From the NCBI RefSeq assembly GCF_017549005.1, contig NZ_JAFYYT010000047.1:62001-126000 (forward strand): 64,000 bases of DNA, read 5' to 3'. The position numbers and the translations under genes were made by a program. Below, in pieces: positions 1 through 64,000 of the stretch. This DNA is from Ruminococcus sp. (GTDB lineage: Bacteria > Bacillota > Clostridia > Oscillospirales > Ruminococcaceae). The notes beneath the pieces were generated by a model, which saw nothing but the letters and a program-made list of their open reading frames with translations, had not been told where the DNA came from and did not search any database. Positions within the stretch are counted from its first letter, which is position 1. Each line of letters begins with the position of its first letter.

Positions 1-1716
1 CAGCTCTGGGGACCATGGACAGACGAGCACGGTCCGTGCTGGGGCGACAAGTTCTTCCGCTCCACAGACGGCGGAAAGACATGGAGAGAGATATCTCCCG
101 GTTATTCGCCGAACTGGGGACAGGATCCCCTTGCGGATTACCTCTCAACAGGCGGCTATGACTGGATATACGACAAGGCTATCCACTGGGTAGGTTCTTA
201 CGTTATCGACCCTGTAAATCCCGACAGGACCTTCTCCACATCGGGCAACGGCGTATTTGCCTGTGATAATACATGGAGCGATCTTCCGCAGTTCCACTTC
301 CAGCCCGACGGCATAGAGGAAGTTGTTTCCCTTGACTTTGTAAGCACCGCAGACGGACTTGATCTTTCCGCTATCGGCGACTACGACGGATTTGTACATC
401 AGTCCGTTGACGGTATACCTCCTCAGTACAATCCGAACATGGGCTCTACCTCTGCAATAGCAGTATGCCCTCAGAACACAGACGTATGGGCAAGAACTGC
501 CAACGGCGATACAAACAACACAGGCAGCGGCTACTATACCCTTGACCGCGGCAAGACATGGAAGGTGTTCAAGCCTGCCTGCACAGGCGGAAAGCTCTCC
601 ATAACCGAGCTTTCAAAGGGCAAGTACAGAATAATCAACACAAGCGCAACAGGCAGCGTTTCATATACCGACGATTTCGGTGCAACATGGAAAACAAGCG
701 AAGGAATTAAGGGCTCAAAGGGCGTGTACACTCTTGTTGATCCCGAGAATCCTGCTGTAGTTTATGCATCGGGCGCTCAGCACAACGACTACTGGTCATC
801 GGATATGACCAAGACTGAGCCTACATACGACGAGTCCCACTATTCCTACTTCATCAGCGAGGACTACGGCGCAACATTTACCGAAACACGTATCTGCCCG
901 TACAACTGGGAACTTTCATGGAAGTTCGAGCATACAGGCGACCTTGCTTACCTCGGAAAGGGCACAGTTGCTCTTGCAGGTGCAAATCACGGTGTTTATA
1001 TCATCTCCGACAAAGGCAAGACAGTCAAGCACCTTGAGAACGTTGCGTATGCCAAGTGCATAGGCTACGGCGCTCCCGAGAAGTCAGGCGGACTGAACAC
1101 ACTGTTCATCTACGGAAAGCCCGAGGAGTCCGACAAGGAAGGCATTTACCGTTCAACAGACGGCGGCGCTTCATGGGTTTGCATAAATACAGACCACCTC
1201 TATGGCGGCACAGGAAACGGAAACTACCTTGTAGGCGACCTTGACGAGTTCGGAAAGGTTTATATGTCAACTGTCGGCTGCGGAATAGTTTACGGACAGC
1301 TTTCGGACGGCAAGACAAAGCCTCCCGTAACCACAACGACTACCACAAAGCCCGTAACTACCACATCAAAGACTACAACTACAACAACGACCACAACTTC
1401 AGCGGCAACTACAACGCCCTCTGTTTCGACTACAAAGCCTGTTGTTTCAACAGCTCCTTTCGGGTATGACAAGGACTATAAGGCAGGCGACGTAAACTGT
1501 GACGGCGCGATAGATATGTCCGATGCAGTACTGATAATGCAGGCTCTTGCCAATCCGAACAAGTACGGAGTTGACGGCAGGGACGAAAAGCGCATAACAG
1601 CGCAGGGTGTGAAGAACGCAGACGTAAGCGGAAAGGACGGTATGACCACAGGCGACGCCGTGACCATACAGAAGTATCTGCTCCGTCTCATTCCCGAGCT
1701 TCCCGAGACAAAGTAA
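1..1716 (+). CDS. GH74-like xyloglucanase, C-terminal part, with dockerin
   Basis: The frame is open from the first base, so the N-terminus lies outside the window; 571 residues are visible. Repeated BNR/Asp-box motifs of the STDGGKTW type (near nt 61-93, 541, 685, 865, 1156) build the beta-propeller typical of GH74 endo-xyloglucanases and related Vps10-like propellers. A Thr-rich linker follows (nt about 1312-1460), then a type I dockerin (nt about 1483-1700) with two Ca-binding loops, DVNCDGAIDMSD and DVSGKDGMTTGD. The enzyme should be secreted and docked onto a cohesin. GH74 is assigned from the propeller motifs and the dockerin; another BNR-type hydrolase is possible because the catalytic aspartates of the N-terminal propeller are not in view. 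Confidence 0.75.
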   Translation, partial: QLWGPWTDEHGPCWGDKFFRSTDGGKTWREISPGYSPNWGQDPLADYLSTGGYDWIYDKAIHWVGSYVIDPVNPDRTFSTSGNGVFACDNTWSDLPQFHFQPDGIEEVVSLDFVSTADGLDLSAIGDYDGFVHQSVDGIPPQYNPNMGSTSAIAVCPQNTDVWARTANGDTNNTGSGYYTLDRGKTWKVFKPACTGGKLSITELSKGKYRIINTSATGSVSYTDDFGATWKTSEGIKGSKGVYTLVDPENPAVVYASGAQHNDYWSSDMTKTEPTYDESHYSYFISEDYGATFTETRICPYNWELSWKFEHTGDLAYLGKGTVALAGANHGVYIISDKGKTVKHLENVAYAKCIGYGAPEKSGGLNTLFIYGKPEESDKEGIYRSTDGGASWVCINTDHLYGGTGNGNYLVGDLDEFGKVYMSTVGCGIVYGQLSDGKTKPPVTTTTTTKPVTTTSKTTTTTTTTTSAATTTPSVSTTKPVVSTAPFGYDKDYKAGDVNCDGAIDMSDAVLIMQALANPNKYGVDGRDEKRITAQGVKNADVSGKDGMTTGDAVTIQKYLLRLIPELPETK

Positions 1717-1723
1717 TAAAATA

Positions 1724-1752
1724 AAAGTCGGAGCGTTGGCTCCGACTTTTTT
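1724..1752. terminator. Bidirectional rho-independent terminator
   Basis: A perfect 9-bp stem (1726-1734 with 1739-1747) with a GTTG loop is flanked by an A-run on the left and a T-run on the right. It can end the GH74-like gene on the plus strand and the phage operon on the minus strand. Confidence 0.9.
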
Positions 1753-2689
1753 ATGCATTGGGGCTTATATGCGGGAACTTATCCCTGTAAACGCCCACCT
1801 CTGTAAAAATACCCTTGCTGCTGCCGCGGATAGTGACCGAACCTACGCGCTCGGAGCTTACACTGTCGAAGCTGACGATATCGCAGAGGTCCTCGCCGTG
1901 ATAGCCGTTATAGGAGCAGAAAACTCTTTCCCTGCCGCGGAAGTCGTATTTATCGCGGTAGACAAGAGCCTGCTGAGGGGCGTAGAGGAAGCGCATATCC
2001 AGGTCGAAGTACTTGTGACGGACGATCTTCAGATCCGAAACGTCGCTGTCGCTGAGGTCGAAATTGCCGTAGTCGCCGTTGATATCAGCCATGTGGTAAT
2101 CGCTGCCGAGTCTGCTGTTTACGTGTTCTATGCCCGTGGAAATGAACTTCTCACCGCTGTAGTCAAAGGTGACAGGAGTCGTCACGGGGCTCATCATAAC
2201 GGTATTCGTACCCCTTATATACGGGTAAGTGCCCCTGCGCTTGTAGGTGAGATTTGCAGCCGCGTCCCACATTGAGGTATTGGGCTTCACGTAGATATAG
2301 CTGCTGTTGTCGGAGTCGTTTTCGTGGAAAACATATGGGAGGGTATAGAAGTCCTCCATGAGCATATTGAAGGAGATGTTCATTTTCAGTCCCGGTTCTA
2401 TCTGGTTCTGACAGAGCAGGGAAGTAAAGCCGCGAGAGCTTATGGAAATAAAGCGGCAGTTTCCTTTTTTCTCCTGTTTTACGCTGTCTATGAGACCGTG
2501 ATGAACGGGGAAACCGTTTACATTGAGAGTGATCTCCGCAATATTCGGTATTTTGGGTGAAGAAGTGCAGATATGCGCCGTAAGAGTCGTATAAGGCGTG
2601 TACAGGTCTTTGCTGAAACTGAAGGAAAGTACGTTGCTCTGGGTATAATAGGCGCCGTCCGCAGTTCTGAGGATAATATAGACGTTCAT
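1751..2689 (-). CDS. Phage tail/baseplate hub-like protein
   Basis: 312 residues, last gene of the phage operon. The N-terminal half has the beta-rich pattern of hub proteins of the gpD/XkdQ type: a short domain with GFPVHHGLID, then a KGNCRFISISSRGF strand resembling the hub motif in which the ligand plane is redefined. These families bridge tail tube and baseplate. Family membership is inferred from pattern only. The ATG overlaps the TGA of the preceding gene and has an AAGGAG site upstream. It is odd that a hub-like protein is present while tube and tape-measure genes are absent. Confidence 0.45.
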   Translation of the reverse strand: MNVYIILRTADGAYYTQSNVLSFSFSKDLYTPYTTLTAHICTSSPKIPNIAEITLNVNGFPVHHGLIDSVKQEKKGNCRFISISSRGFTSLLCQNQIEPGLKMNISFNMLMEDFYTLPYVFHENDSDNSSYIYVKPNTSMWDAAANLTYKRRGTYPYIRGTNTVMMSPVTTPVTFDYSGEKFISTGIEHVNSRLGSDYHMADINGDYGNFDLSDSDVSDLKIVRHKYFDLDMRFLYAPQQALVYRDKYDFRGRERVFCSYNGYHGEDLCDIVSFDSVSSERVGSVTIRGSSKGIFTEVGVYRDKFPHISPNA

Positions 2690-3081
2690 GCTCCATTGCT
2701 CCTTATTATGGTATCGGAAGTGACGAGAGTAACGGTGACGTCAGCCCAGTCGCCGCCCTTGCTGTCGAAGCTGTAGCTGAGCATACGGCAGGAGGGGAAT
2801 GTAAGTCCCGTGAAATCCACGATAAACGCAGAAGCTGAATGTACCAGCTGATTGAAATTGAGTATGAAGTCCTCGGGAGAGTCCTCCGTGCATACTCTGC
2901 CGTAAAAGACGAGCCTTGTGCTCCTTATGGCGTTTTCGGTGACGACGGTATTCCCGTCGACAGTGGACTCCTCATTGATGTTCCTTGCCGAAAAAGCGCG
3001 GAAGCGCTCGCAGTAAACGGTGATACCGTTGATGTTTACGGGCTGTGCTTCGCGGTGTGAAAGCTCTGTAACAGTGCTCAT
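2686..3081 (-). CDS. Small phage tail-type structural protein, function unknown
   Basis: 131 residues. Beta-rich, with no membrane segment or catalytic motif visible. The start overlaps the end of the upstream connector gene and its stop overlaps the start of the hub-like gene, so it belongs to the phage operon. Position between neck proteins and hub suggests a tail terminator or tube-initiator role; this is inference from gene order only. Confidence 0.5.
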   Translation of the reverse strand: MSTVTELSHREAQPVNINGITVYCERFRAFSARNINEESTVDGNTVVTENAIRSTRLVFYGRVCTEDSPEDFILNFNQLVHSASAFIVDFTGLTFPSCRMLSYSFDSKGGDWADVTVTLVTSDTIIRSNGA

Positions 3082-3488
3082 AGGTTGCTCCTTTCGGCGG
3101 AGGTTATGCCGCTTGCCGCTATCCTCACGGACAGGACAAGGCGCCTGATATTATTGTCGAACTTCACGCCCATTTTGCTGAGAGTGCAGGTAAGTCCAGA
3201 CATATCGAAGACAACGGGCGCGATATCTGTATCGTAGTAGTCATAGAGCTCCGTCATGGAATAGCTGTCGGGAGCTGCCACGGTAAGCTCTATTTCCGCC
3301 TTGAAAGGTATGTACACCTTGTACTGCGAGTAGATAGGCTGCGAGGACTCAAAGCTGTTTATGCCCACAATGGTAAAAAAGCTGCTGCCCTTGCGGTCAA
3401 GAGCTCTTGCGTCAAAGGCGCTGTAAACGGGGGATACCTGATTTTCTGCGAGTTTTTCGATGATATCGTCGATGATTTCCCTTAACAT
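3078..3488 (-). CDS. Phage neck/tail-completion-like protein
   Basis: 136 residues. The opening MLREIIDDIIEKL helix followed by beta strands is the general build of tail-completion and minor capsid proteins encoded after the head-tail adaptor in siphophage operons. It overlaps the preceding gene by 7 bases. Assignment rests on size, fold impression and order. No enzymatic motif is visible. Confidence 0.45.
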   Translation of the reverse strand: MLREIIDDIIEKLAENQVSPVYSAFDARALDRKGSSFFTIVGINSFESSQPIYSQYKVYIPFKAEIELTVAAPDSYSMTELYDYYDTDIAPVVFDMSGLTCTLSKMGVKFDNNIRRLVLSVRIAASGITSAERSNL

Positions 3489-3856
3489 GAGATCACGTCC
3501 TCTCCGCTTGAAAAGCTGCTGAAAATGAAGTTTTTAGTGTAAATAAGGTCGCTGCAAAGTGAAACATAGTCCCTGAGGAGTCGCTTTGAGTAGTCGTAAG
3601 CCGTATTCTGCGATTCCTTCAGGACCTTGCCTGCGTAGGTACACTCCGCGCGTTCTCTTGCTGCGAATATCTGCTGCAAGCGGTAAAAGGCGACAGCGGC
3701 GCTTAGAAAATTGAGTCGCAGGTCGGTATTGTCGGCGTCGGGCAGGAGCATACTGCCTGTTTCGTAGATAGCGAGGTCGATTATCTGATAGTACTCGATG
3801 CCGTTGTGAGTTCCCGTAAACAGTTCAAAGATCGCGGTAACAGTCTGCCTGTCCAT
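3482..3856 (-). CDS. Phage head-tail connector-like protein
   Basis: 124 residues, mostly helical (AVAFYRLQQIFAARERAE), one base downstream of the protease gene. Size and place match head-tail adaptors (gp6/gp15 group) that sit on the portal. No sequence motif identifies it firmly, so the call depends on synteny. Confidence 0.45.
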   Translation of the reverse strand: MDRQTVTAIFELFTGTHNGIEYYQIIDLAIYETGSMLLPDADNTDLRLNFLSAAVAFYRLQQIFAARERAECTYAGKVLKESQNTAYDYSKRLLRDYVSLCSDLIYTKNFIFSSFSSGEDVISC

Positions 3857-3857
3857 A

Positions 3858-4700
3858 TTATCCCTCCTCTTTCATTGAGAACATATCCGTTGTTTCTTCT
3901 TCTGCCGCCGAAGTGTTGAGCTGTACCTCCGCGCGGCTTTTTCCGCACTGCTTCTCAAAGGCTTTGCGGAGAGCTATGAGCTGCTGAGTATCGAGGTTCG
4001 CAGCCGAAAGTGAAGCAATGTCCGCGGCAGCTCTTCCACCCGAAAAATAGGCGAGTTTTCGTATATCGCGGCGGAGCTCCTCATCGGCTGCGGAGCTTGT
4101 CTGAACAGCCTGAGCCTTAACGGTATCGGCTTCGCTGTACTTTTTGGTAACTCCTGCGTTTACCTGTGCAGGTACGGCGACAAAGCTCCATTCATAGGCG
4201 TCCGTGATGTCATCGAGGACGGTGTGGCAGAGCTGACCGCCGTACTTTCTGCCCTTGATATGGGAGCATGAGGCGGTATTCTTATCGCAGCCGCAGACCG
4301 AGCAGATACGCTTTGCGGCGGCGCAGGAAATGCTGACCTCCTTTTTTATGCCGCCGTCTATCTCGGCGATGAGGTTTTTGTTTTCGTCGGTGCGGACCAT
4401 GTAAGCCATAGCCCTGAGGTATCTGTAGGGCTTGCCGTAGGCTGTGCTTCGGGAGCTGTCCGTTATGAGCTCCGTATCGAATATACGGGCGTTCTGATTT
4501 GCGGCAGCTGCCTCGTGGTCGAAAATGCCTGTTTTGCCGATAAAGCGTTCTTTCAGTGCTTCGAGAGCTTCATCGGAGAATCGCTCGCAGTCGCGGTCGA
4601 TGTCGTTGTCGCAGAGAATGACCGAAAAGACGTAGACCTCGTCTTCGCTCAGCTTTCTGCGCGTGAAACGGTTTATCTTGTCGAGAATAATATTGTTCAT
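3858..4700 (-). CDS. Prohead protease-like protein
   Basis: 280 residues using the ATG at 4700, which has AAAGGAG seven bases upstream; a longer frame begins at 4757 without a ribosome site. The N-terminal half has features of HK97-type prohead proteases: an early Asp-rich strand, GIFDHE near residue 55, then KKEVSISCAA and a final YEWSFVAVPAQ strand. A four-cysteine group (CSVCGCD, then CSHIKG) interrupts the middle and could bind zinc. The C-terminal third is helical and scaffold-like, as in protease-scaffold fusions. Its place after the capsid gene rather than before it is unusual. Confidence 0.6.
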   Translation of the reverse strand: MNNIILDKINRFTRRKLSEDEVYVFSVILCDNDIDRDCERFSDEALEALKERFIGKTGIFDHEAAAANQNARIFDTELITDSSRSTAYGKPYRYLRAMAYMVRTDENKNLIAEIDGGIKKEVSISCAAAKRICSVCGCDKNTASCSHIKGRKYGGQLCHTVLDDITDAYEWSFVAVPAQVNAGVTKKYSEADTVKAQAVQTSSAADEELRRDIRKLAYFSGGRAAADIASLSAANLDTQQLIALRKAFEKQCGKSRAEVQLNTSAAEEETTDMFSMKEEG

Positions 4701-4757
4701 GGTAACTCCTTTCAATTGTAAAAATGACCCATGACAAAGGGATTCCAAAGAGTTCAC

Positions 4758-4904
4758 GACCCTTTGGTCAGGTCAAGGACTGAAAGTCCTTGTGGGGTGT
4801 GAGTCAAAGCCCAGCAATGGTAAATTCACAAAACAGTCCGGGGGAATGTTTTGTGAAGAGGGACGCCCTGAAAGAGAGGGCGTCCCTTATCAGGGAGCGA
4901 AAAA
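4758..4904. repeat. Intergenic hairpins between capsid and protease genes
   Basis: Two inverted repeats lie in this gap: CAAGGACT/AGTCCTTG near 4775-4793 and AGGGACGCCCT/AGGGCGTCCCT near 4859-4888. Neither is followed by a T-run, so they look like RNA processing or stability structures that set capsid expression apart from downstream genes rather than terminators. Confidence 0.5.
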
Positions 4905-5870
4905 TCATTCCCCGGCCGATACTGTAAGCACCTTTACTGCGTCGGGAGTTATCCTTCTGAAGCCGCAGGTGATAGATACGGTCATCTGGTCGAGCTGACG
5001 GTCGATGAGCTTGTCCGTTTCCATTACAAGGTCTGTGCTGGTGATGAACTCCAGTGCGAAATCGTGGTCGATACCGATAACAGTATCGCTGTCCACAGCC
5101 GAGGTCTTTACGAGCTCAGAGCCGAAGGGGAGAATGAGCTTTCCGTCCGCATTCGCAGAGCAGTCCTTGAGCTGCTCCATAGCAGCTATCTTTGAAGCAA
5201 GCTCGGGGGAAGTGATGACAGTTGTCATGTCAAAGCAGTCGAACTCGCCGTAGAGCTTTGCAAGGTCGTCATAGGTAAGTGCGGAAGTTGTTATAGGAGT
5301 AAGGTCGTCGATAAGGACATCAACAGCTTCCTTGACTACCGATACCGCAAGTCTTACGCCTACGCTTCTGAGCATTACGCCGAAAACGTCAAGTCTCTGC
5401 TGACGTATAGCTTCGTATGAAGCGCTGATAAGTCTGCCGAACTTGGAGAGCACTGTGGCTGTAGTACCCTCTCTTACGGTAGCCTCGGGGAGCTGAACTG
5501 CCTGAGCAGTAGATGTATATGTCTCGGAGTCGTCAAGGACGCAGCCGAGATACTGGCTGCTTGAGCATACGGTCTTTGCGGCGCATACCGACTTGAGAAC
5601 GGTCTCGTTGAAGCCCTTTCTTATGCAGCGTGTGACGAATTCGGGGAAGAGAACGGCAGTTTCCGTTGTGGAGAAGAACTTCTCGACGCAGTCGCAGTCC
5701 TGACCGTTTATCCTGATATTGAAGCGCTTGAGCTGTCTCTCGAAAGCGTCCAGCTTTTCAAGGGGAGTCCCTGCATATGCAGAAGACGGGTCAAGCTCCT
5801 CGAGAGCTGCTGTGAATGATTTTCCGCTGAGATTGTAAAGTCCCTTTTCAAGTTTGATATCGTTATACAT
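4905..5870 (-). CDS. Phage major capsid protein (HK97-fold type)
   Basis: 321 residues, 15 bases after the portal gene, RBS GGAGG. Layout fits major capsid proteins: N-terminal helical arm, a TVREGTTATVLSKFGRLISA segment like the E-loop/spine region, the helix VVKEAVDVLIDDL, and a C-terminal FALEFITSTDLVMETDKLID strand followed by a basic CGFRRI segment typical of the P-domain end. No protease cleavage site can be placed with certainty. The assignment comes from these segments plus operon position. Confidence 0.65.
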   Translation of the reverse strand: MYNDIKLEKGLYNLSGKSFTAALEELDPSSAYAGTPLEKLDAFERQLKRFNIRINGQDCDCVEKFFSTTETAVLFPEFVTRCIRKGFNETVLKSVCAAKTVCSSSQYLGCVLDDSETYTSTAQAVQLPEATVREGTTATVLSKFGRLISASYEAIRQQRLDVFGVMLRSVGVRLAVSVVKEAVDVLIDDLTPITTSALTYDDLAKLYGEFDCFDMTTVITSPELASKIAAMEQLKDCSANADGKLILPFGSELVKTSAVDSDTVIGIDHDFALEFITSTDLVMETDKLIDRQLDQMTVSITCGFRRITPDAVKVLTVSAGE

Positions 5871-5885
5871 ATTCGTACCTCCATG

Positions 5886-7019
5886 TTATACATTTTTTTC
5901 AAGGCGCATTTCAATTTCGCGCGCCTGTGCGTTTTTCAGCCTTGCCTCCGCAAGGGCTGTTTCGTCCTGCAGATTGATGTTTTCCCATTCTACAGAACAG
6001 GTCGCCTCCGAACCTGTGGAAGCGAGAAATGCGTTTCCCACATCGCATATCACGGGTGTGAGAAGCCTGCGGTAGTACTCCAGCTCAGAGGTGAGTATAT
6101 CAGCCTGCTGAGAGGACATACGCTCCGTTGAGCTCCAGGAGAGACCCAGCAGGAACGGCGGTATTGAGAGCTTTGCGATGAGCTGCTCGAGTATCTGCCT
6201 TACGGGCACATTGGTATCGAAAAGCTTGTTGTCGGCTCCGATGACCTTTATATCAACGTCGCCCACCGCAACAAAGTCCTTGACCTGTCCGTATTTTGCC
6301 GAGTTCATGCCGTCAGCCCATTCACGGGCTATCTGCTGAGCTCTTTCACGGGTATTAAGCATATCTCCTGCTTCTCCCTGGGGCTTGTAGGTCACTGCGT
6401 AGCGGACATTGCCTGCGCGGTCGTAGTTCTGACCGATACATTCGTATATCCTCATGAGGATCCCGCTGAGTGACGGCAAGCCGCGGAGAACGGAGTGACC
6501 GCCTGTAAGTGATGAATAGACTATGCGCTCGGGATGAGCGACCTTACGGAAACTTCCGTCGGGAGCCTTTATACTGTAGCTCCTGCTGAACGGGTCTGCC
6601 CCCGAAGCTATGCGGATACGCGATATATCGCCGTTCCACAGACCTGCAATGCGCTGACAGGCGTTGTCTGTGACTATCTCGCCCACAGCGCTGCCGTAGG
6701 TGATGAGGCTGTCGAGGAAATTATCCGCGAAACAGCCTACAGACCGCCCTGTAAGCCCTACAGGGACGTTTTCGAGAAAGCTGTCGAGCTCCTGCTGACA
6801 GCTCTCGTCCGAGCACTTTACCCGAAATCCGCCTGTGAGCCTGATTATCTTCATTATGGCAGCGTCTATGATAGGAACTGCGTATCGCAGCCTGTCGTAG
6901 AGCTCCTTTTCGCAGGGGTGAACTGCCGCAGGCAGGGAAAATCCGCAGCCGCCGCTTCTCTGCGCGCTTACAAGCTCAGGAACGGGTCGGGGAGCGCTTT
7001 TCTTCTGAAAAAGCTTCAT
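5886..7019 (-). CDS. Phage portal protein
   Basis: 377 residues. Typical portal features are seen: an early LRYAVPIIDAAIMKIIRLTG helix, a DNFLDSLITYGSAVGEIV segment, HPERIVYSS, and the later clip/stem region LIAKLSIPPFLLGLSW followed by SSQQADILTSELEYYRRLL. These match the HK97/SPP1 portal superfamily, the dodecameric ring through which DNA is packaged. It is somewhat short for the family (usually 400-500). It lies between large terminase and capsid genes, the usual order. Confidence 0.75.
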   Translation of the reverse strand: MKLFQKKSAPRPVPELVSAQRSGGCGFSLPAAVHPCEKELYDRLRYAVPIIDAAIMKIIRLTGGFRVKCSDESCQQELDSFLENVPVGLTGRSVGCFADNFLDSLITYGSAVGEIVTDNACQRIAGLWNGDISRIRIASGADPFSRSYSIKAPDGSFRKVAHPERIVYSSLTGGHSVLRGLPSLSGILMRIYECIGQNYDRAGNVRYAVTYKPQGEAGDMLNTRERAQQIAREWADGMNSAKYGQVKDFVAVGDVDIKVIGADNKLFDTNVPVRQILEQLIAKLSIPPFLLGLSWSSTERMSSQQADILTSELEYYRRLLTPVICDVGNAFLASTGSEATCSVEWENINLQDETALAEARLKNAQAREIEMRLEKNV

Positions 7020-7102
7020 TTTTTCTCCTTTCGTGTTTTATTCAAGGGCGTTTTGCAGCTGCAAATGTCTGCTTTGCCGCGCACGGCTTTGGAAAAACGC
7101 CC

Positions 7103-8374
7103 TTACTGAACTGCGTTCTGTCGTGAGACGGACAGTGCGATAAAGTCGCAGGCGTCCTGTCTGCCGAAGATATCCGCCGCAAAATAGCGCATATCGTCCA
7201 TTGCATGGTCGTTTTCCTTTATGGGAGCGTCCGTGCCTGCCTTTTCATTCCAGCTGTACAGCGTGAACTCGCGGAGTATATCGCGGCAGCTGCTGCTGAA
7301 TTTCAGCTTCTCCTGTTTAAGGGCGGAGCTAACAAGGCGTATGCCTGATATGACGTCGTTATCTGCCTTTGTTACGCGGAATTTTCCGTGCCTGCGTATG
7401 CACTCGATAAAGCTTGCCGCCGACGGATCGACTATCACCTTTTCGATAGTCCTGCCGCCTGCGAGCTCTTCAAGAGCGGAATAGTGCTCCTCGTCGGTCC
7501 GGGATATGCCCTCTCTCCGCGAGTCGTAATAGTACTCCCTCAGGCGGTACCATACTCCGTCATGAAGTCCCCACAAGCCGAAAGATGAGGGATTGACCGT
7601 TCCGTAGTCGCAGGATATCACGTATCTTTCGCAGTCGATATCACCGCTGAATACGTGCCTGTTCTCGCTGAACATGGGGTAGACGACACCCTGTGAGGGC
7701 GTCCATTTGCCAAGTATGAAACGGTCGTAGAAGGTACCCGAATACATACGCTCATAGCGCTTGCGGACGCTGTCGGAAAGCGATGGATTGTCCGCCATTG
7801 TAAAATGAAGATAGAGTGCGTTTTTTGCTTTCAGCTTCTTTATCCACTCGGTGTAGAACCAGTGGGAGGGATTGTCGGGATTGCAGTTGAACCACATTTT
7901 CGAGCCGCTCACAGAACACCTTGCAAGAGCCTGTTCCACGAAGGAACGCGGCATAAGTGCCACCTCGTCGAAGAATACTCCTGCCAGAGTCATACCCTGT
8001 ATCAGTGCGGCGGAGCTTTCGTCCTTGCCGCCGAAAAGGTAGACCCTGTTGGTCCTGCCAAGAAGAGTGATGTCGAAGTAGTTTTTGCTGACCTTTTCAC
8101 TTACGATGAAGCCGTTGCTTTCAAGCATGGGGAGCAGAGGCGTTATGACGTTTCTGCGGAGAGATGTGATGGTCTTGCCGCACATTGCGAATGAGCAGCC
8201 GTCAAAGCACTTGCCTGCCCAGAACATGAAACCGAGGGACATGGAAAGAGTTTTTCCGCTCCTTACGGCTCCGTCGCAGATTATCGCGTCGCGTCTGCCG
8301 TAATCACGCATATTCCACCATTTCATGGCAAGCCGCTGCTTCGGTGAAAACTCAGTTATCGTCAAGCTCCTCAC
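7103..8374 (-). CDS. Phage terminase large subunit (PBSX-type)
   Basis: 423 residues, the packaging motor. The ATPase has Walker A GAVRSGKT at residues 35-42 and Walker B VFFDEVAL. The C-terminal RNase H-fold nuclease shows VISCDYGT, KVIVDPSA and a late HAMDDMRY, placing the three acidic metal ligands. The wording of the motifs resembles PBSX-family terminases. The start lies inside the end of the small terminase gene (23-base overlap), so the two are coupled. No catalytic residue appears lost. Confidence 0.9.
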   Translation of the reverse strand: MRSLTITEFSPKQRLAMKWWNMRDYGRRDAIICDGAVRSGKTLSMSLGFMFWAGKCFDGCSFAMCGKTITSLRRNVITPLLPMLESNGFIVSEKVSKNYFDITLLGRTNRVYLFGGKDESSAALIQGMTLAGVFFDEVALMPRSFVEQALARCSVSGSKMWFNCNPDNPSHWFYTEWIKKLKAKNALYLHFTMADNPSLSDSVRKRYERMYSGTFYDRFILGKWTPSQGVVYPMFSENRHVFSGDIDCERYVISCDYGTVNPSSFGLWGLHDGVWYRLREYYYDSRREGISRTDEEHYSALEELAGGRTIEKVIVDPSAASFIECIRRHGKFRVTKADNDVISGIRLVSSALKQEKLKFSSSCRDILREFTLYSWNEKAGTDAPIKENDHAMDDMRYFAADIFGRQDACDFIALSVSRQNAVQ

Positions 8375-8837
8375 ACTCCTCGTCTGCGGAAAGCGCCTTT
8401 ATAAGGCTTTCCGCCTTGCTTCGGTCGCTGAAAGCATTTTCCAGCTCGAACAGCTTTTCAAGAGCTTTAAGCCTGTCGAAAAGCTTCACCTCAACTCCGC
8501 CGCCTTTTACACGTTTTATCTCGGACACGTTGAAAAGGTCGAGCCTGCCGATAACATCGGGCGGTGGCAGCTCGTCTGCGAAAACCAGATATACCGCGTC
8601 GGAGCAGCTCCCGAATGCAAGTCTTTTCAGTCCTGCGGCTACGCTGCCGCCGTCGCTGAGAAGCTGGCGGAGCTGCGATATAAGCTGTCGGCATTCCTCG
8701 GTCTTCATCAGCTCTATGCTCCCGGAAAGGGCTGTTTCACGGGGGAAACCTGCCCTTACTGCGGCTTCCTCGGCATTGCCGAGTATAACATAATTGCAGC
8801 AGAAAGCGTTGAGCTTCGTTTTTTGATCTCTCTTCAA
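8352..8837 (-). CDS. Phage terminase small subunit
   Basis: 161 residues. The opening region NAFCCNYVILGNAEEAAVRAGF carries the terminase small-subunit helix-turn-helix for DNA recognition, followed by oligomerisation helices and an acidic tail (DEECEELDDN). It is first in the phage operon, with AAGGAGG just upstream on the minus strand. Confidence 0.8.
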   Translation of the reverse strand: MKRDQKTKLNAFCCNYVILGNAEEAAVRAGFPRETALSGSIELMKTEECRQLISQLRQLLSDGGSVAAGLKRLAFGSCSDAVYLVFADELPPPDVIGRLDLFNVSEIKRVKGGGVEVKLFDRLKALEKLFELENAFSDRSKAESLIKALSADEECEELDDN

Positions 8838-9135
8838 ATGAATAAGACCTCCTTTGATTTAGTCTGAACAAAACGCTGTTCATAAGGGGGCTGAAATGGG
8901 CCCAAATTAAACGGAAAACCGTTTAATAAGGAAAAAATAATTTTCAGTTTCGTATGGGTGCATAATTATGAACATATGTTCTTGTGAAGAACTCACAAAG
9001 CACAGATTAAATCATCGGACGTTTAAGCTGGACGGTTTTTTATTTTTTGGACGTTGAGAACGCCGTCCCCTACAAAAAATTGATGTATAAAAATAAAAAA
9101 GGACGACTAATAGTCGTCCGCACATTATAATAAGT
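8838..9135. other. Non-coding flank of the phage module
   Basis: About 300 bases without a supported gene. It holds a perfect palindrome TTAAACGG-AAA-CCGTTTAA (8907-8926 region), a GGACG/CGTCC repeat near 9049-9068 and the hairpin GGACGACTA/TAGTCGTCC at 9101-9119. The last two resemble short dispersed hairpins common in clostridial intergenic DNA. No promoter for the phage operon could be placed with confidence. Confidence 0.5.
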
Positions 9136-9163
9136 ATAAAAAAGGACTGCCGAAGCAGTCCTA
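9136..9163 (-). terminator. Terminator of the ECF S-component gene
   Basis: Stem AGGACTGC/GCAGTCCT (9143-9150 with 9155-9162), CGAA loop, followed on the minus strand by a T-run. Confidence 0.9.
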
Positions 9164-9166
9164 ATA

Positions 9167-9691
9167 TCATATGCGCTTTTTCAGTCCCGATTTGTCAAAT
9201 GCAGCCGCTGTTGCTATGAAAAGTACAGAGCTTGCAGCTACCTGTATGGCGTAAAACGGGGTCTGGCTGAATGCCGCTATTATTGCTCCCTTATTGAAGC
9301 CGCCTGCCATGACGGTTCCCTCATAGAGGCTGTAGCCGACTACGCAGACTATGAGAGAGGGGAGTATTCCCAGTATGTTCCGCAGAGTGAGTATCTTTTC
9401 GCTCTTGTTCGTGAAAAACAGCGCTGTTACGGCTTTTATCACTATGGTCGCAGGTATCCACACAGGAAAGCCCGTAAGACCGTCCGCAAGAGCTCCGCCT
9501 ATCATTCCTGCCGCTACTGCGTAGGGCGTGGGGAGCATACAAGCCGCTAAATAGATAAATCCGTCGCCTGCATGGGTGTAGCCTGCACCTGTGGGTACGT
9601 GAATATACGCTGTAAATACGAATATCAGCGCCGAAAACAGTCCTGTCAGGACTAAACGCTTTATCTTGTCATTCTGAGCTGTCCGTGTCAT
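9167..9691 (-). CDS. ECF transporter S component-like membrane protein
   Basis: 174 residues with about five hydrophobic helices. The segment YTHAGDGFIYLAACMLP after the first helix is the signature seen in TIGR04002-type integral membrane proteins, related to vitamin-binding S components of energy-coupling factor transporters, which dock on a shared EcfAAT module encoded elsewhere. The substrate cannot be read from the sequence, and no riboswitch was found in the short leader. RBS AAAGGAG; single-gene unit with its own promoter and terminator. Confidence 0.75.
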   Translation of the reverse strand: MTRTAQNDKIKRLVLTGLFSALIFVFTAYIHVPTGAGYTHAGDGFIYLAACMLPTPYAVAAGMIGGALADGLTGFPVWIPATIVIKAVTALFFTNKSEKILTLRNILGILPSLIVCVVGYSLYEGTVMAGGFNKGAIIAAFSQTPFYAIQVAASSVLFIATAAAFDKSGLKKRI

Positions 9692-9740
9692 TGATAACCG
9701 CTCCTTTATCTACTAAATTCCTATGTATTAGGTTGAATTT

Positions 9741-9769
9741 ATTATAGCACGGTATTACGTATTTTTCAA
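9741..9769 (-). promoter_or_regulatory. Promoter of the ECF S-component gene
   Basis: TTGAAA (9764-9769) and TATAAT (9741-9746) on the minus strand with a 17-base spacer. Confidence 0.75.
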
Positions 9770-9843
9770 GCGCAATTATGCACAATCTTTGTGAGCGTCA
9801 ACTGCGTTTTTGTGGTGCGGGTGACGTATAGGGGGAGGCTTTT

Positions 9844-9961
9844 ACGGGGTATAGGTTTTTCTTTCGGAACGCCGAGGGTGACTCCCTGTAGTGCAGGGAG
9901 ATGTCCGTAGGACAGAGGGTACGTCTGCCTGTCAGGCGCGGCGTTACCTATATATTTACGG
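9844..9961. repeat. Remnant copy of the palindromic repeat family
   Basis: The core at about 9880-9932 (CTCCCTGTAGTGCAGGGAG then ATGTCCGTAGGACAGAGGG) is closely similar to part of the element at 56226-56567. It is enclosed by imperfect inverted arms, TATAGGT...AACGCCG on the left and CGGCGTTACCTATA on the right. Here no clear terminator stem encloses it, unlike the other two copies. Confidence 0.6.
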
Positions 9962-10020
9962 TGATATAACATGAGCTGCAGGCGCACACTGTGAGCCCCT
10001 TCTAATCACTAATAACTGAA

Positions 10021-10049
10021 AAGGGCAGGCTCAAAGCCTGCCCTTTTTA
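10021..10049 (-). terminator. Terminator of cellobiose phosphorylase gene
   Basis: Eleven-base perfect stem AAGGGCAGGCT/AGCCTGCCCTT with loop CAA (10021-10045). It lies immediately after the stop codon on the minus strand, with AAAGG on one side and a T-run on the other. Confidence 0.85.
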
Positions 10050-12536
10050 TTAGCCCATTATAATTTCAACTTCGTGTGTGCCGCCATTGCATACAGGGAT
10101 AACACATCCCTCTACTGCCTTGCCGTCAACTGTCATAGACTTTACGCCCTTGCATACGTGCGAGGGGTTCTTGACTGTGATGTTGAAGGTTGCTCCTCTG
10201 AACTTACGAACTGCTGTGAAGCCGTCCCACTCGTGAGGAATGGAAGGATCTACCTTGAGTCCGTCAAATACAGGCTGTACACCGAGAATGTACTGCGATA
10301 TAGCTACCATGTTCCATGCAGCTGTACCTGTGAGCCATGAGTTCTTGCCCTGACCGAAGTTCTTTGCGTCCTTACCGCCGATCATCTGACCGTATACGTA
10401 AGGTTCTGTCTTGTGGATATCAGATGTCTCCTCTGTGAATGCAGGAGCTATCTTGCTGTAGTACTCGAATGCCTTGTCGCCTCTGCCTGCGTAAGCTTCA
10501 GCACAGATTATCCATGCGTTGTTGTGTGTGAAGATACCTGCGTTCTCCTTGTATCCGCCGGGATATGTGGAGATCTCACCGTACTGGATATAGTACTTTG
10601 TGAATGCAGGGTTATTGAGAACGAGACCAAACTCGCAGTTGAGGTACTTGTCGATAGAGTTGAGGGTCTTGATATCTGCGCCCTGATCCTTGCCTATCTC
10701 TGACATTACTGCGAAGCCCTGTGGTTCGATGAATATCTTACCCTCTTCGCACTCCTTGGAGCCCATCTTCTCGCCGTTTGCGTCGTAAGCTCTGATGAAC
10801 CAGTCACCGTCGAATGCGGATTCCATAACGTTCTTCTTCATCTTGTCAATCTCAGCCTGAGCCTTTGCAGCTTCGTCCTTCTTGCCGAGGTGCTCGAGAA
10901 TGCCTACGAATGCAGGACCTGTGTATGTGAAGAGCGCTGCAACGAATGCGGACTCGGCAACCTTTGAGTAGCCGCCCTCTGCTGCAAATTTGGGATTGGT
11001 GTAGGTCTGGAAGGACTCACCCGGTGTGTCTGAGAAGCATGAGAGGTTGATACAGTCGTTCCAGTCAGCTCTCATTGCAAGCGGGAGACCGTGAGGTCCG
11101 AGGTTGTTTACGATATGATAGAAGGAAACGTTGAGGTGCTCGAGCATTGTGTGCTTGCCGTTCGGATCGTCGTCGAAAGGAACGTTTGCGTCGAGAATGC
11201 CCCAGTCGCCTGTCTCCTTGATATATGCTGCAACAGAAAGTATCATCCAGAGCGGATCGTCTGAGAAGTCGCCGCCGATATCAGCGTTGCCCTTCTTTGT
11301 AAGTGGCTGGTACTGGTGGTAGCAGCCGCCGTCTGAAAGCTGTGTTGAAGCGATGTCGATAAGTCTCTCTCTTGCACGCTCGGGTATCTGGTGTACAAAT
11401 CCGAGGATATCCTGGTTGGAATCACGGAAGCCCATTCCGCGTCCGATACCGCTCTCGAAGTAAGAAGCGGAACGTGAAAGGTTGAATGTTACCATACACT
11501 GATACTGGTTCCAGATATTTACCATTCTGTTTACCTTGTCATCAGGTGTGTTTACATTGAAGATAGAAAGAAGCTCTTCCCATGTATTGCGGAGCTCCTC
11601 AAGTCCGGCTGCAACCTTTTCGGGAGTGTTGTACTTCTCAATCATTGCATAAGCCTTTTCCTTGTTGAGTACCCATGACTCTCTTGTAAGAAGGTTTGCA
11701 GGCTTTTCAGCTGCGAACTTCTTGTCCTGGGGGTTCTCGGCATAGCCGAGGATATAGATGAGAGTCTTTGACTCGCCGGGAGCGAGAGTTACCTTCTTGT
11801 AGTGAGAAGCTACAGGCGACCAGCCGTCTGCAAATGAGTTTGCAGGCTTGTCTGCCTTTACTGTCTCAGGATTCTCCCAGCCGTTGTAGATGCTTCCGAG
11901 GAAGGAATCACGGTCTGTATCGTAGCCGTCGATAGTATCGTTGACAGTATAGAATGCGTAGTGGTTACGTCTGTCTCTGTACTCTGTTACATGGTAGATA
12001 GTTGAGCCTTCGATCTCAACACGGCCTGTGGAGAAGTTTCTCTGGAAGTTTGTGCAGTCGTCCTGTGCGTCCCAGAGACACCATTCAGCTATTGAGAAGA
12101 TAGAGAAGCTCTTTGTCTCCTTGCCCTCGTTTGTGAGGACTACCTGCTGAACTTCGCCGTCGTAGTTCTGAGGAACGAAGAATGTTACCTCAGCCTTGAG
12201 GTCGTTCTTCTTACCTGTGATAACTGTGTAGCCCATACCGTGACGGCACTCGTATGAATCGAGAGCTGTCTTTACAGGCGACCAGCCGGGGTTCCAGATG
12301 GTACCGTTGTCGTTGATATAGAAATAACGTCCGCCCATATCAAGAGGCACGTTGTTGTAGCGGTAACGAGTGATACGTCTGAGGCGGGCGTCCTTGTAGA
12401 AGCAGTAGCCGCCTGCTGTATTTGAGATAAGTGAGAAAAATCCCTGATTGCCGAGGTAGTTTATCCACGGATAGGGAGTCTTTGGGGAATTGATAACATA
12501 TTCCTTTTTAGAGTCGTCAAAAAATCCGAACTTCAT
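10050..12536 (-). CDS. Cellobiose phosphorylase (GH94)
   Basis: 828 residues, full length for the family. The N-terminus ([15 protein letters not shown], then [10 protein letters not shown] and [20 protein letters not shown]) is nearly that of known clostridial cellobiose phosphorylases. Asp491 in RADWNDC occupies the place of the family's general acid. The enzyme splits cellobiose with phosphate to glucose 1-phosphate and glucose in the cytoplasm, saving ATP in cellulose users. No signal peptide, as expected. RBS AAAGGAG eight bases before ATG; monocistronic with promoter at 12593-12621 and terminator at 10021. Confidence 0.95.
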
Positions 12537-12592
12537 AATTTTACTCCTTTATTTTTGGTGACAAAAGCGGTTTGAAAAATCGCATTTACACT

Positions 12593-12621
12593 ATTATACC
12601 ATATAATGAATTATAATACAA
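12593..12621 (-). promoter_or_regulatory. Promoter of cellobiose phosphorylase gene
   Basis: TTGTAT (12616-12621), 17 bases, TATAAT (12593-12598) on the minus strand. The remaining intergenic DNA up to 12871 is AT-rich and holds only one small hairpin (CCTGCAAT/ATTGCAGG near 12728-12750) and no supported gene. Confidence 0.7.
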
Positions 12622-12871
12622 TAGATTATGCAAAAATTGCTATGTATTTTTTTCAAGTCGTTTTTTGTGCATTTTGTTATAAAATTCATCGAAAAATGCG
12701 GAAAGTTCCTCAATTGCTGTGTGGAACACCTGCAATATGTTCATTGCAGGTTTCAGGAAAGGCGTACAGCCTGTTTTCGGATTCGCAGCTTTTCTCGCGG
12801 AGAACTTACGCATATGCAGCTTGTCATAGCAATAACTTTTGATTAATTGTTGCAAATTAACAAAATATTTG

Positions 12872-12900
12872 TTGACTTGTAAATAAAAATACGATATAAT
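12872..12900 (+). promoter_or_regulatory. Promoter of the LRR zinc-ribbon gene
   Basis: TTGACT (12872-12877), 17-base spacer, TATAAT (12895-12900). Confidence 0.85.
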
Positions 12901-12961
12901 AATATAAACTGGAGAATTATCGGAATCGGTTCATTTCATTGCTGAAAGAAGGTGGAGCATA

Positions 12962-14110
12962 ATGTTTGTACAGGGAAAATGCTATAAATGCGGCGGATTT
13001 CTTGCCGTCGACGATAAGGAGGACGCTTCTGTATGCCCGTTCTGCAAAAAGCCCTTTATCGTTGAAAAGGCTGTAAACTGCTTCAACGAAACAGCTCCTC
13101 AGGATATTGACTTGAAGATCACTCCCTACAATTATGACAGCGACTTCGTTGTGGAGAGAAGCGTTCTGATACGCTATAACGGTTATACGAAAAGCGATGT
13201 AAGGATACCCGACGGTATCACGGTCATAGGTGAAAACGCTTTTCAGGGCATGAATAATATCGAGTCGGTGTATATTCCCGACGGTGTGGAGATAATCAGC
13301 GAGGGCGCCTTTGCAGGCTGTAAGAACCTGCGGTCTGTCCGTATCCCCGAAAGCGTCGAAACGGTCGACAGAGATGTTTTTAACGGCTGCGTGGGACTGA
13401 AAGAGGTCAGGTTCCCTGACAGTATAAAAAATATCGAAGCAAGCGCCCTTACAGGCTGTACAAGCCTCGAATCGGTGAATATCCCTCATGGGATAGAGCT
13501 TCTCCCGTGGCGTATCTTTGAGGGCTGCACGAGCCTTAAATATATCGTTATCCCTCAGAGAGTGAAGACTATCGAGGACTTTGCCTTTGCGGAGTGTACA
13601 GCTCTTGAGGATATCATGTTCGAGTGTTTGCACCCGGACGGCGGTGAACCCGAGGGAGTTTTCAGAATAGGTATGAATGCGTTCAGAAACTGCAAAAGCC
13701 TAAGCAGCATAAATATTCCCAGTACAGTAAAATATATCGGAAATCAGGCTTTCAGGGGCTGCTCTAAGCTGAAAAAGCTGAATATTCCCGAAAGCGTGAA
13801 AGCTATCTATCCTCTTGCCTTTGCGGACTGTACAGACCTCGAGTTTGTATCGTTTGCAGGGGACACGGAGCTCTACAGAGGAAGCAATCCGTATAAGTTC
13901 GAGAAAAACTCGGCTACCTTCCATAACTGCCCTAAGCTTGTGAATGTAGAGTACAATATGCTCCAGAAGAATTACTGGGCTTTCCCTGCGTATAATAAGG
14001 CTCAGGAGCCGATAAATATGGACATCGGCAGGTGCAGGCACTGCGGCGGCGAGTTCAGAGGCATATTTGATAAAGTATGCTCAGTCTGCAAGACGCCTAA
14101 GGATTATTGA
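12962..14110 (+). CDS. Leucine-rich repeat (BspA-type) protein with terminal zinc ribbons
   Basis: 382 residues, no signal peptide. An N-terminal zinc ribbon (CYKCGG ... CPFCKK) is followed by about eight BspA/LRR_5 repeats of the form IPDGVEIISEGAFAGCKNLRSV spread over residues 75-320, and a C-terminal second zinc ribbon (CRHCGG ... CSVCKT). Secreted BspA proteins bind surfaces, but this one appears cytoplasmic and is more likely a protein-interaction scaffold. Function unknown. RBS AAGGTGG before ATG at 12962; own promoter, and terminator at 14117 that is interrupted by an inserted palindromic element. Confidence 0.75.
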   Translation: MFVQGKCYKCGGFLAVDDKEDASVCPFCKKPFIVEKAVNCFNETAPQDIDLKITPYNYDSDFVVERSVLIRYNGYTKSDVRIPDGITVIGENAFQGMNNIESVYIPDGVEIISEGAFAGCKNLRSVRIPESVETVDRDVFNGCVGLKEVRFPDSIKNIEASALTGCTSLESVNIPHGIELLPWRIFEGCTSLKYIVIPQRVKTIEDFAFAECTALEDIMFECLHPDGGEPEGVFRIGMNAFRNCKSLSSINIPSTVKYIGNQAFRGCSKLKKLNIPESVKAIYPLAFADCTDLEFVSFAGDTELYRGSNPYKFEKNSATFHNCPKLVNVEYNMLQKNYWAFPAYNKAQEPINMDIGRCRHCGGEFRGIFDKVCSVCKTPKDY

Positions 14111-14116
14111 GAAAAT

Positions 14117-14318
14117 AAGCTCCCTCAGATTATATGTGTGATACGCATAGAGAAGTATTTGTGAGATTTATTGAGGAAAACCCTTTTGAAAAAGGGTTTC
14201 CCCAACAGGGACCTGTCCCCTCTGTCAGAGGGAACCTTTCCTCAGAAAGGTTTCTCCCGGTAAGTCCCATATATACTTCTTTACGAGTATCGCACATAAA
14301 TCCTGAGGGAGCTTTTTA
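14117..14318 (+). terminator. Rho-independent terminator with an element in its loop
   Basis: The 12-bp perfect stem AAGCTCCCTCAG (14117-14128) and CTGAGGGAGCTT (14303-14314), followed by a T-run, would make an ordinary terminator if the 174 bases between the arms were absent. The enclosed DNA is itself palindromic, so the arms can still be brought together. Confidence 0.8.
14129..14302. mobile_element. Palindromic MITE-like element, copy 1
   Basis: 174 bases with imperfect terminal inverted repeats: left TATGTGTGATACGCATAGAG, right (reverse complement) TATGTGCGATACTCGTAAAG. Inside are two further hairpins, AACCCTTTT/AAAAGGGTT and AACCTTTC/GAAAGGTT, separated by a GGGACCTGTCCCCTCTGTC stretch. 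It encodes nothing. The same sequence in reverse orientation is found at 56226-56567. Known non-autonomous elements or REP-type palindromes are the nearest comparison. Confidence 0.7.
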
Positions 14319-14329
14319 TGTTTTCGGTA

Positions 14330-14794
14330 TCAGCAGTTTTTCAGATATTCTCTGACTCTTTCAAATATTATCGTTTTCATTTTCCCTTGTGCGATGTTTT
14401 CGGGAAGTTTGTCGATAGGGAAGAAGTCCTGCTCGAAGGCTTCCTCTTTCTGTACTTTCATTTTGCCTGAGAAGTCACGGCATATATAAAGTATACCCGC
14501 AAGATATACCTGGTCGCCGTTTGGGTACTCATAGAAGGAGTCCTTTCCTGACAGTTCCATGAAGTATTCCAGCTTTCCGCATGAAAGCCCTGTTTCTTCA
14601 AGGACTTCCCTGCGCGCGCATTCCTCATAGCTCTCGCCAAGCTCCATTGAGCCTGCGGGATAGTCCCACCAGCCGTTGTCTGTGCGCCTGCCGAGAAGTA
14701 TCTCGTTTTTATCATTTATAAGTATTGCTCCTGCACCTGCCATGATAAGCGGTCTGCTGCCAAGAGCTTTGCGAAGTTCTGAAATGTAGCCCAT
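14330..14794 (-). CDS. Nudix hydrolase
   Basis: 154 residues from the ATG at 14794, chosen because AAGGAG lies just upstream and because a longer frame (to 14848) would contain the promoter -10 box. The Nudix box GX5EX7REUXEEXGU is complete (GSMELGESYEECARREVLEETGL region; glycine and the REVLEE residues all present). The family hydrolyses nucleoside diphosphates linked to another group; the substrate is not predictable here. DNGWWDYPAG just before the box resembles ADP-ribose/(d)NTP pyrophosphatases of Clostridia. Confidence 0.85.
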   Translation of the reverse strand: MGYISELRKALGSRPLIMAGAGAILINDKNEILLGRRTDNGWWDYPAGSMELGESYEECARREVLEETGLSCGKLEYFMELSGKDSFYEYPNGDQVYLAGILYICRDFSGKMKVQKEEAFEQDFFPIDKLPENIAQGKMKTIIFERVREYLKNC

Positions 14795-14825
14795 ATCTGT
14801 ACTCCTTGCTGCTGTGATCTGATCT

Positions 14826-14855
14826 ATTATATCATAATGCGGACGCAAATGTCAA
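14826..14855 (-). promoter_or_regulatory. Promoter of the Nudix gene
   Basis: TTGACA (14850-14855), 18 bases, TATAAT (14826-14831) on the minus strand. Confidence 0.8.
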
Positions 14856-14931
14856 TAAACAGAGGTATAAGTTGGGTTACAGATTATAGTGGAGGAGGGC
14901 TTAGGCGATATGTTTTTATGTATACAGCTCC

Positions 14932-14960
14932 TTGCGCTTATAATTAAAATATGATATAAT
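14932..14960 (+). promoter_or_regulatory. Promoter of the AbiH-like gene
   Basis: TTGCGC (14932-14937), 17 bases, TATAAT (14955-14960). Confidence 0.65.
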
Positions 14961-15007
14961 ATCCGTATGATCATCATAACAGACCGTAAAAGAGGAGAGG
15001 AGTAATA

Positions 15008-16147
15008 ATGTTCGGAGAATACACTAAAAATGAATTTGAAAGGCTGAACAGGCAGCGCAATATATTCGTCCTTGTGGGAAACGGTTTTGATATAGCTCTT
15101 CTGAATAAATACAAAGAAGGGAAAATGGCGAAAAAAACAACGAGCTATGTGGATTTTTACAATTACATAACCTATTATTCCCTGACAGACGAGAGGAATA
15201 TGCTTTACAAGAGACTGACCGAAAAGAAAAACGATAACATACAGAACTGGAGCGATTTTGAATTGGTTATCGATGAGCTGATAACGGAGTTTGTGACAGA
15301 CAGGAACGCAAACAAGCAGAATCTGGAGATGCTTGAAAAAGATGTTGACCGGTTCCAGGGACTTTTTACCCAGTTCCTGAATGATATCGTTGACGCTGAT
15401 GTTCTGCTTAAAGTCAACAGCGACGTTATGAGCAAAGAACTTGCAATGCAGTCTTTATCACAGTTTTTATTGGATTTAGATCATAAATCGTTATGGAAAC
15501 TAAAATTCCGAGCAAACACCTCTCATTATGATTTATTTGATTTTGTTTTTGCTAATTTCAACTATACATCTTTGCTGGATAATTATATTTATATGGATAA
15601 ATTTCAGTTTCAGCCTCATGGATATCGTACAGTAGATACCAATTTCACTTTTTATGTTGATGATTCTGATATCAATCCGACAGTTTGGTCGTCATATGTG
15701 TTGTGTGATGTGGTACATCCCCACGGAGTTCAGGATATACCGCGTTCCATGCTTTTCGGTATAGACTCTGCTGAGGACAAGACGCTTTTGCCGGAAAAGA
15801 ATATGGTAAAGTCATATCTGGCGCAGTATGCCAAGAAGTACTGCGATTATCTCGAAAAAGCCGATCTGTTTATAATCTACGGAATGTCATTCGGCAAAAA
15901 TGACGGCTGGTGGATGGACAATATCTTTGACAGACTGCTCAGTGAAACGGCAGAGCTTATCATCTACAGGTACGGAAACGAGACTGAGGAAGCCGTCAAG
16001 GAGCTGTTTATCGCTTCGTGCATCAGACATGAGTCAGCTCCGCAGGAGGACATTGAAAAAGTCAAAAACAACATTTATGTCGTGACTTTTACCGAGAATA
16101 ACACCTACTTCCTGGGACTTGAAAATAAAAACAGCACGTTTGCGTGA
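15008..16147 (+). CDS. AbiH-like abortive infection protein
   Basis: 379 residues. The opening NIFVLVGNGFDIALLNKYK and the following SYVDFYNY are the AbiH family signature (xxGNGFDxxxGxxTxYxDF). AbiH was found as a lactococcal single-gene abortive infection system; mechanism unknown. Later motifs IYGMSFGKNDGWW and HGVQDIP near 717-880 of the gene also fit the family, which returns to a Ser/Asp-rich C-terminal core. RBS GAGAGGAG before ATG. It stands alone between the Nudix gene and the T-box operon, outside the large integrated region. Confidence 0.8.
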   Translation: MFGEYTKNEFERLNRQRNIFVLVGNGFDIALLNKYKEGKMAKKTTSYVDFYNYITYYSLTDERNMLYKRLTEKKNDNIQNWSDFELVIDELITEFVTDRNANKQNLEMLEKDVDRFQGLFTQFLNDIVDADVLLKVNSDVMSKELAMQSLSQFLLDLDHKSLWKLKFRANTSHYDLFDFVFANFNYTSLLDNYIYMDKFQFQPHGYRTVDTNFTFYVDDSDINPTVWSSYVLCDVVHPHGVQDIPRSMLFGIDSAEDKTLLPEKNMVKSYLAQYAKKYCDYLEKADLFIIYGMSFGKNDGWWMDNIFDRLLSETAELIIYRYGNETEEAVKELFIASCIRHESAPQEDIEKVKNNIYVVTFTENNTYFLGLENKNSTFA

Positions 16148-16187
16148 TAACTGACAGGAGATCGACGTGACTTTTTTCAAAAAGGGC

Positions 16188-16216
16188 TTGACAAATGCGT
16201 TTCTGTATGATATAAT
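16188..16216 (+). promoter_or_regulatory. Promoter of the T-box operon
   Basis: TTGACA (16188-16193), exactly 17 bases, TATAAT (16211-16216). Confidence 0.9.
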
Positions 16217-16221
16217 GCAAA

Positions 16222-16489
16222 CATAAGCTATGAGGAAGACAAGCAAGGTATCGCCAATGTCTACAGAGAGCCGACGGTGGGTGCGAGTCGGTGATAAGCA
16301 ATGCTGTGTATCCCTTCTGAGCCGAAGTGCTGAAAGTTGTCAGTAAGCGCTTCCGTGATTCTGCGTGAATGAATAGGACTTGCTGGAGTCTGAAGTGGTG
16401 TTACGCAATAGCGGCACAATTTGAGTGGTACCGCGGGTGATCAGTTAATGATACTCGTCTCAAAGAAAAATCTTTGAGACGGGTTTTTT
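16222..16489 (+). promoter_or_regulatory. T-box leader upstream of an acyl-CoA ligase gene
   Basis: The antiterminator bulge TGGTACCGCGGG at 16426-16437 is the T-box hallmark that pairs with the uncharged tRNA acceptor end. Stem I includes AGAGAG and the hairpin CCGAC/GTCGG at about 16271-16291. The terminator CTCGTCTCAAAGA/TCTTTGAGACGGG with T-run lies at 16454-16488. The 3' side of the specifier loop appears to be GTATC (16308-16312), between CTGT and CCTT stem strands. Possible specifier codons are ATC (Ile), GTA (Val) or TAT (Tyr); the base after ATC is C rather than the usual purine, so I leave this open. Confidence 0.92.
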
Positions 16490-16575
16490 GTTTTTCGCGG
16501 CAAAGGACAGCGGCAGTAGTTTTTCTGCGCCAGTTTCATTTTCCAGTAATAAACAGTTTTAAAGGAGAGATTATT

Positions 16576-18927
16576 ATGAGCGAAATGACGAATTTACAGA
16601 ATGCAGAAGTAAGGATAAAGGAAGTCGCAGAGCGTATTTCACATCTGCGCGAGGACCTCGGTATTTCGGTCGAGGAAATGGCTGCCGCAACGGATTATTC
16701 CGTGGAGGAATACAAGAAGCTCGAATCGGGCGAGCAGGATTTCAGCTTCACTTTTATATATAAATGCGCCAATAAATTCAATGTTGAGATAACCGAACTC
16801 ATGGAAGGAAGCAGCCCTGAGCTCAGTGGCTATACTGTCACACGAAAGGGCGAGGGAGTTCCTATCGTCCGCAGAAAGGGCTTTGCCTATAACCGCCTTG
16901 CTTCAAGATTCAAGAACAAGACCGTAGAGCCTTTCCATGTTGTTATTCCATATTCCGAGGAGGCTCTGTCACAGCCTCTCCATATGGCAAGCCATGCAGG
17001 ACAGGAAATGGATATCGTTATCAAGGGAACTCTTCGCATGACAGTGGGTTCGCATACAGAAACGCTCCATGAGGGAGACTGTATCTACTACGACAGCTCA
17101 ATGCCCCATGACGAAGTCGCTCTCGGCGGCGAGGACTGCGAGATATACGCTTTCGTAATGGCTCCGCGCGGAACGACGGGTATGACCGAATACAAGGAGC
17201 ACGTCGCAGAACATCACCTTACCAATGTGGATAAGGCAGGTCTGCTCCACCCTGTATCGGAAAAGTTCGTACAGTGCGAGACCAACGAGGAGGGCATACT
17301 CAGCGGAGTTCACTTTGTGGATCAGGATAAGTTCAACTTCGCATACGATATCGTTGACGCAATGGCGGAAAAATGTCCCGACAAGACTGCTATGATATAT
17401 GTTGACGTAAACAAGAACGAGCGTCGCTTCACATTCAAGGATATCAAGAAGTATTCATGTCAGACTGCGAATTACTTCAAGTCTCTCGGTATCAAGAAGG
17501 GCGACCGCGTAATGCTCATTCTCAAGCGCCATTATCAGTTCTGGTTCTCGATAATCGCGCTTCACCGTATCGGAGCCCTTGTTATCCCTGCGTCCAATAT
17601 GCTCAAGGAGCACGACCTCGAGTACCGTTTCAATTCCGCAAAGGTTTCGGCTATAGTATGTACTGCTGACGGCGATGTGGCTGACGAGGTCGATAAGGCA
17701 AATGCTGTTTCACCTTCACTCAGAACAAAGATAATGGTCAACGGTCAGCGCGAGGGCTGGCATGACTTCAACGAGGAGCTCTCTGCATACAGCACCCACT
17801 TCGAGCGCACTTCCGATACTCCATGCGGAACAGACCCTATGCTCATATTCTTCAGCTCGGGTACTTCGGGCAATCCGAAGCTTGTGCTCCACAGCTATCA
17901 GTATCCCCTCGGTCATTACGTTACTGCTCGTTACTGGCAGAATGCCGACCCCAACGGTCTGCACTTCACTATCTCGGATACAGGCTGGGGCAAGGCACTC
18001 TGGGGCAAGCTCTACGGTCAGTGGATGTGCGAGGCTGCTGTATTCGTTTACGACTTCGACCGCTTCCATGCAGATGATATACTTCCGATGTTCAAGAAGT
18101 ATAATATCACTTCTTTCTGCGCTCCTCCGACTATGTACCGCTTCTTTATCAAGGAGGACCTTTCAAAGTATGACCTTTCTTCACTGAAATACGCTTGTAT
18201 CGCCGGAGAAGCCCTCAACCCCGAGGTCTTCCACCAGTTCTACCGCGCAACGGGTATCAAGCTCATGGAGGGCTTCGGTCAGACCGAGACAACACTTACC
18301 ATTGCAAACGTTGTTGGTATGGAGCCTAAGCCCGGCAGTATGGGCAAGCCTAATCCGCAGTACGATGTGCAGGTGCTTCTCCCTGACGGTACTCCTGCAG
18401 GCGTCGGCGAAACAGGTGAGATCTGCGTTAAACTGAAAGAGGAAGGCGTTCCCGGCTACGGAGTTCCGGGCCTTGCGCTCTGCTACTACGGCGATGAGGA
18501 GAATACTGCCGAGACATGGCGGGAGGGCTTCTACCACACAGGCGATACCGCATGGGTGGACGAGGACGGATATTTCTGGTACGTCGGCAGAGTTGACGAT
18601 GTTATCAAGTCCTCAGGCTACCGTATCGGACCATTCGAGATCGAGAGCGTTCTCATGGAGCTTCCCTATGTGCTCGAATGTGCGGTTACAGGTGTTCCCG
18701 ATGAGATCAGAGGACAGGTCGTAAAGGCTACTATCGTCCTTACCAAGGATAAAACAGGCTCCGACGAGCTCGTCAAGGAGATAAAGGATTACGTCAAGGA
18801 GCGTACCGCCCCTTACAAATACCCGAGAGTCGTTGAGTTCGTTTCCGAACTGCCGAAGACTGTCGGCAGCGGCAAGATACGCCGTGCTGCTATCCGCGAA
18901 ATGGATAAGGCGAAGTATCAGAAGTGA
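16576..18927 (+). CDS. HTH-cupin-acyl-CoA synthetase (AMP-binding) fusion
   Basis: 783 residues from ATG 16576, with AAAGGAG upstream; a longer frame begins inside the T-box terminator. Three parts are visible: an XRE-type helix-turn-helix (about residues 17-65), a cupin (about 110-190, HMASHAGQEMDIVIKG and later HDEV), and an adenylate-forming synthetase (about 245-780) with FFSSGTSGNPK near 424, EGFGQTET near 560, YHTGD and the C-terminal GSGKIRR lysine. The synthetase activates a carboxylic acid to its CoA thioester; resemblance is to medium-chain/acetyl-CoA synthetase-like ligases. T-box control links it to amino acid supply, so isobutyrate, isovalerate, 2-methylbutyrate or phenylacetate are plausible substrates (inference). 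Confidence 0.85.
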   Translation: MSEMTNLQNAEVRIKEVAERISHLREDLGISVEEMAAATDYSVEEYKKLESGEQDFSFTFIYKCANKFNVEITELMEGSSPELSGYTVTRKGEGVPIVRRKGFAYNRLASRFKNKTVEPFHVVIPYSEEALSQPLHMASHAGQEMDIVIKGTLRMTVGSHTETLHEGDCIYYDSSMPHDEVALGGEDCEIYAFVMAPRGTTGMTEYKEHVAEHHLTNVDKAGLLHPVSEKFVQCETNEEGILSGVHFVDQDKFNFAYDIVDAMAEKCPDKTAMIYVDVNKNERRFTFKDIKKYSCQTANYFKSLGIKKGDRVMLILKRHYQFWFSIIALHRIGALVIPASNMLKEHDLEYRFNSAKVSAIVCTADGDVADEVDKANAVSPSLRTKIMVNGQREGWHDFNEELSAYSTHFERTSDTPCGTDPMLIFFSSGTSGNPKLVLHSYQYPLGHYVTARYWQNADPNGLHFTISDTGWGKALWGKLYGQWMCEAAVFVYDFDRFHADDILPMFKKYNITSFCAPPTMYRFFIKEDLSKYDLSSLKYACIAGEALNPEVFHQFYRATGIKLMEGFGQTETTLTIANVVGMEPKPGSMGKPNPQYDVQVLLPDGTPAGVGETGEICVKLKEEGVPGYGVPGLALCYYGDEENTAETWREGFYHTGDTAWVDEDGYFWYVGRVDDVIKSSGYRIGPFEIESVLMELPYVLECAVTGVPDEIRGQVVKATIVLTKDKTGSDELVKEIKDYVKERTAPYKYPRVVEFVSELPKTVGSGKIRRAAIREMDKAKYQK

Positions 18928-18974
18928 TGATGTTGATTTCAGAGTAAAAGCCTCACGGCAACTGCAATTATGGA

Positions 18975-19007
18975 AAACAGCTCTCCGCTGCGGAGAGCTG
19001 TTTTTTT
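18975..19007 (+). terminator. Terminator of the acyl-CoA ligase gene
   Basis: Stem AAACAGCTCTCCG/CGGAGAGCTGTTT with CTG loop followed by seven T. Confidence 0.9.
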
Positions 19008-19028
19008 CGGCTGTGAGGGGAAAAGTAC

Positions 19029-19062
19029 AAAAAGTCCTCACAGCGCGAAACTGTGAGGACTT
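19029..19062 (-). terminator. Probable original ppdK terminator, now behind the recombinase
   Basis: Stem AAGTCCTCACAG/CTGTGAGGACTT (19032-19043 with 19051-19062), T-run on the minus strand. It resembles the hairpin at 43807-43840 behind the present ppdK. It is best explained as the host terminator left behind when DNA was inserted at the ppdK 3' end. Confidence 0.75.
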
Positions 19063-19095
19063 AATTATTTTATATCACTTTTATCTCCGGAGAAG

Positions 19096-19140
19096 GATTA
19101 CTTCTTGTCAGCGATAGCAGCCTGAGCAGCCCTCCACCAA
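19096..19140. other. Left attachment junction (attL) in the ppdK 3' end
   Basis: The 14-base core GCAGCCTGAGCAGC (19117-19130) is identical to 44011-44024 inside ppdK. Read on the minus strand, the flank encodes AAQAAIADKK-stop, an orphan ppdK C-terminus equivalent to AAQAAISEKK-stop of the current gene. Host DNA lies left of the core, element DNA right of it. Confidence 0.8.
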
Positions 19141-20838
19141 CGCAGGCGCATAAGATGCCCCGAAAAGCCCGATTTTATGAGCTTTTTTGTCACCTTCCAC
19201 ATTGCACGTTTTCGGAGTTTTGTCATCGCCCGTGAAGTGCAGATACCAATCGAAGGAGTTCTCATTCACTACTATTTTTTCTACAAATGCTTCGATAACT
19301 GCCTCGGGAATATCTTCATCAGTGTCGAAATTAGTGTACCGTTCAAGAGCATATCTCAGCATAGTTATACGCTCGTTGTAGTCGGGAACATCATTTGTAT
19401 CCTTGACTTTCTCCGTCGGTGAGAGCTCGTTAATCTGCTCCTGCAAAGAAGCTATCTGCGTATCTACTTCCGACTTCATGTTCAAGAACTGCTCTTTGGT
19501 GATCTCATCGTCTGCCCTCATGGAGATGAGTTTGTTCAGACGCTTTTCCAGTTTTTCAAGCTCTGCCTTTTTCTGTGCGATGAGTTCGGTATTATCCTCA
19601 ACGACCTCTTCATCGTCGATATGTTTTTCGAGCATCTCCTCGGCAATGTCAAGTATCCTGTCGGTGTTCCTCAGAAACTCACGGAACAGGTTCTTCGCCA
19701 TGAACTGTAACTTCCAGCCGGGTATCATCTGAGATGTGCAGATACCGTCTATGGGCAGTCCCTTTTTGAGCCTTGTCTTTATAGTGCCGTTGCGTATCTG
19801 CGAGTAGCACATATACCCGTACTGCGTACCCTTTGATGTGGTGTGCCATACCTTGCGGTTGAATGTGCATCCGCAGGAGCATACCAGAAGCCTGCACCAT
19901 ACGTCCGAAACAGGCTTCTTGCCCTTTTCCTTGCGTCCTGTCTTGTTGGCAGGATTTTTCAGCCTTTTACTTTCCATTATCTCTTGCACCCTGTTGAATT
20001 CTTCCAGCGTAACGATAGTCTCGTGTTTACCCTCAACTCTCAGACGGTCTATCTCACCGAAATTGTTTATCTTCTTCTGTTCAAGGAAATCGGGAGTGAA
20101 CTGTTTGTGATATTCCAGTATGCCTGCGTAGAACGGGTTCTTCAGTATTTTGCTGATGTTGGATTCGTACCACCTGGTCTTGCCCATAGCAGTAAGGGCT
20201 CCCTCTTTTTCAAGCTCGAACTGTATCTGCCTTACGCCCATACCGTCGAGATACCAGTCGTAAATCTTACGCACCGTCTTAGCCTGCTCGGGATCAATAA
20301 CAAGTTCTTTGCCGACTCTGTTATAACCGAGGATATTTCCGTTGCCGTAATACACACCGTTTTCCATAGAGGTCTGCTGACCGCTTTTTACACGGATAGA
20401 AGTCTTACGGCTCTCGTCCTGAGCAAGCGTCGCCATTATAGTCAGACGAAGCTCGCCGTCACCCTCGAAAGTCCTGATATTATCATTGATGAAGAAGACT
20501 TCCACTCCTTGCTTTTTCAGGTCACGGGTGTATTGCAGAGTATCAACCGTGTTTCTTGCGAAACGTGATACTTCACGGGTAAGTATCAGGTTGAAGTCGC
20601 CGTTCTTCGCATCGCTGAGCATCTGCATGAACTGAGGACGTTTCTTCGCCGATGTTCCCGTGATACTCTCGTCAACATAACTGCGGACAAATGTCCATTC
20701 GGGATGCTGTTCAAGCAATGGTTTGTACCAGTCGAGCTGGTTTTCCAGAGCCGAGAGCTGTGCTTCGTGCTCGGTAGAAACTCTTGCATAGATGACAACG
20801 TTCTTCGGCATTGCGATTGTATTATATCCGTACATCAT
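19108..20838 (-). CDS. Large serine recombinase, C-terminus altered by integration
   Basis: 576 residues as read here. The resolvase domain has VVIYARVSTEHEAQ with nucleophile Ser21 and the later ILTREVSRFARN; a recombinase domain, a zinc ribbon (CRLLVCSCGCTF ... CYSQ) and a coiled coil (about 415-475) follow. AAGGAGG lies 4 and 7 bases before two adjacent ATGs; the second (20835) has the better spacing. The last residues CSGCYR and the stop are read from the attachment core and ppdK-derived host DNA. In a circular element the frame would run past the core into 48 more codons found at 43867-44010 (or 37678-37821), giving about 622 residues. Catalyses integration and excision at ppdK. Confidence 0.9.
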   Translation of the reverse strand: MMYGYNTIAMPKNVVIYARVSTEHEAQLSALENQLDWYKPLLEQHPEWTFVRSYVDESITGTSAKKRPQFMQMLSDAKNGDFNLILTREVSRFARNTVDTLQYTRDLKKQGVEVFFINDNIRTFEGDGELRLTIMATLAQDESRKTSIRVKSGQQTSMENGVYYGNGNILGYNRVGKELVIDPEQAKTVRKIYDWYLDGMGVRQIQFELEKEGALTAMGKTRWYESNISKILKNPFYAGILEYHKQFTPDFLEQKKINNFGEIDRLRVEGKHETIVTLEEFNRVQEIMESKRLKNPANKTGRKEKGKKPVSDVWCRLLVCSCGCTFNRKVWHTTSKGTQYGYMCYSQIRNGTIKTRLKKGLPIDGICTSQMIPGWKLQFMAKNLFREFLRNTDRILDIAEEMLEKHIDDEEVVEDNTELIAQKKAELEKLEKRLNKLISMRADDEITKEQFLNMKSEVDTQIASLQEQINELSPTEKVKDTNDVPDYNERITMLRYALERYTNFDTDEDIPEAVIEAFVEKIVVNENSFDWYLHFTGDDKTPKTCNVEGDKKAHKIGLFGASYAPALVEGCSGCYR

Positions 20839-21050
20839 ACCGCCTCCTTATCTTCTGTGTTTGGTATAGTATAGCGCGCATCTGCGCCGTTGTCAAGCCC
20901 TTTGCCGTAATATTCGTTGCAGATATTGCGGTAAACGTGCTTAGGTATCTCACCCTGTTCGTACAGAAGCCCGATCAGCTTCAAAGCTGCACCGATCTCC
21001 TGCTTGGTTGCATTCTGTGTGACATTCTTTCTTTTTCTCTCTGATGTCAT
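20835..21050 (-). CDS. Small protein upstream of the recombinase, unknown
   Basis: 71 residues, RBS GGAGGAAC before ATG. It has a basic N-terminus and a helical core (AALKLIGLLYEQGEIPKHVYRNI) ending in EYYGKGLDNGAD. Its TGA overlaps the ATG of the recombinase (ATGATG), so the two are co-expressed and coupled. Size, charge and position fit a recombination directionality factor or regulator, but no family is recognised. Confidence 0.7.
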   Translation of the reverse strand: MTSERKRKNVTQNATKQEIGAALKLIGLLYEQGEIPKHVYRNICNEYYGKGLDNGADARYTIPNTEDKEAV

Positions 21051-21107
21051 TTTTGTTCCTCCATAGCAGGTACTTCCCCTGCTTTCTCTCTTTTTATATT
21101 TCTGTTA

Positions 21108-21140
21108 ATCAGCCGAACCCCATCGGCTGATAATATTATA
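21108..21140 (-). promoter_or_regulatory. Promoter and palindromic leader of the recombinase operon
   Basis: A -10 box TATAAT (21135-21140, minus) is followed at once by a perfect palindrome ATCAGCCGA/TCGGCTGAT (21108-21131) in the untranslated leader. It could be an operator or an RNA hairpin. A -35 match is weak (TGGACT at 21159-21164). Confidence 0.55.
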
Positions 21141-21231
21141 GCGCACACCGATACAAAAAGTCCAGATTCATTGCGCATGAACTTTAGGTTGAATTTCATT
21201 TTTCCCCAGTGCAATTTATACTGGAAATATG

Positions 21232-21263
21232 AAAAGCACCAAGCGATAATGCTCAGTGCTTCA
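21232..21263 (-). terminator. Terminator of the MGMT gene
   Basis: Hairpin AAGCAC...GTGCTT with inner AGC/GCT, 15 bases after the MGMT stop, ending in a short T-run on the minus strand. Confidence 0.6.
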
Positions 21264-21278
21264 TAGGTATTTTTAGAT

Positions 21279-21773
21279 TTATAGTGCTTTCTCCAGTGTC
21301 AGCAACTTGATCTTTCTATCCAGACCTCCGGCGTATCCGGTCAGGCTGCCGTCTGTGCCGATAACTCTGTGACACGGGACAATGATCGAAATGGGATTAT
21401 GCCCGACAGCACCGCCAACTGCCTGGGCTGACATACGATGGGTACCTTTCTGCTCGGCGATGATAGCTGCGATCTCGCCATAGGTCATAGTATGTCCGTA
21501 TGGTATCGAAAGCAGTATCTCATAAACCGCCTTGCGGAACGGAGTTGCAGTCAAACTTATAGGCGGAGTAAAGTCGGGAGCTTTGCCGCCGAAATATGTA
21601 TTGAGCCATTTGATAGCCTGCGTGAATATCGGTAGTTCTTCTTCGGTGCTTTCAGATATCGGTTTATGGGGAAAGAATTTCTGTCCGTCGAACCATAAGC
21701 CTGTGAGTGATTCACCGCTGCTTGCGAGAGTGATGCTGCCGAGCGGAGAGTTATAGTGATAGATATAGTCCAT
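21279..21773 (-). CDS. ogt: Methylated-DNA-protein cysteine methyltransferase
   Basis: 164 residues from ATG 21773; a longer open frame (to 21917) overlaps the upstream gene and lacks support. The active-site motif PCHRV places the acceptor Cys134, preceded by the helix-turn-helix arginine-finger region PFRKAVYEILLSIPYGHTMTYGEIA. It transfers the O6-alkyl group from guanine to itself in one suicidal step. Ogt is used loosely for this class. It follows the nuclease-like gene by 10 bases and may share its transcript. Confidence 0.92.
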   Translation of the reverse strand: MDYIYHYNSPLGSITLASSGESLTGLWFDGQKFFPHKPISESTEEELPIFTQAIKWLNTYFGGKAPDFTPPISLTATPFRKAVYEILLSIPYGHTMTYGEIAAIIAEQKGTHRMSAQAVGGAVGHNPISIIVPCHRVIGTDGSLTGYAGGLDRKIKLLTLEKAL

Positions 21774-21783
21774 ATTTATGTAA

Positions 21784-22248
21784 TTAATGAAAACGAGAAA
21801 AATCTGTGCACAAGTATTTTTCAAATTGCTTCTTACAGTATTCTCTTTTTTTACCTGTTGTCTTATCAGTTCTATTGCCATTAAACCAGATGCTTCTTTT
21901 TCCTTTATTCTTTCCATTTTTATTGGTCACGCATTCATTAAGAAATTCTTCTGAAGATAATATCCACATTGAATCCAAACGTTCCGAGTAAAATACGAAA
22001 TAAAAATTTGGAGTTAATTCATGTGTAATTGCTGAAAACAAAGCCGCATCTCCGTCAGTGACCTTACTCGAACGGGCTTTGATCTGTATTTCTATAAAAG
22101 TCCCATCTGCCTTTTTGATAATACAATCTACTCCATGATCATCAACAAGAGGAAGATAAACATCTAATCCTTCCATTAGCATTTGACCAACAAGGTTATA
22201 TTCCATACGTTTTCCAAAGCTTGCAGAGTCTCTGAATGAGATGCCCAT
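21784..22248 (-). CDS. PD-(D/E)XK nuclease-fold-like protein
   Basis: 154 residues, RBS AGGAGG. The segment GKRMEYNLVGQMLMEG, then DDHGVDCIIKKADGTFIEIQIKAR gives an E-(x)n-D-(x)n-EIQIK arrangement typical of the PD-(D/E)XK fold found in DUF4365-like and group I intron-associated nucleases. Metal ligands would be the Asp of GVDC and the Glu of EIQIK. The C-terminus is lysine-rich. Role unknown; it may act in element maintenance or defence. Nuclease activity is inferred only from the motif. Confidence 0.55.
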   Translation of the reverse strand: MGISFRDSASFGKRMEYNLVGQMLMEGLDVYLPLVDDHGVDCIIKKADGTFIEIQIKARSSKVTDGDAALFSAITHELTPNFYFVFYSERLDSMWILSSEEFLNECVTNKNGKNKGKRSIWFNGNRTDKTTGKKREYCKKQFEKYLCTDFSRFH

Positions 22249-22428
22249 AATAATCCTCCTATCTTTATATTACGTTAGTTACAAATCGCTTTTACAATTA
22301 TGTTTGCTATATTATACAACACAAAATAAAAATAGTCAACCATAAGCAAAATTAATATGTTGCTTGTTTTATAGACGGCGAATACATATCTTAACACAAT
22401 GAATGCTAATGTAATTATTGATTTCTTC

Positions 22429-22848
22429 CCAGCAAGCTCGGTATCCCCGCATTACAATTTTGGAAAATTGAATGCTGTGATACATAGCTTGACAGGAGCT
22501 TTGCCCCTATGACCCCGACCGAGAAAATATACAAGAACTGATGCTATCCCTTGAACCACAAGTGAGCAAAAATACCGAGCCTGATGCTCGGTAACAGAGA
22601 TGCCACAAAGGGGTAAAAATCAACCTCAGCAAGCACGGCAATTCGTTCCCACGGAAACCCGTGATAACGCCTCGCATAGCTTGCTGAGGGATACTCCCCC
22701 AAGCCCCCGAATCATGAAACCAACAGCATGAAATTTGAATACCCCAAAAGAGAGTAAAAACCAATCTAGCAAGCACGGTATCATGTGGCCACAACTTTCG
22801 TGGAAACATGATACTAAGCTTGCTAGTGGGACACCCCTAAACCCCCGG
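22429..22848. repeat. Three related long palindromes with C-rich tails (oriT-like)
   Basis: Copies lie at about 22429-22520, 22624-22711 and 22766-22848. Each starts AGCAAGC(A/T)CGG, contains nested inverted repeats (copy 3: CTAGCAAGC/GCTTGCTAG, then GTATCATG/CATGATAC, then CCAC/GTGG), and ends with a tract such as CCCCTAAACCCCC or ACTCCCCCAAGCCCCC. This is the general design of relaxase-recognised origins of transfer, though REP-like or replication palindromes are possible. The 22249-22972 gap contains no gene besides these; a small hairpin CCGAGC/GCTCGG is at about 22577-22592. Confidence 0.55.
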
Positions 22849-22972
22849 ATTTTTGATAAGAAAAAAGAATATAATTATCCACTCTACGGAGCGTGGATTG
22901 ACGTGACTTCCGCACTAATTTATAATAAAAATATCATCAGAAAAACTGATAGACGGAAGGAGAAAAATCACT

Positions 22973-23662
22973 ATGAAAATACTTGTTCTTAATGGCAGTT
23001 CCAAGCGTGCGAAAAGTGACACGATGCACATCACACGAGCGTTCCTTGACGGCATGAAAGAAGCCGCTTCGCAGGATGTACACATCGTCAATATCATCGA
23101 CAAGCATATCGAATATTGTACGGGCTGTTTCACCTGCAAGCGCAACGGCGGAGAGTGTATCCATAACGATGATATGAAAGAGCTACTCGGTGAGGTTCTG
23201 GAGAGCGATCTTCTGCTGTTCAGCTACCCACTTTACTGCTACGGAATGCCTGCGCCGATGAAGGCTTTTGCTGACCGCACGATGCCGCTTTCAAGTATGG
23301 CGATGAAGAAGCAGGGCGACAGGTACGTTCATGTCGGACAGGCAGACTTTTCGCACCTGAAATACATGATGATCTGCGGCTGCGGATTCCCGAACAGCAA
23401 GCAGAATTTCGAGCCAGCGGTCATGCAGTTCAAGCTGATGTTCCCGAATAATCATACCATCATTACTGTACCCGAAAGTCCGATGTTCAATGCACCCGAA
23501 GCGGCAGAGGTAACTGTGCCGAGATTGGAGCTTGTGAAGCAGGCAGGAAAGCAGTATGCTGATACAGGCGAGATAGATGAAAAATTGCTTGCGGATATAT
23601 GCTCTCCGATGATACCCGAAGATGTGTTTGCGGGTATCTGCAATGGAGAGATCAAGGTATAA
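22973..23662 (+). CDS. NAD(P)H-dependent FMN reductase/flavodoxin-fold protein
   Basis: 229 residues, RBS GGAAGGAG. The N-terminal MKILVLNGSSKRAKSDT is the phosphate-binding loop for FMN, and CTGCFTCKRNGGEC is the cysteine pair seen in the iron-sulfur flavoprotein/NADPH-dependent reductase branch. It also has YPLYCYGMPAPMKAFADR. Likely a quinone, nitro-compound or disulfide reductase. It faces the UvrA-like gene convergently, sharing a hairpin. Confidence 0.8.
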   Translation: MKILVLNGSSKRAKSDTMHITRAFLDGMKEAASQDVHIVNIIDKHIEYCTGCFTCKRNGGECIHNDDMKELLGEVLESDLLLFSYPLYCYGMPAPMKAFADRTMPLSSMAMKKQGDRYVHVGQADFSHLKYMMICGCGFPNSKQNFEPAVMQFKLMFPNNHTIITVPESPMFNAPEAAEVTVPRLELVKQAGKQYADTGEIDEKLLADICSPMIPEDVFAGICNGEIKV

Positions 23663-23696
23663 AAACGGAAGCTGTCGCGATATGCAACAGCTTCCG
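23661..23696 (-). terminator. Terminator of the UvrA-like gene
   Basis: Stem CGGAAGCTGT/ACAGCTTCCG (23666-23675 with 23687-23696), five T on the minus strand. It also lies directly behind the FMN reductase gene on the plus strand. Confidence 0.8.
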
Positions 23697-23700
23697 CTTA

Positions 23701-25971
23701 TTATATGCTTTTCCTCAGATACTCCGCTGTTTTTGATTTCTCACAATAAAGCAGTTCCTCCGGCGTACCGCTGAACATGACCTGACCGCCGTTTGAGCCG
23801 CCCTCCGGTCCCATGTCGATGATATAATCCGCCTGTGCGATGAGTTCAAGACGATGCTCCACTATGATGACGGTGTTTCCGTTGTCCATGAGCTTTCGCA
23901 GGAGCGCAAGGAGCTTTTCGATATCCTTGCCGTGAAGTCCCGTACTCGGCTCATCAAGAACATAGACTTCGCCCTGTTTATACAGCTCGCTTGCCAGCTT
24001 CACACGCTGTACCTCACCGCCGGACAGCGTACTTGTTGGCTGTCCGAGGGTGAGATAACCAAGTCCTACATCGATCATACTTTGCAGAGCAGAACGTATC
24101 TTCTTGCTGTCAAAGAAGTCCATAGCTTGCTCGATCGTCAGGCTCATGACCTCCTCGATGTTCATTCCTTTGTAGGTATAGGAAAGCGCAGTCGGGTTAT
24201 AGCGATGACCGCCGCACTCTTCACAGGGAACGACAACAGGCTCGGCAAACGCCATATCGTAGGTGATCTGTCCCGTACCTTTGCAGACCGCACAGCCGCC
24301 CTTTGAATTGTAGCTGAACCAGCTTGCAGCCACACCGTTTTCCTTGCCGAATAGTTTTCTGATCTCGTCCATTACGCCCGTGTAGGTCGCAGGTGTGGAA
24401 CGGATAGATGTGCCGATCGCTTTCTGGTCGATGACGATAGCCTGCGGATTACGCTTCACAAATTCATGGCAAACAAGCGAGCTTTTGCCCGAACCTGCAA
24501 CACCCGTAACAGCAGTCAGAACGCCCTTCGGTATGGTCACGGTCACATTTTTCAGATTGTGACAATGGGCATTTTCGATCAGGAAGCCCTCTGACCATTG
24601 CAGCGGCGAGGTGTTGAGCTGAATCTTCTGCTGCATCATCTGTGCTGTCAGCGTATCCGCAGATTGCAAGCCATTCAGATCGCCCTGATAGACGATCCTG
24701 CCGCCCTGTGTTCCTGCATTTTCGCCAAGCTCGATGATATGGTCTGCAAGCTCTATCATCTGACGGCTGTGCTCCACGATGAACACATTGTTGTGCTTGT
24801 CGCGCAGGTCAATGAGCAGTTTCCCGATGCGCTCCGCATCGGCAGGGTGAAGTCCGGCAGTTGGCTCATCGAAGATGTAGGTGATGTTGGAAAGGCTACT
24901 GCCGAGATTGCGCACCATTTTGATACGCTGTAATTCACCGCCGGAAAGCGTATCGGTTCTTCTTGAAAATGAAAGATAGCCGATGCCCACATCTATCATT
25001 CTCCGGATATACGCCCTGATTTGCTTTGCAAGGGAAATCCCCCTCGGCTCGGTGATCTCATCAAGCACAGGCAGTAGTTCGGTCACTGTCATATCCATGT
25101 AATCTACGATATTCCGTCCGTTGATCTTTGAAGCGAGTGCGGCAGGATTCAAGCCCGTACCGCCGCAGGTCGGGCAATGCCCTTTCTCGACAAGAGACAT
25201 GATCTCGTCCTGCAAACTCTGTTTAAGCTTTGTGATGTCACGGCGGAGATACAGCCGATAGAAACGAGGTATAACACCCTCATAATCCACCTTATCAACT
25301 CGCCCTGTATTGTTGGAGCGTATTTCGACCTGTACTTTCTCTTTTGCGCCCTGTTTGAGTATCTCCATTTCCTCCGCTGAGAAGTCACGCAGTTTCTTGT
25401 GCGGATCAAGCAGCGGATTATTCTGATATAGGTAAGTCTGCCAGCCTGCCGAGAACTGACTGAACTGCAAAGCACCCTCTGCAAGAGTTTTGTCCGGATC
25501 GAACATTTTATCCTCGATCATAACAAGTTGTTCACCGATACCCGTGCAGTCGGGACACATACCCATGGGGTGATTGAAGCTGTACGCCATCGAACCGCCT
25601 GCCGATGGCTGACCGATACGGGAAAACAGCAGTCTCACAAGCGGAGCAACGTCGATCGCCGTTCCGACCGTTGAGCGTGAGCTTGCGCCCATAGCCCTCT
25701 GATCGACCACAATGGACGGTGTGAGATTGCGTATCTCTTCCACCTTCGGACGTTCATAGTGCGGCATCTTGTTACGCAGAAACAGCGGATAGGAACTTTG
25801 CCATTCTCTTGCACTCTCCACCGCTATCGTATCAAAGGCAAGGGAGCTTTTTCCCGAACCCGACACGCCTGCGAATACCACAAGCTGTCCTTTCGGTATC
25901 GTGACGCTGATGTGTTTCAGGTTGTTCTCGCTTGCGCCGATGATCTCTATATTGTCGTTTCGTTCGTTCAT
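23701..25971 (-). CDS. UvrA-like ABC protein (UvrA2 class)
   Basis: 756 residues from ATG 25971, chosen for the AGCAGGAGG site ahead of it. There are two ABC ATPase halves: Walker A GVSGSGKSS and GVAGSGKSS, signature LSGGELQRIKM and LSGGEVQRVKL, Walker B YIFDEPTAGLH and YVLDEPSTGLH. Two zinc knuckles (CPDC/CPTCGGTG and CAVCKGTG/CEECGG) are present. It is shorter than UvrA of nucleotide excision repair (about 940), as in UvrA2/DrrC-type proteins that lack the UvrB-binding insert and often confer drug tolerance. Substrate unknown. Confidence 0.88.
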   Translation of the reverse strand: MNERNDNIEIIGASENNLKHISVTIPKGQLVVFAGVSGSGKSSLAFDTIAVESAREWQSSYPLFLRNKMPHYERPKVEEIRNLTPSIVVDQRAMGASSRSTVGTAIDVAPLVRLLFSRIGQPSAGGSMAYSFNHPMGMCPDCTGIGEQLVMIEDKMFDPDKTLAEGALQFSQFSAGWQTYLYQNNPLLDPHKKLRDFSAEEMEILKQGAKEKVQVEIRSNNTGRVDKVDYEGVIPRFYRLYLRRDITKLKQSLQDEIMSLVEKGHCPTCGGTGLNPAALASKINGRNIVDYMDMTVTELLPVLDEITEPRGISLAKQIRAYIRRMIDVGIGYLSFSRRTDTLSGGELQRIKMVRNLGSSLSNITYIFDEPTAGLHPADAERIGKLLIDLRDKHNNVFIVEHSRQMIELADHIIELGENAGTQGGRIVYQGDLNGLQSADTLTAQMMQQKIQLNTSPLQWSEGFLIENAHCHNLKNVTVTIPKGVLTAVTGVAGSGKSSLVCHEFVKRNPQAIVIDQKAIGTSIRSTPATYTGVMDEIRKLFGKENGVAASWFSYNSKGGCAVCKGTGQITYDMAFAEPVVVPCEECGGHRYNPTALSYTYKGMNIEEVMSLTIEQAMDFFDSKKIRSALQSMIDVGLGYLTLGQPTSTLSGGEVQRVKLASELYKQGEVYVLDEPSTGLHGKDIEKLLALLRKLMDNGNTVIIVEHRLELIAQADYIIDMGPEGGSNGGQVMFSGTPEELLYCEKSKTAEYLRKSI

Positions 25972-26006
25972 TTCTGCGCCTCCTGCTGAATAATTCATGT
26001 ATGGTA

Positions 26007-26035
26007 ATTATACCATATCACGGGCGAAAGGTCAA
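26007..26035 (-). promoter_or_regulatory. Promoter of the UvrA-like gene
   Basis: TTGACC (26030-26035), 17 bases, TATAAT (26007-26012) on the minus strand; the -10 lies in the palindrome GGTAATTATACC. Confidence 0.8.
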
Positions 26036-26137
26036 TCAGCAGATAAGGGCTTCATTTCAATCACAGCGCTATGCACTGGGGAAAATCCACATTTTGCTGC
26101 GCCTTTCACAAGAATTATTACAATCATTCCGATATGC

Positions 26138-26166
26138 TGGACTCCAGTTGTTTTATCGGATATAAT
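26138..26166 (+). promoter_or_regulatory. Promoter of the DUF6061-like/SSB pair
   Basis: TGGACT (26138-26143), 17 bases, TATAAT (26161-26166). Confidence 0.6.
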
Positions 26167-26200
26167 GGATTCACGATAAAACTTATGGAGGTACACAGAT

Positions 26201-26410
26201 ATGTTGAAAACACCCGAATTGGCAATGCCGAGAACGAACAAGATCACTACCGTTTGCAACGGTAAGCGTGAGGTTTGGACGGACTATGAGGATGCCAAGG
26301 CATATTTCCTTGAACTCATGATGTCCACGGACGGCGTGGAGCACGATCGAGCAGAGTGCGTATATATTCAGCTCATGCACGGACTTGATGAGTGTTCGGA
26401 CGAGGATTGA
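26201..26410 (+). CDS. Small conserved element protein (DUF6061-like)
   Basis: 69 residues. The pattern MLKTPELAMPRTNKITTVCNGKREVW, then AKAYFLELMMSTDG and an acidic end, is familiar from small proteins in clostridial mobile elements next to SSB; function unknown. RBS TATGGAGG. It lies 12 bases before the SSB gene. A second, interrupted copy lies at 29630-29845. Confidence 0.7.
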   Translation: MLKTPELAMPRTNKITTVCNGKREVWTDYEDAKAYFLELMMSTDGVEHDRAECVYIQLMHGLDECSDED

Positions 26411-26422
26411 AAGGAGCATACT

Positions 26423-26752
26423 ATGTTGAACAAGATCATGATGTCAGGCAGGCTTCTGACCGAGCCTGCTGTTACAACCAAAGACGACCTCAAATACTGC
26501 AAATTCAGCATCGCTGTTGAGCAGCCTAAGCAGAAAGGTATTGATGCTGTCGAGACAGACACATTCACCTGCCTTGCGTTTGATGACAATGCAAGTGCAG
26601 TGAGCTTTCTCTATTCAAAAGGCGGAACGATCACCTTCGTTGGTTCACTCAGGAATGCTCCCGATAACACAGCTGTTCTCATCGTAGAAGAACTGCACTT
26701 TCAGAACAAGTTTGCTGTTAAGGTGGATACTAATTCAGGTCAGCTTTTTTGA
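26423..26752 (+). CDS. Single-stranded DNA-binding protein-like
   Basis: 109 residues, RBS AAAGGAG. The opening MLNKIMMSGRLLTEPAVTT, KYCKFSIAVEQ and DTFTCLAFDDNA are OB-fold SSB strands; GGTITFVGSL continues the barrel. It lacks the usual acidic C-terminal tip and is shorter than housekeeping SSB (about 150-180). Likely a mobile-element SSB involved in replication or transfer of the element. Confidence 0.75.
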   Translation: MLNKIMMSGRLLTEPAVTTKDDLKYCKFSIAVEQPKQKGIDAVETDTFTCLAFDDNASAVSFLYSKGGTITFVGSLRNAPDNTAVLIVEELHFQNKFAVKVDTNSGQLF

Positions 26753-26842
26753 TATTGTAGGCGGTATGCTCTCAGGCGAACGGAAAAGGTCTGTAATGGC
26801 TTTCGGATGTGGTTTCCGTTCTGTTATCCATAAATATGAAAC

Positions 26843-26875
26843 GAGGCTCTCAGATGGATTTCTGGGAGCCTTTTC
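26843..26875 (+). terminator. Terminator after SSB
   Basis: Stem GGCTCTCAG/CTGGGAGCC (26845-26853 with 26862-26870) then TTTT. Confidence 0.75.
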
Positions 26876-26923
26876 ATATAATGGAACAGTCATTAACTAA
26901 TATGGATTATAGTCTTTTATTCA

Positions 26924-26952
26924 TTGACATATAGCATATAAAATGGTATAAT
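26924..26952 (+). promoter_or_regulatory. Promoter of the MazG-like/helicase operon
   Basis: TTGACA (26924-26929), 17 bases, TATAAT (26947-26952). Confidence 0.9.
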
Positions 26953-26990
26953 TTAAGCAAATAAAAGCCTTTGCTAGGGAGCGTGATAAA

Positions 26991-27314
26991 ATGAGAGCAG
27001 TACACAATAAACTTGTCCGTGACAAAATACCTGAGATAATAGCAAACGCCGGAAAGACGGCACATACCCATATCCTCACAGAAGATGAATACATAGCCGA
27101 GCTGGATAAAAAGCTAGGCGAGGAAGTTGCCGAGTATCAAGTTGATAAGAGTATCGAGGAACTTGCTGATATGCTTGAAGTTATGTACGCTATCGCCCAA
27201 GCAAGAGGGTGGTCGGTATCGGAACTTGAAAAAGTCCGCAGTGAAAAGGCTGAAAAGCGCGGCGGATTCAAGGACAAGATATACCTGGAGTATGTGGAGG
27301 ACGGCAATGAGTGA
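26991..27314 (+). CDS. MazG-like nucleotide pyrophosphohydrolase
   Basis: 107 residues. KLVRDKIPEII opens the fold, and EVAEYQVDKSIEELADMLEVMYA supplies the E-(x)n-EEXXD metal-binding motif of the all-alpha NTP pyrophosphatase (MazG/phosphoribosyl-ATP pyrophosphohydrolase) superfamily. It would hydrolyse a nucleotide to its monophosphate. Its stop overlaps the helicase start (ATGAGTGA), implying joint expression and perhaps a joint task. Confidence 0.85.
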   Translation: MRAVHNKLVRDKIPEIIANAGKTAHTHILTEDEYIAELDKKLGEEVAEYQVDKSIEELADMLEVMYAIAQARGWSVSELEKVRSEKAEKRGGFKDKIYLEYVEDGNE

Positions 27315-29574
27315 ACGACTTGTTACACCGAGCGGAAGCGCACCCGAGAATCTGTTTATAGAGCTTTTTTCGGACGCCTTCGGTGCGGAAAAGGCGGCGT
27401 TTCTTTACCCGCAGTATCACTTCACCGATATATATCAGAACGACCGCTATGCTGATTTCTTCCTTGAAAACGGCGGAAAGCGTATCGCTATCGAGATAGA
27501 TGATGAAGCAAGTCACAATCCGTCTGTTGTATCACGCAATAAGTTTTATGACGATCTGCTGAAACAGAACAGCATGATCCATAACGGGTGGGAAGTTTAC
27601 CGCTGGGCGGTGCGTCAGTTGCAGGTACAGCCCGATACCGTAAAGGACGAACTCAGGATTTTTCTCGGCTCGCATCCGCTGTTTCGTGAAATAGCAGATT
27701 ATCTTCCCGCACAGCGTGGAAAGACTATCAATGCCGAGGATCTACAACTCAAAGAGCATCAACTTGCGGCATTGAAGTCCCTTGAAGAAATGCGTGAACA
27801 TCACGAAACTATCGCACTCCTTTATCATGCAACTGGAACGGGCAAGACCGTTACAGCCGTGAGCGATGCAAAGCGTTGCGGCAAACGCACACTTTTCCTC
27901 GCTCATACAATAGAGCTCGTAAATCAGGCTTATGAAACTTTCAAAAAACTGTGGGAGGGTGTTTCTGTCGGTAAGTTCGGCGATGCGGTCAAGGAACGTG
28001 ACGCTTTTATCGTCTGCGGCAGTATCCAGAGCGTTGCGCTGAACCTTGAAATGTTCCGCGAGGACGAGTTTGAGTATCTCATAATCGACGAGGCTCACCA
28101 CGCTTCTGCTGATACATATCAAAAGGTGCTTGCATATTTCAAACCGAAATTCACGTTGGGACTTACCGCTACTCCAGAGCGTGCAGATGATAAGGATATC
28201 ATCGAAATATTCAAGAATACCGCACACAAGCTGGATATACAGACAGCCGTTGAGATAGGCGAACTTGTGCCTGTTCGCTGTATCCGTATACATACAAATA
28301 TCGACCTGACAAAGGTGCGATTCAACAGTGTGCAGTACAATATCCGTGACCTTGAAAGCAAGATCTTTGTCCCAGAACGGAATACGCTGATCGTGGATAC
28401 TTTCATGGAATATGTCAGCGCCAAACGAACTGTCATTTTCTGTGCAAGTGTAAAACACGCCGAGCAGATAGCGGAGATGATAAGGGAGCGAGGAGTTACC
28501 GCCGCCGCGGTCAGCGGAAGTATGAAATCCTCGGAACGCAAGGAGATGCTTGCGAAGTTCCAGAAAGGCGAGATCAAAGCGATGTGCGCCTGCGACCTGC
28601 TTAATGAGGGCTGGGACTGTCCCGAAACGGAAGTGCTGTTCATGGCAAGACCTACCATGTCGAAGGTTCTGTATACTCAGCAGCTCGGACGAGGCATGAG
28701 ACTTGCGGACGGCAAGGATTTCCTCATGGTGTTTGACTTCGTAGACAACGCGAGCCAGTACAATATGCCTTATTCTCTGCACAGATTATTCAGGCTGAAA
28801 ACGTACCGCCCCGGGCAAATGGTTCTCGGAAAAGACCGTGCCGCCGAAGAAGCGTTATACGAAAAGGGCGAAAAGCCTGTCGCACTTGTAGATTATCCCG
28901 TAAGTGCCACCGACTACGAAGCCGTTGATGTTTTCAACTGGCAGGAAGAAGCTGCTGGAATGATATCTCAGATGGAGTTTATCCGCCGTGTTGATGTGCA
29001 GTCCGAGACAGTTGAGAAATATATCCGTGAAGGAAAGATAATCCCCGACCTGATCGTACCCATGAGCGAGCACAAACAGCTTAAATACTTCACCGAGGAA
29101 ACGCTCGAAGCCACCGCAAAAGCAAACGGCTGGAAACTGATAAACGACAGCAACCGCAAGGAGCTTTTCATGGAAATGGTTGAGCAGATGGATATGAGCT
29201 ACTCCTACAAGCCTGTTCTGCTCAAAGCTATATTTGCCAACGCTGACAACAAAGGGCGTGTCAAACTCGATGATATCTCCGCATACTTCCGCAGTTTCTA
29301 TGAGGAACGCAGAAGCGCAGGGCTTGTGGTCGAGAAGTCCAACAGCATCTTTGCAAAGGGCGGTTATACCGACAAAGATGCTCAACGTAATATCCTCTCC
29401 AATCCCTTCAAGCGTTTTGAGGATATGCAGATGCTCCGCCATACCAAAACTCTCGGCATCATCGAAGTCGAACCGACGGTATGGAAGAATCTTACCGATG
29501 ACGAGGTGCGGAGGATACTGGATATCTGCGATGAGAAGCTGGATAGGTATTATGGGAGGTTTGAGAAGAAATGA
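27307..29574 (+). CDS. SF2 helicase with N-terminal nuclease-like domain
   Basis: 755 residues from the ATG at 27307, inside the end of the MazG-like gene; a longer frame exists but merely overlaps that gene. Residues 13-110 contain DIYQNDRYADFFLENGG...AIEID (Asp50, Glu63, Asp65), resembling a PD-(D/E)XK or DUF559/Vsr-like nuclease. A DEAD/DEAH helicase core follows: ATGTGKT 175-181, DEAH 261-264, GLTATPER, and QQLGRGMRL as motif VI. The C-terminal 250 residues are unassigned. Architecture resembles restriction-type translocases. Together with the MazG-like partner it may be a defence pair (inference). Confidence 0.75.
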   Translation: MSERLVTPSGSAPENLFIELFSDAFGAEKAAFLYPQYHFTDIYQNDRYADFFLENGGKRIAIEIDDEASHNPSVVSRNKFYDDLLKQNSMIHNGWEVYRWAVRQLQVQPDTVKDELRIFLGSHPLFREIADYLPAQRGKTINAEDLQLKEHQLAALKSLEEMREHHETIALLYHATGTGKTVTAVSDAKRCGKRTLFLAHTIELVNQAYETFKKLWEGVSVGKFGDAVKERDAFIVCGSIQSVALNLEMFREDEFEYLIIDEAHHASADTYQKVLAYFKPKFTLGLTATPERADDKDIIEIFKNTAHKLDIQTAVEIGELVPVRCIRIHTNIDLTKVRFNSVQYNIRDLESKIFVPERNTLIVDTFMEYVSAKRTVIFCASVKHAEQIAEMIRERGVTAAAVSGSMKSSERKEMLAKFQKGEIKAMCACDLLNEGWDCPETEVLFMARPTMSKVLYTQQLGRGMRLADGKDFLMVFDFVDNASQYNMPYSLHRLFRLKTYRPGQMVLGKDRAAEEALYEKGEKPVALVDYPVSATDYEAVDVFNWQEEAAGMISQMEFIRRVDVQSETVEKYIREGKIIPDLIVPMSEHKQLKYFTEETLEATAKANGWKLINDSNRKELFMEMVEQMDMSYSYKPVLLKAIFANADNKGRVKLDDISAYFRSFYEERRSAGLVVEKSNSIFAKGGYTDKDAQRNILSNPFKRFEDMQMLRHTKTLGIIEVEPTVWKNLTDDEVRRILDICDEKLDRYYGRFEKK

Positions 29575-29629
29575 GATTATCATTTGATACCTCTTTATCA
29601 GAAAAATACAACAGCTCTGCACAGAAGCT

Positions 29630-29845
29630 ATGTTGAAAACACCTGAATTGGCAATGCCGAGATCGAGTAAGGTTACTATCGTTTATAATGGTAAGCGTGA
29701 GGTTTGGACGGACTACGAAGAAGCCAAGGCATATTTCCTTGAACTCATGATGTCCACGGACGGCTAAGAACACGAACGAGCAGAGTGTGTTTACATTCAG
29801 CTCCTTCACGGGTTGGAGGAATGTTCGGACGAGGACGAATATTAA
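29630..29845 (+). pseudogene. Interrupted second copy of the DUF6061-like gene
   Basis: This stretch reads MLKTPELAMPRSSKVTIVYN and continues nearly identical to the intact copy at 26201, but has TAA at 29765-29767 after STDG. Beyond it, EHERAECVYIQLLHGLEE continues in the same frame to TAA at 29843. No ribosome site of note precedes it. It therefore looks like a pseudogene and forms a direct repeat with 26201-26410 around the SSB-MazG-helicase segment. Confidence 0.8.
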
Positions 29846-29881
29846 AAAAGCAGGGCGTTGCTGTTGATTGGCAATGCCCTG
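29844..29881 (-). terminator. Terminator of the Wadjet operon
   Basis: Stem CAGGGCGTTGC/GCAATGCCCTG (29851-29861 with 29871-29881) and six T on the minus strand, just after the jetC stop. Confidence 0.85.
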
Positions 29882-29890
29882 TTGCTATTA

Positions 29891-32800
29891 TCAAAAAAGT
29901 GAAAGCTGTTCCGACAAATAATAAGCGTGTTCCATATGCTGTTTAGCCTCGGCTTCCAGTATTTCCATGTTTGATAGCGGAAGACTTTTAAAACGAAGCT
30001 GATATACCATATCGAAAAAGCTCGTTACAGCAGCTGTACCAAGATGTGTCAGGCAGATCAGCTGAATATGGAAATGCCGTGCAATACGGAACATCGGTTC
30101 AAGAAGATGCGGTGATGAGATAGGTCCGAACGGATTATCAAGAATCAACACTCCACTTGTAGTGCTCAGACTACTCGTTAGACTCCGTGTGTAATTCATT
30201 ACGGAAACGATCAGTGAGAACAATACAACAAACTGTTCTCCCCCAGAATTAGCTTTCAATGCGTCCTGCCATGAACGATAACGGCTGTTCTGGACATTCT
30301 TATCAATCTTGAAAACAATGATTGGAATGGTCTCTTTGCCGATATAGCAATTCAGAAGCCGCCTGATTGCCAGATGTTCGTGATGTGATTTTGCCGAAGA
30401 ATCCTGTTCGGACAGATATTTTTTCACCTGCTCTGTAATATACTGATTTATCCTTTCAGCAGGCTGCTCGCTCACGGGTTCAATGACAGGCAGATCAATT
30501 CGTATCATCTGTTTTTTCGCATTACCGATCTGTATCGTTGACTTCTTTGATAGTATCGTAAGATTCTCATACAGCCGTCCGACACGCTGAAGACAATTTG
30601 TGACAAGCTGCTTTCTGCTGTCCTCAACATCTTTTAGCAAAACAGCAAGCTGAGCGATGCGATCCTGATAACGTTTTATATCACCTTCTGTACGCTCGTA
30701 AAGCGTGAAGTATTTATCACCTGCGATATCATGATTGTCGATAACAGATAAAATACCGTCAAGCGTTCCCGTAAACAAGGTGTGCGTGTTTCTGAACGGT
30801 TCAAGCTCTGTGCTGTGATACTTCTTCGTTTTGCTTTCGGTTTGTTTCAATTTTTCAATGCAGTTCTCTATGGTATCACGAAGTTCGTTGGTATCTTGCA
30901 GACCATCTGACAGTTTTGGCGTGTAATCTGCATATTCCACTTTAAATCGTTCTGCATATTTAGATGTATATTTACGGTCTGCATTCAAATCAGTCAATTT
31001 ATCCGCACATTCATGTTCAACCTTTTCAGAATCACATAAAGCAGACATACATTCTGCTATACGGCGTTCAAAATCCGCCCCCACTTCTGATCGTGGCAGA
31101 AGCTCGGTATGCAATTCTGAGAGCTTAGCCTTTGCCTGTTCAAATGCGCTTTCGGCTCTAGCATGACATTCCACAGCAGCCGAATACTGTTCGGAAGCCT
31201 GATCACATTCCTTTTGCGCCTGAGCAGACATTTCCGCTACACGATGATAAGCATCGTCGGAATATGTGGTGCTTTCATATTCTGTTGGTTCAATATGAAA
31301 TCTTTGAATGCCTTTTTCTTTTGTTCCTATGCTCTTCTGCACCTTTTGCAGTTGTCTATTAAGCTCCTGAAGATTTGCAGAATGACTCTCCTGATACATA
31401 CGATATTCTGCAAGCATTGCAGAATAATCTTCGGAAAGCACTTCTGCTTTCGGTGTGTCTTTAAGCTCGACAGTCAAATTCTGATATTCTGTCAGTTTTT
31501 CATTGAAATGCTTGATTTTGTCGTCGCATTCCTGTATGATCTCTGTAATCCTGCCTTCTTTCCTTTGCTCTGACTCGATCTGAGCGGCAAGCTGTTTGCA
31601 GGCTGATTCCATATCAGTTATTTGTCTGCTTAGTTCTTCATATTGCGAAATTGTACTGCAAATACGCTCAAATTCTTTTTGATTATTTTCTGTCTGGCGT
31701 AAAATGCGTTGCTCTGCATCTATAAGTTCACGAAGTTCCTCTGTGCGCTTTTTGATATCCGCTTTTCTTTTGTCAAGCGCTGATAGCTTATCTTGTATGG
31801 TTCGGAGTTCCAATTGACAGGAAATGATCTGTTCCTGTATACGCTGTTCATAATCATCGGTATATGTAAATGCTGTGAGTATATGGCGTTCTGATTCCCA
31901 CTCTCTTATCTGACGCTTAATATGTTCAATCTCAGCTTTTGCATCATTAAGTCTTTGCTGTATGAGATCTTTGTAAGCAGAGGCATCACTAAAGTATTCC
32001 TTATCAAATGCAGAGAGGAACCGGTTATGCTCACTCCATTTCCCGTCAGCCATATCGGCAAGCTCAGAACGTGTATATACCGGAATAACAGCCGACAGCC
32101 ATAAATCTGTTGTTTGTGACAGCAGCTTTATCTGCTCTTTTTCGGAATCAACTATGACGGCATAAGCGACAAGCGGATTGACTGCAAGAATATCCTCACG
32201 TATTCTGAGTGACTGAAAATTCAGATAATGCTCGCCTGTTTGGAAAGAAACGCCCGATTCCTGCAAGAAGTCAACTGCTGTTTTAGAAAGGTGTAGCTGT
32301 CCTGCTTCAATACATCTGAGCTGTTCTGTAAGCAATTCAGCTGAATGCTCGGTTTGTCTCAGTTGTTCTCTCAGCTTTGCAAGTATATTATCAAGATTTG
32401 TTATCGGCTCATCAGTAAACAACCGGCTTTCAGGTATTGACAGATGCTCCAGTACAGAAAGAACAGAGTTATACGCATCGCTGTATTGTTTCATTGCGGT
32501 CTCATGCTGTTGCAGGCTGACATTACAATTTGCCCGTGTCTCAGTCAGCTCTGTGCGCTCTGCATCCTGAGCATCAAGCTCCTGCCCGAGCTGTTCTGCT
32601 TCATTTTGACATCTTTCAATTTCGTTATTTGCATTTTTGATCATTTTATCATAGCCCAAACGGATACTCTCGATATCCTCCTTAGAATAACTGCCGTCAA
32701 GCATGACCGTGATGTGTAAAGCAAGCTCTGACAGCCCCCGATTGATCTGCTCATGCATTATTTTTTGGCTGCCGATAGTCTGATTTAAGCTGGTACTATT

Positions 32801-34183
32801 TTCATTAAGTTGTGTGGTAATCTGTTCTATCTTTTCTTTTACCTTACAGAGTGCATCTGATTGTTCTTTCCTTGCAAATTCTTCCTGATGCAAATTGCTT
32901 TCTGTCTGTTGAATCAGTTCAGTTGCCAGTAAGGAAAGTGAATACTTCAAGGAAAGAATGCGAAAATCCTGCGTTCCCTGTTCCAACTCTCTGATTTGTG
33001 CAGTCAATGCTTTCTCATCATTTTGCAGTTCAAGTAGCTCTGCGTATTCCTTGGCAGCATTCAATACTTTGACCATATGGACAAACTTGTCACGCTGGTT
33101 TTCAGCATCATCTTTTTGCAGTCTGCATTTTTCAAGTTCCTCAAATGCTTTGTCATAGCTTTCTTGCGCAAGATAAAATGCTTCCGATGCCTTTTCCACT
33201 TTGATATGATGCAGTTTTTCTTTCAAGTTGGCTATTGTTTGTTCGATCTGCGCTTGCTTCTCACTTTCCAGTTTGATATGATGATCAAGTGTGAATAAAT
33301 GGTCAGCCAGCAAACGAATTGCCTGTATCCTTGCATCTTCGGCATCCCACATATTCTTCATAAACGGAAGTATCCCTTGCAGCTTTTCCGTAAAAGCTTT
33401 GATCTGTGACTGCAAGCGAAGATTTTCTTCCTGCCCTGCATAGCTGTCAGCATAATGGACAAACATTTCTTCCAACGCTTCCGCTGATGCTGCATCATTC
33501 GGCATGACACCGGGGATAATGAACTTGTCAAGCAGTCTGTCAGCGGTTCGATATTCCTCAAAGAATTTAGTAATACCGCCCTCCACTGCATTGATGCGAA
33601 CAAGGATATTTTCCCATTCTGTGTGGAGAATACCGTATTCCTCCAAGCGTTTCTGATATCGCCGCAACGAATCGGAAGGATAATATTCGACCTTTCTGTT
33701 CTGCAAATACTTACGAAGCTCATCAAACGACATAGGACGGATATGATTGCCCGTCCGTTCGGTAAGTGGAAGATTGATCAGGTCGAGTTTATCGCCGGCT
33801 CTTGTATAATCGTGCATAAACGTGTAATAACGAACCGTTTTGCTTTCGTTCTCATCATCTGCTGTCGTGCTTGCAGCCAATGCGATACCGGTCAGCAGAC
33901 TGTTAGAGGAACCGTCCAATGCCCATTCTATCAGGACAAACGCATGATCTGTACCCTTTTGGAAATAATCGCTAATATTGCGATTCTGAACCTTTGCTTT
34001 CGGGCAAACTGGTTGGAGCAACAGCTGAACGATCACAGACTTACCGCCGCCGTTATCAAGATTCAGCAGGGTATCGATCGGTTTTCCATCAGCATTCTCG
34101 GTACAGAATATCTCGTCTGGTATCAGCTTCGTACCTTCATTGAATCTGAAATTGACAATTCTAATCTTACGAATCGCCGGCAT
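29891..34183 (-). CDS. jetC: Wadjet SMC-like ATPase JetC
   Basis: 1430 residues from ATG 34183 (GGAAGGAGG ahead), overlapping jetB by 17 bases. Walker A NLDNGGGKS at residues 41-49 and a C-terminal VLILDNPFGPISSPHLLEP Walker B/D-loop region frame two very long coiled coils with a hinge, the MukB/SMC layout. In Wadjet the JetABC complex extrudes DNA loops and, with JetD, cuts small circular DNA, so it acts as an anti-plasmid system. All frames in the operon are intact. Confidence 0.92.
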   Translation of the reverse strand: MPAIRKIRIVNFRFNEGTKLIPDEIFCTENADGKPIDTLLNLDNGGGKSVIVQLLLQPVCPKAKVQNRNISDYFQKGTDHAFVLIEWALDGSSNSLLTGIALAASTTADDENESKTVRYYTFMHDYTRAGDKLDLINLPLTERTGNHIRPMSFDELRKYLQNRKVEYYPSDSLRRYQKRLEEYGILHTEWENILVRINAVEGGITKFFEEYRTADRLLDKFIIPGVMPNDAASAEALEEMFVHYADSYAGQEENLRLQSQIKAFTEKLQGILPFMKNMWDAEDARIQAIRLLADHLFTLDHHIKLESEKQAQIEQTIANLKEKLHHIKVEKASEAFYLAQESYDKAFEELEKCRLQKDDAENQRDKFVHMVKVLNAAKEYAELLELQNDEKALTAQIRELEQGTQDFRILSLKYSLSLLATELIQQTESNLHQEEFARKEQSDALCKVKEKIEQITTQLNENSTSLNQTIGSQKIMHEQINRGLSELALHITVMLDGSYSKEDIESIRLGYDKMIKNANNEIERCQNEAEQLGQELDAQDAERTELTETRANCNVSLQQHETAMKQYSDAYNSVLSVLEHLSIPESRLFTDEPITNLDNILAKLREQLRQTEHSAELLTEQLRCIEAGQLHLSKTAVDFLQESGVSFQTGEHYLNFQSLRIREDILAVNPLVAYAVIVDSEKEQIKLLSQTTDLWLSAVIPVYTRSELADMADGKWSEHNRFLSAFDKEYFSDASAYKDLIQQRLNDAKAEIEHIKRQIREWESERHILTAFTYTDDYEQRIQEQIISCQLELRTIQDKLSALDKRKADIKKRTEELRELIDAEQRILRQTENNQKEFERICSTISQYEELSRQITDMESACKQLAAQIESEQRKEGRITEIIQECDDKIKHFNEKLTEYQNLTVELKDTPKAEVLSEDYSAMLAEYRMYQESHSANLQELNRQLQKVQKSIGTKEKGIQRFHIEPTEYESTTYSDDAYHRVAEMSAQAQKECDQASEQYSAAVECHARAESAFEQAKAKLSELHTELLPRSEVGADFERRIAECMSALCDSEKVEHECADKLTDLNADRKYTSKYAERFKVEYADYTPKLSDGLQDTNELRDTIENCIEKLKQTESKTKKYHSTELEPFRNTHTLFTGTLDGILSVIDNHDIAGDKYFTLYERTEGDIKRYQDRIAQLAVLLKDVEDSRKQLVTNCLQRVGRLYENLTILSKKSTIQIGNAKKQMIRIDLPVIEPVSEQPAERINQYITEQVKKYLSEQDSSAKSHHEHLAIRRLLNCYIGKETIPIIVFKIDKNVQNSRYRSWQDALKANSGGEQFVVLFSLIVSVMNYTRSLTSSLSTTSGVLILDNPFGPISSPHLLEPMFRIARHFHIQLICLTHLGTAAVTSFFDMVYQLRFKSLPLSNMEILEAEAKQHMEHAYYLSEQLSLF

Positions 34184-34859
34184 CTGACTTTCCTCCTTCC
34201 AGTATAGAATGTATTTCAGCAATACGATTCTGAGATAAATAATACGGCATCAGGTCATTTAACTTGACCGTTGGCTTCCACACTCCGTCTGCTTCATACA
34301 ACAGATCCTCATCACGGAACTTTCTGATTATCTTCATAAAACAGCCGTGTTTGGTATCTGATGAGTTGGATTCATCACCACGCTTAGCAAGCCAGTTGTC
34401 AGCAAGACGCAGAAAATCTATACTGTACTGAGCTGATGCATTTTTCAGTACTTCGCCTTCAGTTCGCACCTGCTCGCAATGCTGTGTAAACTCACCCAGA
34501 AAATCCGACTCTTTTATATAATATCTTGTTTGGAGCGTATTTCCTTTTCCACCGTAAAGCTCATGCAAAAGAAAGATTGCCATATAATTTAACAAGTATA
34601 GCTCTTCCAGCTTTTCATTACCGACACTGCGTCGGAAATCGCTGTTATCCTGTGAAAATAGTTCATTGCTTGGATTCGGTAGAAGATAAAGCCTGCCGTT
34701 TGTCCTGTAAAGCTTGAAGTCAAGTTCCTGCTCCATGATTGCAAGCTCAGAAGCAATTTCCGGATCGTTGTAATACTCATAATATGTTGGTTCCTGTTCA
34801 CGGGTAATGTATCCCTTTTCCATGAGTTTTGCAAACAGTTTCAGACCTTCTGGTTTCAT
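34167..34859 (-). CDS. jetB: Wadjet protein JetB (DUF4194/MukE-like)
   Basis: 230 residues between jetA and jetC, overlapping both (ATGA with jetA). Two winged-helix-type regions are visible: the first with ITREQEPTYYEYYNDPEIASELAIMEQELDFKL, the second with SDTKHGCFMKIIRKFRDEDLL. Size and position match the MukE-like JetB (kite) subunit that binds the kleisin JetA. Assigned from operon context together with the DUF4194-like pattern. Confidence 0.85.
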   Translation of the reverse strand: MKPEGLKLFAKLMEKGYITREQEPTYYEYYNDPEIASELAIMEQELDFKLYRTNGRLYLLPNPSNELFSQDNSDFRRSVGNEKLEELYLLNYMAIFLLHELYGGKGNTLQTRYYIKESDFLGEFTQHCEQVRTEGEVLKNASAQYSIDFLRLADNWLAKRGDESNSSDTKHGCFMKIIRKFRDEDLLYEADGVWKPTVKLNDLMPYYLSQNRIAEIHSILEGGKSDAGDS

Positions 34860-36382
34860 CTTCTCACCTCGATCTTAAAATCATTCATTTTGATACTGCC
34901 GCCCGCAGAATCCAGTAAAGTGATTACTTCATCAAGCTTATGTATCAGTATCGACTCCATCTGCACGAATTCTTTGGGAAGTTCGCTCAGGCAATAGGAA
35001 AGATCAAATTCACCGACAGGCACGATAATATTCTGCTGTTCTGAACGCCAGCCTGCAACATCAATCTCTCCAATTCCGTAGAGCTTCAGCATGACATCAG
35101 GCAATGATTTTTCCTGCATCTGCTCCTGTAACTGTTCTTTTGAAGCAGAAGCAAGATACTCGCTGAAACAGAAAACTGGTTTGTTTTCCGTATATGACAG
35201 CAAACCGCTTATAATATCTACATATCGTTTATTTCTGATATCTGCTACATTTTCGGCGGCATACTCGCTTTTGATATCAATACCGTCATCTCTGTTGCTC
35301 TCTCTGATATCATTCTGCCTGCTGTAAAAGAAATCAAGACCAAACAAATGTGGAAATGAAGGACGATAAAGCGGAGTAAACAGACTTCCAACACTTCTGG
35401 TATCGAACAGCTGCATTTTCTGTAACGGGAGCAATAATTCCTGTTCAATGTCAAAGCGACCTGCCTGCAAATAAGAAAAACTATCGTCTAACAGAACGGC
35501 ATATAGTTCAGCTAGTGTAAATTTCTGATTGAATACACGGCTCTGCTCACTTATTACAATATCAATGTTTTTGAGAATTTCTCGTATTTCCTGTTCTATC
35601 TGACCAATATTTTTGTCTGTATTGATCTGGGCATCTGCGATTGCTTGCAGCTTTGCTGATACAAGAGTGCGGATATCACTAAGCTGCTTGTTTTCGTCCT
35701 CAAAGGAATCCCTGACCTGTGCAACGATCTCCTCATATTCATCAATAGACACTTCGGAAATATTGGTCCTGCACCGAAGCATAAAGTCATCCATTCTTGT
35801 TTTCAGATTCCTTACTCGACTGACCAGTTCACGGCTCTCCCGAAGCGCTTTACCGTAGTTACCACGTTTGATAAACTCCTGTAATTTGAAACGGTTAACA
35901 GAAAAATCCAGTTCGCTGTCAATCTCTTTAGTTCTAAACAAAAACTCATACGCTTCATTTGTCAGAACATAACTGCCGCTTTGCTGTTCAAGGAGAATAA
36001 GTGAGCGTTGATCTCTGAACTGTTCCTCGCTGTTGTAAAAAGTATCAAATGAGCGCACTTTTCCGTTGCTTTGTAATACATCTGTTATGATATAATCAGC
36101 CAGTATCTTGGCTGATTCCAGTTCATAATCGTACACATCAGCAAGTTCTCGCAGAAACGCTGTGATATCTTGTTTTGTGCAGCGTTCGCCGTATCGAAGA
36201 GTACTGTCCATGATAAAAACCATTACCATAAGGATAAGATTGTCGGTCTTATCATCATCATTATGCAACAATTCGCGAATCTCCGTTGGCTTACTTCTTT
36301 GCAGCCAGTATTTGATAAGATTCACGAATCGCATTCGCTTCTCAAAATCCAGTAATAATTCTTTGGTTTCTGCTGAAATCAT
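34856..36382 (-). CDS. jetA: Wadjet kleisin-like protein JetA
   Basis: 508 residues, four bases after jetD. N-terminal winged-helix region (MISAETKELLLDFEKRMRF), a central helical segment with EIREILKNIDIVISEQSRVF, and a C-terminal region ending ILIHKLDEVITLLDSAGG that should touch the JetC head. This is the MukF-like kleisin of Wadjet. It resembles the JetA group annotated as DUF5716 rather than the DUF3375 group of type I, which bears on subtype. Confidence 0.85.
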   Translation of the reverse strand: MISAETKELLLDFEKRMRFVNLIKYWLQRSKPTEIRELLHNDDDKTDNLILMVMVFIMDSTLRYGERCTKQDITAFLRELADVYDYELESAKILADYIITDVLQSNGKVRSFDTFYNSEEQFRDQRSLILLEQQSGSYVLTNEAYEFLFRTKEIDSELDFSVNRFKLQEFIKRGNYGKALRESRELVSRVRNLKTRMDDFMLRCRTNISEVSIDEYEEIVAQVRDSFEDENKQLSDIRTLVSAKLQAIADAQINTDKNIGQIEQEIREILKNIDIVISEQSRVFNQKFTLAELYAVLLDDSFSYLQAGRFDIEQELLLPLQKMQLFDTRSVGSLFTPLYRPSFPHLFGLDFFYSRQNDIRESNRDDGIDIKSEYAAENVADIRNKRYVDIISGLLSYTENKPVFCFSEYLASASKEQLQEQMQEKSLPDVMLKLYGIGEIDVAGWRSEQQNIIVPVGEFDLSYCLSELPKEFVQMESILIHKLDEVITLLDSAGGSIKMNDFKIEVRR

Positions 36383-36386
36383 GTTC

Positions 36387-37409
36387 TTACCTCATGTTTT
36401 CCGCCAGTACGGGATACGAAAGAATCTCCTGTGGCAGACGCTTATTATTTTGCAGTATATGAGTGATCTGTTCCTGTTCATCAACCATAAATTTGAGTAG
36501 TATCCCAGACATTTCAGGAATGATGCATCGCTTATCCTCACTGTCGGGGAGCTGAATGTTACGGCTCAGTTCCAGCATTTTTTTATATACCGGAAGGAAC
36601 AATTCGATATGTAGTTCCTCTGCTGCTTTGCAAAGCCGCAGAAAGATATCAAAGCCGGCTCTGTCGATATCACCGCAATACAGAAAACGAATTGTATCAG
36701 CCCCAAGATAAGCAGCATAGGAACGGAATTTATCCTTACCCGTGATGTCATTGCCCTGCCCGAAAATCACACCATCAATTTGAGTATCAAATAATGTGTT
36801 AGCTTGGGATTCATACATAAGGCGACGAATATTGAACCATATATCCTTGTTTTCACAAATGAGTAAGGTCATAGTTGACTTTCGGACGGGGATATAATCC
36901 GAAAAGCACTGTTCAGGCGTTTCATAATATCGAAGCATATCTCCTGTGATTCCGATAGCTTCCAATAATCTTAAATGATTATCCAATTCCTTCTCTTCAC
37001 CGAAGATGGCAAAAGAACGCTCACGCCTCGACATCATATCATTGCCCTTTTGATTGGTAAGCCATTCGGTCAAACGGCACAAAAACGCCCTGTTATTGAC
37101 AAACTGCATTCGATTACGAAGCAGATATCCATTTGCTGAAAGTCTCGGATGGAGTGCATTGATCTCATCTGGTGACACCTGTATCGTGTTTTCAATGCAG
37201 ATAGTGTATCGCATAAACAAAGGATTTTTCTGATTTCCGTTTGTTCCACTGCTCTTGATAGGCACTAATACACCTTGATTGGTAAGCTCTTTTATCTGTT
37301 CGTTAAGTTGTTCCGAATCTGAGCATAATCCGCTGAGTTCCTCCAATGTGATCCGTTTACGAGGAAAATCCTGCAATGCTTTATACAGTGTATTACTAGG
37401 CTTACTCAT
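36387..37409 (-). CDS. jetD: Wadjet nuclease JetD (Toprim-type)
   Basis: 340 residues, first gene of the operon. An N-terminal winged-helix/arm region is followed by a Toprim-like core: LLICENKD with Glu186, and FLYCGDIDRAGFDIF with Asp247 and Asp249. JetD cleaves DNA that the SMC complex has pinched. The gene order D-A-B-C, with D first, differs from the A-B-C-D order of type I and fits another Wadjet subtype (type II in my recollection, not verified). Start ATG with GAGGTGG upstream. Confidence 0.88.
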   Translation of the reverse strand: MSKPSNTLYKALQDFPRKRITLEELSGLCSDSEQLNEQIKELTNQGVLVPIKSSGTNGNQKNPLFMRYTICIENTIQVSPDEINALHPRLSANGYLLRNRMQFVNNRAFLCRLTEWLTNQKGNDMMSRRERSFAIFGEEKELDNHLRLLEAIGITGDMLRYYETPEQCFSDYIPVRKSTMTLLICENKDIWFNIRRLMYESQANTLFDTQIDGVIFGQGNDITGKDKFRSYAAYLGADTIRFLYCGDIDRAGFDIFLRLCKAAEELHIELFLPVYKKMLELSRNIQLPDSEDKRCIIPEMSGILLKFMVDEQEQITHILQNNKRLPQEILSYPVLAENMR

Positions 37410-37525
37410 ACATTGCCACCTCTAATCAAAATATGGAATAGTATATACATATTGTAGCATAATTGGGTCGAAAAAGCAAGCTGTCAGCTGTAAGAAACAG
37501 ATTACTCGAAGTTCGAGCGTTATTA

Positions 37526-37567
37526 TAAAAAAACAGGCAGATACATCGTTTGAAGTATCTGCCTGTT
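37526..37567 (-). terminator. Terminator at the end of the element-2 operon/upstream of jetD
   Basis: Stem AACAGGCAGATAC/GTATCTGCCTGTT with T-run on the minus strand. It would stop transcription entering element 1 from the right. Between it and jetD (37410-37525) is AT-rich DNA that should hold the jetD promoter; I see no convincing match. Confidence 0.75.
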
Positions 37568-37640
37568 CTGTTTCATAGCTCACTGTATAGGTCTTTACAT
37601 AATAGTTGTTGAAAAACTTCTATATTATTACCGACTTAGA

Positions 37641-37829
37641 CTGTGAGAGCCTTATCATTAACTATTCTATCGGCTCAGACATACACGTTTACACGGATAT
37701 CACGCCAATTGTGGAATTCACGCTTCTCGGACTTAGCCCGGAAGTACATCTCTGCATCGCCCTGAAATAGCGTAAAATCGCCGATTTTGATATAGTCGTG
37801 AATTACTTTCCTTCGTTGATTGCAGCCTG
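37641..37829. repeat. Internal attachment junction (right arm of element 1)
   Basis: 189 bases matching 43830-44018 with 14 mismatches counted by eye and no gaps, ending in core GCAGCCTG (37822-37829). Read on the minus strand in the ppdK frame it gives QAAINEGK-stop, a ppdK-like C-terminus. In the recombinase frame it gives the 48-codon tail. Confidence 0.85.
37675..37824 (-). pseudogene. Detached recombinase C-terminal segment (element 1 copy)
   Basis: Open minus-strand frame reading GCNQRRKVIHDYIKIGDF and on to RDIRVNVYV-stop (TGA 37675-37677). It is in the same frame, relative to the shared core, as the end of the recombinase at 19117. Compared with the copy at 43864, differences outside the ppdK-overlap are four silent (D, H, A, L codons) and three replacing (K/R, H/Q, Q/H), as expected of coding DNA under constraint. 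It has no start of its own. Confidence 0.7.
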
Positions 37830-37934
37830 CTGGGCGCTCAGGGCAGCTCAATAAACCCAATACCAGAAATCAAGTTTATCGTTTTTAATTGATATGTAAA
37901 TATTTCAATATCTATGATAATAAGTACTACGTAA

Positions 37935-39539
37935 TCATTTTTGCTCTATAAAGCAGATAGAATACCCAAATCTTGTACGTTCTAGGCTTTGACAAGTAAG
38001 CATTAAGTTTACTTTGCTGAAGAATGGCAGTTTTTTGACTGAGCAATCTGATTTTTCTGCAATAATCGCATAGACTACTTCATATTCATTTGGATTTGGC
38101 TTTCCCTTATAACTAAAAACATTATCACCGAGTTTGTCTTTAACCTTTAAATATACTTGCTCTCTAAATAATTCATCAGACAAAAAACACTCAGCAGATA
38201 CTCTTCCTTGAGAAAACAGATGACTTAATTGAGATGAATTAGCTCTTTTTTTCACATGAATCATCATCTTGTTGTTGACGAACAAGTCACAAGACTCAAT
38301 TTGCTTTGCGCTACCTTTTAAACTAATGAGTTTTTTGTCCATTAAGCAAATTGCAGCATCATTCTGAGCCACTCTTTCATTATATGCTCCTTCACTTTCA
38401 TTTGTATCGCACGATGGAAGCGTGATAGGACATAACGGAAGATTACTTATATAGTCATTAACTTCTTTAAAAAAGTCGTTCTCAATATAATACCAAGATC
38501 CGTTCCATATTATATATGTTTTATTAGATAATATACATTCCCAAACTATTGATGAAAAAACATTGCAGATAGCATTTTGTGCGCCATTTGAATCTATTGT
38601 CATCAATCTATCCCTGCGAATTTTATCAATTATTCTTTTGGTGTCGTTTGAGTCTAGCTTTTCAGAATATTCCAGTAAATTCGGATCAAATGAATAATTA
38701 CTAACATCCTTCAAGTCCTTTCCGACTCCTGAAAAACAATAACCTTCAATTAATTCCGGATCAATTATATCTGGAGGAGCAATATACATATTATGAATAT
38801 CCTTGTTTATAAGACTCTCTCCTAAACAATCATTCAGTTTTTCCTTTAACTCTGTATCCCGGATTTCATTAATATTATCAACCCATTTGAAACCAATTCT
38901 TTTGTATCTATCGTCTTGATATGCTTCTAAATATCTTTCTAGTTTCTCACCCAATTCGTTTATGTCCATAGGAACAGAAACGGATAATGTATCTTTTCCA
39001 CTAATTGTATTACCCAAATCTTCATCATACGGTTTTCCAGTAATAGAACGAAGAATATCACTGTAAGCATTTAGATCAAACTCTTCTTGTGACGTTCTGC
39101 GACTTGCTTGTTGCTGAGTTGATACTATCATATCTTCTATTACAGCTGATTGAATGCTTCTCATTTGTTTTTCTTCAATCATGTTCAGTGCAGCTTTTAA
39201 ACCAAAATTCCGTTCAAACTTATCGGCACGCAATAAGCTTTTTCCATATCCTAAAACTACAGCCATAAATCTGCTTCTTATTTTAACAATAATTGCTGCT
39301 TTATTTGATGTATTCGCAGATAGATCTATTTTGCTTTCAGATATTTCATCGACCAAAGTTTTCCATTTGGGTTGTGTATGTTTACTTTTAGAGTAGACTA
39401 TTATCCCCTTATACTTTATGCCCTCTCTAATATTAACAGCATTTATATCAGGACCTTTTTCGTATGCATCAGTATAGTCTTTTACTGTTTCTTTAAACAG
39501 CACAATATTTAGGTTGATTGTAGGCTTTTTCTCATCCAT
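37935..39539 (-). CDS. DUF6119 (TIGR04141) sporadically distributed protein
   Basis: 534 residues, the last gene of the element-2 operon, 43 bases after the HAD gene. The C-terminal MMIHVKKRANSSQLSHLFSQ followed by GRVSAE, and the earlier YIIWNGSWYYIENDFF, are recognisable as the TIGR04141/DUF6119 family, scattered among defence islands with no agreed activity. No nuclease or ATPase motif stands out. The N-terminal TINLNIVLFKETV also fits the family. Confidence 0.8.
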   Translation of the reverse strand: MDEKKPTINLNIVLFKETVKDYTDAYEKGPDINAVNIREGIKYKGIIVYSKSKHTQPKWKTLVDEISESKIDLSANTSNKAAIIVKIRSRFMAVVLGYGKSLLRADKFERNFGLKAALNMIEEKQMRSIQSAVIEDMIVSTQQQASRRTSQEEFDLNAYSDILRSITGKPYDEDLGNTISGKDTLSVSVPMDINELGEKLERYLEAYQDDRYKRIGFKWVDNINEIRDTELKEKLNDCLGESLINKDIHNMYIAPPDIIDPELIEGYCFSGVGKDLKDVSNYSFDPNLLEYSEKLDSNDTKRIIDKIRRDRLMTIDSNGAQNAICNVFSSIVWECILSNKTYIIWNGSWYYIENDFFKEVNDYISNLPLCPITLPSCDTNESEGAYNERVAQNDAAICLMDKKLISLKGSAKQIESCDLFVNNKMMIHVKKRANSSQLSHLFSQGRVSAECFLSDELFREQVYLKVKDKLGDNVFSYKGKPNPNEYEVVYAIIAEKSDCSVKKLPFFSKVNLMLTCQSLERTRFGYSICFIEQK

Positions 39540-39582
39540 TTTATCACCTCTTTATTTAGCTTCTTATTTATCAATGAATACA

Positions 39583-40620
39583 CTATTCTATATTTCCAGG
39601 AATAAATGCCTTCATTTCGCTGATAGTTTCTTCCATATCTTTTTTCATCTTTTTAGAAGCTTGGTGTTTAGTCAAATCATACATTTGCTCAAATGCTTTA
39701 ATAGAGTTGAATAACGCCGCATCAACATTTAATACCATCTGCTCAGTTTTCATCTTTTCTCTAGCAGCAACAGCATCAATAATTTGCTTGACATATTTTG
39801 TTAGTTCACTGCGAGATGAATAATCCGCAGGTGCAAAATAATTGATTCTTCCATCATTAAAAAGCTGATACACTTTTTTACGTATATTTTTATCAGGATC
39901 ATAAACACCTATTGAGTACCCACCTTTACTCTTCACAAGACGCATACAAGGAATATCTGTTGCACTGTCACCAATGTAAACAATGTTTTCATATGGTATG
40001 TAAAGCTTATTTTCTGGCATGGAATCATTAACTCTGTCATCATATTCTTCAAATATTCCCTTGGCTATTCTGAAAATGAACTGGGTTTTATTTGTATAGT
40101 TAACAGCTTGGGCAGGCCATTCAGCAACACCATCTGGAGTATAATAGTATGATGAAGCATAAATTCGCTTGAATTTATCTGCTATCCTGCTTCCCTCTAT
40201 GATTTCTTTTAGACCCGAAGATATAATATAATGCTCAAGAATGATTCCTTGTTTCTCTGCGTACTTATCCATTCTGTCAAACCAGTCTTCTACACCTTTG
40301 TATAAGGCAACATCCTTTCCTATTTCTCGGAAATATTCTTTGCGGATTGACTTTCTCTTAAACTTTGAATAATGAAGCAGCTGATACATCCACGCAAGAT
40401 TTGTTTCCATGAGATTATCTTTAGCCAGCTTATTAGACTCTTCCCAAAAGCTCGCTGCATCTATTTCAAAAGAAGGAATAAGCGTGAATGTCTGCATATC
40501 ATCTGGAGAGAGGGTCTTATCAAAGTCATAACAAATAGCCATACGTGGCTTTCGGTTCTTGATTGCTTCGATTTCCTTCTCTTTTGCTTCCTGAGCATTG
40601 GCAGTGTTATCATTTACCAT
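39583..40620 (-). CDS. HAD-superfamily phosphatase
   Basis: 345 residues. Motif I DFDKTLS (Asp32, Asp34), motif II YIISSG, and the acidic motif NIVYIGDSATDIP complete the HAD active site. A C-terminal helical extension (about residues 275-345) with KKMKKDMEETISEM is extra. The family removes phosphate from small molecules or proteins. It lies 22 bases after the 61-residue gene, in the RloAB operon, so the substrate may be a nucleotide or signalling molecule linked to defence (inference). Confidence 0.85.
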   Translation of the reverse strand: MVNDNTANAQEAKEKEIEAIKNRKPRMAICYDFDKTLSPDDMQTFTLIPSFEIDAASFWEESNKLAKDNLMETNLAWMYQLLHYSKFKRKSIRKEYFREIGKDVALYKGVEDWFDRMDKYAEKQGIILEHYIISSGLKEIIEGSRIADKFKRIYASSYYYTPDGVAEWPAQAVNYTNKTQFIFRIAKGIFEEYDDRVNDSMPENKLYIPYENIVYIGDSATDIPCMRLVKSKGGYSIGVYDPDKNIRKKVYQLFNDGRINYFAPADYSSRSELTKYVKQIIDAVAAREKMKTEQMVLNVDAALFNSIKAFEQMYDLTKHQASKKMKKDMEETISEMKAFIPGNIE

Positions 40621-40642
40621 AAGTTACCCCTTTCTCTCTGGT

Positions 40643-40828
40643 TCATAAACCTAAGTATTTGATCATAGATAACATATTCTCAATTCTGTCAGCCTGAGCG
40701 GCACAGGCATCTACACGTGCTTTTTGCTGTTCTTTCTGAATTGGGTTCAGAAGGGGATTATTGTCTATCGCTTGTTTCATCATGTCTTTTATCATTTCAT
40801 GCTGCATATGTTTTTCAATTTCGTTCAT
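40643..40828 (-). CDS. Small helical protein of the RloAB operon
   Basis: 61 residues, entirely helical, Met/Gln-rich (HMQHEMIKDMMKQAIDNNPL ... DRIENMLSMIKYLGL), starting 6 bases after rloB with GAGGTGAT ahead. No family recognised. It may be a regulator or an adaptor between RloAB and the HAD protein. Confidence 0.65.
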   Translation of the reverse strand: MNEIEKHMQHEMIKDMMKQAIDNNPLLNPIQKEQQKARVDACAAQADRIENMLSMIKYLGL

Positions 40829-40834
40829 GCAATA

Positions 40835-41485
40835 TCACCTCTTTGATATCTTCAATTTTATTTCTCCAACCAAATTATGCACAGTAGTACAAGGACACAT
40901 TTCTGACGGCTTGTCCTTACCGATTGCTATGTGCTCATTGTACTTCTGTTGAGCGAGTTTTACTGCCTGTCCTTCGTCTCCATAACGATTAAGCTTCTCA
41001 TAGATATCTTTATCCGACTTAGCATATTTCTGACCAGTAACTCTTTTGAAGGTCTGTGCAAAGCCGTTGCAACAAGCGACAGAATCCTGATATGTAGGCA
41101 TAGCGCCGAAGTAAGCGTTGAACCATTCCTCGATACATGGATTAGTCCAGCCGACGTTAATGCCTTTATCCTCAGCTTGGCGAATTATCTCGTCAAAGTT
41201 CTTGACCTTATCACGATCAAAGATTATCCATATCTCGCCGTACTGCGGATTGATGGAGGCAAGATTTCTGGCTTCATCTACAAGATTATTGGATTTGGTT
41301 TTAATGACCTTAATCACCAACTTGCCTTGTAATTCTTTCGGAATAGAATCTCTTAGTCCATACATATAGTTCTGTTCAGTTTCTTCCGTATCAGTAACTA
41401 TGAAGTAGTAACCTAATTCTGGAACTCTTCTTTTGGCAAGTTGATCACGAGTTTTCCGTTTTCCGTTTCTTTCAACATGAGCCAT
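40835..41485 (-). CDS. rloB: RloB-like (AbiLii-type) protein
   Basis: 216 residues. The segment GYYFIVTDTEETEQNYMYGL (catalytic-type Glu) and IWIIFDRDKVKNF give a Toprim-like core of the RloB/AbiLii family, and a final conserved WTNPCIEEWFNAYFG is typical of RloB. It is the second gene of RloAB/AbiL two-gene phage defence systems, where the ATPase senses infection and the Toprim-type protein is the probable effector. It begins 3 bases after rloA. Confidence 0.88.
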   Translation of the reverse strand: MAHVERNGKRKTRDQLAKRRVPELGYYFIVTDTEETEQNYMYGLRDSIPKELQGKLVIKVIKTKSNNLVDEARNLASINPQYGEIWIIFDRDKVKNFDEIIRQAEDKGINVGWTNPCIEEWFNAYFGAMPTYQDSVACCNGFAQTFKRVTGQKYAKSDKDIYEKLNRYGDEGQAVKLAQQKYNEHIAIGKDKPSEMCPCTTVHNLVGEIKLKISKR

Positions 41486-41488
41486 ACT

Positions 41489-42757
41489 TTATTCCCCCTT
41501 GAACATATCAAAATGTTTCAGAGTCGGTATTGCTCCGTACTTACCCAACAGATAGTTCTTCTCGTAATTCTCGTCCTTGCGGATTTTAACTCCATCTTCA
41601 TCTACAAAATCAGCTAATGAGAAAAGATATGATATTCCATTTGAATCCTTTTCAGTGAACCAGATCTCATCTCTTCTGAGGATATTACCGTTAAGCTGCC
41701 AAGAGTCATGAGATGTAAAGATAAGTTGGGCATGATTTGTATTGATCTCAGGATCGAGAAACGTAATAACAAATGCTCTTACAAGCAGGGGGTGAAGTCT
41801 GGCATTAAGCTCGTCAATAAAGAAAACGCCACCCGTTGACAGCACATCCTGTAACATTGGATACAATGCAAACATTTTAAGCGTTCCGGCTGATTCATGC
41901 TGAAGCGGGATAGAGGTGGTCTGATCAGAGTCTATCATTTTATGAACAGCGTCAATTCTGAGCTTCTTATCCGAATCATCGATTTCAGACTTGATAACTT
42001 CAACATTAAAACCAATTATTGAAGGATCGAATGACGAGAAGTAATCAACTACTTTCTGTCTAACCTTTTCATCTTCTTCAAATCCTTCCGGTATAAGCTG
42101 AGATAAGAAAAAGTTCTCTATTGGTCTGCCAAAATCCGCAAAATCATTATGCACAAACCAATCCCTTATAAACTTAAGCTTTGCTATTTTTAGCTTAGCA
42201 CCAAGTGAGACAACCAAGGTTTCCTTTTCTAATGCGATAATCAAGTTCTCTCGACTTTTAGCAGGAATACCTGCAAAATCTAACTCTTCTCCATTACGAT
42301 AGAAAATACGCTTGAAATCGCCTCTTGAAGACTTTGACTTATAGTTTAACCATTCCTCACATACGCCATTACTGTCGACAGTGAATCCATAATTATAAGT
42401 CTTTGCTCCATTTTCCTCTGAGTCAATAAAATACACTTCAAATGAAGATTCTGCATTTTTGCTTGTATTATCGAATAAAAACGGAGTCGGCTTAAAAAAT
42501 CTCGAATTCTTTTTTGAATCAGATTCATCGCCATAATCGAGTGAATTGATAACATACGTTGACATATATCTGAAAGCTTCCTGAACATTAGACTTTCCGC
42601 TTGCATTCGCACCAAATATAGCTGCAACAGGCAATACCTTTTCATTTGCAATAGAAACAACATGATTATTAAATTCAGAAATCTTTGTTGCCGATAAATC
42701 TAGTATTGTATCATCCTTAAATGATTTGAAATTCTTAAAATTGAACTGTAATAACAT
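41489..42757 (-). CDS. rloA: RloA-like AAA/ABC-type ATPase
   Basis: 422 residues from ATG 42757 (AAGGAGG ahead). N-terminal FKNFKSFKDDTILDL and Walker A GANASGKS (residues 49-56) are the AAA15/21 OLD-like ATPase signature. Late GGVFFIDELNARLHPLL is the Walker B/D-loop and LIFTSHD the switch. Partner of RloB; the arrangement parallels AbiL and, more distantly, the AriA-AriB pair of PARIS. First gene of a probable five-gene operon. Confidence 0.88.
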   Translation of the reverse strand: MLLQFNFKNFKSFKDDTILDLSATKISEFNNHVVSIANEKVLPVAAIFGANASGKSNVQEAFRYMSTYVINSLDYGDESDSKKNSRFFKPTPFLFDNTSKNAESSFEVYFIDSEENGAKTYNYGFTVDSNGVCEEWLNYKSKSSRGDFKRIFYRNGEELDFAGIPAKSRENLIIALEKETLVVSLGAKLKIAKLKFIRDWFVHNDFADFGRPIENFFLSQLIPEGFEEDEKVRQKVVDYFSSFDPSIIGFNVEVIKSEIDDSDKKLRIDAVHKMIDSDQTTSIPLQHESAGTLKMFALYPMLQDVLSTGGVFFIDELNARLHPLLVRAFVITFLDPEINTNHAQLIFTSHDSWQLNGNILRRDEIWFTEKDSNGISYLFSLADFVDEDGVKIRKDENYEKNYLLGKYGAIPTLKHFDMFKGE

Positions 42758-42791
42758 AATGTAAAGCCTCCTTTTTTTCTCCTTACTATAT

Positions 42792-42842
42792 ATTATACTC
42801 AAAAAGCGCAAAATGTCAACACTTAATTGAGAAAAATTCTCA
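42792..42842 (-). promoter_or_regulatory. Promoter and palindrome of the RloAB operon
   Basis: TTGACA (42814-42819), 16 bases, TATAAT (42792-42797) on the minus strand. Directly upstream is the palindrome TGAGAA-AAA-TTCTCA (about 42828-42842), a candidate operator. Confidence 0.8.
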
Positions 42843-42868
42843 TTCAGATGTTATTTTTGCTTTCGTAT

Positions 42869-42902
42869 CAAAAAATCCTCATAGAAACGACCTATGAGGA
42901 TT
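42869..42902 (-). terminator. Terminator of the AbiEi-like gene
   Basis: Stem ATCCTCATAG/CTATGAGGAT with a T-run on the minus strand. It separates the AbiEi-like gene from the RloAB operon. Confidence 0.85.
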
Positions 42903-42943
42903 CTGGCTTATCACGTTTTACCAATATATACCATAAAAAACTA

Positions 42944-43657
42944 TCAGACTCCTATCCTTCTCCTAAGATTTCTTCTATCCCAATCGCTCTTCACCTGAAT
43001 TTCAGAAATCGTCGGATGTTTGTAGACAGACCTTGCAGAAAGGAACTCACCGAGCGTATTAGGAATATGATGAGTATCAAGTATCATACGAAGAAAAGCT
43101 ATGGCGGATTTAGGATAACCAACCTTTTCTATCACTTCATGCGTGACCTCATCATTGTATGATCGTAAGAACTTTGTATACATCTTTATCAACTTAGTAT
43201 GATCCACTGTACATATTTTATAATAGTTGGCACAGACTTCGAGCATAGCTATTGTATCAGTATACAGAGTAGAATATTCTATTTCATGCCTGATAAACTG
43301 CACATTACCTATCTTCATCTTGCTGTCACGCAGCAGAGAAGTATAAACTGTTCTGGTTTTGTAATCGCCTAACATGATTCCGGTGTCATGAAACAGCTTC
43401 TCACCGACTTCAAAACCTCGTCCCGAGGCAGTGAATATCTCAACTATATCATCATTTGTCAGCTTAAAGCTAAAGGGTGTATATTTGGGACGGCAATACA
43501 TACCGTTGCACAGTCTGATCAGCTTCTTTTCTTTGCAGGCTCTTTCAAGCAGCTTATAATAGTATGCCTCGCTCCAGCGATTGTTACGCTCTTTTTCTTT
43601 ATAGTATTTGCTTGCAATTATAGGTTCAAGCGGATCAAAGTCACAAAGCTCGATCAA
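42944..43657 (-). CDS. AbiEi-like (DUF6088) winged-helix protein
   Basis: 237 residues if translation starts at TTG 43657. WSEAYYYKLLERACKEKKLIRLCNGMYCRP is the winged-helix start of AbiEi-type antitoxins/DUF6088 proteins, and GNVQFIRHEIEYSTLYTDTIA follows. AbiEi proteins repress their own promoter; no AbiEii toxin is adjacent here. Start is uncertain: no ATG or GTG lies in frame, GAGGTGAT sits too far upstream for the TTG and would suit an ATT codon at about 43675. A solitary regulator or an orphan antitoxin are both possible. Confidence 0.7.
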   Translation of the reverse strand: MIELCDFDPLEPIIASKYYKEKERNNRWSEAYYYKLLERACKEKKLIRLCNGMYCRPKYTPFSFKLTNDDIVEIFTASGRGFEVGEKLFHDTGIMLGDYKTRTVYTSLLRDSKMKIGNVQFIRHEIEYSTLYTDTIAMLEVCANYYKICTVDHTKLIKMYTKFLRSYNDEVTHEVIEKVGYPKSAIAFLRMILDTHHIPNTLGEFLSARSVYKHPTISEIQVKSDWDRRNLRRRIGV

Positions 43658-43704
43658 AAGTTCAGTTACCGCAGTAATAAGGCATCACCTCGCACTTTTT
43701 CTTG

Positions 43705-43783
43705 ATTATATCATGTTAAAAGAAAAGTGTCAAGTAAAAACGCATTTTACGCAAAAATCTGTCAACTAAAACACACTTTTACG
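43705..43783 (-). promoter_or_regulatory. Promoter with tandem operator-like repeats
   Basis: TTGACA (43728-43733), 17 bases, TATAAT (43705-43710) on the minus strand. The block at 43728-43751 recurs at 43760-43783, 32 bases (about three helical turns) away, with 18 of 24 bases the same, including a second TTGACA. This suggests an autoregulatory operator pair. Confidence 0.75.
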
Positions 43784-43806
43784 TAATCTGCCTATATTTC
43801 AAGACA

Positions 43807-43840
43807 CAAAAAAGCTCTCACAGCCGAAACTGTGAGAGCC
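43807..43840 (-). terminator. Terminator behind the current ppdK
   Basis: Stem GCTCTCACAG/CTGTGAGAGC (43814-43823 with 43830-43839), T-run on the minus strand. It is carried by the element arm and replaces the original hairpin at 19029-19062, to which it is similar. Confidence 0.8.
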
Positions 43841-44024
43841 TTATCATTAACTATTCTATCGGCTCAGACATACACGTTTACACGGATGTCACGCCAATTA
43901 TGGAATTCACGCTTCTCGGACTTAGCTTTGAAGTACATCTCCGCATCGCCATGAAACAGCGTAAAATCGCCGATTTTGATATAGTCTTGAATTACTTCTT
44001 TTCGCTTATTGCAGCCTGAGCAGC
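43830..44024. other. Right attachment junction (attR) with ppdK-restoring arm
   Basis: The core GCAGCCTGAGCAGC (44011-44024) equals the one at 19117-19130. The arm left of the core supplies the last codons of ppdK (ISEKK-stop) and a new terminator, and in another frame the recombinase tail. Confidence 0.82.
43864..44010 (-). pseudogene. Detached recombinase C-terminal segment (element 2 copy)
   Basis: Forty-eight codons (44010 down to 43867) reading NKRKEVIQDYIKIGDF and on to RDIRVNVYV, stop TGA 43864-43866. Joining the core here to the core at 19117 keeps the recombinase frame (GCSGC then NKRKE). Its first codons overlap the end of ppdK in a different frame. Confidence 0.72.
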
Positions 44025-46619
44025 AGCGAGGCGAGCGATCGGAACACGGAAAGGTGAGCAGGATACATAGTCGAGGCCGATCTTGTGGCAGAACTCAACA
44101 GATGTAGGATCACCGCCGTGCTCACCGCAGATACCGCAGTGGAGCTTTGGATTAACAGGCTTACCGAGCTTGATAGCCATTTCCATGAGCTTGCCGACAC
44201 CTGTCTGGTCGAGCTTAGCGAAAGGATCGTTCTCGAAGATCTTCTTGTCGTAGTAAGCGCCGAGGAACTTGCCTGCGTCGTCACGTGAGAAGCCGTAAGT
44301 CATCTGAGTAAGGTCGTTAGTACCGAAGCAGAAGAAGTCAGCGTTCTTAGCGATCTCGTCAGCTGTAAGAGCAGCTCTTGGGATCTCGATCATTGTACCA
44401 ACTTCGTACTCGAGGTTAGCGCCTGTTTCCTTGATAACAGCGTCAGCAGTCTCAACAACTACCTTCTTAACGTACTTGAGCTCCTTAACGTCGCCAACGA
44501 GCGGGATCATGATCTCAGGCTTAACGTTCCAGTCAGCGTGCTTCTTCTTAACGTTGATAGCAGCCTTGATAACAGCCTTTGTCTGCATAGCAGCGATCTC
44601 AGGATATGTTACAGCAAGACGGCATCCTCTGTGACCCATCATTGGGTTGAACTCGTGGAGTGAAGCGATGATATTCTTGATATCAGCAACTGACTTGCCC
44701 TGAGCCTTAGCGAGAGCCTCGATGTCAGCTTCTTCAGTAGGAACGAATTCGTGGAGAGGAGGATCCAGGAAACGGATAGTTACAGGGCAGCCCTCGAGAG
44801 CCTCATAGAGAGCCTCGAAGTCGTTCTGCTGCATAGGCTCGATCTTAGCGAGTGCAGCCTCACGTCCCTCAACTGTATCTGAGCAGATCATCTCACGGAA
44901 AGCAGCGATTCTGTCTGCCTCGAAGAACATATGCTCAGTACGGCAGAGACCGATACCCTCAGCGCCGAGCTCTCTTGCCTTCTTAGCGTCAGCAGGAGTA
45001 TCAGCGTTTGTACGAACCTTGAGAGTTCTGTACTTGTCAGCCCAAGCCATGATTCTTCCGAACTCACCGGCAATCTGAGCGTCAACTGTAGGAATGATAC
45101 CGTCGTAGATGTTACCTGTTGTACCGTCGATCGAGATATAGTCGCCTTCCTTGAAGGTCTTGCCTGCGAGCTCGAATTTCTTGTTAGCTTCATCCATCTT
45201 GATATCGCCGCAGCCTGATACGCAGCACTCACCCATACCACGTGCAACAACGGCAGCGTGTGAAGTCATACCGCCGCGGACTGTGAGGATACCCTGTGCA
45301 GCCTTCATACCTGTGATATCTTCAGGAGATGTCTCAAGACGAACGAGAACTACCTTCTCGCCCTTAGCAGCCCACTCTACAGCGTCGTCAGCTGTGAATA
45401 CGATCTTACCGCAAGCAGCTCCGGGTGAAGCACCGAGACCCTTGCCGATAGGAGTAGCAGCCTTGAGAGCCTTTGTATCGAACTGGGGGTGGAGAAGTGT
45501 ATCGAGGTTTCTGGGGTCGATCATTGCAACAGCTTCCTGCTCTGTCTTCATGCCCTCGTCAACGAGGTCGCAAGCGATCTTGAGAGCAGCCTGTGCAGTT
45601 CTCTTACCGTTTCTTGTCTGGAGCATATAGAGCTTCTTGTTTTCAACAGTGAACTCCATATCCTGCATATCGTGATAGTGATTTTCAAGAGTCTGGCAAA
45701 CTTCCTTGAACTGAGCGAAAGCCTCAGGGAATGTCTCAGCCATCTGCTGGATAGGCATAGGAGTACGAACGCCTGCAACAACGTCCTCGCCCTGTGCGTT
45801 TGTGAGGAACTCACCCATGAGCTTCTTCTCACCTGTAGCAGGATCACGTGTGAAGGCAACACCTGTACCGCAATCGTCACCCATATTACCGAATGCCATT
45901 GACTGTACGTTAACAGCAGTACCCCATGAGAAAGGAATATCGTTATCACGTCTGTAAACGTTAGCTCTTGGGTTATCCCATGAACGGAATACAGCCTTGA
46001 TAGCGCCGATGAGCTGCTCCTTAGGATCGTCCGGGAAGTCCTTGCCGATCTTAGCCTTGTACTCAGCCTTGAACTGGCCTGCGAGCTCCTTGAGGTCGTT
46101 AGCGTCGAGCTCAACGTCCTGAGTTACGCCCTTCTTAGCCTTCATCTGGTCGATAAGCTCTTCAAAGTACTTCTTACCAACTTCCATAACTACGTCAGAA
46201 TACATCTGGATGAATCTTCTGTAGCAGTCCCAAGCCCATCTTGGGTTATTTGACTTTTCTGCGATAGTGTTAACAACTGTCTCGTTGAGACCGAGGTTAA
46301 GGATTGTATCCATCATGCCAGGCATTGAAGCTCTTGCGCCTGAACGAACAGAAACGAGGAGAGGATTCTCCTTATCGCCGAACTTCTTTCCTGTGATTCC
46401 TTCCATTTTAACGATATACTCGTTGATCTCTGCCATGATCTCGTCAGAGATTCCGCCGTCCTCATAATACTGAGTACAAGCCTCTGTTGTGATGGTGAAG
46501 CCCTGAGGAACAGGGAGACCGATGTTTGTCATCTCAGCGAGGTTAGCGCCCTTACCGCCGAGAAGCTCTCTCATGTTGGCATTACCCTCTGAGAAAAGGT
46601 AACAATACTTATTTGCCAT
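43992..46619 (-). CDS. ppdK: Pyruvate, phosphate dikinase
   Basis: 875 residues, full length. N-terminal nucleotide-binding domain (LLGGKGANLAEMTNIGLPVP), central phosphohistidine domain GGMTSHAAVVARGMG, and the C-terminal TIM barrel with GTNDLTQMTYGFSRDD and the CGICGEHGGDP active-site loop. It interconverts pyruvate + ATP + Pi and PEP + AMP + PPi, central to PPi-linked glycolysis in ruminococci. RBS TGGAGG. Its last residues AAISEKK come from integrated element DNA; the native AAIADKK end sits at 19108-19130. Confidence 0.97.
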   Translation of the reverse strand: MANKYCYLFSEGNANMRELLGGKGANLAEMTNIGLPVPQGFTITTEACTQYYEDGGISDEIMAEINEYIVKMEGITGKKFGDKENPLLVSVRSGARASMPGMMDTILNLGLNETVVNTIAEKSNNPRWAWDCYRRFIQMYSDVVMEVGKKYFEELIDQMKAKKGVTQDVELDANDLKELAGQFKAEYKAKIGKDFPDDPKEQLIGAIKAVFRSWDNPRANVYRRDNDIPFSWGTAVNVQSMAFGNMGDDCGTGVAFTRDPATGEKKLMGEFLTNAQGEDVVAGVRTPMPIQQMAETFPEAFAQFKEVCQTLENHYHDMQDMEFTVENKKLYMLQTRNGKRTAQAALKIACDLVDEGMKTEQEAVAMIDPRNLDTLLHPQFDTKALKAATPIGKGLGASPGAACGKIVFTADDAVEWAAKGEKVVLVRLETSPEDITGMKAAQGILTVRGGMTSHAAVVARGMGECCVSGCGDIKMDEANKKFELAGKTFKEGDYISIDGTTGNIYDGIIPTVDAQIAGEFGRIMAWADKYRTLKVRTNADTPADAKKARELGAEGIGLCRTEHMFFEADRIAAFREMICSDTVEGREAALAKIEPMQQNDFEALYEALEGCPVTIRFLDPPLHEFVPTEEADIEALAKAQGKSVADIKNIIASLHEFNPMMGHRGCRLAVTYPEIAAMQTKAVIKAAINVKKKHADWNVKPEIMIPLVGDVKELKYVKKVVVETADAVIKETGANLEYEVGTMIEIPRAALTADEIAKNADFFCFGTNDLTQMTYGFSRDDAGKFLGAYYDKKIFENDPFAKLDQTGVGKLMEMAIKLGKPVNPKLHCGICGEHGGDPTSVEFCHKIGLDYVSCSPFRVPIARLAAAQAAISEKK

Positions 46620-46862
46620 TGGTGTATACCTCCATTTTTTACATTACCGGACGCTTATCCGAAGGGACATCATCCGAGTTAAACATATTATAACACATTA
46701 AAGAAAAAATTACCATATTTTCAATGCCAAAAATAAGACGTTAAAAATGCTATATTTGTACAAAAATCAACAAAGCGGAGTAATTTTCGCAAAAAACACT
46801 TGCATTTACGGCTAAAGTATGTAAAAATAGGTGTATGAGCGCATGAAAGGAGAACGTGAAAC

Positions 46863-47507
46863 ATGAAAAAGCTTACAGCATTGCTTGTTGTATGCCTGAT
46901 GGCGGTCTGCGCGGCTTCGTGCAGTGAAAAGCCGGGCAAGGCAAAGAGCGGGGAGAACGCAGCTCAGGCAACTGCTCAGGCGCAGACTGAGACGCCTGTC
47001 CCGGCAGAAGCGGAACAGACTCTCAAGAAATTTGCGGAAAGCAGTGTATCAGGCGAAGTTGATACAATGATAAAGTGTATGTACCCCGAGGAAATGATAG
47101 AGGGTATGGAAAAGTCGGGCATGAAGCAGGAATTTGCCGCAGCTATGAGCTCGGGCGCAGGCGGAACGCTCAGGACTTTCAGCACGGACGGCGGAAAAAG
47201 ACTCAGCGACGAGGCTATAAAGTCCGCACAGCAGTATTTTGACGCATTTGCTCTGGGTCTGCAGATAAGCGGCAGGAGCTATCAGATAAAGGACGGCTAC
47301 GGCGTAAATGTCAATATCGGCATAGAAAAAGACGGCGAGACCAGTGAGTTTACCGATCCCGTAACGGTAGTCCTCGTTGAGGGGGAAGGCTGGAAACTCA
47401 TACCTGCGTCGGAAGAGTATCTTCTCGGTATGACACAGCAGCCGTCTGAACAGGCAGAGGCGACAACACAGGAGCAGGAGACATCAGAGCCTGCGCCGCA
47501 GAAATGA
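46863..47507 (+). CDS. Putative lipoprotein, function unknown
   Basis: 214 residues. A lipoprotein signal (MKKLTALLVVCLMAVCAASC) with lipobox AASC is followed by a Gln/Thr/Glu-rich spacer and a globular region (about 50-185) with a FAESSVSGEVDTMIKCMYP start, similar in style to NTF2-like/DUF4878-type extracellular domains, then a low-complexity acidic tail. RBS AAAGGAG. It precedes glmU by 29 bases and may share its transcript. Confidence 0.75.
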   Translation: MKKLTALLVVCLMAVCAASCSEKPGKAKSGENAAQATAQAQTETPVPAEAEQTLKKFAESSVSGEVDTMIKCMYPEEMIEGMEKSGMKQEFAAAMSSGAGGTLRTFSTDGGKRLSDEAIKSAQQYFDAFALGLQISGRSYQIKDGYGVNVNIGIEKDGETSEFTDPVTVVLVEGEGWKLIPASEEYLLGMTQQPSEQAEATTQEQETSEPAPQK

Positions 47508-47536
47508 CACTGCGGCTATTTGAGGAGGTATAAAAC

Positions 47537-48913
47537 ATGAATAAAGCTGTAATTTTAGCGGGCGGACAGGGCAAGCGAATGAAAGCGGAAATGCCCAAGC
47601 CCCTTTTCAGGGTCCTCGGCGAGCCTATGCTACGCTGGGTAATAACTGCCTGCGAGTCGGCAGATATAGCTGATATCTGCGTGGTAAAGGGCTTCAAGGG
47701 CGAAATGATCGACGAATATCTCGGAAAGAAGTACACAACTGTCCTTCAGGCTGAGAGACTGGGTACAGGCCATGCGGTACAGCAGGCTATCCCCTTCCTT
47801 GAGAACGATACCAGCGGCAATACCCTTGTACTCTGCGGCGACGCCCCATTCATCGACGAGGAAACTATCAGAAACTCCCTTGCAATGCACGAAAAACAGG
47901 GAAATGCAGTAACAGTAATAACCGCAGAACTGGAAAATCCCTTCGGCTACGGAAGAATAATCCGCAGCGCAAAGGGAATAAGCGGCATTGTTGAACAGAA
48001 AGACGCGACTGACGAGCAGAAAGCCGTAAAGGAAGTAAATTCCGGCGCCTACTGGTTCAGGACTGCCGATCTTGTGGAGCTCCTCGGAAAGCTCACCAAC
48101 GATAACGCCCAGAACGAGTACTACCTGACGGATACGGTTTCCATAGCCATTTCTGAGGGCAAGAACGCAGGAGCTTTCAAGTCGGACAATGCCGACATAA
48201 TCAAGGGGGCAAACGACAGGAAAGATCTCCTCGAGCTCAATACATACGCAAGAATGGCGGTTATCAACAAGCACCTCGAAAACGGCGTGGAGTTCACCTG
48301 TACTGACGGCGTTATCATCGAGCGCGGCGTTGAGATAGGTGTAGGCACGGAGATACTCCCCAACACTATCCTGAGAAGGAACACATCGGTGGGCAGAAAC
48401 TGCGTTATCGGACCCAATACTGTAGTTGAGAACTGCAAGATAGGCGACAGCGTAAAGCTCAATACCGTTCAGGCTTATGATTCTGTTATCGAATCAGGCG
48501 TTCATATTGGCCCTTACGTACATATCCGCCCCGACAGCCTTATCAGGTCTGAGGCAAAGATAGGCGACTTCGTGGAGATAAAGAACTCCACTATCGGTGA
48601 AAAGACGGCTATCGCACACCTTGCATACGTCGGCGACAGCGACATCGGAAAGCGCGTGAACATCGGCTGCGGAACCGTTACCGTAAACTACGACGGTATT
48701 GCAAAGAGCCGCTGCGTTATCGGCGACAACTGCTTCATCGGCTGCAATACAAACCTTATAGCTCCCGTAAAGCTCGGAAAAGCCGTTTATACAGCCGCAG
48801 GAACAACAGTGACGAGAGATGTTCCCGATTACGCGCTTGCCATTGACAGAGGCGTTATGAAGATAAACGAGGGCTATACCCTCAGAAAGCTCAAGACAAA
48901 GCTTGGAAAATAA
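47537..48913 (+). CDS. glmU: Bifunctional GlmU (UDP-GlcNAc pyrophosphorylase/acetyltransferase)
   Basis: 458 residues. The N-terminal uridylyltransferase has VILAGGQGKRMKAEMPK and the C-terminal left-handed beta-helix has many hexapeptide repeats (IGDFVEIKNSTIG, GDNCFIGCNTNLIAPV). It makes UDP-GlcNAc from GlcN-1-P for the cell wall. Both active sites look complete. RBS GGAGG; possibly co-transcribed with the lipoprotein gene. A weak GCGTTCGG/CCGGACGC hairpin follows at 48931-48952. Confidence 0.97.
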   Translation: MNKAVILAGGQGKRMKAEMPKPLFRVLGEPMLRWVITACESADIADICVVKGFKGEMIDEYLGKKYTTVLQAERLGTGHAVQQAIPFLENDTSGNTLVLCGDAPFIDEETIRNSLAMHEKQGNAVTVITAELENPFGYGRIIRSAKGISGIVEQKDATDEQKAVKEVNSGAYWFRTADLVELLGKLTNDNAQNEYYLTDTVSIAISEGKNAGAFKSDNADIIKGANDRKDLLELNTYARMAVINKHLENGVEFTCTDGVIIERGVEIGVGTEILPNTILRRNTSVGRNCVIGPNTVVENCKIGDSVKLNTVQAYDSVIESGVHIGPYVHIRPDSLIRSEAKIGDFVEIKNSTIGEKTAIAHLAYVGDSDIGKRVNIGCGTVTVNYDGIAKSRCVIGDNCFIGCNTNLIAPVKLGKAVYTAAGTTVTRDVPDYALAIDRGVMKINEGYTLRKLKTKLGK

Positions 48914-48971
48914 ATAAAAAAGCAATTATTGCGTTCGGGAGCTGCCGGACGCAGTAACTGCATGGAACGAG

Positions 48972-49000
48972 AAAAAGGTCTGCCCGTGAGCAGACCTTTT
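48972..49000. terminator. Terminator of the minus-strand RNA (bidirectional)
   Basis: Stem GGTCTGC/GCAGACC (48977-48983 with 48990-48996); five T follow on the minus strand, four T on the plus strand where it may also serve glmU. Confidence 0.85.
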
Positions 49001-49427
49001 CATATATGGTATAGAACGAAAACAGCAAAAGAATAACGACCTTCATTGACACCCTCTCAATAGCCAATCAAGGTCGCTATCAGGTGACGCCGAGCACCCT
49101 CTATACTCAGACGTCATTTACGGCGGGCACAAATTCCGCAGTGCCTTATACCTGTTTGCTATGCTGCCACGACTGCGCTAACGTATCAAGCGTCATTAAA
49201 CTGCTTTAGGCGATTAAACATATTATAGGCATTAATGTTTAATAACAGTTGTGATTAGTCAGAAGTCTGCTGAAACTGGATGGTTGGAATTGGGATCCGG
49301 CGGAGTTTAAAACCGGATCGAGCAACACAGGATATAATTGCCGATTTTGTTACAGGACACATAATATATCTTAACATTATTATGTGGTGGTAGAGAAGCC
49401 GATTTTTCGGCACATTTCTCTTCCAAC
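48972..49427 (-). ncRNA. Structured non-coding RNA of unrecognised family (~455 nt)
   Basis: Bounded by a consensus promoter (49434-49462) and a terminator (48972-49000), with no open frame of coding character. Strong helices (plus coordinates): 49392-49397/49416-49421 enclosing GCCGA/TCGGC; 49358-49366/49378-49386; 49294-49300/49313-49319; 49213-49221/49235-49243 inside 49199-49203/49246-49250; 49038-49043/49070-49075. The sequence does not show the hallmarks I know for tmRNA, RNase P RNA, SRP RNA or group I/II introns. It may be one of the large clostridial RNAs known only from motif searches, or new. Confidence 0.7.
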
Positions 49428-49433
49428 AATTGT

Positions 49434-49462
49434 ATTATAGACCATGTGGGGCGGAAGTTCAA
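49434..49462 (-). promoter_or_regulatory. Promoter of the non-coding RNA
   Basis: TTGAAC (49457-49462), exactly 17 bases, TATAAT (49434-49439) on the minus strand; predicted start near 49427. Confidence 0.85.
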
Positions 49463-49836
49463 TTGATTATATTGCTCGAAATTAGCACTATATTGCTAAA
49501 ATTGATATAAAGTTTTAAATTAAGAAATTATTAACAATCATTCTGTTTTGATTTGTTAATATTTTGTTTACAATCCGAGTGAAATATTGTTAGTATATTT
49601 TTCAGAACAAAAAAGCAATTGAATATTTCCTATAATTACGCCGTTTGCAGAGTTGATATATTTAACAGCACAAAAGTGATATGTTCGTCATTATGCTCAA
49701 AAGCCGAACTGACCATGTTTCATTTAAATATTATTAAAAATAGCAACAATTGACTTGTGGCCGCAATTTTTGCAAAATATACTGATTTTTTACATAATCT
49801 AATTTTTTAATTAAAATTTCCTGTCTGTAGAAAGCA
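49463..49836. other. AT-rich intergenic DNA
   Basis: About 370 bases, very AT-rich, many stops in all frames. I see no gene, no clear hairpin and no repeat. It may contain upstream activating (UP-type) A/T tracts for the RNA promoter. Confidence 0.5.
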
Positions 49837-49862
49837 TAAAAGCTCCGACCGCAGTCGGAGCC
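49837..49862 (-). terminator. Terminator of the 233-residue protein gene
   Basis: Stem GCTCCGAC/GTCGGAGC with CGCA loop; T-run on the minus strand. Confidence 0.88.
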
Positions 49863-49867
49863 TGATG

Positions 49868-50569
49868 TCATATTATACCGTTTTCGGCGTTTTCGATGCG
49901 GCTCTTGTAATAAGCCTCTTCCCATGAAAAATCCATATTCTTGAAGAGCTTCAGACAGCCCTCCGCGTTGCTGACAGCTCCGTTGAGTCCCTCGCTGTCG
50001 CCTGCCCTCGCAAAGATATACACTGCCGTTACGAATATCTCCAGTAGAGTGACATCGTTCTTGCCCTGCGGTTTATAGCCGAATTTCAGCAGTTTCAGTG
50101 CAGGAGTGTAGCTCTTAGCGGCACAGTCCGCCAGTGAAAGGGCGATATACAGGTCTGCCTGCTTTTTCTGCGACATTTTAGGTGTCTGCTTCTGCAAAAA
50201 GCCTATATTCCGTGTACGGAAGTCCTCGGCGTCGCGCCAGTTGCCAATCTTGCTGATAGTTCTCAGCATACCCGTGCAATAGTCGAAGCGCTCCTCGCCG
50301 CCGAGCTTCTTTTCGGCAAGTTTGTCAAGGTAAAAGGCCGCCGTTTTATGGTCCATTATCTTGTCGTAAAGGGACGCGAGCTGTATGATATCGAAGGGAG
50401 CGGGCTTTTTGGCGTTGTCGATGAAAGCGTCCGAATAAGCGTCGCAGAGCTCTCTGGTATAGCCGTTCTCAACGAAAAGACTATAGACGTCCACATATTT
50501 TTTCAGCTCGGCTGCACTCGAAGCAAGCAGCGGAAATCCTATTTTTTTACGCTCCATAGGTGATAACAT
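49868..50569 (-). CDS. Hypothetical helical-repeat protein
   Basis: 233 residues, RBS GGAGGGG. Helical throughout with TPR-like spacing (ELCDAYSDAFIDNA, IIQLASLYDKIMDHKTAAFYLDKLAEK, YIALSLADCAAKSYTPALKLLKFGYKP). No signal peptide. Likely a cytoplasmic interaction protein; family not recognised. Confidence 0.7.
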   Translation of the reverse strand: MLSPMERKKIGFPLLASSAAELKKYVDVYSLFVENGYTRELCDAYSDAFIDNAKKPAPFDIIQLASLYDKIMDHKTAAFYLDKLAEKKLGGEERFDYCTGMLRTISKIGNWRDAEDFRTRNIGFLQKQTPKMSQKKQADLYIALSLADCAAKSYTPALKLLKFGYKPQGKNDVTLLEIFVTAVYIFARAGDSEGLNGAVSNAEGCLKLFKNMDFSWEEAYYKSRIENAENGII

Positions 50570-50826
50570 TTGCGCCCCTCCTATCTATATTAATGTAGTG
50601 TACGTATAACAATTTATATAGTATCATTACAAAAAACATATAATGAGTAAAAACAGTAAATTATAGTTTCTATTCTGTATATCAATTTTAGCACAAATCT
50701 ATCTTATAGTCAACATTTGCGGAACCTTATAATACAAAACTGTTGAAGTGCACAAAAATGCAACGAATTTTTTTCCTAATCAACATATTGAACATTTTGT
50801 TTTTTTAAGCTTATTTCAATTTTTTG

Positions 50827-50835
50827 TGTTATAAT
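50827..50835 (+). promoter_or_regulatory. Extended -10 promoter of the two-component operon
   Basis: TGTTATAAT fits an extended -10 (TGnTATAAT), with no good -35. The leader to 50937 carries the imperfect repeat CCGCATACGGCGG. The rest of the 50570-50826 gap is AT-rich and holds no gene. Confidence 0.6.
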
Positions 50836-50937
50836 AGTATTAGAGTGGAATGGTATACTCATCAAGAGCTGATCTCAGCATTTCCACAGCTTATTTATGC
50901 CGCATACGGCGGCTGAAATATCAAGGGGGTATTTATT

Positions 50938-51606
50938 ATGAGACTTCTCGTTGTAGAGGACGAGATGCAGCTTGCGGACGCCCTGTCCGAGATACTTAAA
51001 AGAAATATGTACAATGTCGATACCGTTTACGACGGAATAGACGGGCTCGATAATGCGCTCACAGGCGTTTATGACTGTATAATACTCGATATCATGCTTC
51101 CCGGCATGAACGGTATCGAGATCCTGAGGAAGCTGAGACAGGAAAAGATAAACACTCCTGTACTGCTCCTTACCGCGCGCAGCGAGATAGAGGACAAGAT
51201 AAACGGCCTCGACTGCGGCGCCGACGACTACATAACTAAACCGTTCGTTACGGGCGAGCTCCTTGCGCGTATACGCGCTCTCACAAGAAGAAAGGGCGAG
51301 CTCGTTGATGAAAAGAGGCTCGACTACAACGGTCTCGAGCTGAATAAAAATACCTGTTCCGTAATGTGGCGCGGAAACGATGTGAAGCTCTCCCTCAAGG
51401 AGTACCAGATAATGGAGCTCCTCATATCAAACCCGAAGCAGATACTTCCAAAGGAAAGGATAATCGAGAAGATATGGGGCTATGAGAGCGACGTGGAGTA
51501 CAATAATATTGAAGTGTATATCTCTTTCCTGAGAAAGAAGCTCTCGGTGATATCGGCTCCCGTACAGATAAAAACTGCCCGCGGGATAGGCTATTCACTG
51601 GAATAA
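50938..51606 (+). CDS. OmpR-family response regulator
   Basis: 222 residues, RBS AAGGGGG. Receiver domain with VVEDE and phospho-acceptor Asp51 in CIILDIMLPG, conserved Lys in YITKPF; C-terminal winged helix with LSLKEYQIMELLISNP and YISFLRKKL...GIGYSLE. It should bind DNA when phosphorylated by the adjacent kinase, 24 bases downstream in the same operon. Targets unknown. Confidence 0.93.
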   Translation: MRLLVVEDEMQLADALSEILKRNMYNVDTVYDGIDGLDNALTGVYDCIILDIMLPGMNGIEILRKLRQEKINTPVLLLTARSEIEDKINGLDCGADDYITKPFVTGELLARIRALTRRKGELVDEKRLDYNGLELNKNTCSVMWRGNDVKLSLKEYQIMELLISNPKQILPKERIIEKIWGYESDVEYNNIEVYISFLRKKLSVISAPVQIKTARGIGYSLE

Positions 51607-51630
51607 AACTATAAAAAGGAGGAATGACAG

Positions 51631-53928
51631 ATGTTCAGAAAAGTACATGACCGAATGTTCAATAAAGCGCAGATGAAGCTTTTCGGTATGATCGTCAGTA
51701 TTCTTCTTGCTGTTTTTATTGCACTTATAATCGGAATAAACGTTATCACGGAAGCGGTCATGAGTGAGGAGTCAAAGGAGGTATTGCAGGATATCGCCGC
51801 AAATCTCGGCTATAATGAGGAAAAGCACGAATTCTATTTTGATTCAAGAGATACTGCCAATGACGGCAGGAACAATAATCCTCCGCCGAAGCCCGCAGAC
51901 GATAAGAAGGTGACTTCTTCCTCGGGAACTGCTGCTGCCTCTTCGGGAACAGCTCCCGCATCCACGGAGACTACGGCTGAAAACACAGACGCGGCAACTG
52001 AGGGCGAGGAAAATACATCAGGAGATAATTCCGATGGAAATACTTCCGAACCCGGCACTGAACCACAGCAGACCGAGCCCAAAAGCGAAGAATTTACCTG
52101 GTTCGCTATCCCGACCAGCCCAGGCGGATTTACTGTCCCCGGCAGCGGCGGTCAGAGCTGGAGCGACTGGAACAAGGACAAGGGCGACAATAACGGTCAG
52201 GGCGGTCAGAACTGGAGCGGCTTTGGATTCGGCGGCGGTCAGGACTGGACCAAGTGGAGTGAAGATGACTGGAAAAAGTGGAGCGAGCAGAACAACGGTC
52301 AGGACTGGAGCCAGTGGAACAACCAGAACGGCGGTCAGGACTGGAGTCAGTGGAACAACCAGAACGGCAGTCAGGACTGGAGTCAGTGGAACAACCAGAA
52401 CGGCAGTCAGGACTGGAGTCAGTGGAACAACCAGAACAGCGGCCAGGACTGGAGCCAGTGGAACAATCAGAACCAGAATCAGGACTGGAACAACGGCATA
52501 AACGGCTGGAAATGGGACGGAACCAAATGGGTAAACGAGGACGGCAGCACATGGGACGGTCAGGGAACTCCTCCCTGGTTCACTCAGCCTCAGGGCAAGA
52601 ACGAGAACTGGTGGGGCAGCTCGAATCCCTACACATGGTGGATGCCTAACAACCCCATGAACCCCATGAACCCCGATAATCAGTACATCAAGAAGTTCAA
52701 TGAATACGATAAACACCTTACCCCGAAGGTAAGCAGCGGCGTTCCCGATGCAGAGGAGGCAGAGGCAGATACGGACAGCGAGTCAAGCGACGCGGTACTC
52801 ACTCAGACAGCCTGCGACAGCGGCGACTATCAGATAGTACAGCTCGGCTTCTATGGAGAAAGCTACGCTCCGTATTCGAATACAGGCTCTTCAACTCCTA
52901 AGAACAAGACAAGCGTTGAGGCTATACCTGAGAATATCGGTTCTATCAAGTACTTTGCCATAATGGCTGATACCAACGGCAAGTACCTTGCAACTCTCTA
53001 CAACGACTACATCATCGACGAGAGAGCCCAGAGGTACACGAGCGCTATCATAAACGACAGAAAGGATACGGGTATGATAAACTCGTATCAGTACTACAGG
53101 GCAAGCAAGCCGAACGGCACTATCATGATACTTACGGACAAGAGCTCGGAAAAGGATATGCTCAACCAGCTCAAGCGCACTACAATAATCGTAGGTATCA
53201 TAGCCCTTATAGTTCTTTCAGTGCTCGCATACTTCCTCAGCAAGAAGAGCATTCAGCCTATCAGGGAAGCATTCGACAAGCAGAAGCAGTTCGTTTCCGA
53301 CGCGAGCCATGAGCTGAAAACTCCTCTTACTGTAATATCCACAAATGCGGACGTTCTCGAGGGTGAGATAGGCGATAACAAGTGGCTTGCATACATAAAA
53401 TCGCAGACCGACCGTATGAGCGTTCTCGTAAACGACCTTCTTAACCTCACAAGGCTGGAAAACAGCAATAATGAGCTGGAGCGCAGATACTTTAACCTCA
53501 GCAAGGCTATTGCGAATACGGCTCTGCCATTTGAGTGTCAGGCGTTCGAGAGCAATAAGAAGTTCGAGGTCAATATCGAGGACAACATCATGCTCAGCGG
53601 CAGCGAGAAGCACATCAAGCAGATGGCGGCGATATTCATCGACAACGCCCTCAAGTACTCCAACGACGGCGGTACGATACAGGTAACGCTTAAACGTTCG
53701 GGCGAAAGAAAGCTGTTCTCGGTATACAACACAGGTCAGGGCATAAAGGAAGCCGATACCGAAAAGATATTCGAGCGCTTCTACCGCAGCGACGAATCAA
53801 GAAACCGTGCTACAGGCGGTTACGGACTTGGACTTGCGATCGCAAAATCAGTTGCAGACAAGCATAAGTTCAAGATACACGTACTCAATCAGCCAGGCAA
53901 GAGCGTATGCTTCATCGTTACGATGTAA
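51631..53928 (+). CDS. Sensor histidine kinase with Trp/Gln/Asn-repeat sensor region
   Basis: 765 residues. TM1 about residues 15-38 and TM2 about 518-540 enclose a very long (about 480-residue) extracellular part. That begins with a Ser/Thr/Glu-rich stretch, continues with a Trp-rich region (about 160-350) including five 12-residue QDWSQWNNQN(G/S)(G/S/Q) repeats, and ends in a globular membrane-proximal domain. HisKA with SHELKTP (His560) and HATPase_c (NALKYSNDGG, GYGLGLAI) follow. No HAMP is obvious. The usual partner of an OmpR regulator; the ligand is unknown. Stacked Trp suggest glycan or surface contact (inference). Confidence 0.92.
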   Translation: MFRKVHDRMFNKAQMKLFGMIVSILLAVFIALIIGINVITEAVMSEESKEVLQDIAANLGYNEEKHEFYFDSRDTANDGRNNNPPPKPADDKKVTSSSGTAAASSGTAPASTETTAENTDAATEGEENTSGDNSDGNTSEPGTEPQQTEPKSEEFTWFAIPTSPGGFTVPGSGGQSWSDWNKDKGDNNGQGGQNWSGFGFGGGQDWTKWSEDDWKKWSEQNNGQDWSQWNNQNGGQDWSQWNNQNGSQDWSQWNNQNGSQDWSQWNNQNSGQDWSQWNNQNQNQDWNNGINGWKWDGTKWVNEDGSTWDGQGTPPWFTQPQGKNENWWGSSNPYTWWMPNNPMNPMNPDNQYIKKFNEYDKHLTPKVSSGVPDAEEAEADTDSESSDAVLTQTACDSGDYQIVQLGFYGESYAPYSNTGSSTPKNKTSVEAIPENIGSIKYFAIMADTNGKYLATLYNDYIIDERAQRYTSAIINDRKDTGMINSYQYYRASKPNGTIMILTDKSSEKDMLNQLKRTTIIVGIIALIVLSVLAYFLSKKSIQPIREAFDKQKQFVSDASHELKTPLTVISTNADVLEGEIGDNKWLAYIKSQTDRMSVLVNDLLNLTRLENSNNELERRYFNLSKAIANTALPFECQAFESNKKFEVNIEDNIMLSGSEKHIKQMAAIFIDNALKYSNDGGTIQVTLKRSGERKLFSVYNTGQGIKEADTEKIFERFYRSDESRNRATGGYGLGLAIAKSVADKHKFKIHVLNQPGKSVCFIVTM
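52300..52479 (+). repeat. Five 36-bp in-frame tandem repeats in the kinase gene
   Basis: Units at 52300, 52336, 52372, 52408 and 52444 encode QDWSQWNNQN plus a two-residue variable end. Near-identical DNA suggests recent expansion and possible length variation between strains. Confidence 0.9.
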
Positions 53929-53943
53929 TTGAATAAAAAGTCG

Positions 53944-53980
53944 GAACCGCAAGGGAGCTCTGCTTCCTTGCGGTTTTTCA
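53944..53980 (+). terminator. Terminator of the two-component operon
   Basis: AACCGCAAGG.../...CCTTGCGGTT hairpin (from 53945) followed by TTTTT. Confidence 0.85.
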
Positions 53981-54000
53981 GCTTGCGGAGATTTTTTTCG

Positions 54001-54029
54001 TTGACACTTTTCATAATGTATATTATAAT
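54001..54029 (+). promoter_or_regulatory. Promoter of the GH26-like/ispD operon
   Basis: TTGACA (54001-54006), 17 bases, TATAAT (54024-54029). Confidence 0.92.
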
Positions 54030-54070
54030 AAGTGTGAATATCAGTTATCACCAGGAAAGGAAACTATCCA

Positions 54071-55528
54071 ATGCAAAAGGCGTATAAGATAAAAATGGGC
54101 AGAGCTGTCTGTGCAGCTGACCTCGGCGACGGCAGCGAAAGAGGCGAATACGTCAGTCAGGACTACATACTCAGCAGGCTCGGCAGACCGCACAGGAGCG
54201 TCAGTCTCATGTACTGCTACTATCCTCTCGACAAGGAGTGGCCTGCGCGTATATCCGAGTACTACAAGGACAAGAAGATAGCATTCCAGTGGGACTACCC
54301 CTATGACGACTATTTCCCGTATCTCGGTGGTCTTGATGGCAGCAGGGACGGGGAGCCCTTTGAGTCCATGCGCGATATACGCAGGCACGGTCAGGACGTT
54401 ACCCTTACACTCACTATTGACCCGTTTGTTTCCGACGAGCACCTTGCGGCTATAGGCGAGGACCTGAAAAGCTTCGGCAGGCTTTTCCTGCGTATAAACC
54501 ATGAGGCTACGGGGAACTGGTTCCAGTTCAACAGGAGAGCGGATTACCGGCAGGTGGCGGACTTTTACTGCCGCGCCGTGAAAATAATAAAAGAACACGC
54601 GCCGAATGTCCGGACTGTCCTCTGTATCGGAGGTATCGAGGACATAAATGCCGAAAAAATGGTGAAAGAAGAGGAGTTCGCACAGGCTGTCCTCGATACG
54701 GATATATGGTCGGTGGACAAGTATATGGCTCTCCACTGGGGCTGGCCGACAGATGTTGCCGAGAGCGGCGGTACTACTCACAACAGGTGCTCTGTACGTG
54801 AGATATTCGAGCTCACAAGACGGAGCTATGAGCGGTTCAGGTACCTTAACGGCGGCATTTCAAAGCCTATGGTCATGTCGGAGCATAATGCGGACGGAAA
54901 CGTGACAGGTCCTTATGAACAGGCGGATATGATAAGGCTTTTCTGCGATATTATTGAAGAAGAAAAGGCGGACTGGCTGTCGGGCATCTGCTTTTATCAG
55001 TTCCGCGACCGCGGACGGCTAGGACTTGAGCGCGAAGACCCGAACAACGCCGCTGTTGGCATAGAACAGCCCGTAATGCAGACCTACAGGGAGCTCATAA
55101 ACAGGGAAAGATTCCTCCCCTCGATGACTATGGGCGGCGAGACGGAGCTGCCTGTGAAGCTCATATGGAGAAGCTCCGAGGACGCGGAGGGAATAGCCAT
55201 ACCTGTTTATTTTGAAGCTCCGCCCGTGTTCTGCGAGCTGTACTTCGAGGACGACTCAAACCTTATGCTGGAGCTCAACGGACGCTGGTTCTACAAGTCT
55301 CCGGCGACGAAATGCGTTGACCTCATGCCTGCGTTTTACGAAAAGAATATACAGGGCGGCAGCGAGCTGACACTGAAGCTCTTTGCACCTCCGGCAAGCG
55401 GTGAAAACGACCTCACAGCAGAGGACGGAATGTTCAGTTACAGCTTCACCCTCGAAAAGCTCCCCGTGATACGCATAAGAACAGCTCCAATAGAGCCCGA
55501 TAAGGATAAAAAGAAAGGAAACAGCTGA
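54071..55528 (+). CDS. Cytoplasmic GH26-like (clan GH-A) glycoside hydrolase
   Basis: 485 residues, no signal peptide, no dockerin. A (beta/alpha)8-like N-terminal part: LFLRINHEATGNWFQF resembles the acid/base strand of GH26 (H-E pair), and ISKPMVMSEHNAD supplies a Glu suitable as nucleophile after strand 7. About 110 C-terminal residues form a beta-rich accessory domain. The family call is by motif resemblance; GH39- or GH5-like alternatives are not excluded. ispD follows after one base, so they are co-transcribed, although no functional link is obvious. Confidence 0.55.
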   Translation: MQKAYKIKMGRAVCAADLGDGSERGEYVSQDYILSRLGRPHRSVSLMYCYYPLDKEWPARISEYYKDKKIAFQWDYPYDDYFPYLGGLDGSRDGEPFESMRDIRRHGQDVTLTLTIDPFVSDEHLAAIGEDLKSFGRLFLRINHEATGNWFQFNRRADYRQVADFYCRAVKIIKEHAPNVRTVLCIGGIEDINAEKMVKEEEFAQAVLDTDIWSVDKYMALHWGWPTDVAESGGTTHNRCSVREIFELTRRSYERFRYLNGGISKPMVMSEHNADGNVTGPYEQADMIRLFCDIIEEEKADWLSGICFYQFRDRGRLGLEREDPNNAAVGIEQPVMQTYRELINRERFLPSMTMGGETELPVKLIWRSSEDAEGIAIPVYFEAPPVFCELYFEDDSNLMLELNGRWFYKSPATKCVDLMPAFYEKNIQGGSELTLKLFAPPASGENDLTAEDGMFSYSFTLEKLPVIRIRTAPIEPDKDKKKGNS

Positions 55529-55529
55529 T

Positions 55530-56207
55530 ATGAAAACATCTGTAGTTATAGTATGTGCAGGAAATTCCACAAGAATGGGCGGCGTGAACAAGATACTGCT
55601 CCCGCTTGGCGAAAGGAAGGTCATAGGCGTGACCATGCAGGCTTTTCAGGCTTGCGGGAGCGTCTGTGAGATAGTGATAGTTGCCCGTGAAGCCGATATC
55701 CCGGCGATACAGGAGGAAGCACGGCTCGCAGGCATTACGAAGCTCGCAGCCTGCACCACAGGCGGAGCCACCCGTCAGGAGAGCGTAATCAACGGCATTA
55801 AGAAGATATCAAAGGACAGCGAGCTCGTTGCAGTCCATGACGGCGCTCGCCCCCTCGTAAAGCCCGAACACATCGAAAAGGTCATAAAGGACGCTTCCAT
55901 ATTCGGCGGCGCAACTCTCGGGGTTCCCGTAAAGGATACCATAAAATCAGTGGACGGCGGACTTATAGTCGATACTCCGCCGAGGAGCACACTCTATATC
56001 ACCCAGACTCCGCAGATATTCAAGCGCGGACTGTATTTTGAGGGAATAGATTTTGCCCTCGAGCACGGACTTGACTTCACCGACGACTGCCAGCTCGTTG
56101 AAGCTATCGGCGGCAAGGTGGCAATGACCGTAGGCGACTATACCAACATAAAGATAACGACTCCCGAGGATATCGCCATAGCAGAAGTATTATTGAAGCA
56201 GAGATAA
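55530..56207 (+). CDS. ispD: 2-C-methyl-D-erythritol 4-phosphate cytidylyltransferase
   Basis: 225 residues. VIVCAGNSTRMGGVNKILLPL is the CTP-binding loop; VHDGARPLV and DDCQLVEAIGG are IspD signatures. It makes CDP-methylerythritol in the non-mevalonate isoprenoid pathway. RBS AAAGGAAAC inside the end of the preceding gene. Confidence 0.95.
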   Translation: MKTSVVIVCAGNSTRMGGVNKILLPLGERKVIGVTMQAFQACGSVCEIVIVAREADIPAIQEEARLAGITKLAACTTGGATRQESVINGIKKISKDSELVAVHDGARPLVKPEHIEKVIKDASIFGGATLGVPVKDTIKSVDGGLIVDTPPRSTLYITQTPQIFKRGLYFEGIDFALEHGLDFTDDCQLVEAIGGKVAMTVGDYTNIKITTPEDIAIAEVLLKQR

Positions 56208-56213
56208 GAAAAG

Positions 56214-56583
56214 CGCCCCGAAAGAATATGCGCGGTACTCGTAAAGAAGTTTATATGGGATTTACCGGGGGAAACCTTTCTGAGGAAAGGTTCTCCCCCG
56301 AACCCCCTTCCAAAGACTTTTAACCCAAATTTTTCCAAACAGGACGCCTGACATAATAAAAACGCCCTCTGTATATCTTACAGGGGGCGTCCTGTTTGGA
56401 AAAATTTAAGCTGGAAGTTTTAGGAAAGGAGTTTGAGGATTACTCCCCGTTGTACGGGGAGATGTCCGAAGGACAGAGGGGACAGGTCCCTGTTAGGGAA
56501 ACCCTTTTTCAAAAGGGTTTCCCTCAATAAATTCTCACAAATACTCCTCTATGCGTATCACACATACTCTTTCGGGGCGTTTT
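56214..56583 (+). terminator. ispD terminator with a large element in its loop
   Basis: Perfect 12-bp stem CGCCCCGAAAGA (56214-56225) and TCTTTCGGGGCG (56568-56579), then TTTT. The 342 bases between are palindromic element DNA. Confidence 0.8.
56226..56567. mobile_element. Palindromic MITE-like element, copy 2 (with nested palindrome)
   Basis: Both ends match copy 1 (14129-14302) in reverse orientation: the left part TACTCGTAAAGAAGT...TATATGGGA, the right part TTCTCACAAATACTCCTCTA then TGCGTATCACACA. The middle holds about 170 extra bases, including a perfect 22-bp inverted repeat (AAATTTTTCCAAACAGGACG and its complement, near 56328-56350 and 56385-56408) and the core shared with 9880-9932. 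Confidence 0.72.
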
Positions 56584-56586
56584 GTA

Positions 56587-57600
56587 TCAGCCTGTAAGAA
56601 ACTCCTCAAAGCTCTTGGGTTCACTTGATGAGGAGATGAAAGCGTAGTAGGAAAGTATCTTTGAAGCGTCCACTGCGTCCACAAGGCCGTCGCCTGTTAC
56701 ATCGCAGGTCGCAAGGCATTTCTCGTCGGGGGCTTCCTCGCCGATGGAGAACCTCGCGTAAGCTCCGAGAACATAAGATGAATCCACAGCGTCGATAATG
56801 CCGTTCCCCGTGGGATCGCCCAGCATATACAAGCTTTTCGGAGCTGTAGTAACGGGCTGGGTTGTCGTTACGGTGGTCGTGGTTGAAGTAGTCGAAGTGG
56901 TCGTGCTTGTTGTGGTGGAAGTCGTTGTAGTAGTGGAAGTAGTAGTCGTGGTAGTTTCAGTCACGGTAGTAGTGGTAACGGGTTCTTTTATCCTGATATA
57001 GCCGTGCTGGATACCGTTTGTGAATATCCAGGCTTCCATGAGCTGACCTGTGCGGTCGTTGTTGATATTGGTGAAAAGGTCGTTTGTAAGCTCCTTGTGC
57101 TGATACTCTATGCAGACAGGGAAAACGTCCCCTGCCTTTACGTCGTCGGGCAGCCTGAAGCTGAAGCTCCACATAACGCCGTCCTTGCCGCTGTCAGTAC
57201 TGCCTGCTGTGACAAGGCAGAAGCTGTGCGGACCCGAAACGAACTGCACGTCATCGAGCTTTGCAATGGCCTTGCCCCTGTCGGCGCAGAAATCGCCGTC
57301 CATAACAAGGGTAAGCCTTTCATCGTAATTGATATGCAGAGCTGTAGGAGCATACTTATTATTTGCGCCTTTAATGGTCATATCTATGGTACGGACGGGC
57401 TCGGCTTCTGCTTCCTCGAGTGTGAGCTCAAGGCGGCTCAGGGAGAGCGTAGGCTTTACGGGCGAATCAAACGGGTCTATGTCCTCGAGTATGTACGGGT
57501 CTCCTATCGCCTTGTCCGCGACTGCAAAATGAGGCAGAAAATTGGCTGAAACAATAAAATACGCTGCTACTGCCGCTCCCAGTAACCTCGCAAGTTTCAT
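56587..57600 (-). CDS. Secreted cohesin-like/dockerin protein (possible adaptor scaffoldin)
   Basis: 337 residues. Signal peptide (about 1-28), then a beta-sandwich of about 150 residues with cohesin-like features: TALHINYDERLTLV, a GVMWSFSFRLPDDVKAGDVFPV strand pair and a closing HGYIRIK. A Thr-rich linker (about 210-255) leads to a dockerin with GDPTGNGIIDAVDSSYVLG and CDVTGDGLVDAVDASKILS. Cohesin plus dockerin in one short protein is the layout of ScaC-type adaptor scaffoldins of R. flavefaciens. The cohesin call is by pattern; a carbohydrate-binding domain is the alternative. RBS GGAGAGGAG. Confidence 0.55.
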   Translation of the reverse strand: MKLARLLGAAVAAYFIVSANFLPHFAVADKAIGDPYILEDIDPFDSPVKPTLSLSRLELTLEEAEAEPVRTIDMTIKGANNKYAPTALHINYDERLTLVMDGDFCADRGKAIAKLDDVQFVSGPHSFCLVTAGSTDSGKDGVMWSFSFRLPDDVKAGDVFPVCIEYQHKELTNDLFTNINNDRTGQLMEAWIFTNGIQHGYIRIKEPVTTTTVTETTTTTTSTTTTTSTTTSTTTSTTSTTTTVTTTQPVTTAPKSLYMLGDPTGNGIIDAVDSSYVLGAYARFSIGEEAPDEKCLATCDVTGDGLVDAVDASKILSYYAFISSSSEPKSFEEFLTG

Positions 57601-57706
57601 AGAAATTCTCCTCTCCGAGTTATATTTCTATATATATTATAACATTGCGAAATTACCATTTCAATAGATAATGTGTTAATTTTTCGCTTTTTTTGGAGCG
57701 TAAAAT

Positions 57707-58372
57707 TTATATTTTTAATTCAAAGTATTCCGCCAGCGACCTGGTTCCGTTTGTGGATCTGTAAGCATAGTATATCAGTATTCTTGAAGCGTCCACCGCG
57801 TCGATAAGTCCGTCCTTGTTTATGTCGGAGGTCGCAATTTCCTGTTCTGTTGGGCTTTCGGTTCCCGTTGAGAATACAGCATATGATTTCAGCACCCTTG
57901 AAGCGTCAACTGCGTCTATGATACCGTCGCCTGTGGGATCGCCGAGCCTGACGACTCTGCGCCAGTAAAACGAACAGCCGTCAACGCCCTCCTTGTGTAT
58001 GAGGTCGGTACCGTCATAAACAAGGGTCTCGCTTGAGTCTGTAACGACCTCGCCGCTGACTATCTGCCATTTCACGGAAGGACTGCTGCCCGAGCCGTGG
58101 TCTATCAGTACCCAGCCGTCGGGACTGAAGGTGTATATCCAGTCGATATATATTCCCTTCGATGCCGTAAGGTCTTCTCCGCTTGCCTTGTCGATGACCT
58201 TGTATATATGCCAGTCGCCCACAAGCTTTTCCTCTGTTATCGGAACGACTTTTATCTCCGTGACAGTCTGCTTTGCATCACTCTCGGACGCAGACGCGGC
58301 TGTGACTGAACCGAACGGAATAATGAGCATAGCTGACGCGAGAAATGCTGCTGATATTTTTCGTAATTTCAT
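57707..58372 (-). CDS. Secreted dockerin protein with a small N-terminal domain
   Basis: 221 residues from ATG 58372 (GAAGGAG eight bases ahead; a GTG nine bases further upstream is less likely). Signal peptide, then a domain of about 100 residues (EKLVGDWHIYKVIDKASGED ... YTFSPDGWVLIDHG ... KWQIVSGEVV) that resembles lipocalin-like DUF4923/DUF5640-type beta barrels, joined without linker to a dockerin (GDPTGDGIIDAVDASRVL, SDINKDGLIDAVDASRIL). Probably a non-catalytic cellulosome component. It and the preceding dockerin gene have near-identical dockerin Ca loops. Confidence 0.75.
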   Translation of the reverse strand: MKLRKISAAFLASAMLIIPFGSVTAASASESDAKQTVTEIKVVPITEEKLVGDWHIYKVIDKASGEDLTASKGIYIDWIYTFSPDGWVLIDHGSGSSPSVKWQIVSGEVVTDSSETLVYDGTDLIHKEGVDGCSFYWRRVVRLGDPTGDGIIDAVDASRVLKSYAVFSTGTESPTEQEIATSDINKDGLIDAVDASRILIYYAYRSTNGTRSLAEYFELKI

Positions 58373-58501
58373 TATGATCACTCCTTCTTTTTGCCTGTAT
58401 GGCAGGTCTATGTTTATATTATACCAAAAAAGCGGTTTTTGTCAACTGATTTTGTGCTGTCAGGCTGAAATAATTATACAGATGTAAAATACAAAAAAAG
58501 C

Positions 58502-58530
58502 GTGACAACGCAGGAAAAATGTGCTATAAT
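58502..58530 (+). promoter_or_regulatory. Promoter of metG
   Basis: GTGACA (58502-58507), 17 bases, TATAAT (58525-58530). No T-box or other leader was found before metG. Confidence 0.7.
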
Positions 58531-58594
58531 ATAATTTGTATCCCTTTCTTTCATTTGGAAACGGGAAATAAACACTAAGATTGGAGCGATCCTT

Positions 58595-60580
58595 ATGTCA
58601 AAGAAACCCTTTTACATTACCACACCGATTTATTATCCGTCGGGCGATCCGCATATCGGACACTGCTACACCACAGTAGCCTGCGATACTATAGCCCGTT
58701 ACAAGCGAATGCAGGGTTATGACGTAATGTTCCTTACAGGCACAGACGAGCACGGCCTGAAAATAGAGCAGAAAGCTGCCGAGCAGGGCGTAACTCCCAA
58801 GGAGTACGTTGACGTTATCGTGAGCAAATTCAAGAACCTCTGGAAATACATGAACATTTCCTACGACAGATATATCCGTACCACTGACGACTACCACGTA
58901 GAAGCGGTACAGAAGATATTCAAGGCTCTCTACGACAAGGGCTACATCTACAAGGGCGAATATTCGGGCAAGTACTGCACTCCATGCGAGAGCTTCTGGA
59001 CAGACTCCCAGCTTGACGAGAACGGTTGCTGTCCCGAGTGTCACAGACCTGTCAAGTTCGCAAAGGAAGAAGCTTATTTCTTCAAGATGTCTCCCTTTGC
59101 TGAGCGTATAGAGAAGCTCCTCATGGAGACAGACTACCTCCGTCCGAAGACAAGAGCTGTTGAGCTGGTAAACAACTTCATCAAGCCCGGTCTCGAGGAC
59201 CTCTGCGTATCGCGAACCTCATTCACATGGGGAGTTCCCGTATCTTTCGACGAAAAGCACGTTGTATACGTATGGATAGACGCGCTTTCAAACTATATCA
59301 CAGCTCTCGGCTATGAGAACTCGGCACACAGCGACTTTGAGAAGTACTGGCCTGCCGACGTTCATATGGTTGCAAAGGACATCATGCGTTTCCACGCTAT
59401 CATATGGCCTGCAATGCTCATGGCTCTCGACCTGCCTCTCCCGAAGCACCTTGCAGTACACGGCTATATCACAATGCAGAGCAAGGGCGGCGAGAGCGTA
59501 AAGATGTCGAAGTCCCTCGGCAATGTAGTTGACCCCTTCGTACTTGGCGAGCGTTACGGCTGCGACTCCATAAGATACCATATCCTCCGCGAAATGGCTC
59601 TCGGAGCAGACAGCCTCTTCTCAAACGAGATAATGATAAACCGTATCAATTCCGACCTTGCAAACGGCTTCGGAAACCTTGTTTCACGTACCGTCGCAAT
59701 GGCTGACAAGTATTTCGGCGGAACTCTCCCGACAGAGCGCGAAAGCAACGCTCTCGACGACGAGTTCAAGGCAACAGTTTCCGCACTCTGCGGCGAAGTT
59801 GACAAATGTATCGACGAGACAAAGCTCAAACAGGCTCTCGAGGAGATATCAAAGGTCGTTGACCGTGCAAACAAGTACATCGACGAGACAGAGCCGTGGA
59901 AGCTTGGCAAGGACGAGGCTAAGAAGGCTCGCCTTGCGGCAGTTCTCTACAATCTTCTTGAAGCTATCCGTATAACCTCATCTCTCCTCGCCCCCTTCAT
60001 GCCTACCACAATGCCGAAGGTATGGGAGCAGATAGGCGCAACAGCAGCAGATGTCGAGTACGAAAAGCTCGGCAGGTTCGGCGTACTTCCCGAGAATGTA
60101 ACAGTCCATAAGGGAGAGATACTCTTCCCGAGAATAGACGTTGACAAGGAGATAGAGGAGCTCAACGCCATACTCACAAAGAATATGGAGGCTGCAAAGG
60201 CAAAGCTCTCAGCAGAGGAAAAGGGCGAAGCTCCCGCAGAAGCTGTACAGCTCGCACCCGAGATAACTATCGACGACTTTGCAAAGGTAGAGATAAGAGT
60301 TGCAAAGGTAGTTGCCTGTGAAAAGGTGAAGAAGTCGGACAAGCTCCTTTGCCTGCAGCTTGACGACGGAATGGGCGGACGTCAGGTAGTATCGGGAATC
60401 GCTCAGTATTACCAGCCCGAGGACCTTATCGGAAAGAAGCTCCAGCTCATTGCAAACCTCAAGCCCGTAAAGCTCAGAGGAGTTGACAGCAACGGCATGA
60501 TCTGCGCGGCTGATACTCCCGACGGAGTTAAGGTGATATTTGTGGACGACAGCATACCTGTCGGCTCAAAGGTAAGATAA
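58595..60580 (+). CDS. metG: Methionyl-tRNA synthetase
   Basis: 661 residues. HIGH motif (GDPHIGHCY), a four-cysteine zinc knuckle (CTPCESFW ... CCPECH), KMSKS (VKMSKSLGN) and a C-terminal EMAP/Trbp111-type tRNA-binding domain (about 560-661, EVRVAKV-like EIRVAKVVACEKVKKSDKL). Charges tRNA-Met. The next gene's ATG abuts the stop codon. Confidence 0.97.
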   Translation: MSKKPFYITTPIYYPSGDPHIGHCYTTVACDTIARYKRMQGYDVMFLTGTDEHGLKIEQKAAEQGVTPKEYVDVIVSKFKNLWKYMNISYDRYIRTTDDYHVEAVQKIFKALYDKGYIYKGEYSGKYCTPCESFWTDSQLDENGCCPECHRPVKFAKEEAYFFKMSPFAERIEKLLMETDYLRPKTRAVELVNNFIKPGLEDLCVSRTSFTWGVPVSFDEKHVVYVWIDALSNYITALGYENSAHSDFEKYWPADVHMVAKDIMRFHAIIWPAMLMALDLPLPKHLAVHGYITMQSKGGESVKMSKSLGNVVDPFVLGERYGCDSIRYHILREMALGADSLFSNEIMINRINSDLANGFGNLVSRTVAMADKYFGGTLPTERESNALDDEFKATVSALCGEVDKCIDETKLKQALEEISKVVDRANKYIDETEPWKLGKDEAKKARLAAVLYNLLEAIRITSSLLAPFMPTTMPKVWEQIGATAADVEYEKLGRFGVLPENVTVHKGEILFPRIDVDKEIEELNAILTKNMEAAKAKLSAEEKGEAPAEAVQLAPEITIDDFAKVEIRVAKVVACEKVKKSDKLLCLQLDDGMGGRQVVSGIAQYYQPEDLIGKKLQLIANLKPVKLRGVDSNGMICAADTPDGVKVIFVDDSIPVGSKVR

Positions 60581-60904
60581 ATGTACGGGGAGATATACTC
60601 CTCGGTGAAGCGTTGGCTTCAGGAGATATCGCAGAAATATCAGGGCAAAGTAAAAATAACGGTAAAGAACGACTCTCCCGGACACTTTTGGGCAGACGTT
60701 GACACTGACCGCTGTTTTGGCGAGCTTATAGTATCGGAGAGCGGATTCCGCCCTTACAGATACGTGTCCTTCACTGTACTTGACAGCAGGGCGGATACAG
60801 CGCAGCAACCTGTTTTCGTATACTTTGACAGCGAAAAAGATACTCCCGGGGACGTTCTCCGCGGACTTGACAAGGGTATTGCCTTTATCATCACTGATAT
60901 TTAG
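60581..60904 (+). CDS. Hypothetical protein co-transcribed with metG
   Basis: 107 residues. Alpha/beta with KRWLQEISQKYQGKVKITVKND and GELIVSESGFRPYRYVSFTVLD. The ATG follows the metG stop without a gap, so translation is coupled. Family not recognised. Confidence 0.65.
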   Translation: MYGEIYSSVKRWLQEISQKYQGKVKITVKNDSPGHFWADVDTDRCFGELIVSESGFRPYRYVSFTVLDSRADTAQQPVFVYFDSEKDTPGDVLRGLDKGIAFIITDI

Positions 60905-60910
60905 TTTTTT

Positions 60911-60944
60911 AAGCCCCTGACATTATGTCAGGGGCTTGTTTTCT
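60911..60944 (+). terminator. Terminator of the metG operon
   Basis: Stem AAGCCCCTGACAT/ATGTCAGGGGCTT preceded and followed by T-rich DNA. Confidence 0.85.
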
Positions 60945-61015
60945 GTTCTTTCGACATCAAACGTATCCTATCGCCAAAAAAGCAGATATGTAATATAATG
61001 TAACAGTTTTTTTAC

Positions 61016-61044
61016 TTGACATATTTTACCTTTTGACTTATAAT
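61016..61044 (+). promoter_or_regulatory. Promoter of the zinc-ribbon membrane protein gene
   Basis: TTGACA (61016-61021), 17 bases, TATAAT (61039-61044). Confidence 0.9.
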
Positions 61045-61121
61045 AATTATAAATTCAGAAGCCGATTTAAGGCGGCTGTAAGCTTAAAGATACGGAATAC
61101 ACAAAAAACAGGAGGAATATT

Positions 61122-62672
61122 ATGATCTGCAAAAAGTGCGGAAGCGAAATGCCCGAGGACGCTCTGTTCTGTACGGAGTGCGGAGCTTCGCTCAAAAAGG
61201 AAGATACACCTGTTACAGAAACTGTGAACGAGACTACAGAGGAAATAAAGGAAACTGCCGGAGAAATAAAGGAAACGGCAGAACAAGCCGCAGAAGAGGC
61301 TAAGGAAACTTTCAGGGACGACGAGCCAACCTCCATTCTTCCTCATCTTGAAGAGGTCATCGCAAATAACGAGGAGGCTCTCAGCCTTACTCAGGAGGAC
61401 GTGCAGCTCCTCAACGACGAGCCTACGGAGATACTCAGCTCCTCGGAGACAATAGAGCTCCCCGAGCCTGACCCTGTTCCCGAGCCCGAAAGCGTTACGG
61501 AGGTCTTACATACTGACGGGGATAAGCCTGCGGAGTTCCCGAAACAGGAGGCTCCCGCAGCTGCTGTGAATGGCGCTGCCGACGCTTTCAATGACAACAG
61601 CAATACAATGGAGATACCTGTTCAGGGCGGACAGGACTATTACAGCAATCCGCAGTATGCCGCACAGCAGAGCGCTCCCGTAATACCGCCCCAGCAGCCG
61701 GTACAGACAGCTCCCGAGCCTGCGCCCATGCCGCAGCAGCCGGCAGAGCAGCCGAAGGTCCGCAAAAAGGTAGGCGGAGGACGTATCTTCGGAGCTTCAC
61801 TTGTGACTATATTCGCAGTATTGTTCATGCTCCTGTTCAGCTTTGTACTTGCGATAAAGCTGGGTGCAAACGGCTCGGTCATCAGGAGAAGATTTGAAAA
61901 GCTGAACGACCAGACCGTTCTCACAGCCGAATTTGACGGCAAGGAGCTTTCAAAGACGCTGTACAACTCACTCGGCTTCAGGACTGCAACTCATGGAATG
62001 GCAGACGAAGCGGCTTTCAAGAGATATCTCCTTGCGACCGACTTCCGTGAGTACGCAGGACGGGTTGCGGAGGACTACCTTGATTTCATAATAGACGGCG
62101 AAGGTTCAAATCCTTCAATAACAGCAGGCGATTTTGTGAATGATTTCGTGAAAGCAAACAGCAGCGCCGCAGAGGACGAGTTCGGATACGAGCTCACCGA
62201 CGAGGACTATGAGCTTCTCGAAAAGAATCTCGACAAGGACAATTTCTCCGATTCTCTCAGCGTAAGAGAGTGGAGAAGACAGCTCGGCTTTGACATTGAC
62301 AAGCTCAGCTACCTGTTCTCATTCATAACTATCGGAATCATCGGCGGTATCGTACTGCTCTTCCTTATATGGATAAGCGCTATCGTGGACAAGCGCGCAA
62401 AGCACGTAACGGGCTTCTTTGCAACGATATTCAATATCGTGGGAATAATAGTGTTCCTGTCGGGACTTGTTATCATCGTAGGCTCGGCAGTAGCCTTCAC
62501 ATTCACACATAATGTGGGCTTCTACCTGTCCGAGAGCCTTCTTCTCCCGTTATCAGTGATACTGCTCATAATCGGCGGCGCGGAGCTCCTCCTTGGTTTC
62601 GTTTTCAGAAAGTCCAACAGGATAATAAAGAAAAAGGCAAAGAAAGCAGCAGCTGCAAACGCACAGAAATAA
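61122..62672 (+). CDS. Zinc-ribbon multi-pass membrane protein, unknown
   Basis: 516 residues. An N-terminal zinc ribbon (CKKCGSEMPEDALFCTECG) is followed by a helical Glu/Thr-rich segment (EEIKETAGEIKETAEQAAEE), a Pro/Gln-rich disordered part to about residue 220, TM1 about 226-248, an extracytoplasmic alpha-helical region (about 255-395) and three C-terminal TM helices (about 398-500) with a Lys-rich tail. RBS AGGAGG. Function unknown; zinc-ribbon membrane proteins of this style are frequent in ruminococci. Confidence 0.75.
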   Translation: MICKKCGSEMPEDALFCTECGASLKKEDTPVTETVNETTEEIKETAGEIKETAEQAAEEAKETFRDDEPTSILPHLEEVIANNEEALSLTQEDVQLLNDEPTEILSSSETIELPEPDPVPEPESVTEVLHTDGDKPAEFPKQEAPAAAVNGAADAFNDNSNTMEIPVQGGQDYYSNPQYAAQQSAPVIPPQQPVQTAPEPAPMPQQPAEQPKVRKKVGGGRIFGASLVTIFAVLFMLLFSFVLAIKLGANGSVIRRRFEKLNDQTVLTAEFDGKELSKTLYNSLGFRTATHGMADEAAFKRYLLATDFREYAGRVAEDYLDFIIDGEGSNPSITAGDFVNDFVKANSSAAEDEFGYELTDEDYELLEKNLDKDNFSDSLSVREWRRQLGFDIDKLSYLFSFITIGIIGGIVLLFLIWISAIVDKRAKHVTGFFATIFNIVGIIVFLSGLVIIVGSAVAFTFTHNVGFYLSESLLLPLSVILLIIGGAELLLGFVFRKSNRIIKKKAKKAAAANAQK

Positions 62673-62693
62673 CGAATAATAAAATCCGGAAGT

Positions 62694-62760
62694 ATACTGT
62701 GGTACCTATATAGAGTACAAAACTGCTAAATGAGTACACAGTATACCTCCGGACTTTTTG
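62694..62760. terminator. Bidirectional terminator with long stem and 35-nt loop
   Basis: TCCGG-AGTATACTGTG pairs with CACAGTATAC-TCCGGA around a loop of about 35 bases; A-run left, T-run right. It separates convergent genes. Confidence 0.8.
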
Positions 62761-62762
62761 TG

Positions 62763-63113
62763 CTATTCTGCCGTTTCAACCAAATAACGGAGCCTTTCAG
62801 CGATCTCTTCTCTGTACTTGCAGTTTTCGGGCTCAACGGAGAAAGAAACGATATCGTAATCAATGTCATACACCATAGTAAAGGGAACATCTCCCATATT
62901 ACATCTATATTGTCTGCACCACATGAGTTCTTGGCCGTTTTCGGTTCCGGCGAGCATATCAGCTTTTCTGAGCAGTTCAATAAAGAAGCGCAGAGCAGCT
63001 CCGCGTTCACCGTTTTTGTAAAAAACTGACGGTATGAGTTCTTTTTCGTTGAAATTCAGCTCAAAGCAGTTGTCAAAGCCTGCCTTTGACTTTCTGTAAC
63101 CGATACTTACCAT
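62763..63113 (-). CDS. Hypothetical protein
   Basis: 116 residues, RBS AAGGAGGG. Alpha/beta with FDNCFELNFNEKELIPSVFY and TMVYDIDYDIVSFSVEPEN; no signal peptide or motif recognised. Resembles small cytoplasmic ruminococcal proteins of unknown role. Confidence 0.65.
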   Translation of the reverse strand: MVSIGYRKSKAGFDNCFELNFNEKELIPSVFYKNGERGAALRFFIELLRKADMLAGTENGQELMWCRQYRCNMGDVPFTMVYDIDYDIVSFSVEPENCKYREEIAERLRYLVETAE

Positions 63114-63216
63114 AGCTTATGCCCTCCTTTTTCTTTAATCATACATCTGTATGCGGGATTTGTCAATGAGGAACTCTTCCGGAGAATGGCTGATAGCAGG
63201 CGGAACGTCTCCCTAC

Positions 63217-63245
63217 TTGTTTTTTTCTCCGAAAAGTGGTATAAT
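63217..63245 (+). promoter_or_regulatory. Promoter of the PHP phosphatase gene
   Basis: TTGTTT (63217-63222), 17 bases, TATAAT (63240-63245). Confidence 0.7.
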
Positions 63246-63269
63246 CATACTTTGAAAGGGGAGATTGGA

Positions 63270-64000
63270 ATGTTTGCCAATTACCATACGCATACCTGCC
63301 GCTGCGGACACGCGCAGGGAGAGGACAGGGAGTTCGTTGAGCACGCTATTGCAGGCGGAATAAAGGTCCTCGGCTTTGCGGATCACTGTCCGTGGGTGTT
63401 TGATAACGGGTATGTTTCGGATATAAGAATGAAACTATCGGAGGTCGAGGGATATTTCAGGTCGCTCACTGACCTTAAAAAGGAATATTCCGACGATATC
63501 AGGATATATATAGGTTTTGAGGCGGAGTACATACCTCAGCTCATCGAAGCGCAGGACAGACTTCTTGCTGATTATCCCCTTGATTATATGATAATGGGAC
63601 AGCATTTCAACGACCCCGAGTACGAGGGGGACTACATGGGAGCTCCCGTATTCAGGGAGAGTCTGCTCATACAGTACGTCGACAGGATAATAGAGGGAAT
63701 GGAGTCGGGAAGATACCGCTATGTAGCTCATCCCGACCTGATACGCTACATGGGCGGCGACGAGGAGTACGAAAAGCATATGACGCGCCTGTGCGAGTAC
63801 CTTAAAGTCAAGGATATCCCTGTTGAGATTAATCTGCTGGGTATGGCAGGCGGCAGGCACTATCCCTCGGACAGGTTTTTCAGTATCGCACAGAAGATCG
63901 GCAACAAGGCCATAATCGGCTGTGACGCACATATCCCCGGAGCCCTCTGCGACAGCGCAGCAATAAAGAGAGGCAGGGAGTTCGCAGACAGATACGGACT
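63270..64000 (+). CDS. PHP-domain histidinol-phosphatase-like protein (partial)
   Basis: 243 codons before the window ends. YHTHTCRCGHA at the start, FADHCPW, FEAEY, MIMGQHF, VAHPDLIRYMG and GCDAHIP supply the metal-binding His/Glu/Asp residues of the polymerase-and-histidinol-phosphatase fold, closest to HisJ-type histidinol phosphatases. It would remove phosphate in histidine synthesis, though related PHP enzymes act on other sugar phosphates. RBS GGGGAG. Confidence 0.8.
   Translation, partial: MFANYHTHTCRCGHAQGEDREFVEHAIAGGIKVLGFADHCPWVFDNGYVSDIRMKLSEVEGYFRSLTDLKKEYSDDIRIYIGFEAEYIPQLIEAQDRLLADYPLDYMIMGQHFNDPEYEGDYMGAPVFRESLLIQYVDRIIEGMESGRYRYVAHPDLIRYMGGDEEYEKHMTRLCEYLKVKDIPVEINLLGMAGGRHYPSDRFFSIAQKIGNKAIIGCDAHIPGALCDSAAIKRGREFADRYG

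Follow-up and report, generated by a model that had tools for sequence, protein, structure and literature searches.

What happens to a mobile element whose attachment site lies inside the gene for its own recombinase? The window, the whole stretch of 64,000 nucleotides of Ruminococcus sp. DNA analyzed here, raises this question at the 3′ end of ppdK. Our reading, to which we assign a probability of roughly 0.88, is that the recombinase gene contains attP, is whole in free DNA and is cut at the core by integration at the ppdK 3′ end. The enzyme carries Resolvase and Recombinase domains (Pfam E values 1.1e-29 and 2.7e-25, respectively) and has the serine-integrase fold: the alignment with solved serine integrases in the PDB extends to roughly model residue 535 and ends short of the tail, the compared rows covering model residues 7–533 and hardly sampling the tail. 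The window holds just two exact copies of the 14-bp core GCAGCCTGAGCAGC, one at 19117 and one at 44011. Three features meet at the left copy:

19108..20838, minus strand: large serine recombinase, cut short by integration; 576 aa; host ppdK DNA encodes the last 2 residues and provides the stop
19117..19130, minus strand: attL core within the recombinase coding sequence; exact 14-mer, one of the two window copies
19098..19116, minus strand: native ppdK 3′ end left past the core (..AIADKK and stop), matching the native ppdK ends of element-free relatives

Beyond the attL core, the recombinase gains Y, R and a stop from host ppdK DNA. A sequence-only reading of this locus had the gene crossing the core at 19117–19130 and stopping two codons on in ppdK-derived DNA, and both coordinates and frame agree with it. 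A crossover further to the right, past the ppdK stop, was ruled out for the window, as the stretch after the attL core matches native ppdK ends. The remaining features lie at the right copy of the core and at an internal boundary:

43992..46619, minus strand: ppdK, the host target gene, with its 3′ end provided by the element (from the open reading frame and the native ends of relatives)
44011..44024, minus strand: attR core within ppdK; exact 14-mer
43864..44010, minus strand: first detached tail of the recombinase (tail 1), running for 48 codons to a stop in the recombinase frame; its first bases also finish ppdK
43813..43841, minus strand: terminator-like stem-loop 3′ of tail 1, read by eye
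37822..37829, minus strand: internal core CAGGCTGC, the E1/E2 boundary, assigned from sequence
37675..37821, minus strand: recombinase tail 2, right end of E1, open in the recombinase frame
19117..37829, no strand: element E1, with the recombinase at its left end and tail 2 at its right; G+C 44.5%
37822..44024, no strand: element E2, without a recombinase; G+C 35.8%

The ppdK end at attR (..AISEKK) is read from the first bases of the tail in another frame, and host ppdK thus retains a 3′ end of the usual kind after integration. As the earlier reading had claimed, the attR core is followed by 48 same-frame codons and a stop at 43864, and the second copy that it had placed at 37675–37821 exists and is equally open. 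It had further described the differences between the copies as mostly silent or conservative outside the codons overlapping ppdK. Comparison of the two tails shows 14 differences in 147 bases, of which 6 fall within the first 8 codons; past codon 8, six codons differ, four silently and two conservatively (H to Q, K to R). Its expected length of about 622 residues for the recombinase restored by circularization stands arithmetically (574 + 48 = 622 codons). Judged from its sequence, tail 2 is no stray duplicate but the right-hand end of another element, and as an element boundary it makes two circles possible, of ~24.9 kb or 18.7 kb. E1 carries Wadjet-type jetABCD genes (29891–37409), while the genes of E2 (37935–43657) comprise DUF6119, HAD/PDC-S34, RloB/AbiLii, AAA/AbiLi and AbiEi-like genes.

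We scanned genome contigs with the window recombinase, and the best 80 of 86 relatives yielded 79 loci. Rows were kept at an identity of at least 45% when they started by residue 60 and reached residue 530, and partial and duplicate copies were removed. This left 62 comparable rows, the window and 61 loci from the best 80 of 86 relatives, which were sorted by core position. The core lies within the reading frame in 47 of these 62 rows, at 95–116 bases past the residue-533 anchor in 46 of them and at 203 in L074. The frame ends after the core in 39 of the 47 (median 9.7 codons, range 3–53), and no in-frame tail was found within 400 bases past the core in these 39 truncated rows. The other eight carry the tail directly after the core, five open and three with a stop; in the group of L025, L028 and L030, all three directly joined copies have a stop in the tail. 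Nine further rows of the 62 have the tail joined via a short spacer. In three of these nine (L051, L072 and L081), the core was recognized past the stop codon, as it was in L087, a partial copy that is not part of the tree; no core was recognized in the other six. Six rows were unclassed: L077 falls within the tail-joined clade, and five, some of them at contig ends, lie among the core-in-frame rows with no core recognized. Together with L077, the tail-joined rows number ten and group as a single clade (support 100/98), the root being uncertain and the outgroup branch very long. The window tail is homologous to the contiguous C-terminus of this sister clade. The sequence-only reading had asked whether homologues ever contain the 48-residue segment: it is present as the C-terminus both in the sister clade and in four phage records. 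The recombinase family was found in Oscillospiraceae, other Clostridia and phages, in gut and rumen bacteria; plasmid relatives came to one record, at 38% identity. A circularity check of 21 short genome-contig records revealed no exact terminal overlap of 10–399 bases.

The phage records come from a search of IMG/VR, which returned six records with relatives of the recombinase, all assembled sequences. In four of them (L262–L265), with phage genes on both sides of the recombinase, the gene is whole, 609 or 614 aa long, with the core inside and an in-frame tail; L262 equals L263 and L264 equals L265 over the residues compared, giving two distinct recombinases. Of the other two, L266 is cut by the contig end and L267 is truncated, with a ppdK-like end past the core. 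The L264 gene lies mid-record, between nucleotide-metabolism genes (dUTPase and anaerobic ribonucleotide reductase) on one side and endolysin, tail-fibre and reverse-transcriptase genes on the other, and the neighbourhood of the L262 gene resembles it. The L264 record (121,045 bases) bears an exact 120-base terminal repeat; no exact terminal repeat was found in three other phage records, and ppdK was absent from the phage-record stretches examined. Two copies from bacterial bins, L036 and L037, are 568 aa long and share 99.3% and 98.9% identity with L262 over 556 residues, yet stop just past the core in ppdK-like DNA. At the DNA level, the 600 bases that precede the core in these two copies match L262 with identities of 0.98 and 0.95, and the 54 bases that follow it with identities of 0.24 and 0.48.

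The two states of the gene, the site, the frame and the protein-type constraint on the tail (see below) can be read directly from these sequences. On the mechanism that we propose, the gene in free phage or circular DNA would be whole, consisting of a body, an attP-holding linker and some 40 residues of C-terminal tail. When the element inserts at the host ppdK 3′ end, the gene would be cut at the core: the body would stay on one side, gaining some host codons and a stop, and the tail would move to the other, where its first bases would double as the replacement 3′ end of ppdK. On excision, body and tail would be fused again in frame. The long form would be the integrating form and the short form may be altered in activity, direction or stability, making truncation a built-in switch that would favour the integrated state. 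Given the truncation, we consider a real functional switch reasonably probable.

Matching ends were sought in 16 genomes with a truncated recombinase, the bins being fragmented. A ppdK-joined tail is present in eight of the 16; seven of these eight tails are open in the frame of the genome's own recombinase and one has a stop. Two of the seven, from a shorter-linker clade, use the other frame, as expected. Among the remaining genomes, one has a tail solely away from ppdK and seven have none. In four of the eight, the contigs bearing recombinase and tail are equal in size and hence probably the same contig. Exceptions were also observed: in 5 of 20 tails attached to ppdK, the core is followed by a host-like stretch with an in-frame stop, so excision would not restore every copy. 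In FD-1, the post-core stretch is the same on both sides and native-looking, and in genome G485, which has no tail at ppdK, the same 312 bases follow ppdK and, 4.3 kb from it, an X2 left half. Both cases would be accounted for if attR had later been converted from attL.

Across the genus, tails were found in 40 of 125 genomes (82 matches, up to 6 per genome) and recombinases (E up to 1e-150) in 9 of 100. We examined 74 of the 82 tails, omitting eight short or weak ones. A recognizable core lies just upstream in 65 of the 74, and the pattern used matched no core in the other nine. All 65 cored tails are in the recombinase frame; they are related sequences and not independent, and this count rules out a chance open frame. 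Fifty-four of the 65 are open, 14 behind ppdK and 40 behind other left halves; the remaining 11 comprise five ppdK-attached tails with a host-like stop, one cut by a contig end, two recombinase-joined tails with stops and three others with stops. Tails thus occur also at cassette boundaries distant from ppdK, and the non-ppdK left halves recur across genomes. The X1 and X2 left halves were seen joined to native ppdK ends in 4 of 19 pattern matches (L286, L291, L293 and L302) and so look like left ends of elements. A tRNA-linked site was considered for the X1 left half and discarded, as ARAGORN found no tRNA in 7 loci. In L256, stretches of ~5.7 and 10.9 kb carry metabolic genes, and a tblastn search with 15 recombinase queries found no serine recombinase in them. 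The putative E1–E2 tandem of the window fits this genus-wide pattern of cassette arrays.

The truncation could be real and yet a by-product, attP having come to lie by drift in a region of the gene that the enzyme can spare, so that long and short forms work alike. The loss is limited to the last 48 residues and leaves the catalytic and DNA-binding domains intact, and the solved serine integrases align only as far as about residue 535 of the model; however, the tail sequence is conserved across distant homologues and constrained as protein, and we regard a by-product as possible, if doubtful. AlphaFold modelling of L038, a naturally whole protein, gives the tail as a strand–helix–strand unit past a low-confidence linker (pLDDT 68–84 in ten-residue blocks of the tail; overall pTM 0.39).

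It is also conceivable that the tail is kept at cassette ends as DNA rather than as protein, either because it lengthens the arm of attP or because it supplies ppdK with a new 3′ end and terminator. It does replace the ppdK end and bring a stem-loop, and it is retained in cassettes without a recombinase. The pattern of substitutions makes this explanation improbable. Over the last 40 codons, pN/pS was 0.378 in the recombinase frame versus 1.02 and 1.06 in the other frames (24 distinct tail DNAs in 268 pairs, which are not independent), so that detached tails are constrained as coding sequence in the recombinase frame, in line with the sequence-only reading, which had argued from the two window copies that the tail is translated at some time. 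Substitutions thus track the codons of the recombinase frame, and tails stand at non-ppdK boundaries as well. In a larger set, pN/pS was 0.36 for ppdK-labelled and 0.29 for other tails, labels that follow a loose pattern under which three X3 tails count as ppdK; one abundant subtype among the non-ppdK tails reached 0.08 (28 copies, 24 distinct).

We hold it to be very improbable that the enzyme is naturally complete in its short form, with the tail no more than flanking attP DNA that is open by chance. Such a view could draw on the 39 of 47 core-in-frame rows, most chromosomal copies, that end just past the core, and on the 5 of 20 attR copies from which excision would still yield the short form. 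Against it stand the whole genes in phage records, the contiguous tail of the sister clade and the frame-specific constraint. An assembly or binning artefact, although many homologues come from metagenome bins and L038 is filed under Alistipes, is negligibly likely given the same truncation at the core in isolates (R. flavefaciens FD-1, 007c and Clostridiales NK3B98) and in many independent assemblies.

Within the reading of a gene split at its own attP, the recombinase-less cassettes deserve comment, as their tails are also under constraint, which a simple model does not predict. Such cassettes may descend recently from complete elements, and their tail might be used once a cassette lands beside a recombinase. 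A bolder proposal, which we consider unlikely though worth stating, is that the tail is a detachable control domain travelling with the attachment site: cassettes would keep it under purifying selection because landing beside a shortened recombinase re-tails and re-arms the enzyme, so that the array would control a shared recombinase.

How serine integrases are kept from running in reverse is a question of central importance, and the usual answer is a separate directionality factor. With a long form of one enzyme matched to the free state and a short form to the integrated state, any influence of the C-terminus on direction, activity or stability would be directly testable. The ppdK 3′ end is, in addition, a hotspot at which defence and metabolic cassettes accumulate.

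SCC elements likewise form tandem cassettes at the 3′ end of one gene, some of them without a recombinase. Their Ccr enzymes are serine recombinases too, but the matches of the window enzyme to CcrB and CcrC are weak, far below the cut-off; here the target is ppdK, and part of the recombinase coding sequence itself stands at each boundary. The serine recombinases of SPbeta, A118, Bxb1 and phiC31 share the domain order and the fold up to about residue 535, whereas the window family has an extra C-terminal tail; to our knowledge, attP lies outside the coding sequence in these enzymes. A full-text literature search, with most subscription papers outside its reach, found no description of a serine integrase whose own gene contains attP. 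One large serine-recombinase survey filtered candidates by distance to the predicted site and by coding-sequence length (PMC10083194).

The sequence-only reading had likened the locus to the integration-dependent switches of mycobacteriophages, and the likeness holds in two respects: attP lies in the gene, and the product is C-terminally truncated when integrated. Integration-dependent immunity in mycobacteriophages and their relatives places attP inside the repressor gene, which loses 20–35 C-terminal residues through a stop at attL (PMC8092301, PMC9262239). In those phages the gene encodes a repressor and the integrase is a tyrosine recombinase; here the gene is that of the recombinase itself. 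In integration-dependent immunity the lost C-terminus serves as a degradation tag; the tails here end in VNVYV, VNVFI and similar sequences, unlike the -AA ends given in PMC8092301. A further parallel is offered by the suicidal integrases of archaea (SSV-type, pTN3 and pT26-2), whose attP lies within the integrase gene, split on integration, a self-splitting trait that a review calls exclusive to archaea (PMC8371274). Both attP inside the own gene and the split by integration were found here as well. The archaeal enzymes are tyrosine recombinases and their split separates the catalytic part, whereas the window enzyme is a bacterial serine recombinase that loses only its last 48 residues. If our reading is true, self-splitting integrases extend from archaeal tyrosine to bacterial serine enzymes.

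The core attachment-site sequence and the recombinase tail delimit tandem cassettes in the window (37675-37829) and at L256, L257, L259 and L260, with boundaries approximately 5-11 kb apart. The genes they carry encode, among others, defence, ABC transporter, dockerin cellulase and reductase functions, and no serine recombinase was found within the inspected stretches of these cassettes. The following defence-related features were annotated in the window:

29891-37409, jetABCD, Wadjet type III-like
39583-43657, matches to AbiEi, AbiLi, AbiLii and PDC-S34

The Wadjet and Abi/PDC-S34 matches give the ppdK site the appearance of a defence island. In the window's own assembly (G000), the recurring non-ppdK left half X1 is attached to a second ppdK end of native type (C25:1267, L302), and a further tail lies at the edge of a contig (C48:353, L011); these may represent another array or a strain mixture.

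Host-like ppdK 3' DNA flanks the core on its tail-bearing side in R. flavefaciens FD-1 (L029/L127), at L187, L202, L211 and L238, and in genome G485 (L120, L291); the in-frame stop arises from this DNA, beyond the core. In G485, both cores are followed by an identical run of 312 bases, which, together with the host-like DNA, resembles the product of conversion between element ends. At L025, L028 and L030, the tail is directly joined to a recombinase and contains a stop codon, the joined tail of L028 belonging to another subtype. This arrangement probably reflects insertion beside an older element, leading to tail exchange.

More distant tail-like segments, with HMM scores of 15-23 and in a different frame, occur at other ppdK 3' ends (L112, L121, L128, L131, L135, L146) and perhaps derive from other recombinase families sharing the site. 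At L078, L079 and L088, sister-clade recombinases, whose tail is contiguous within the gene, are arranged tail to tail with ppdK; thus, elements with an uncut recombinase gene use the same target gene.
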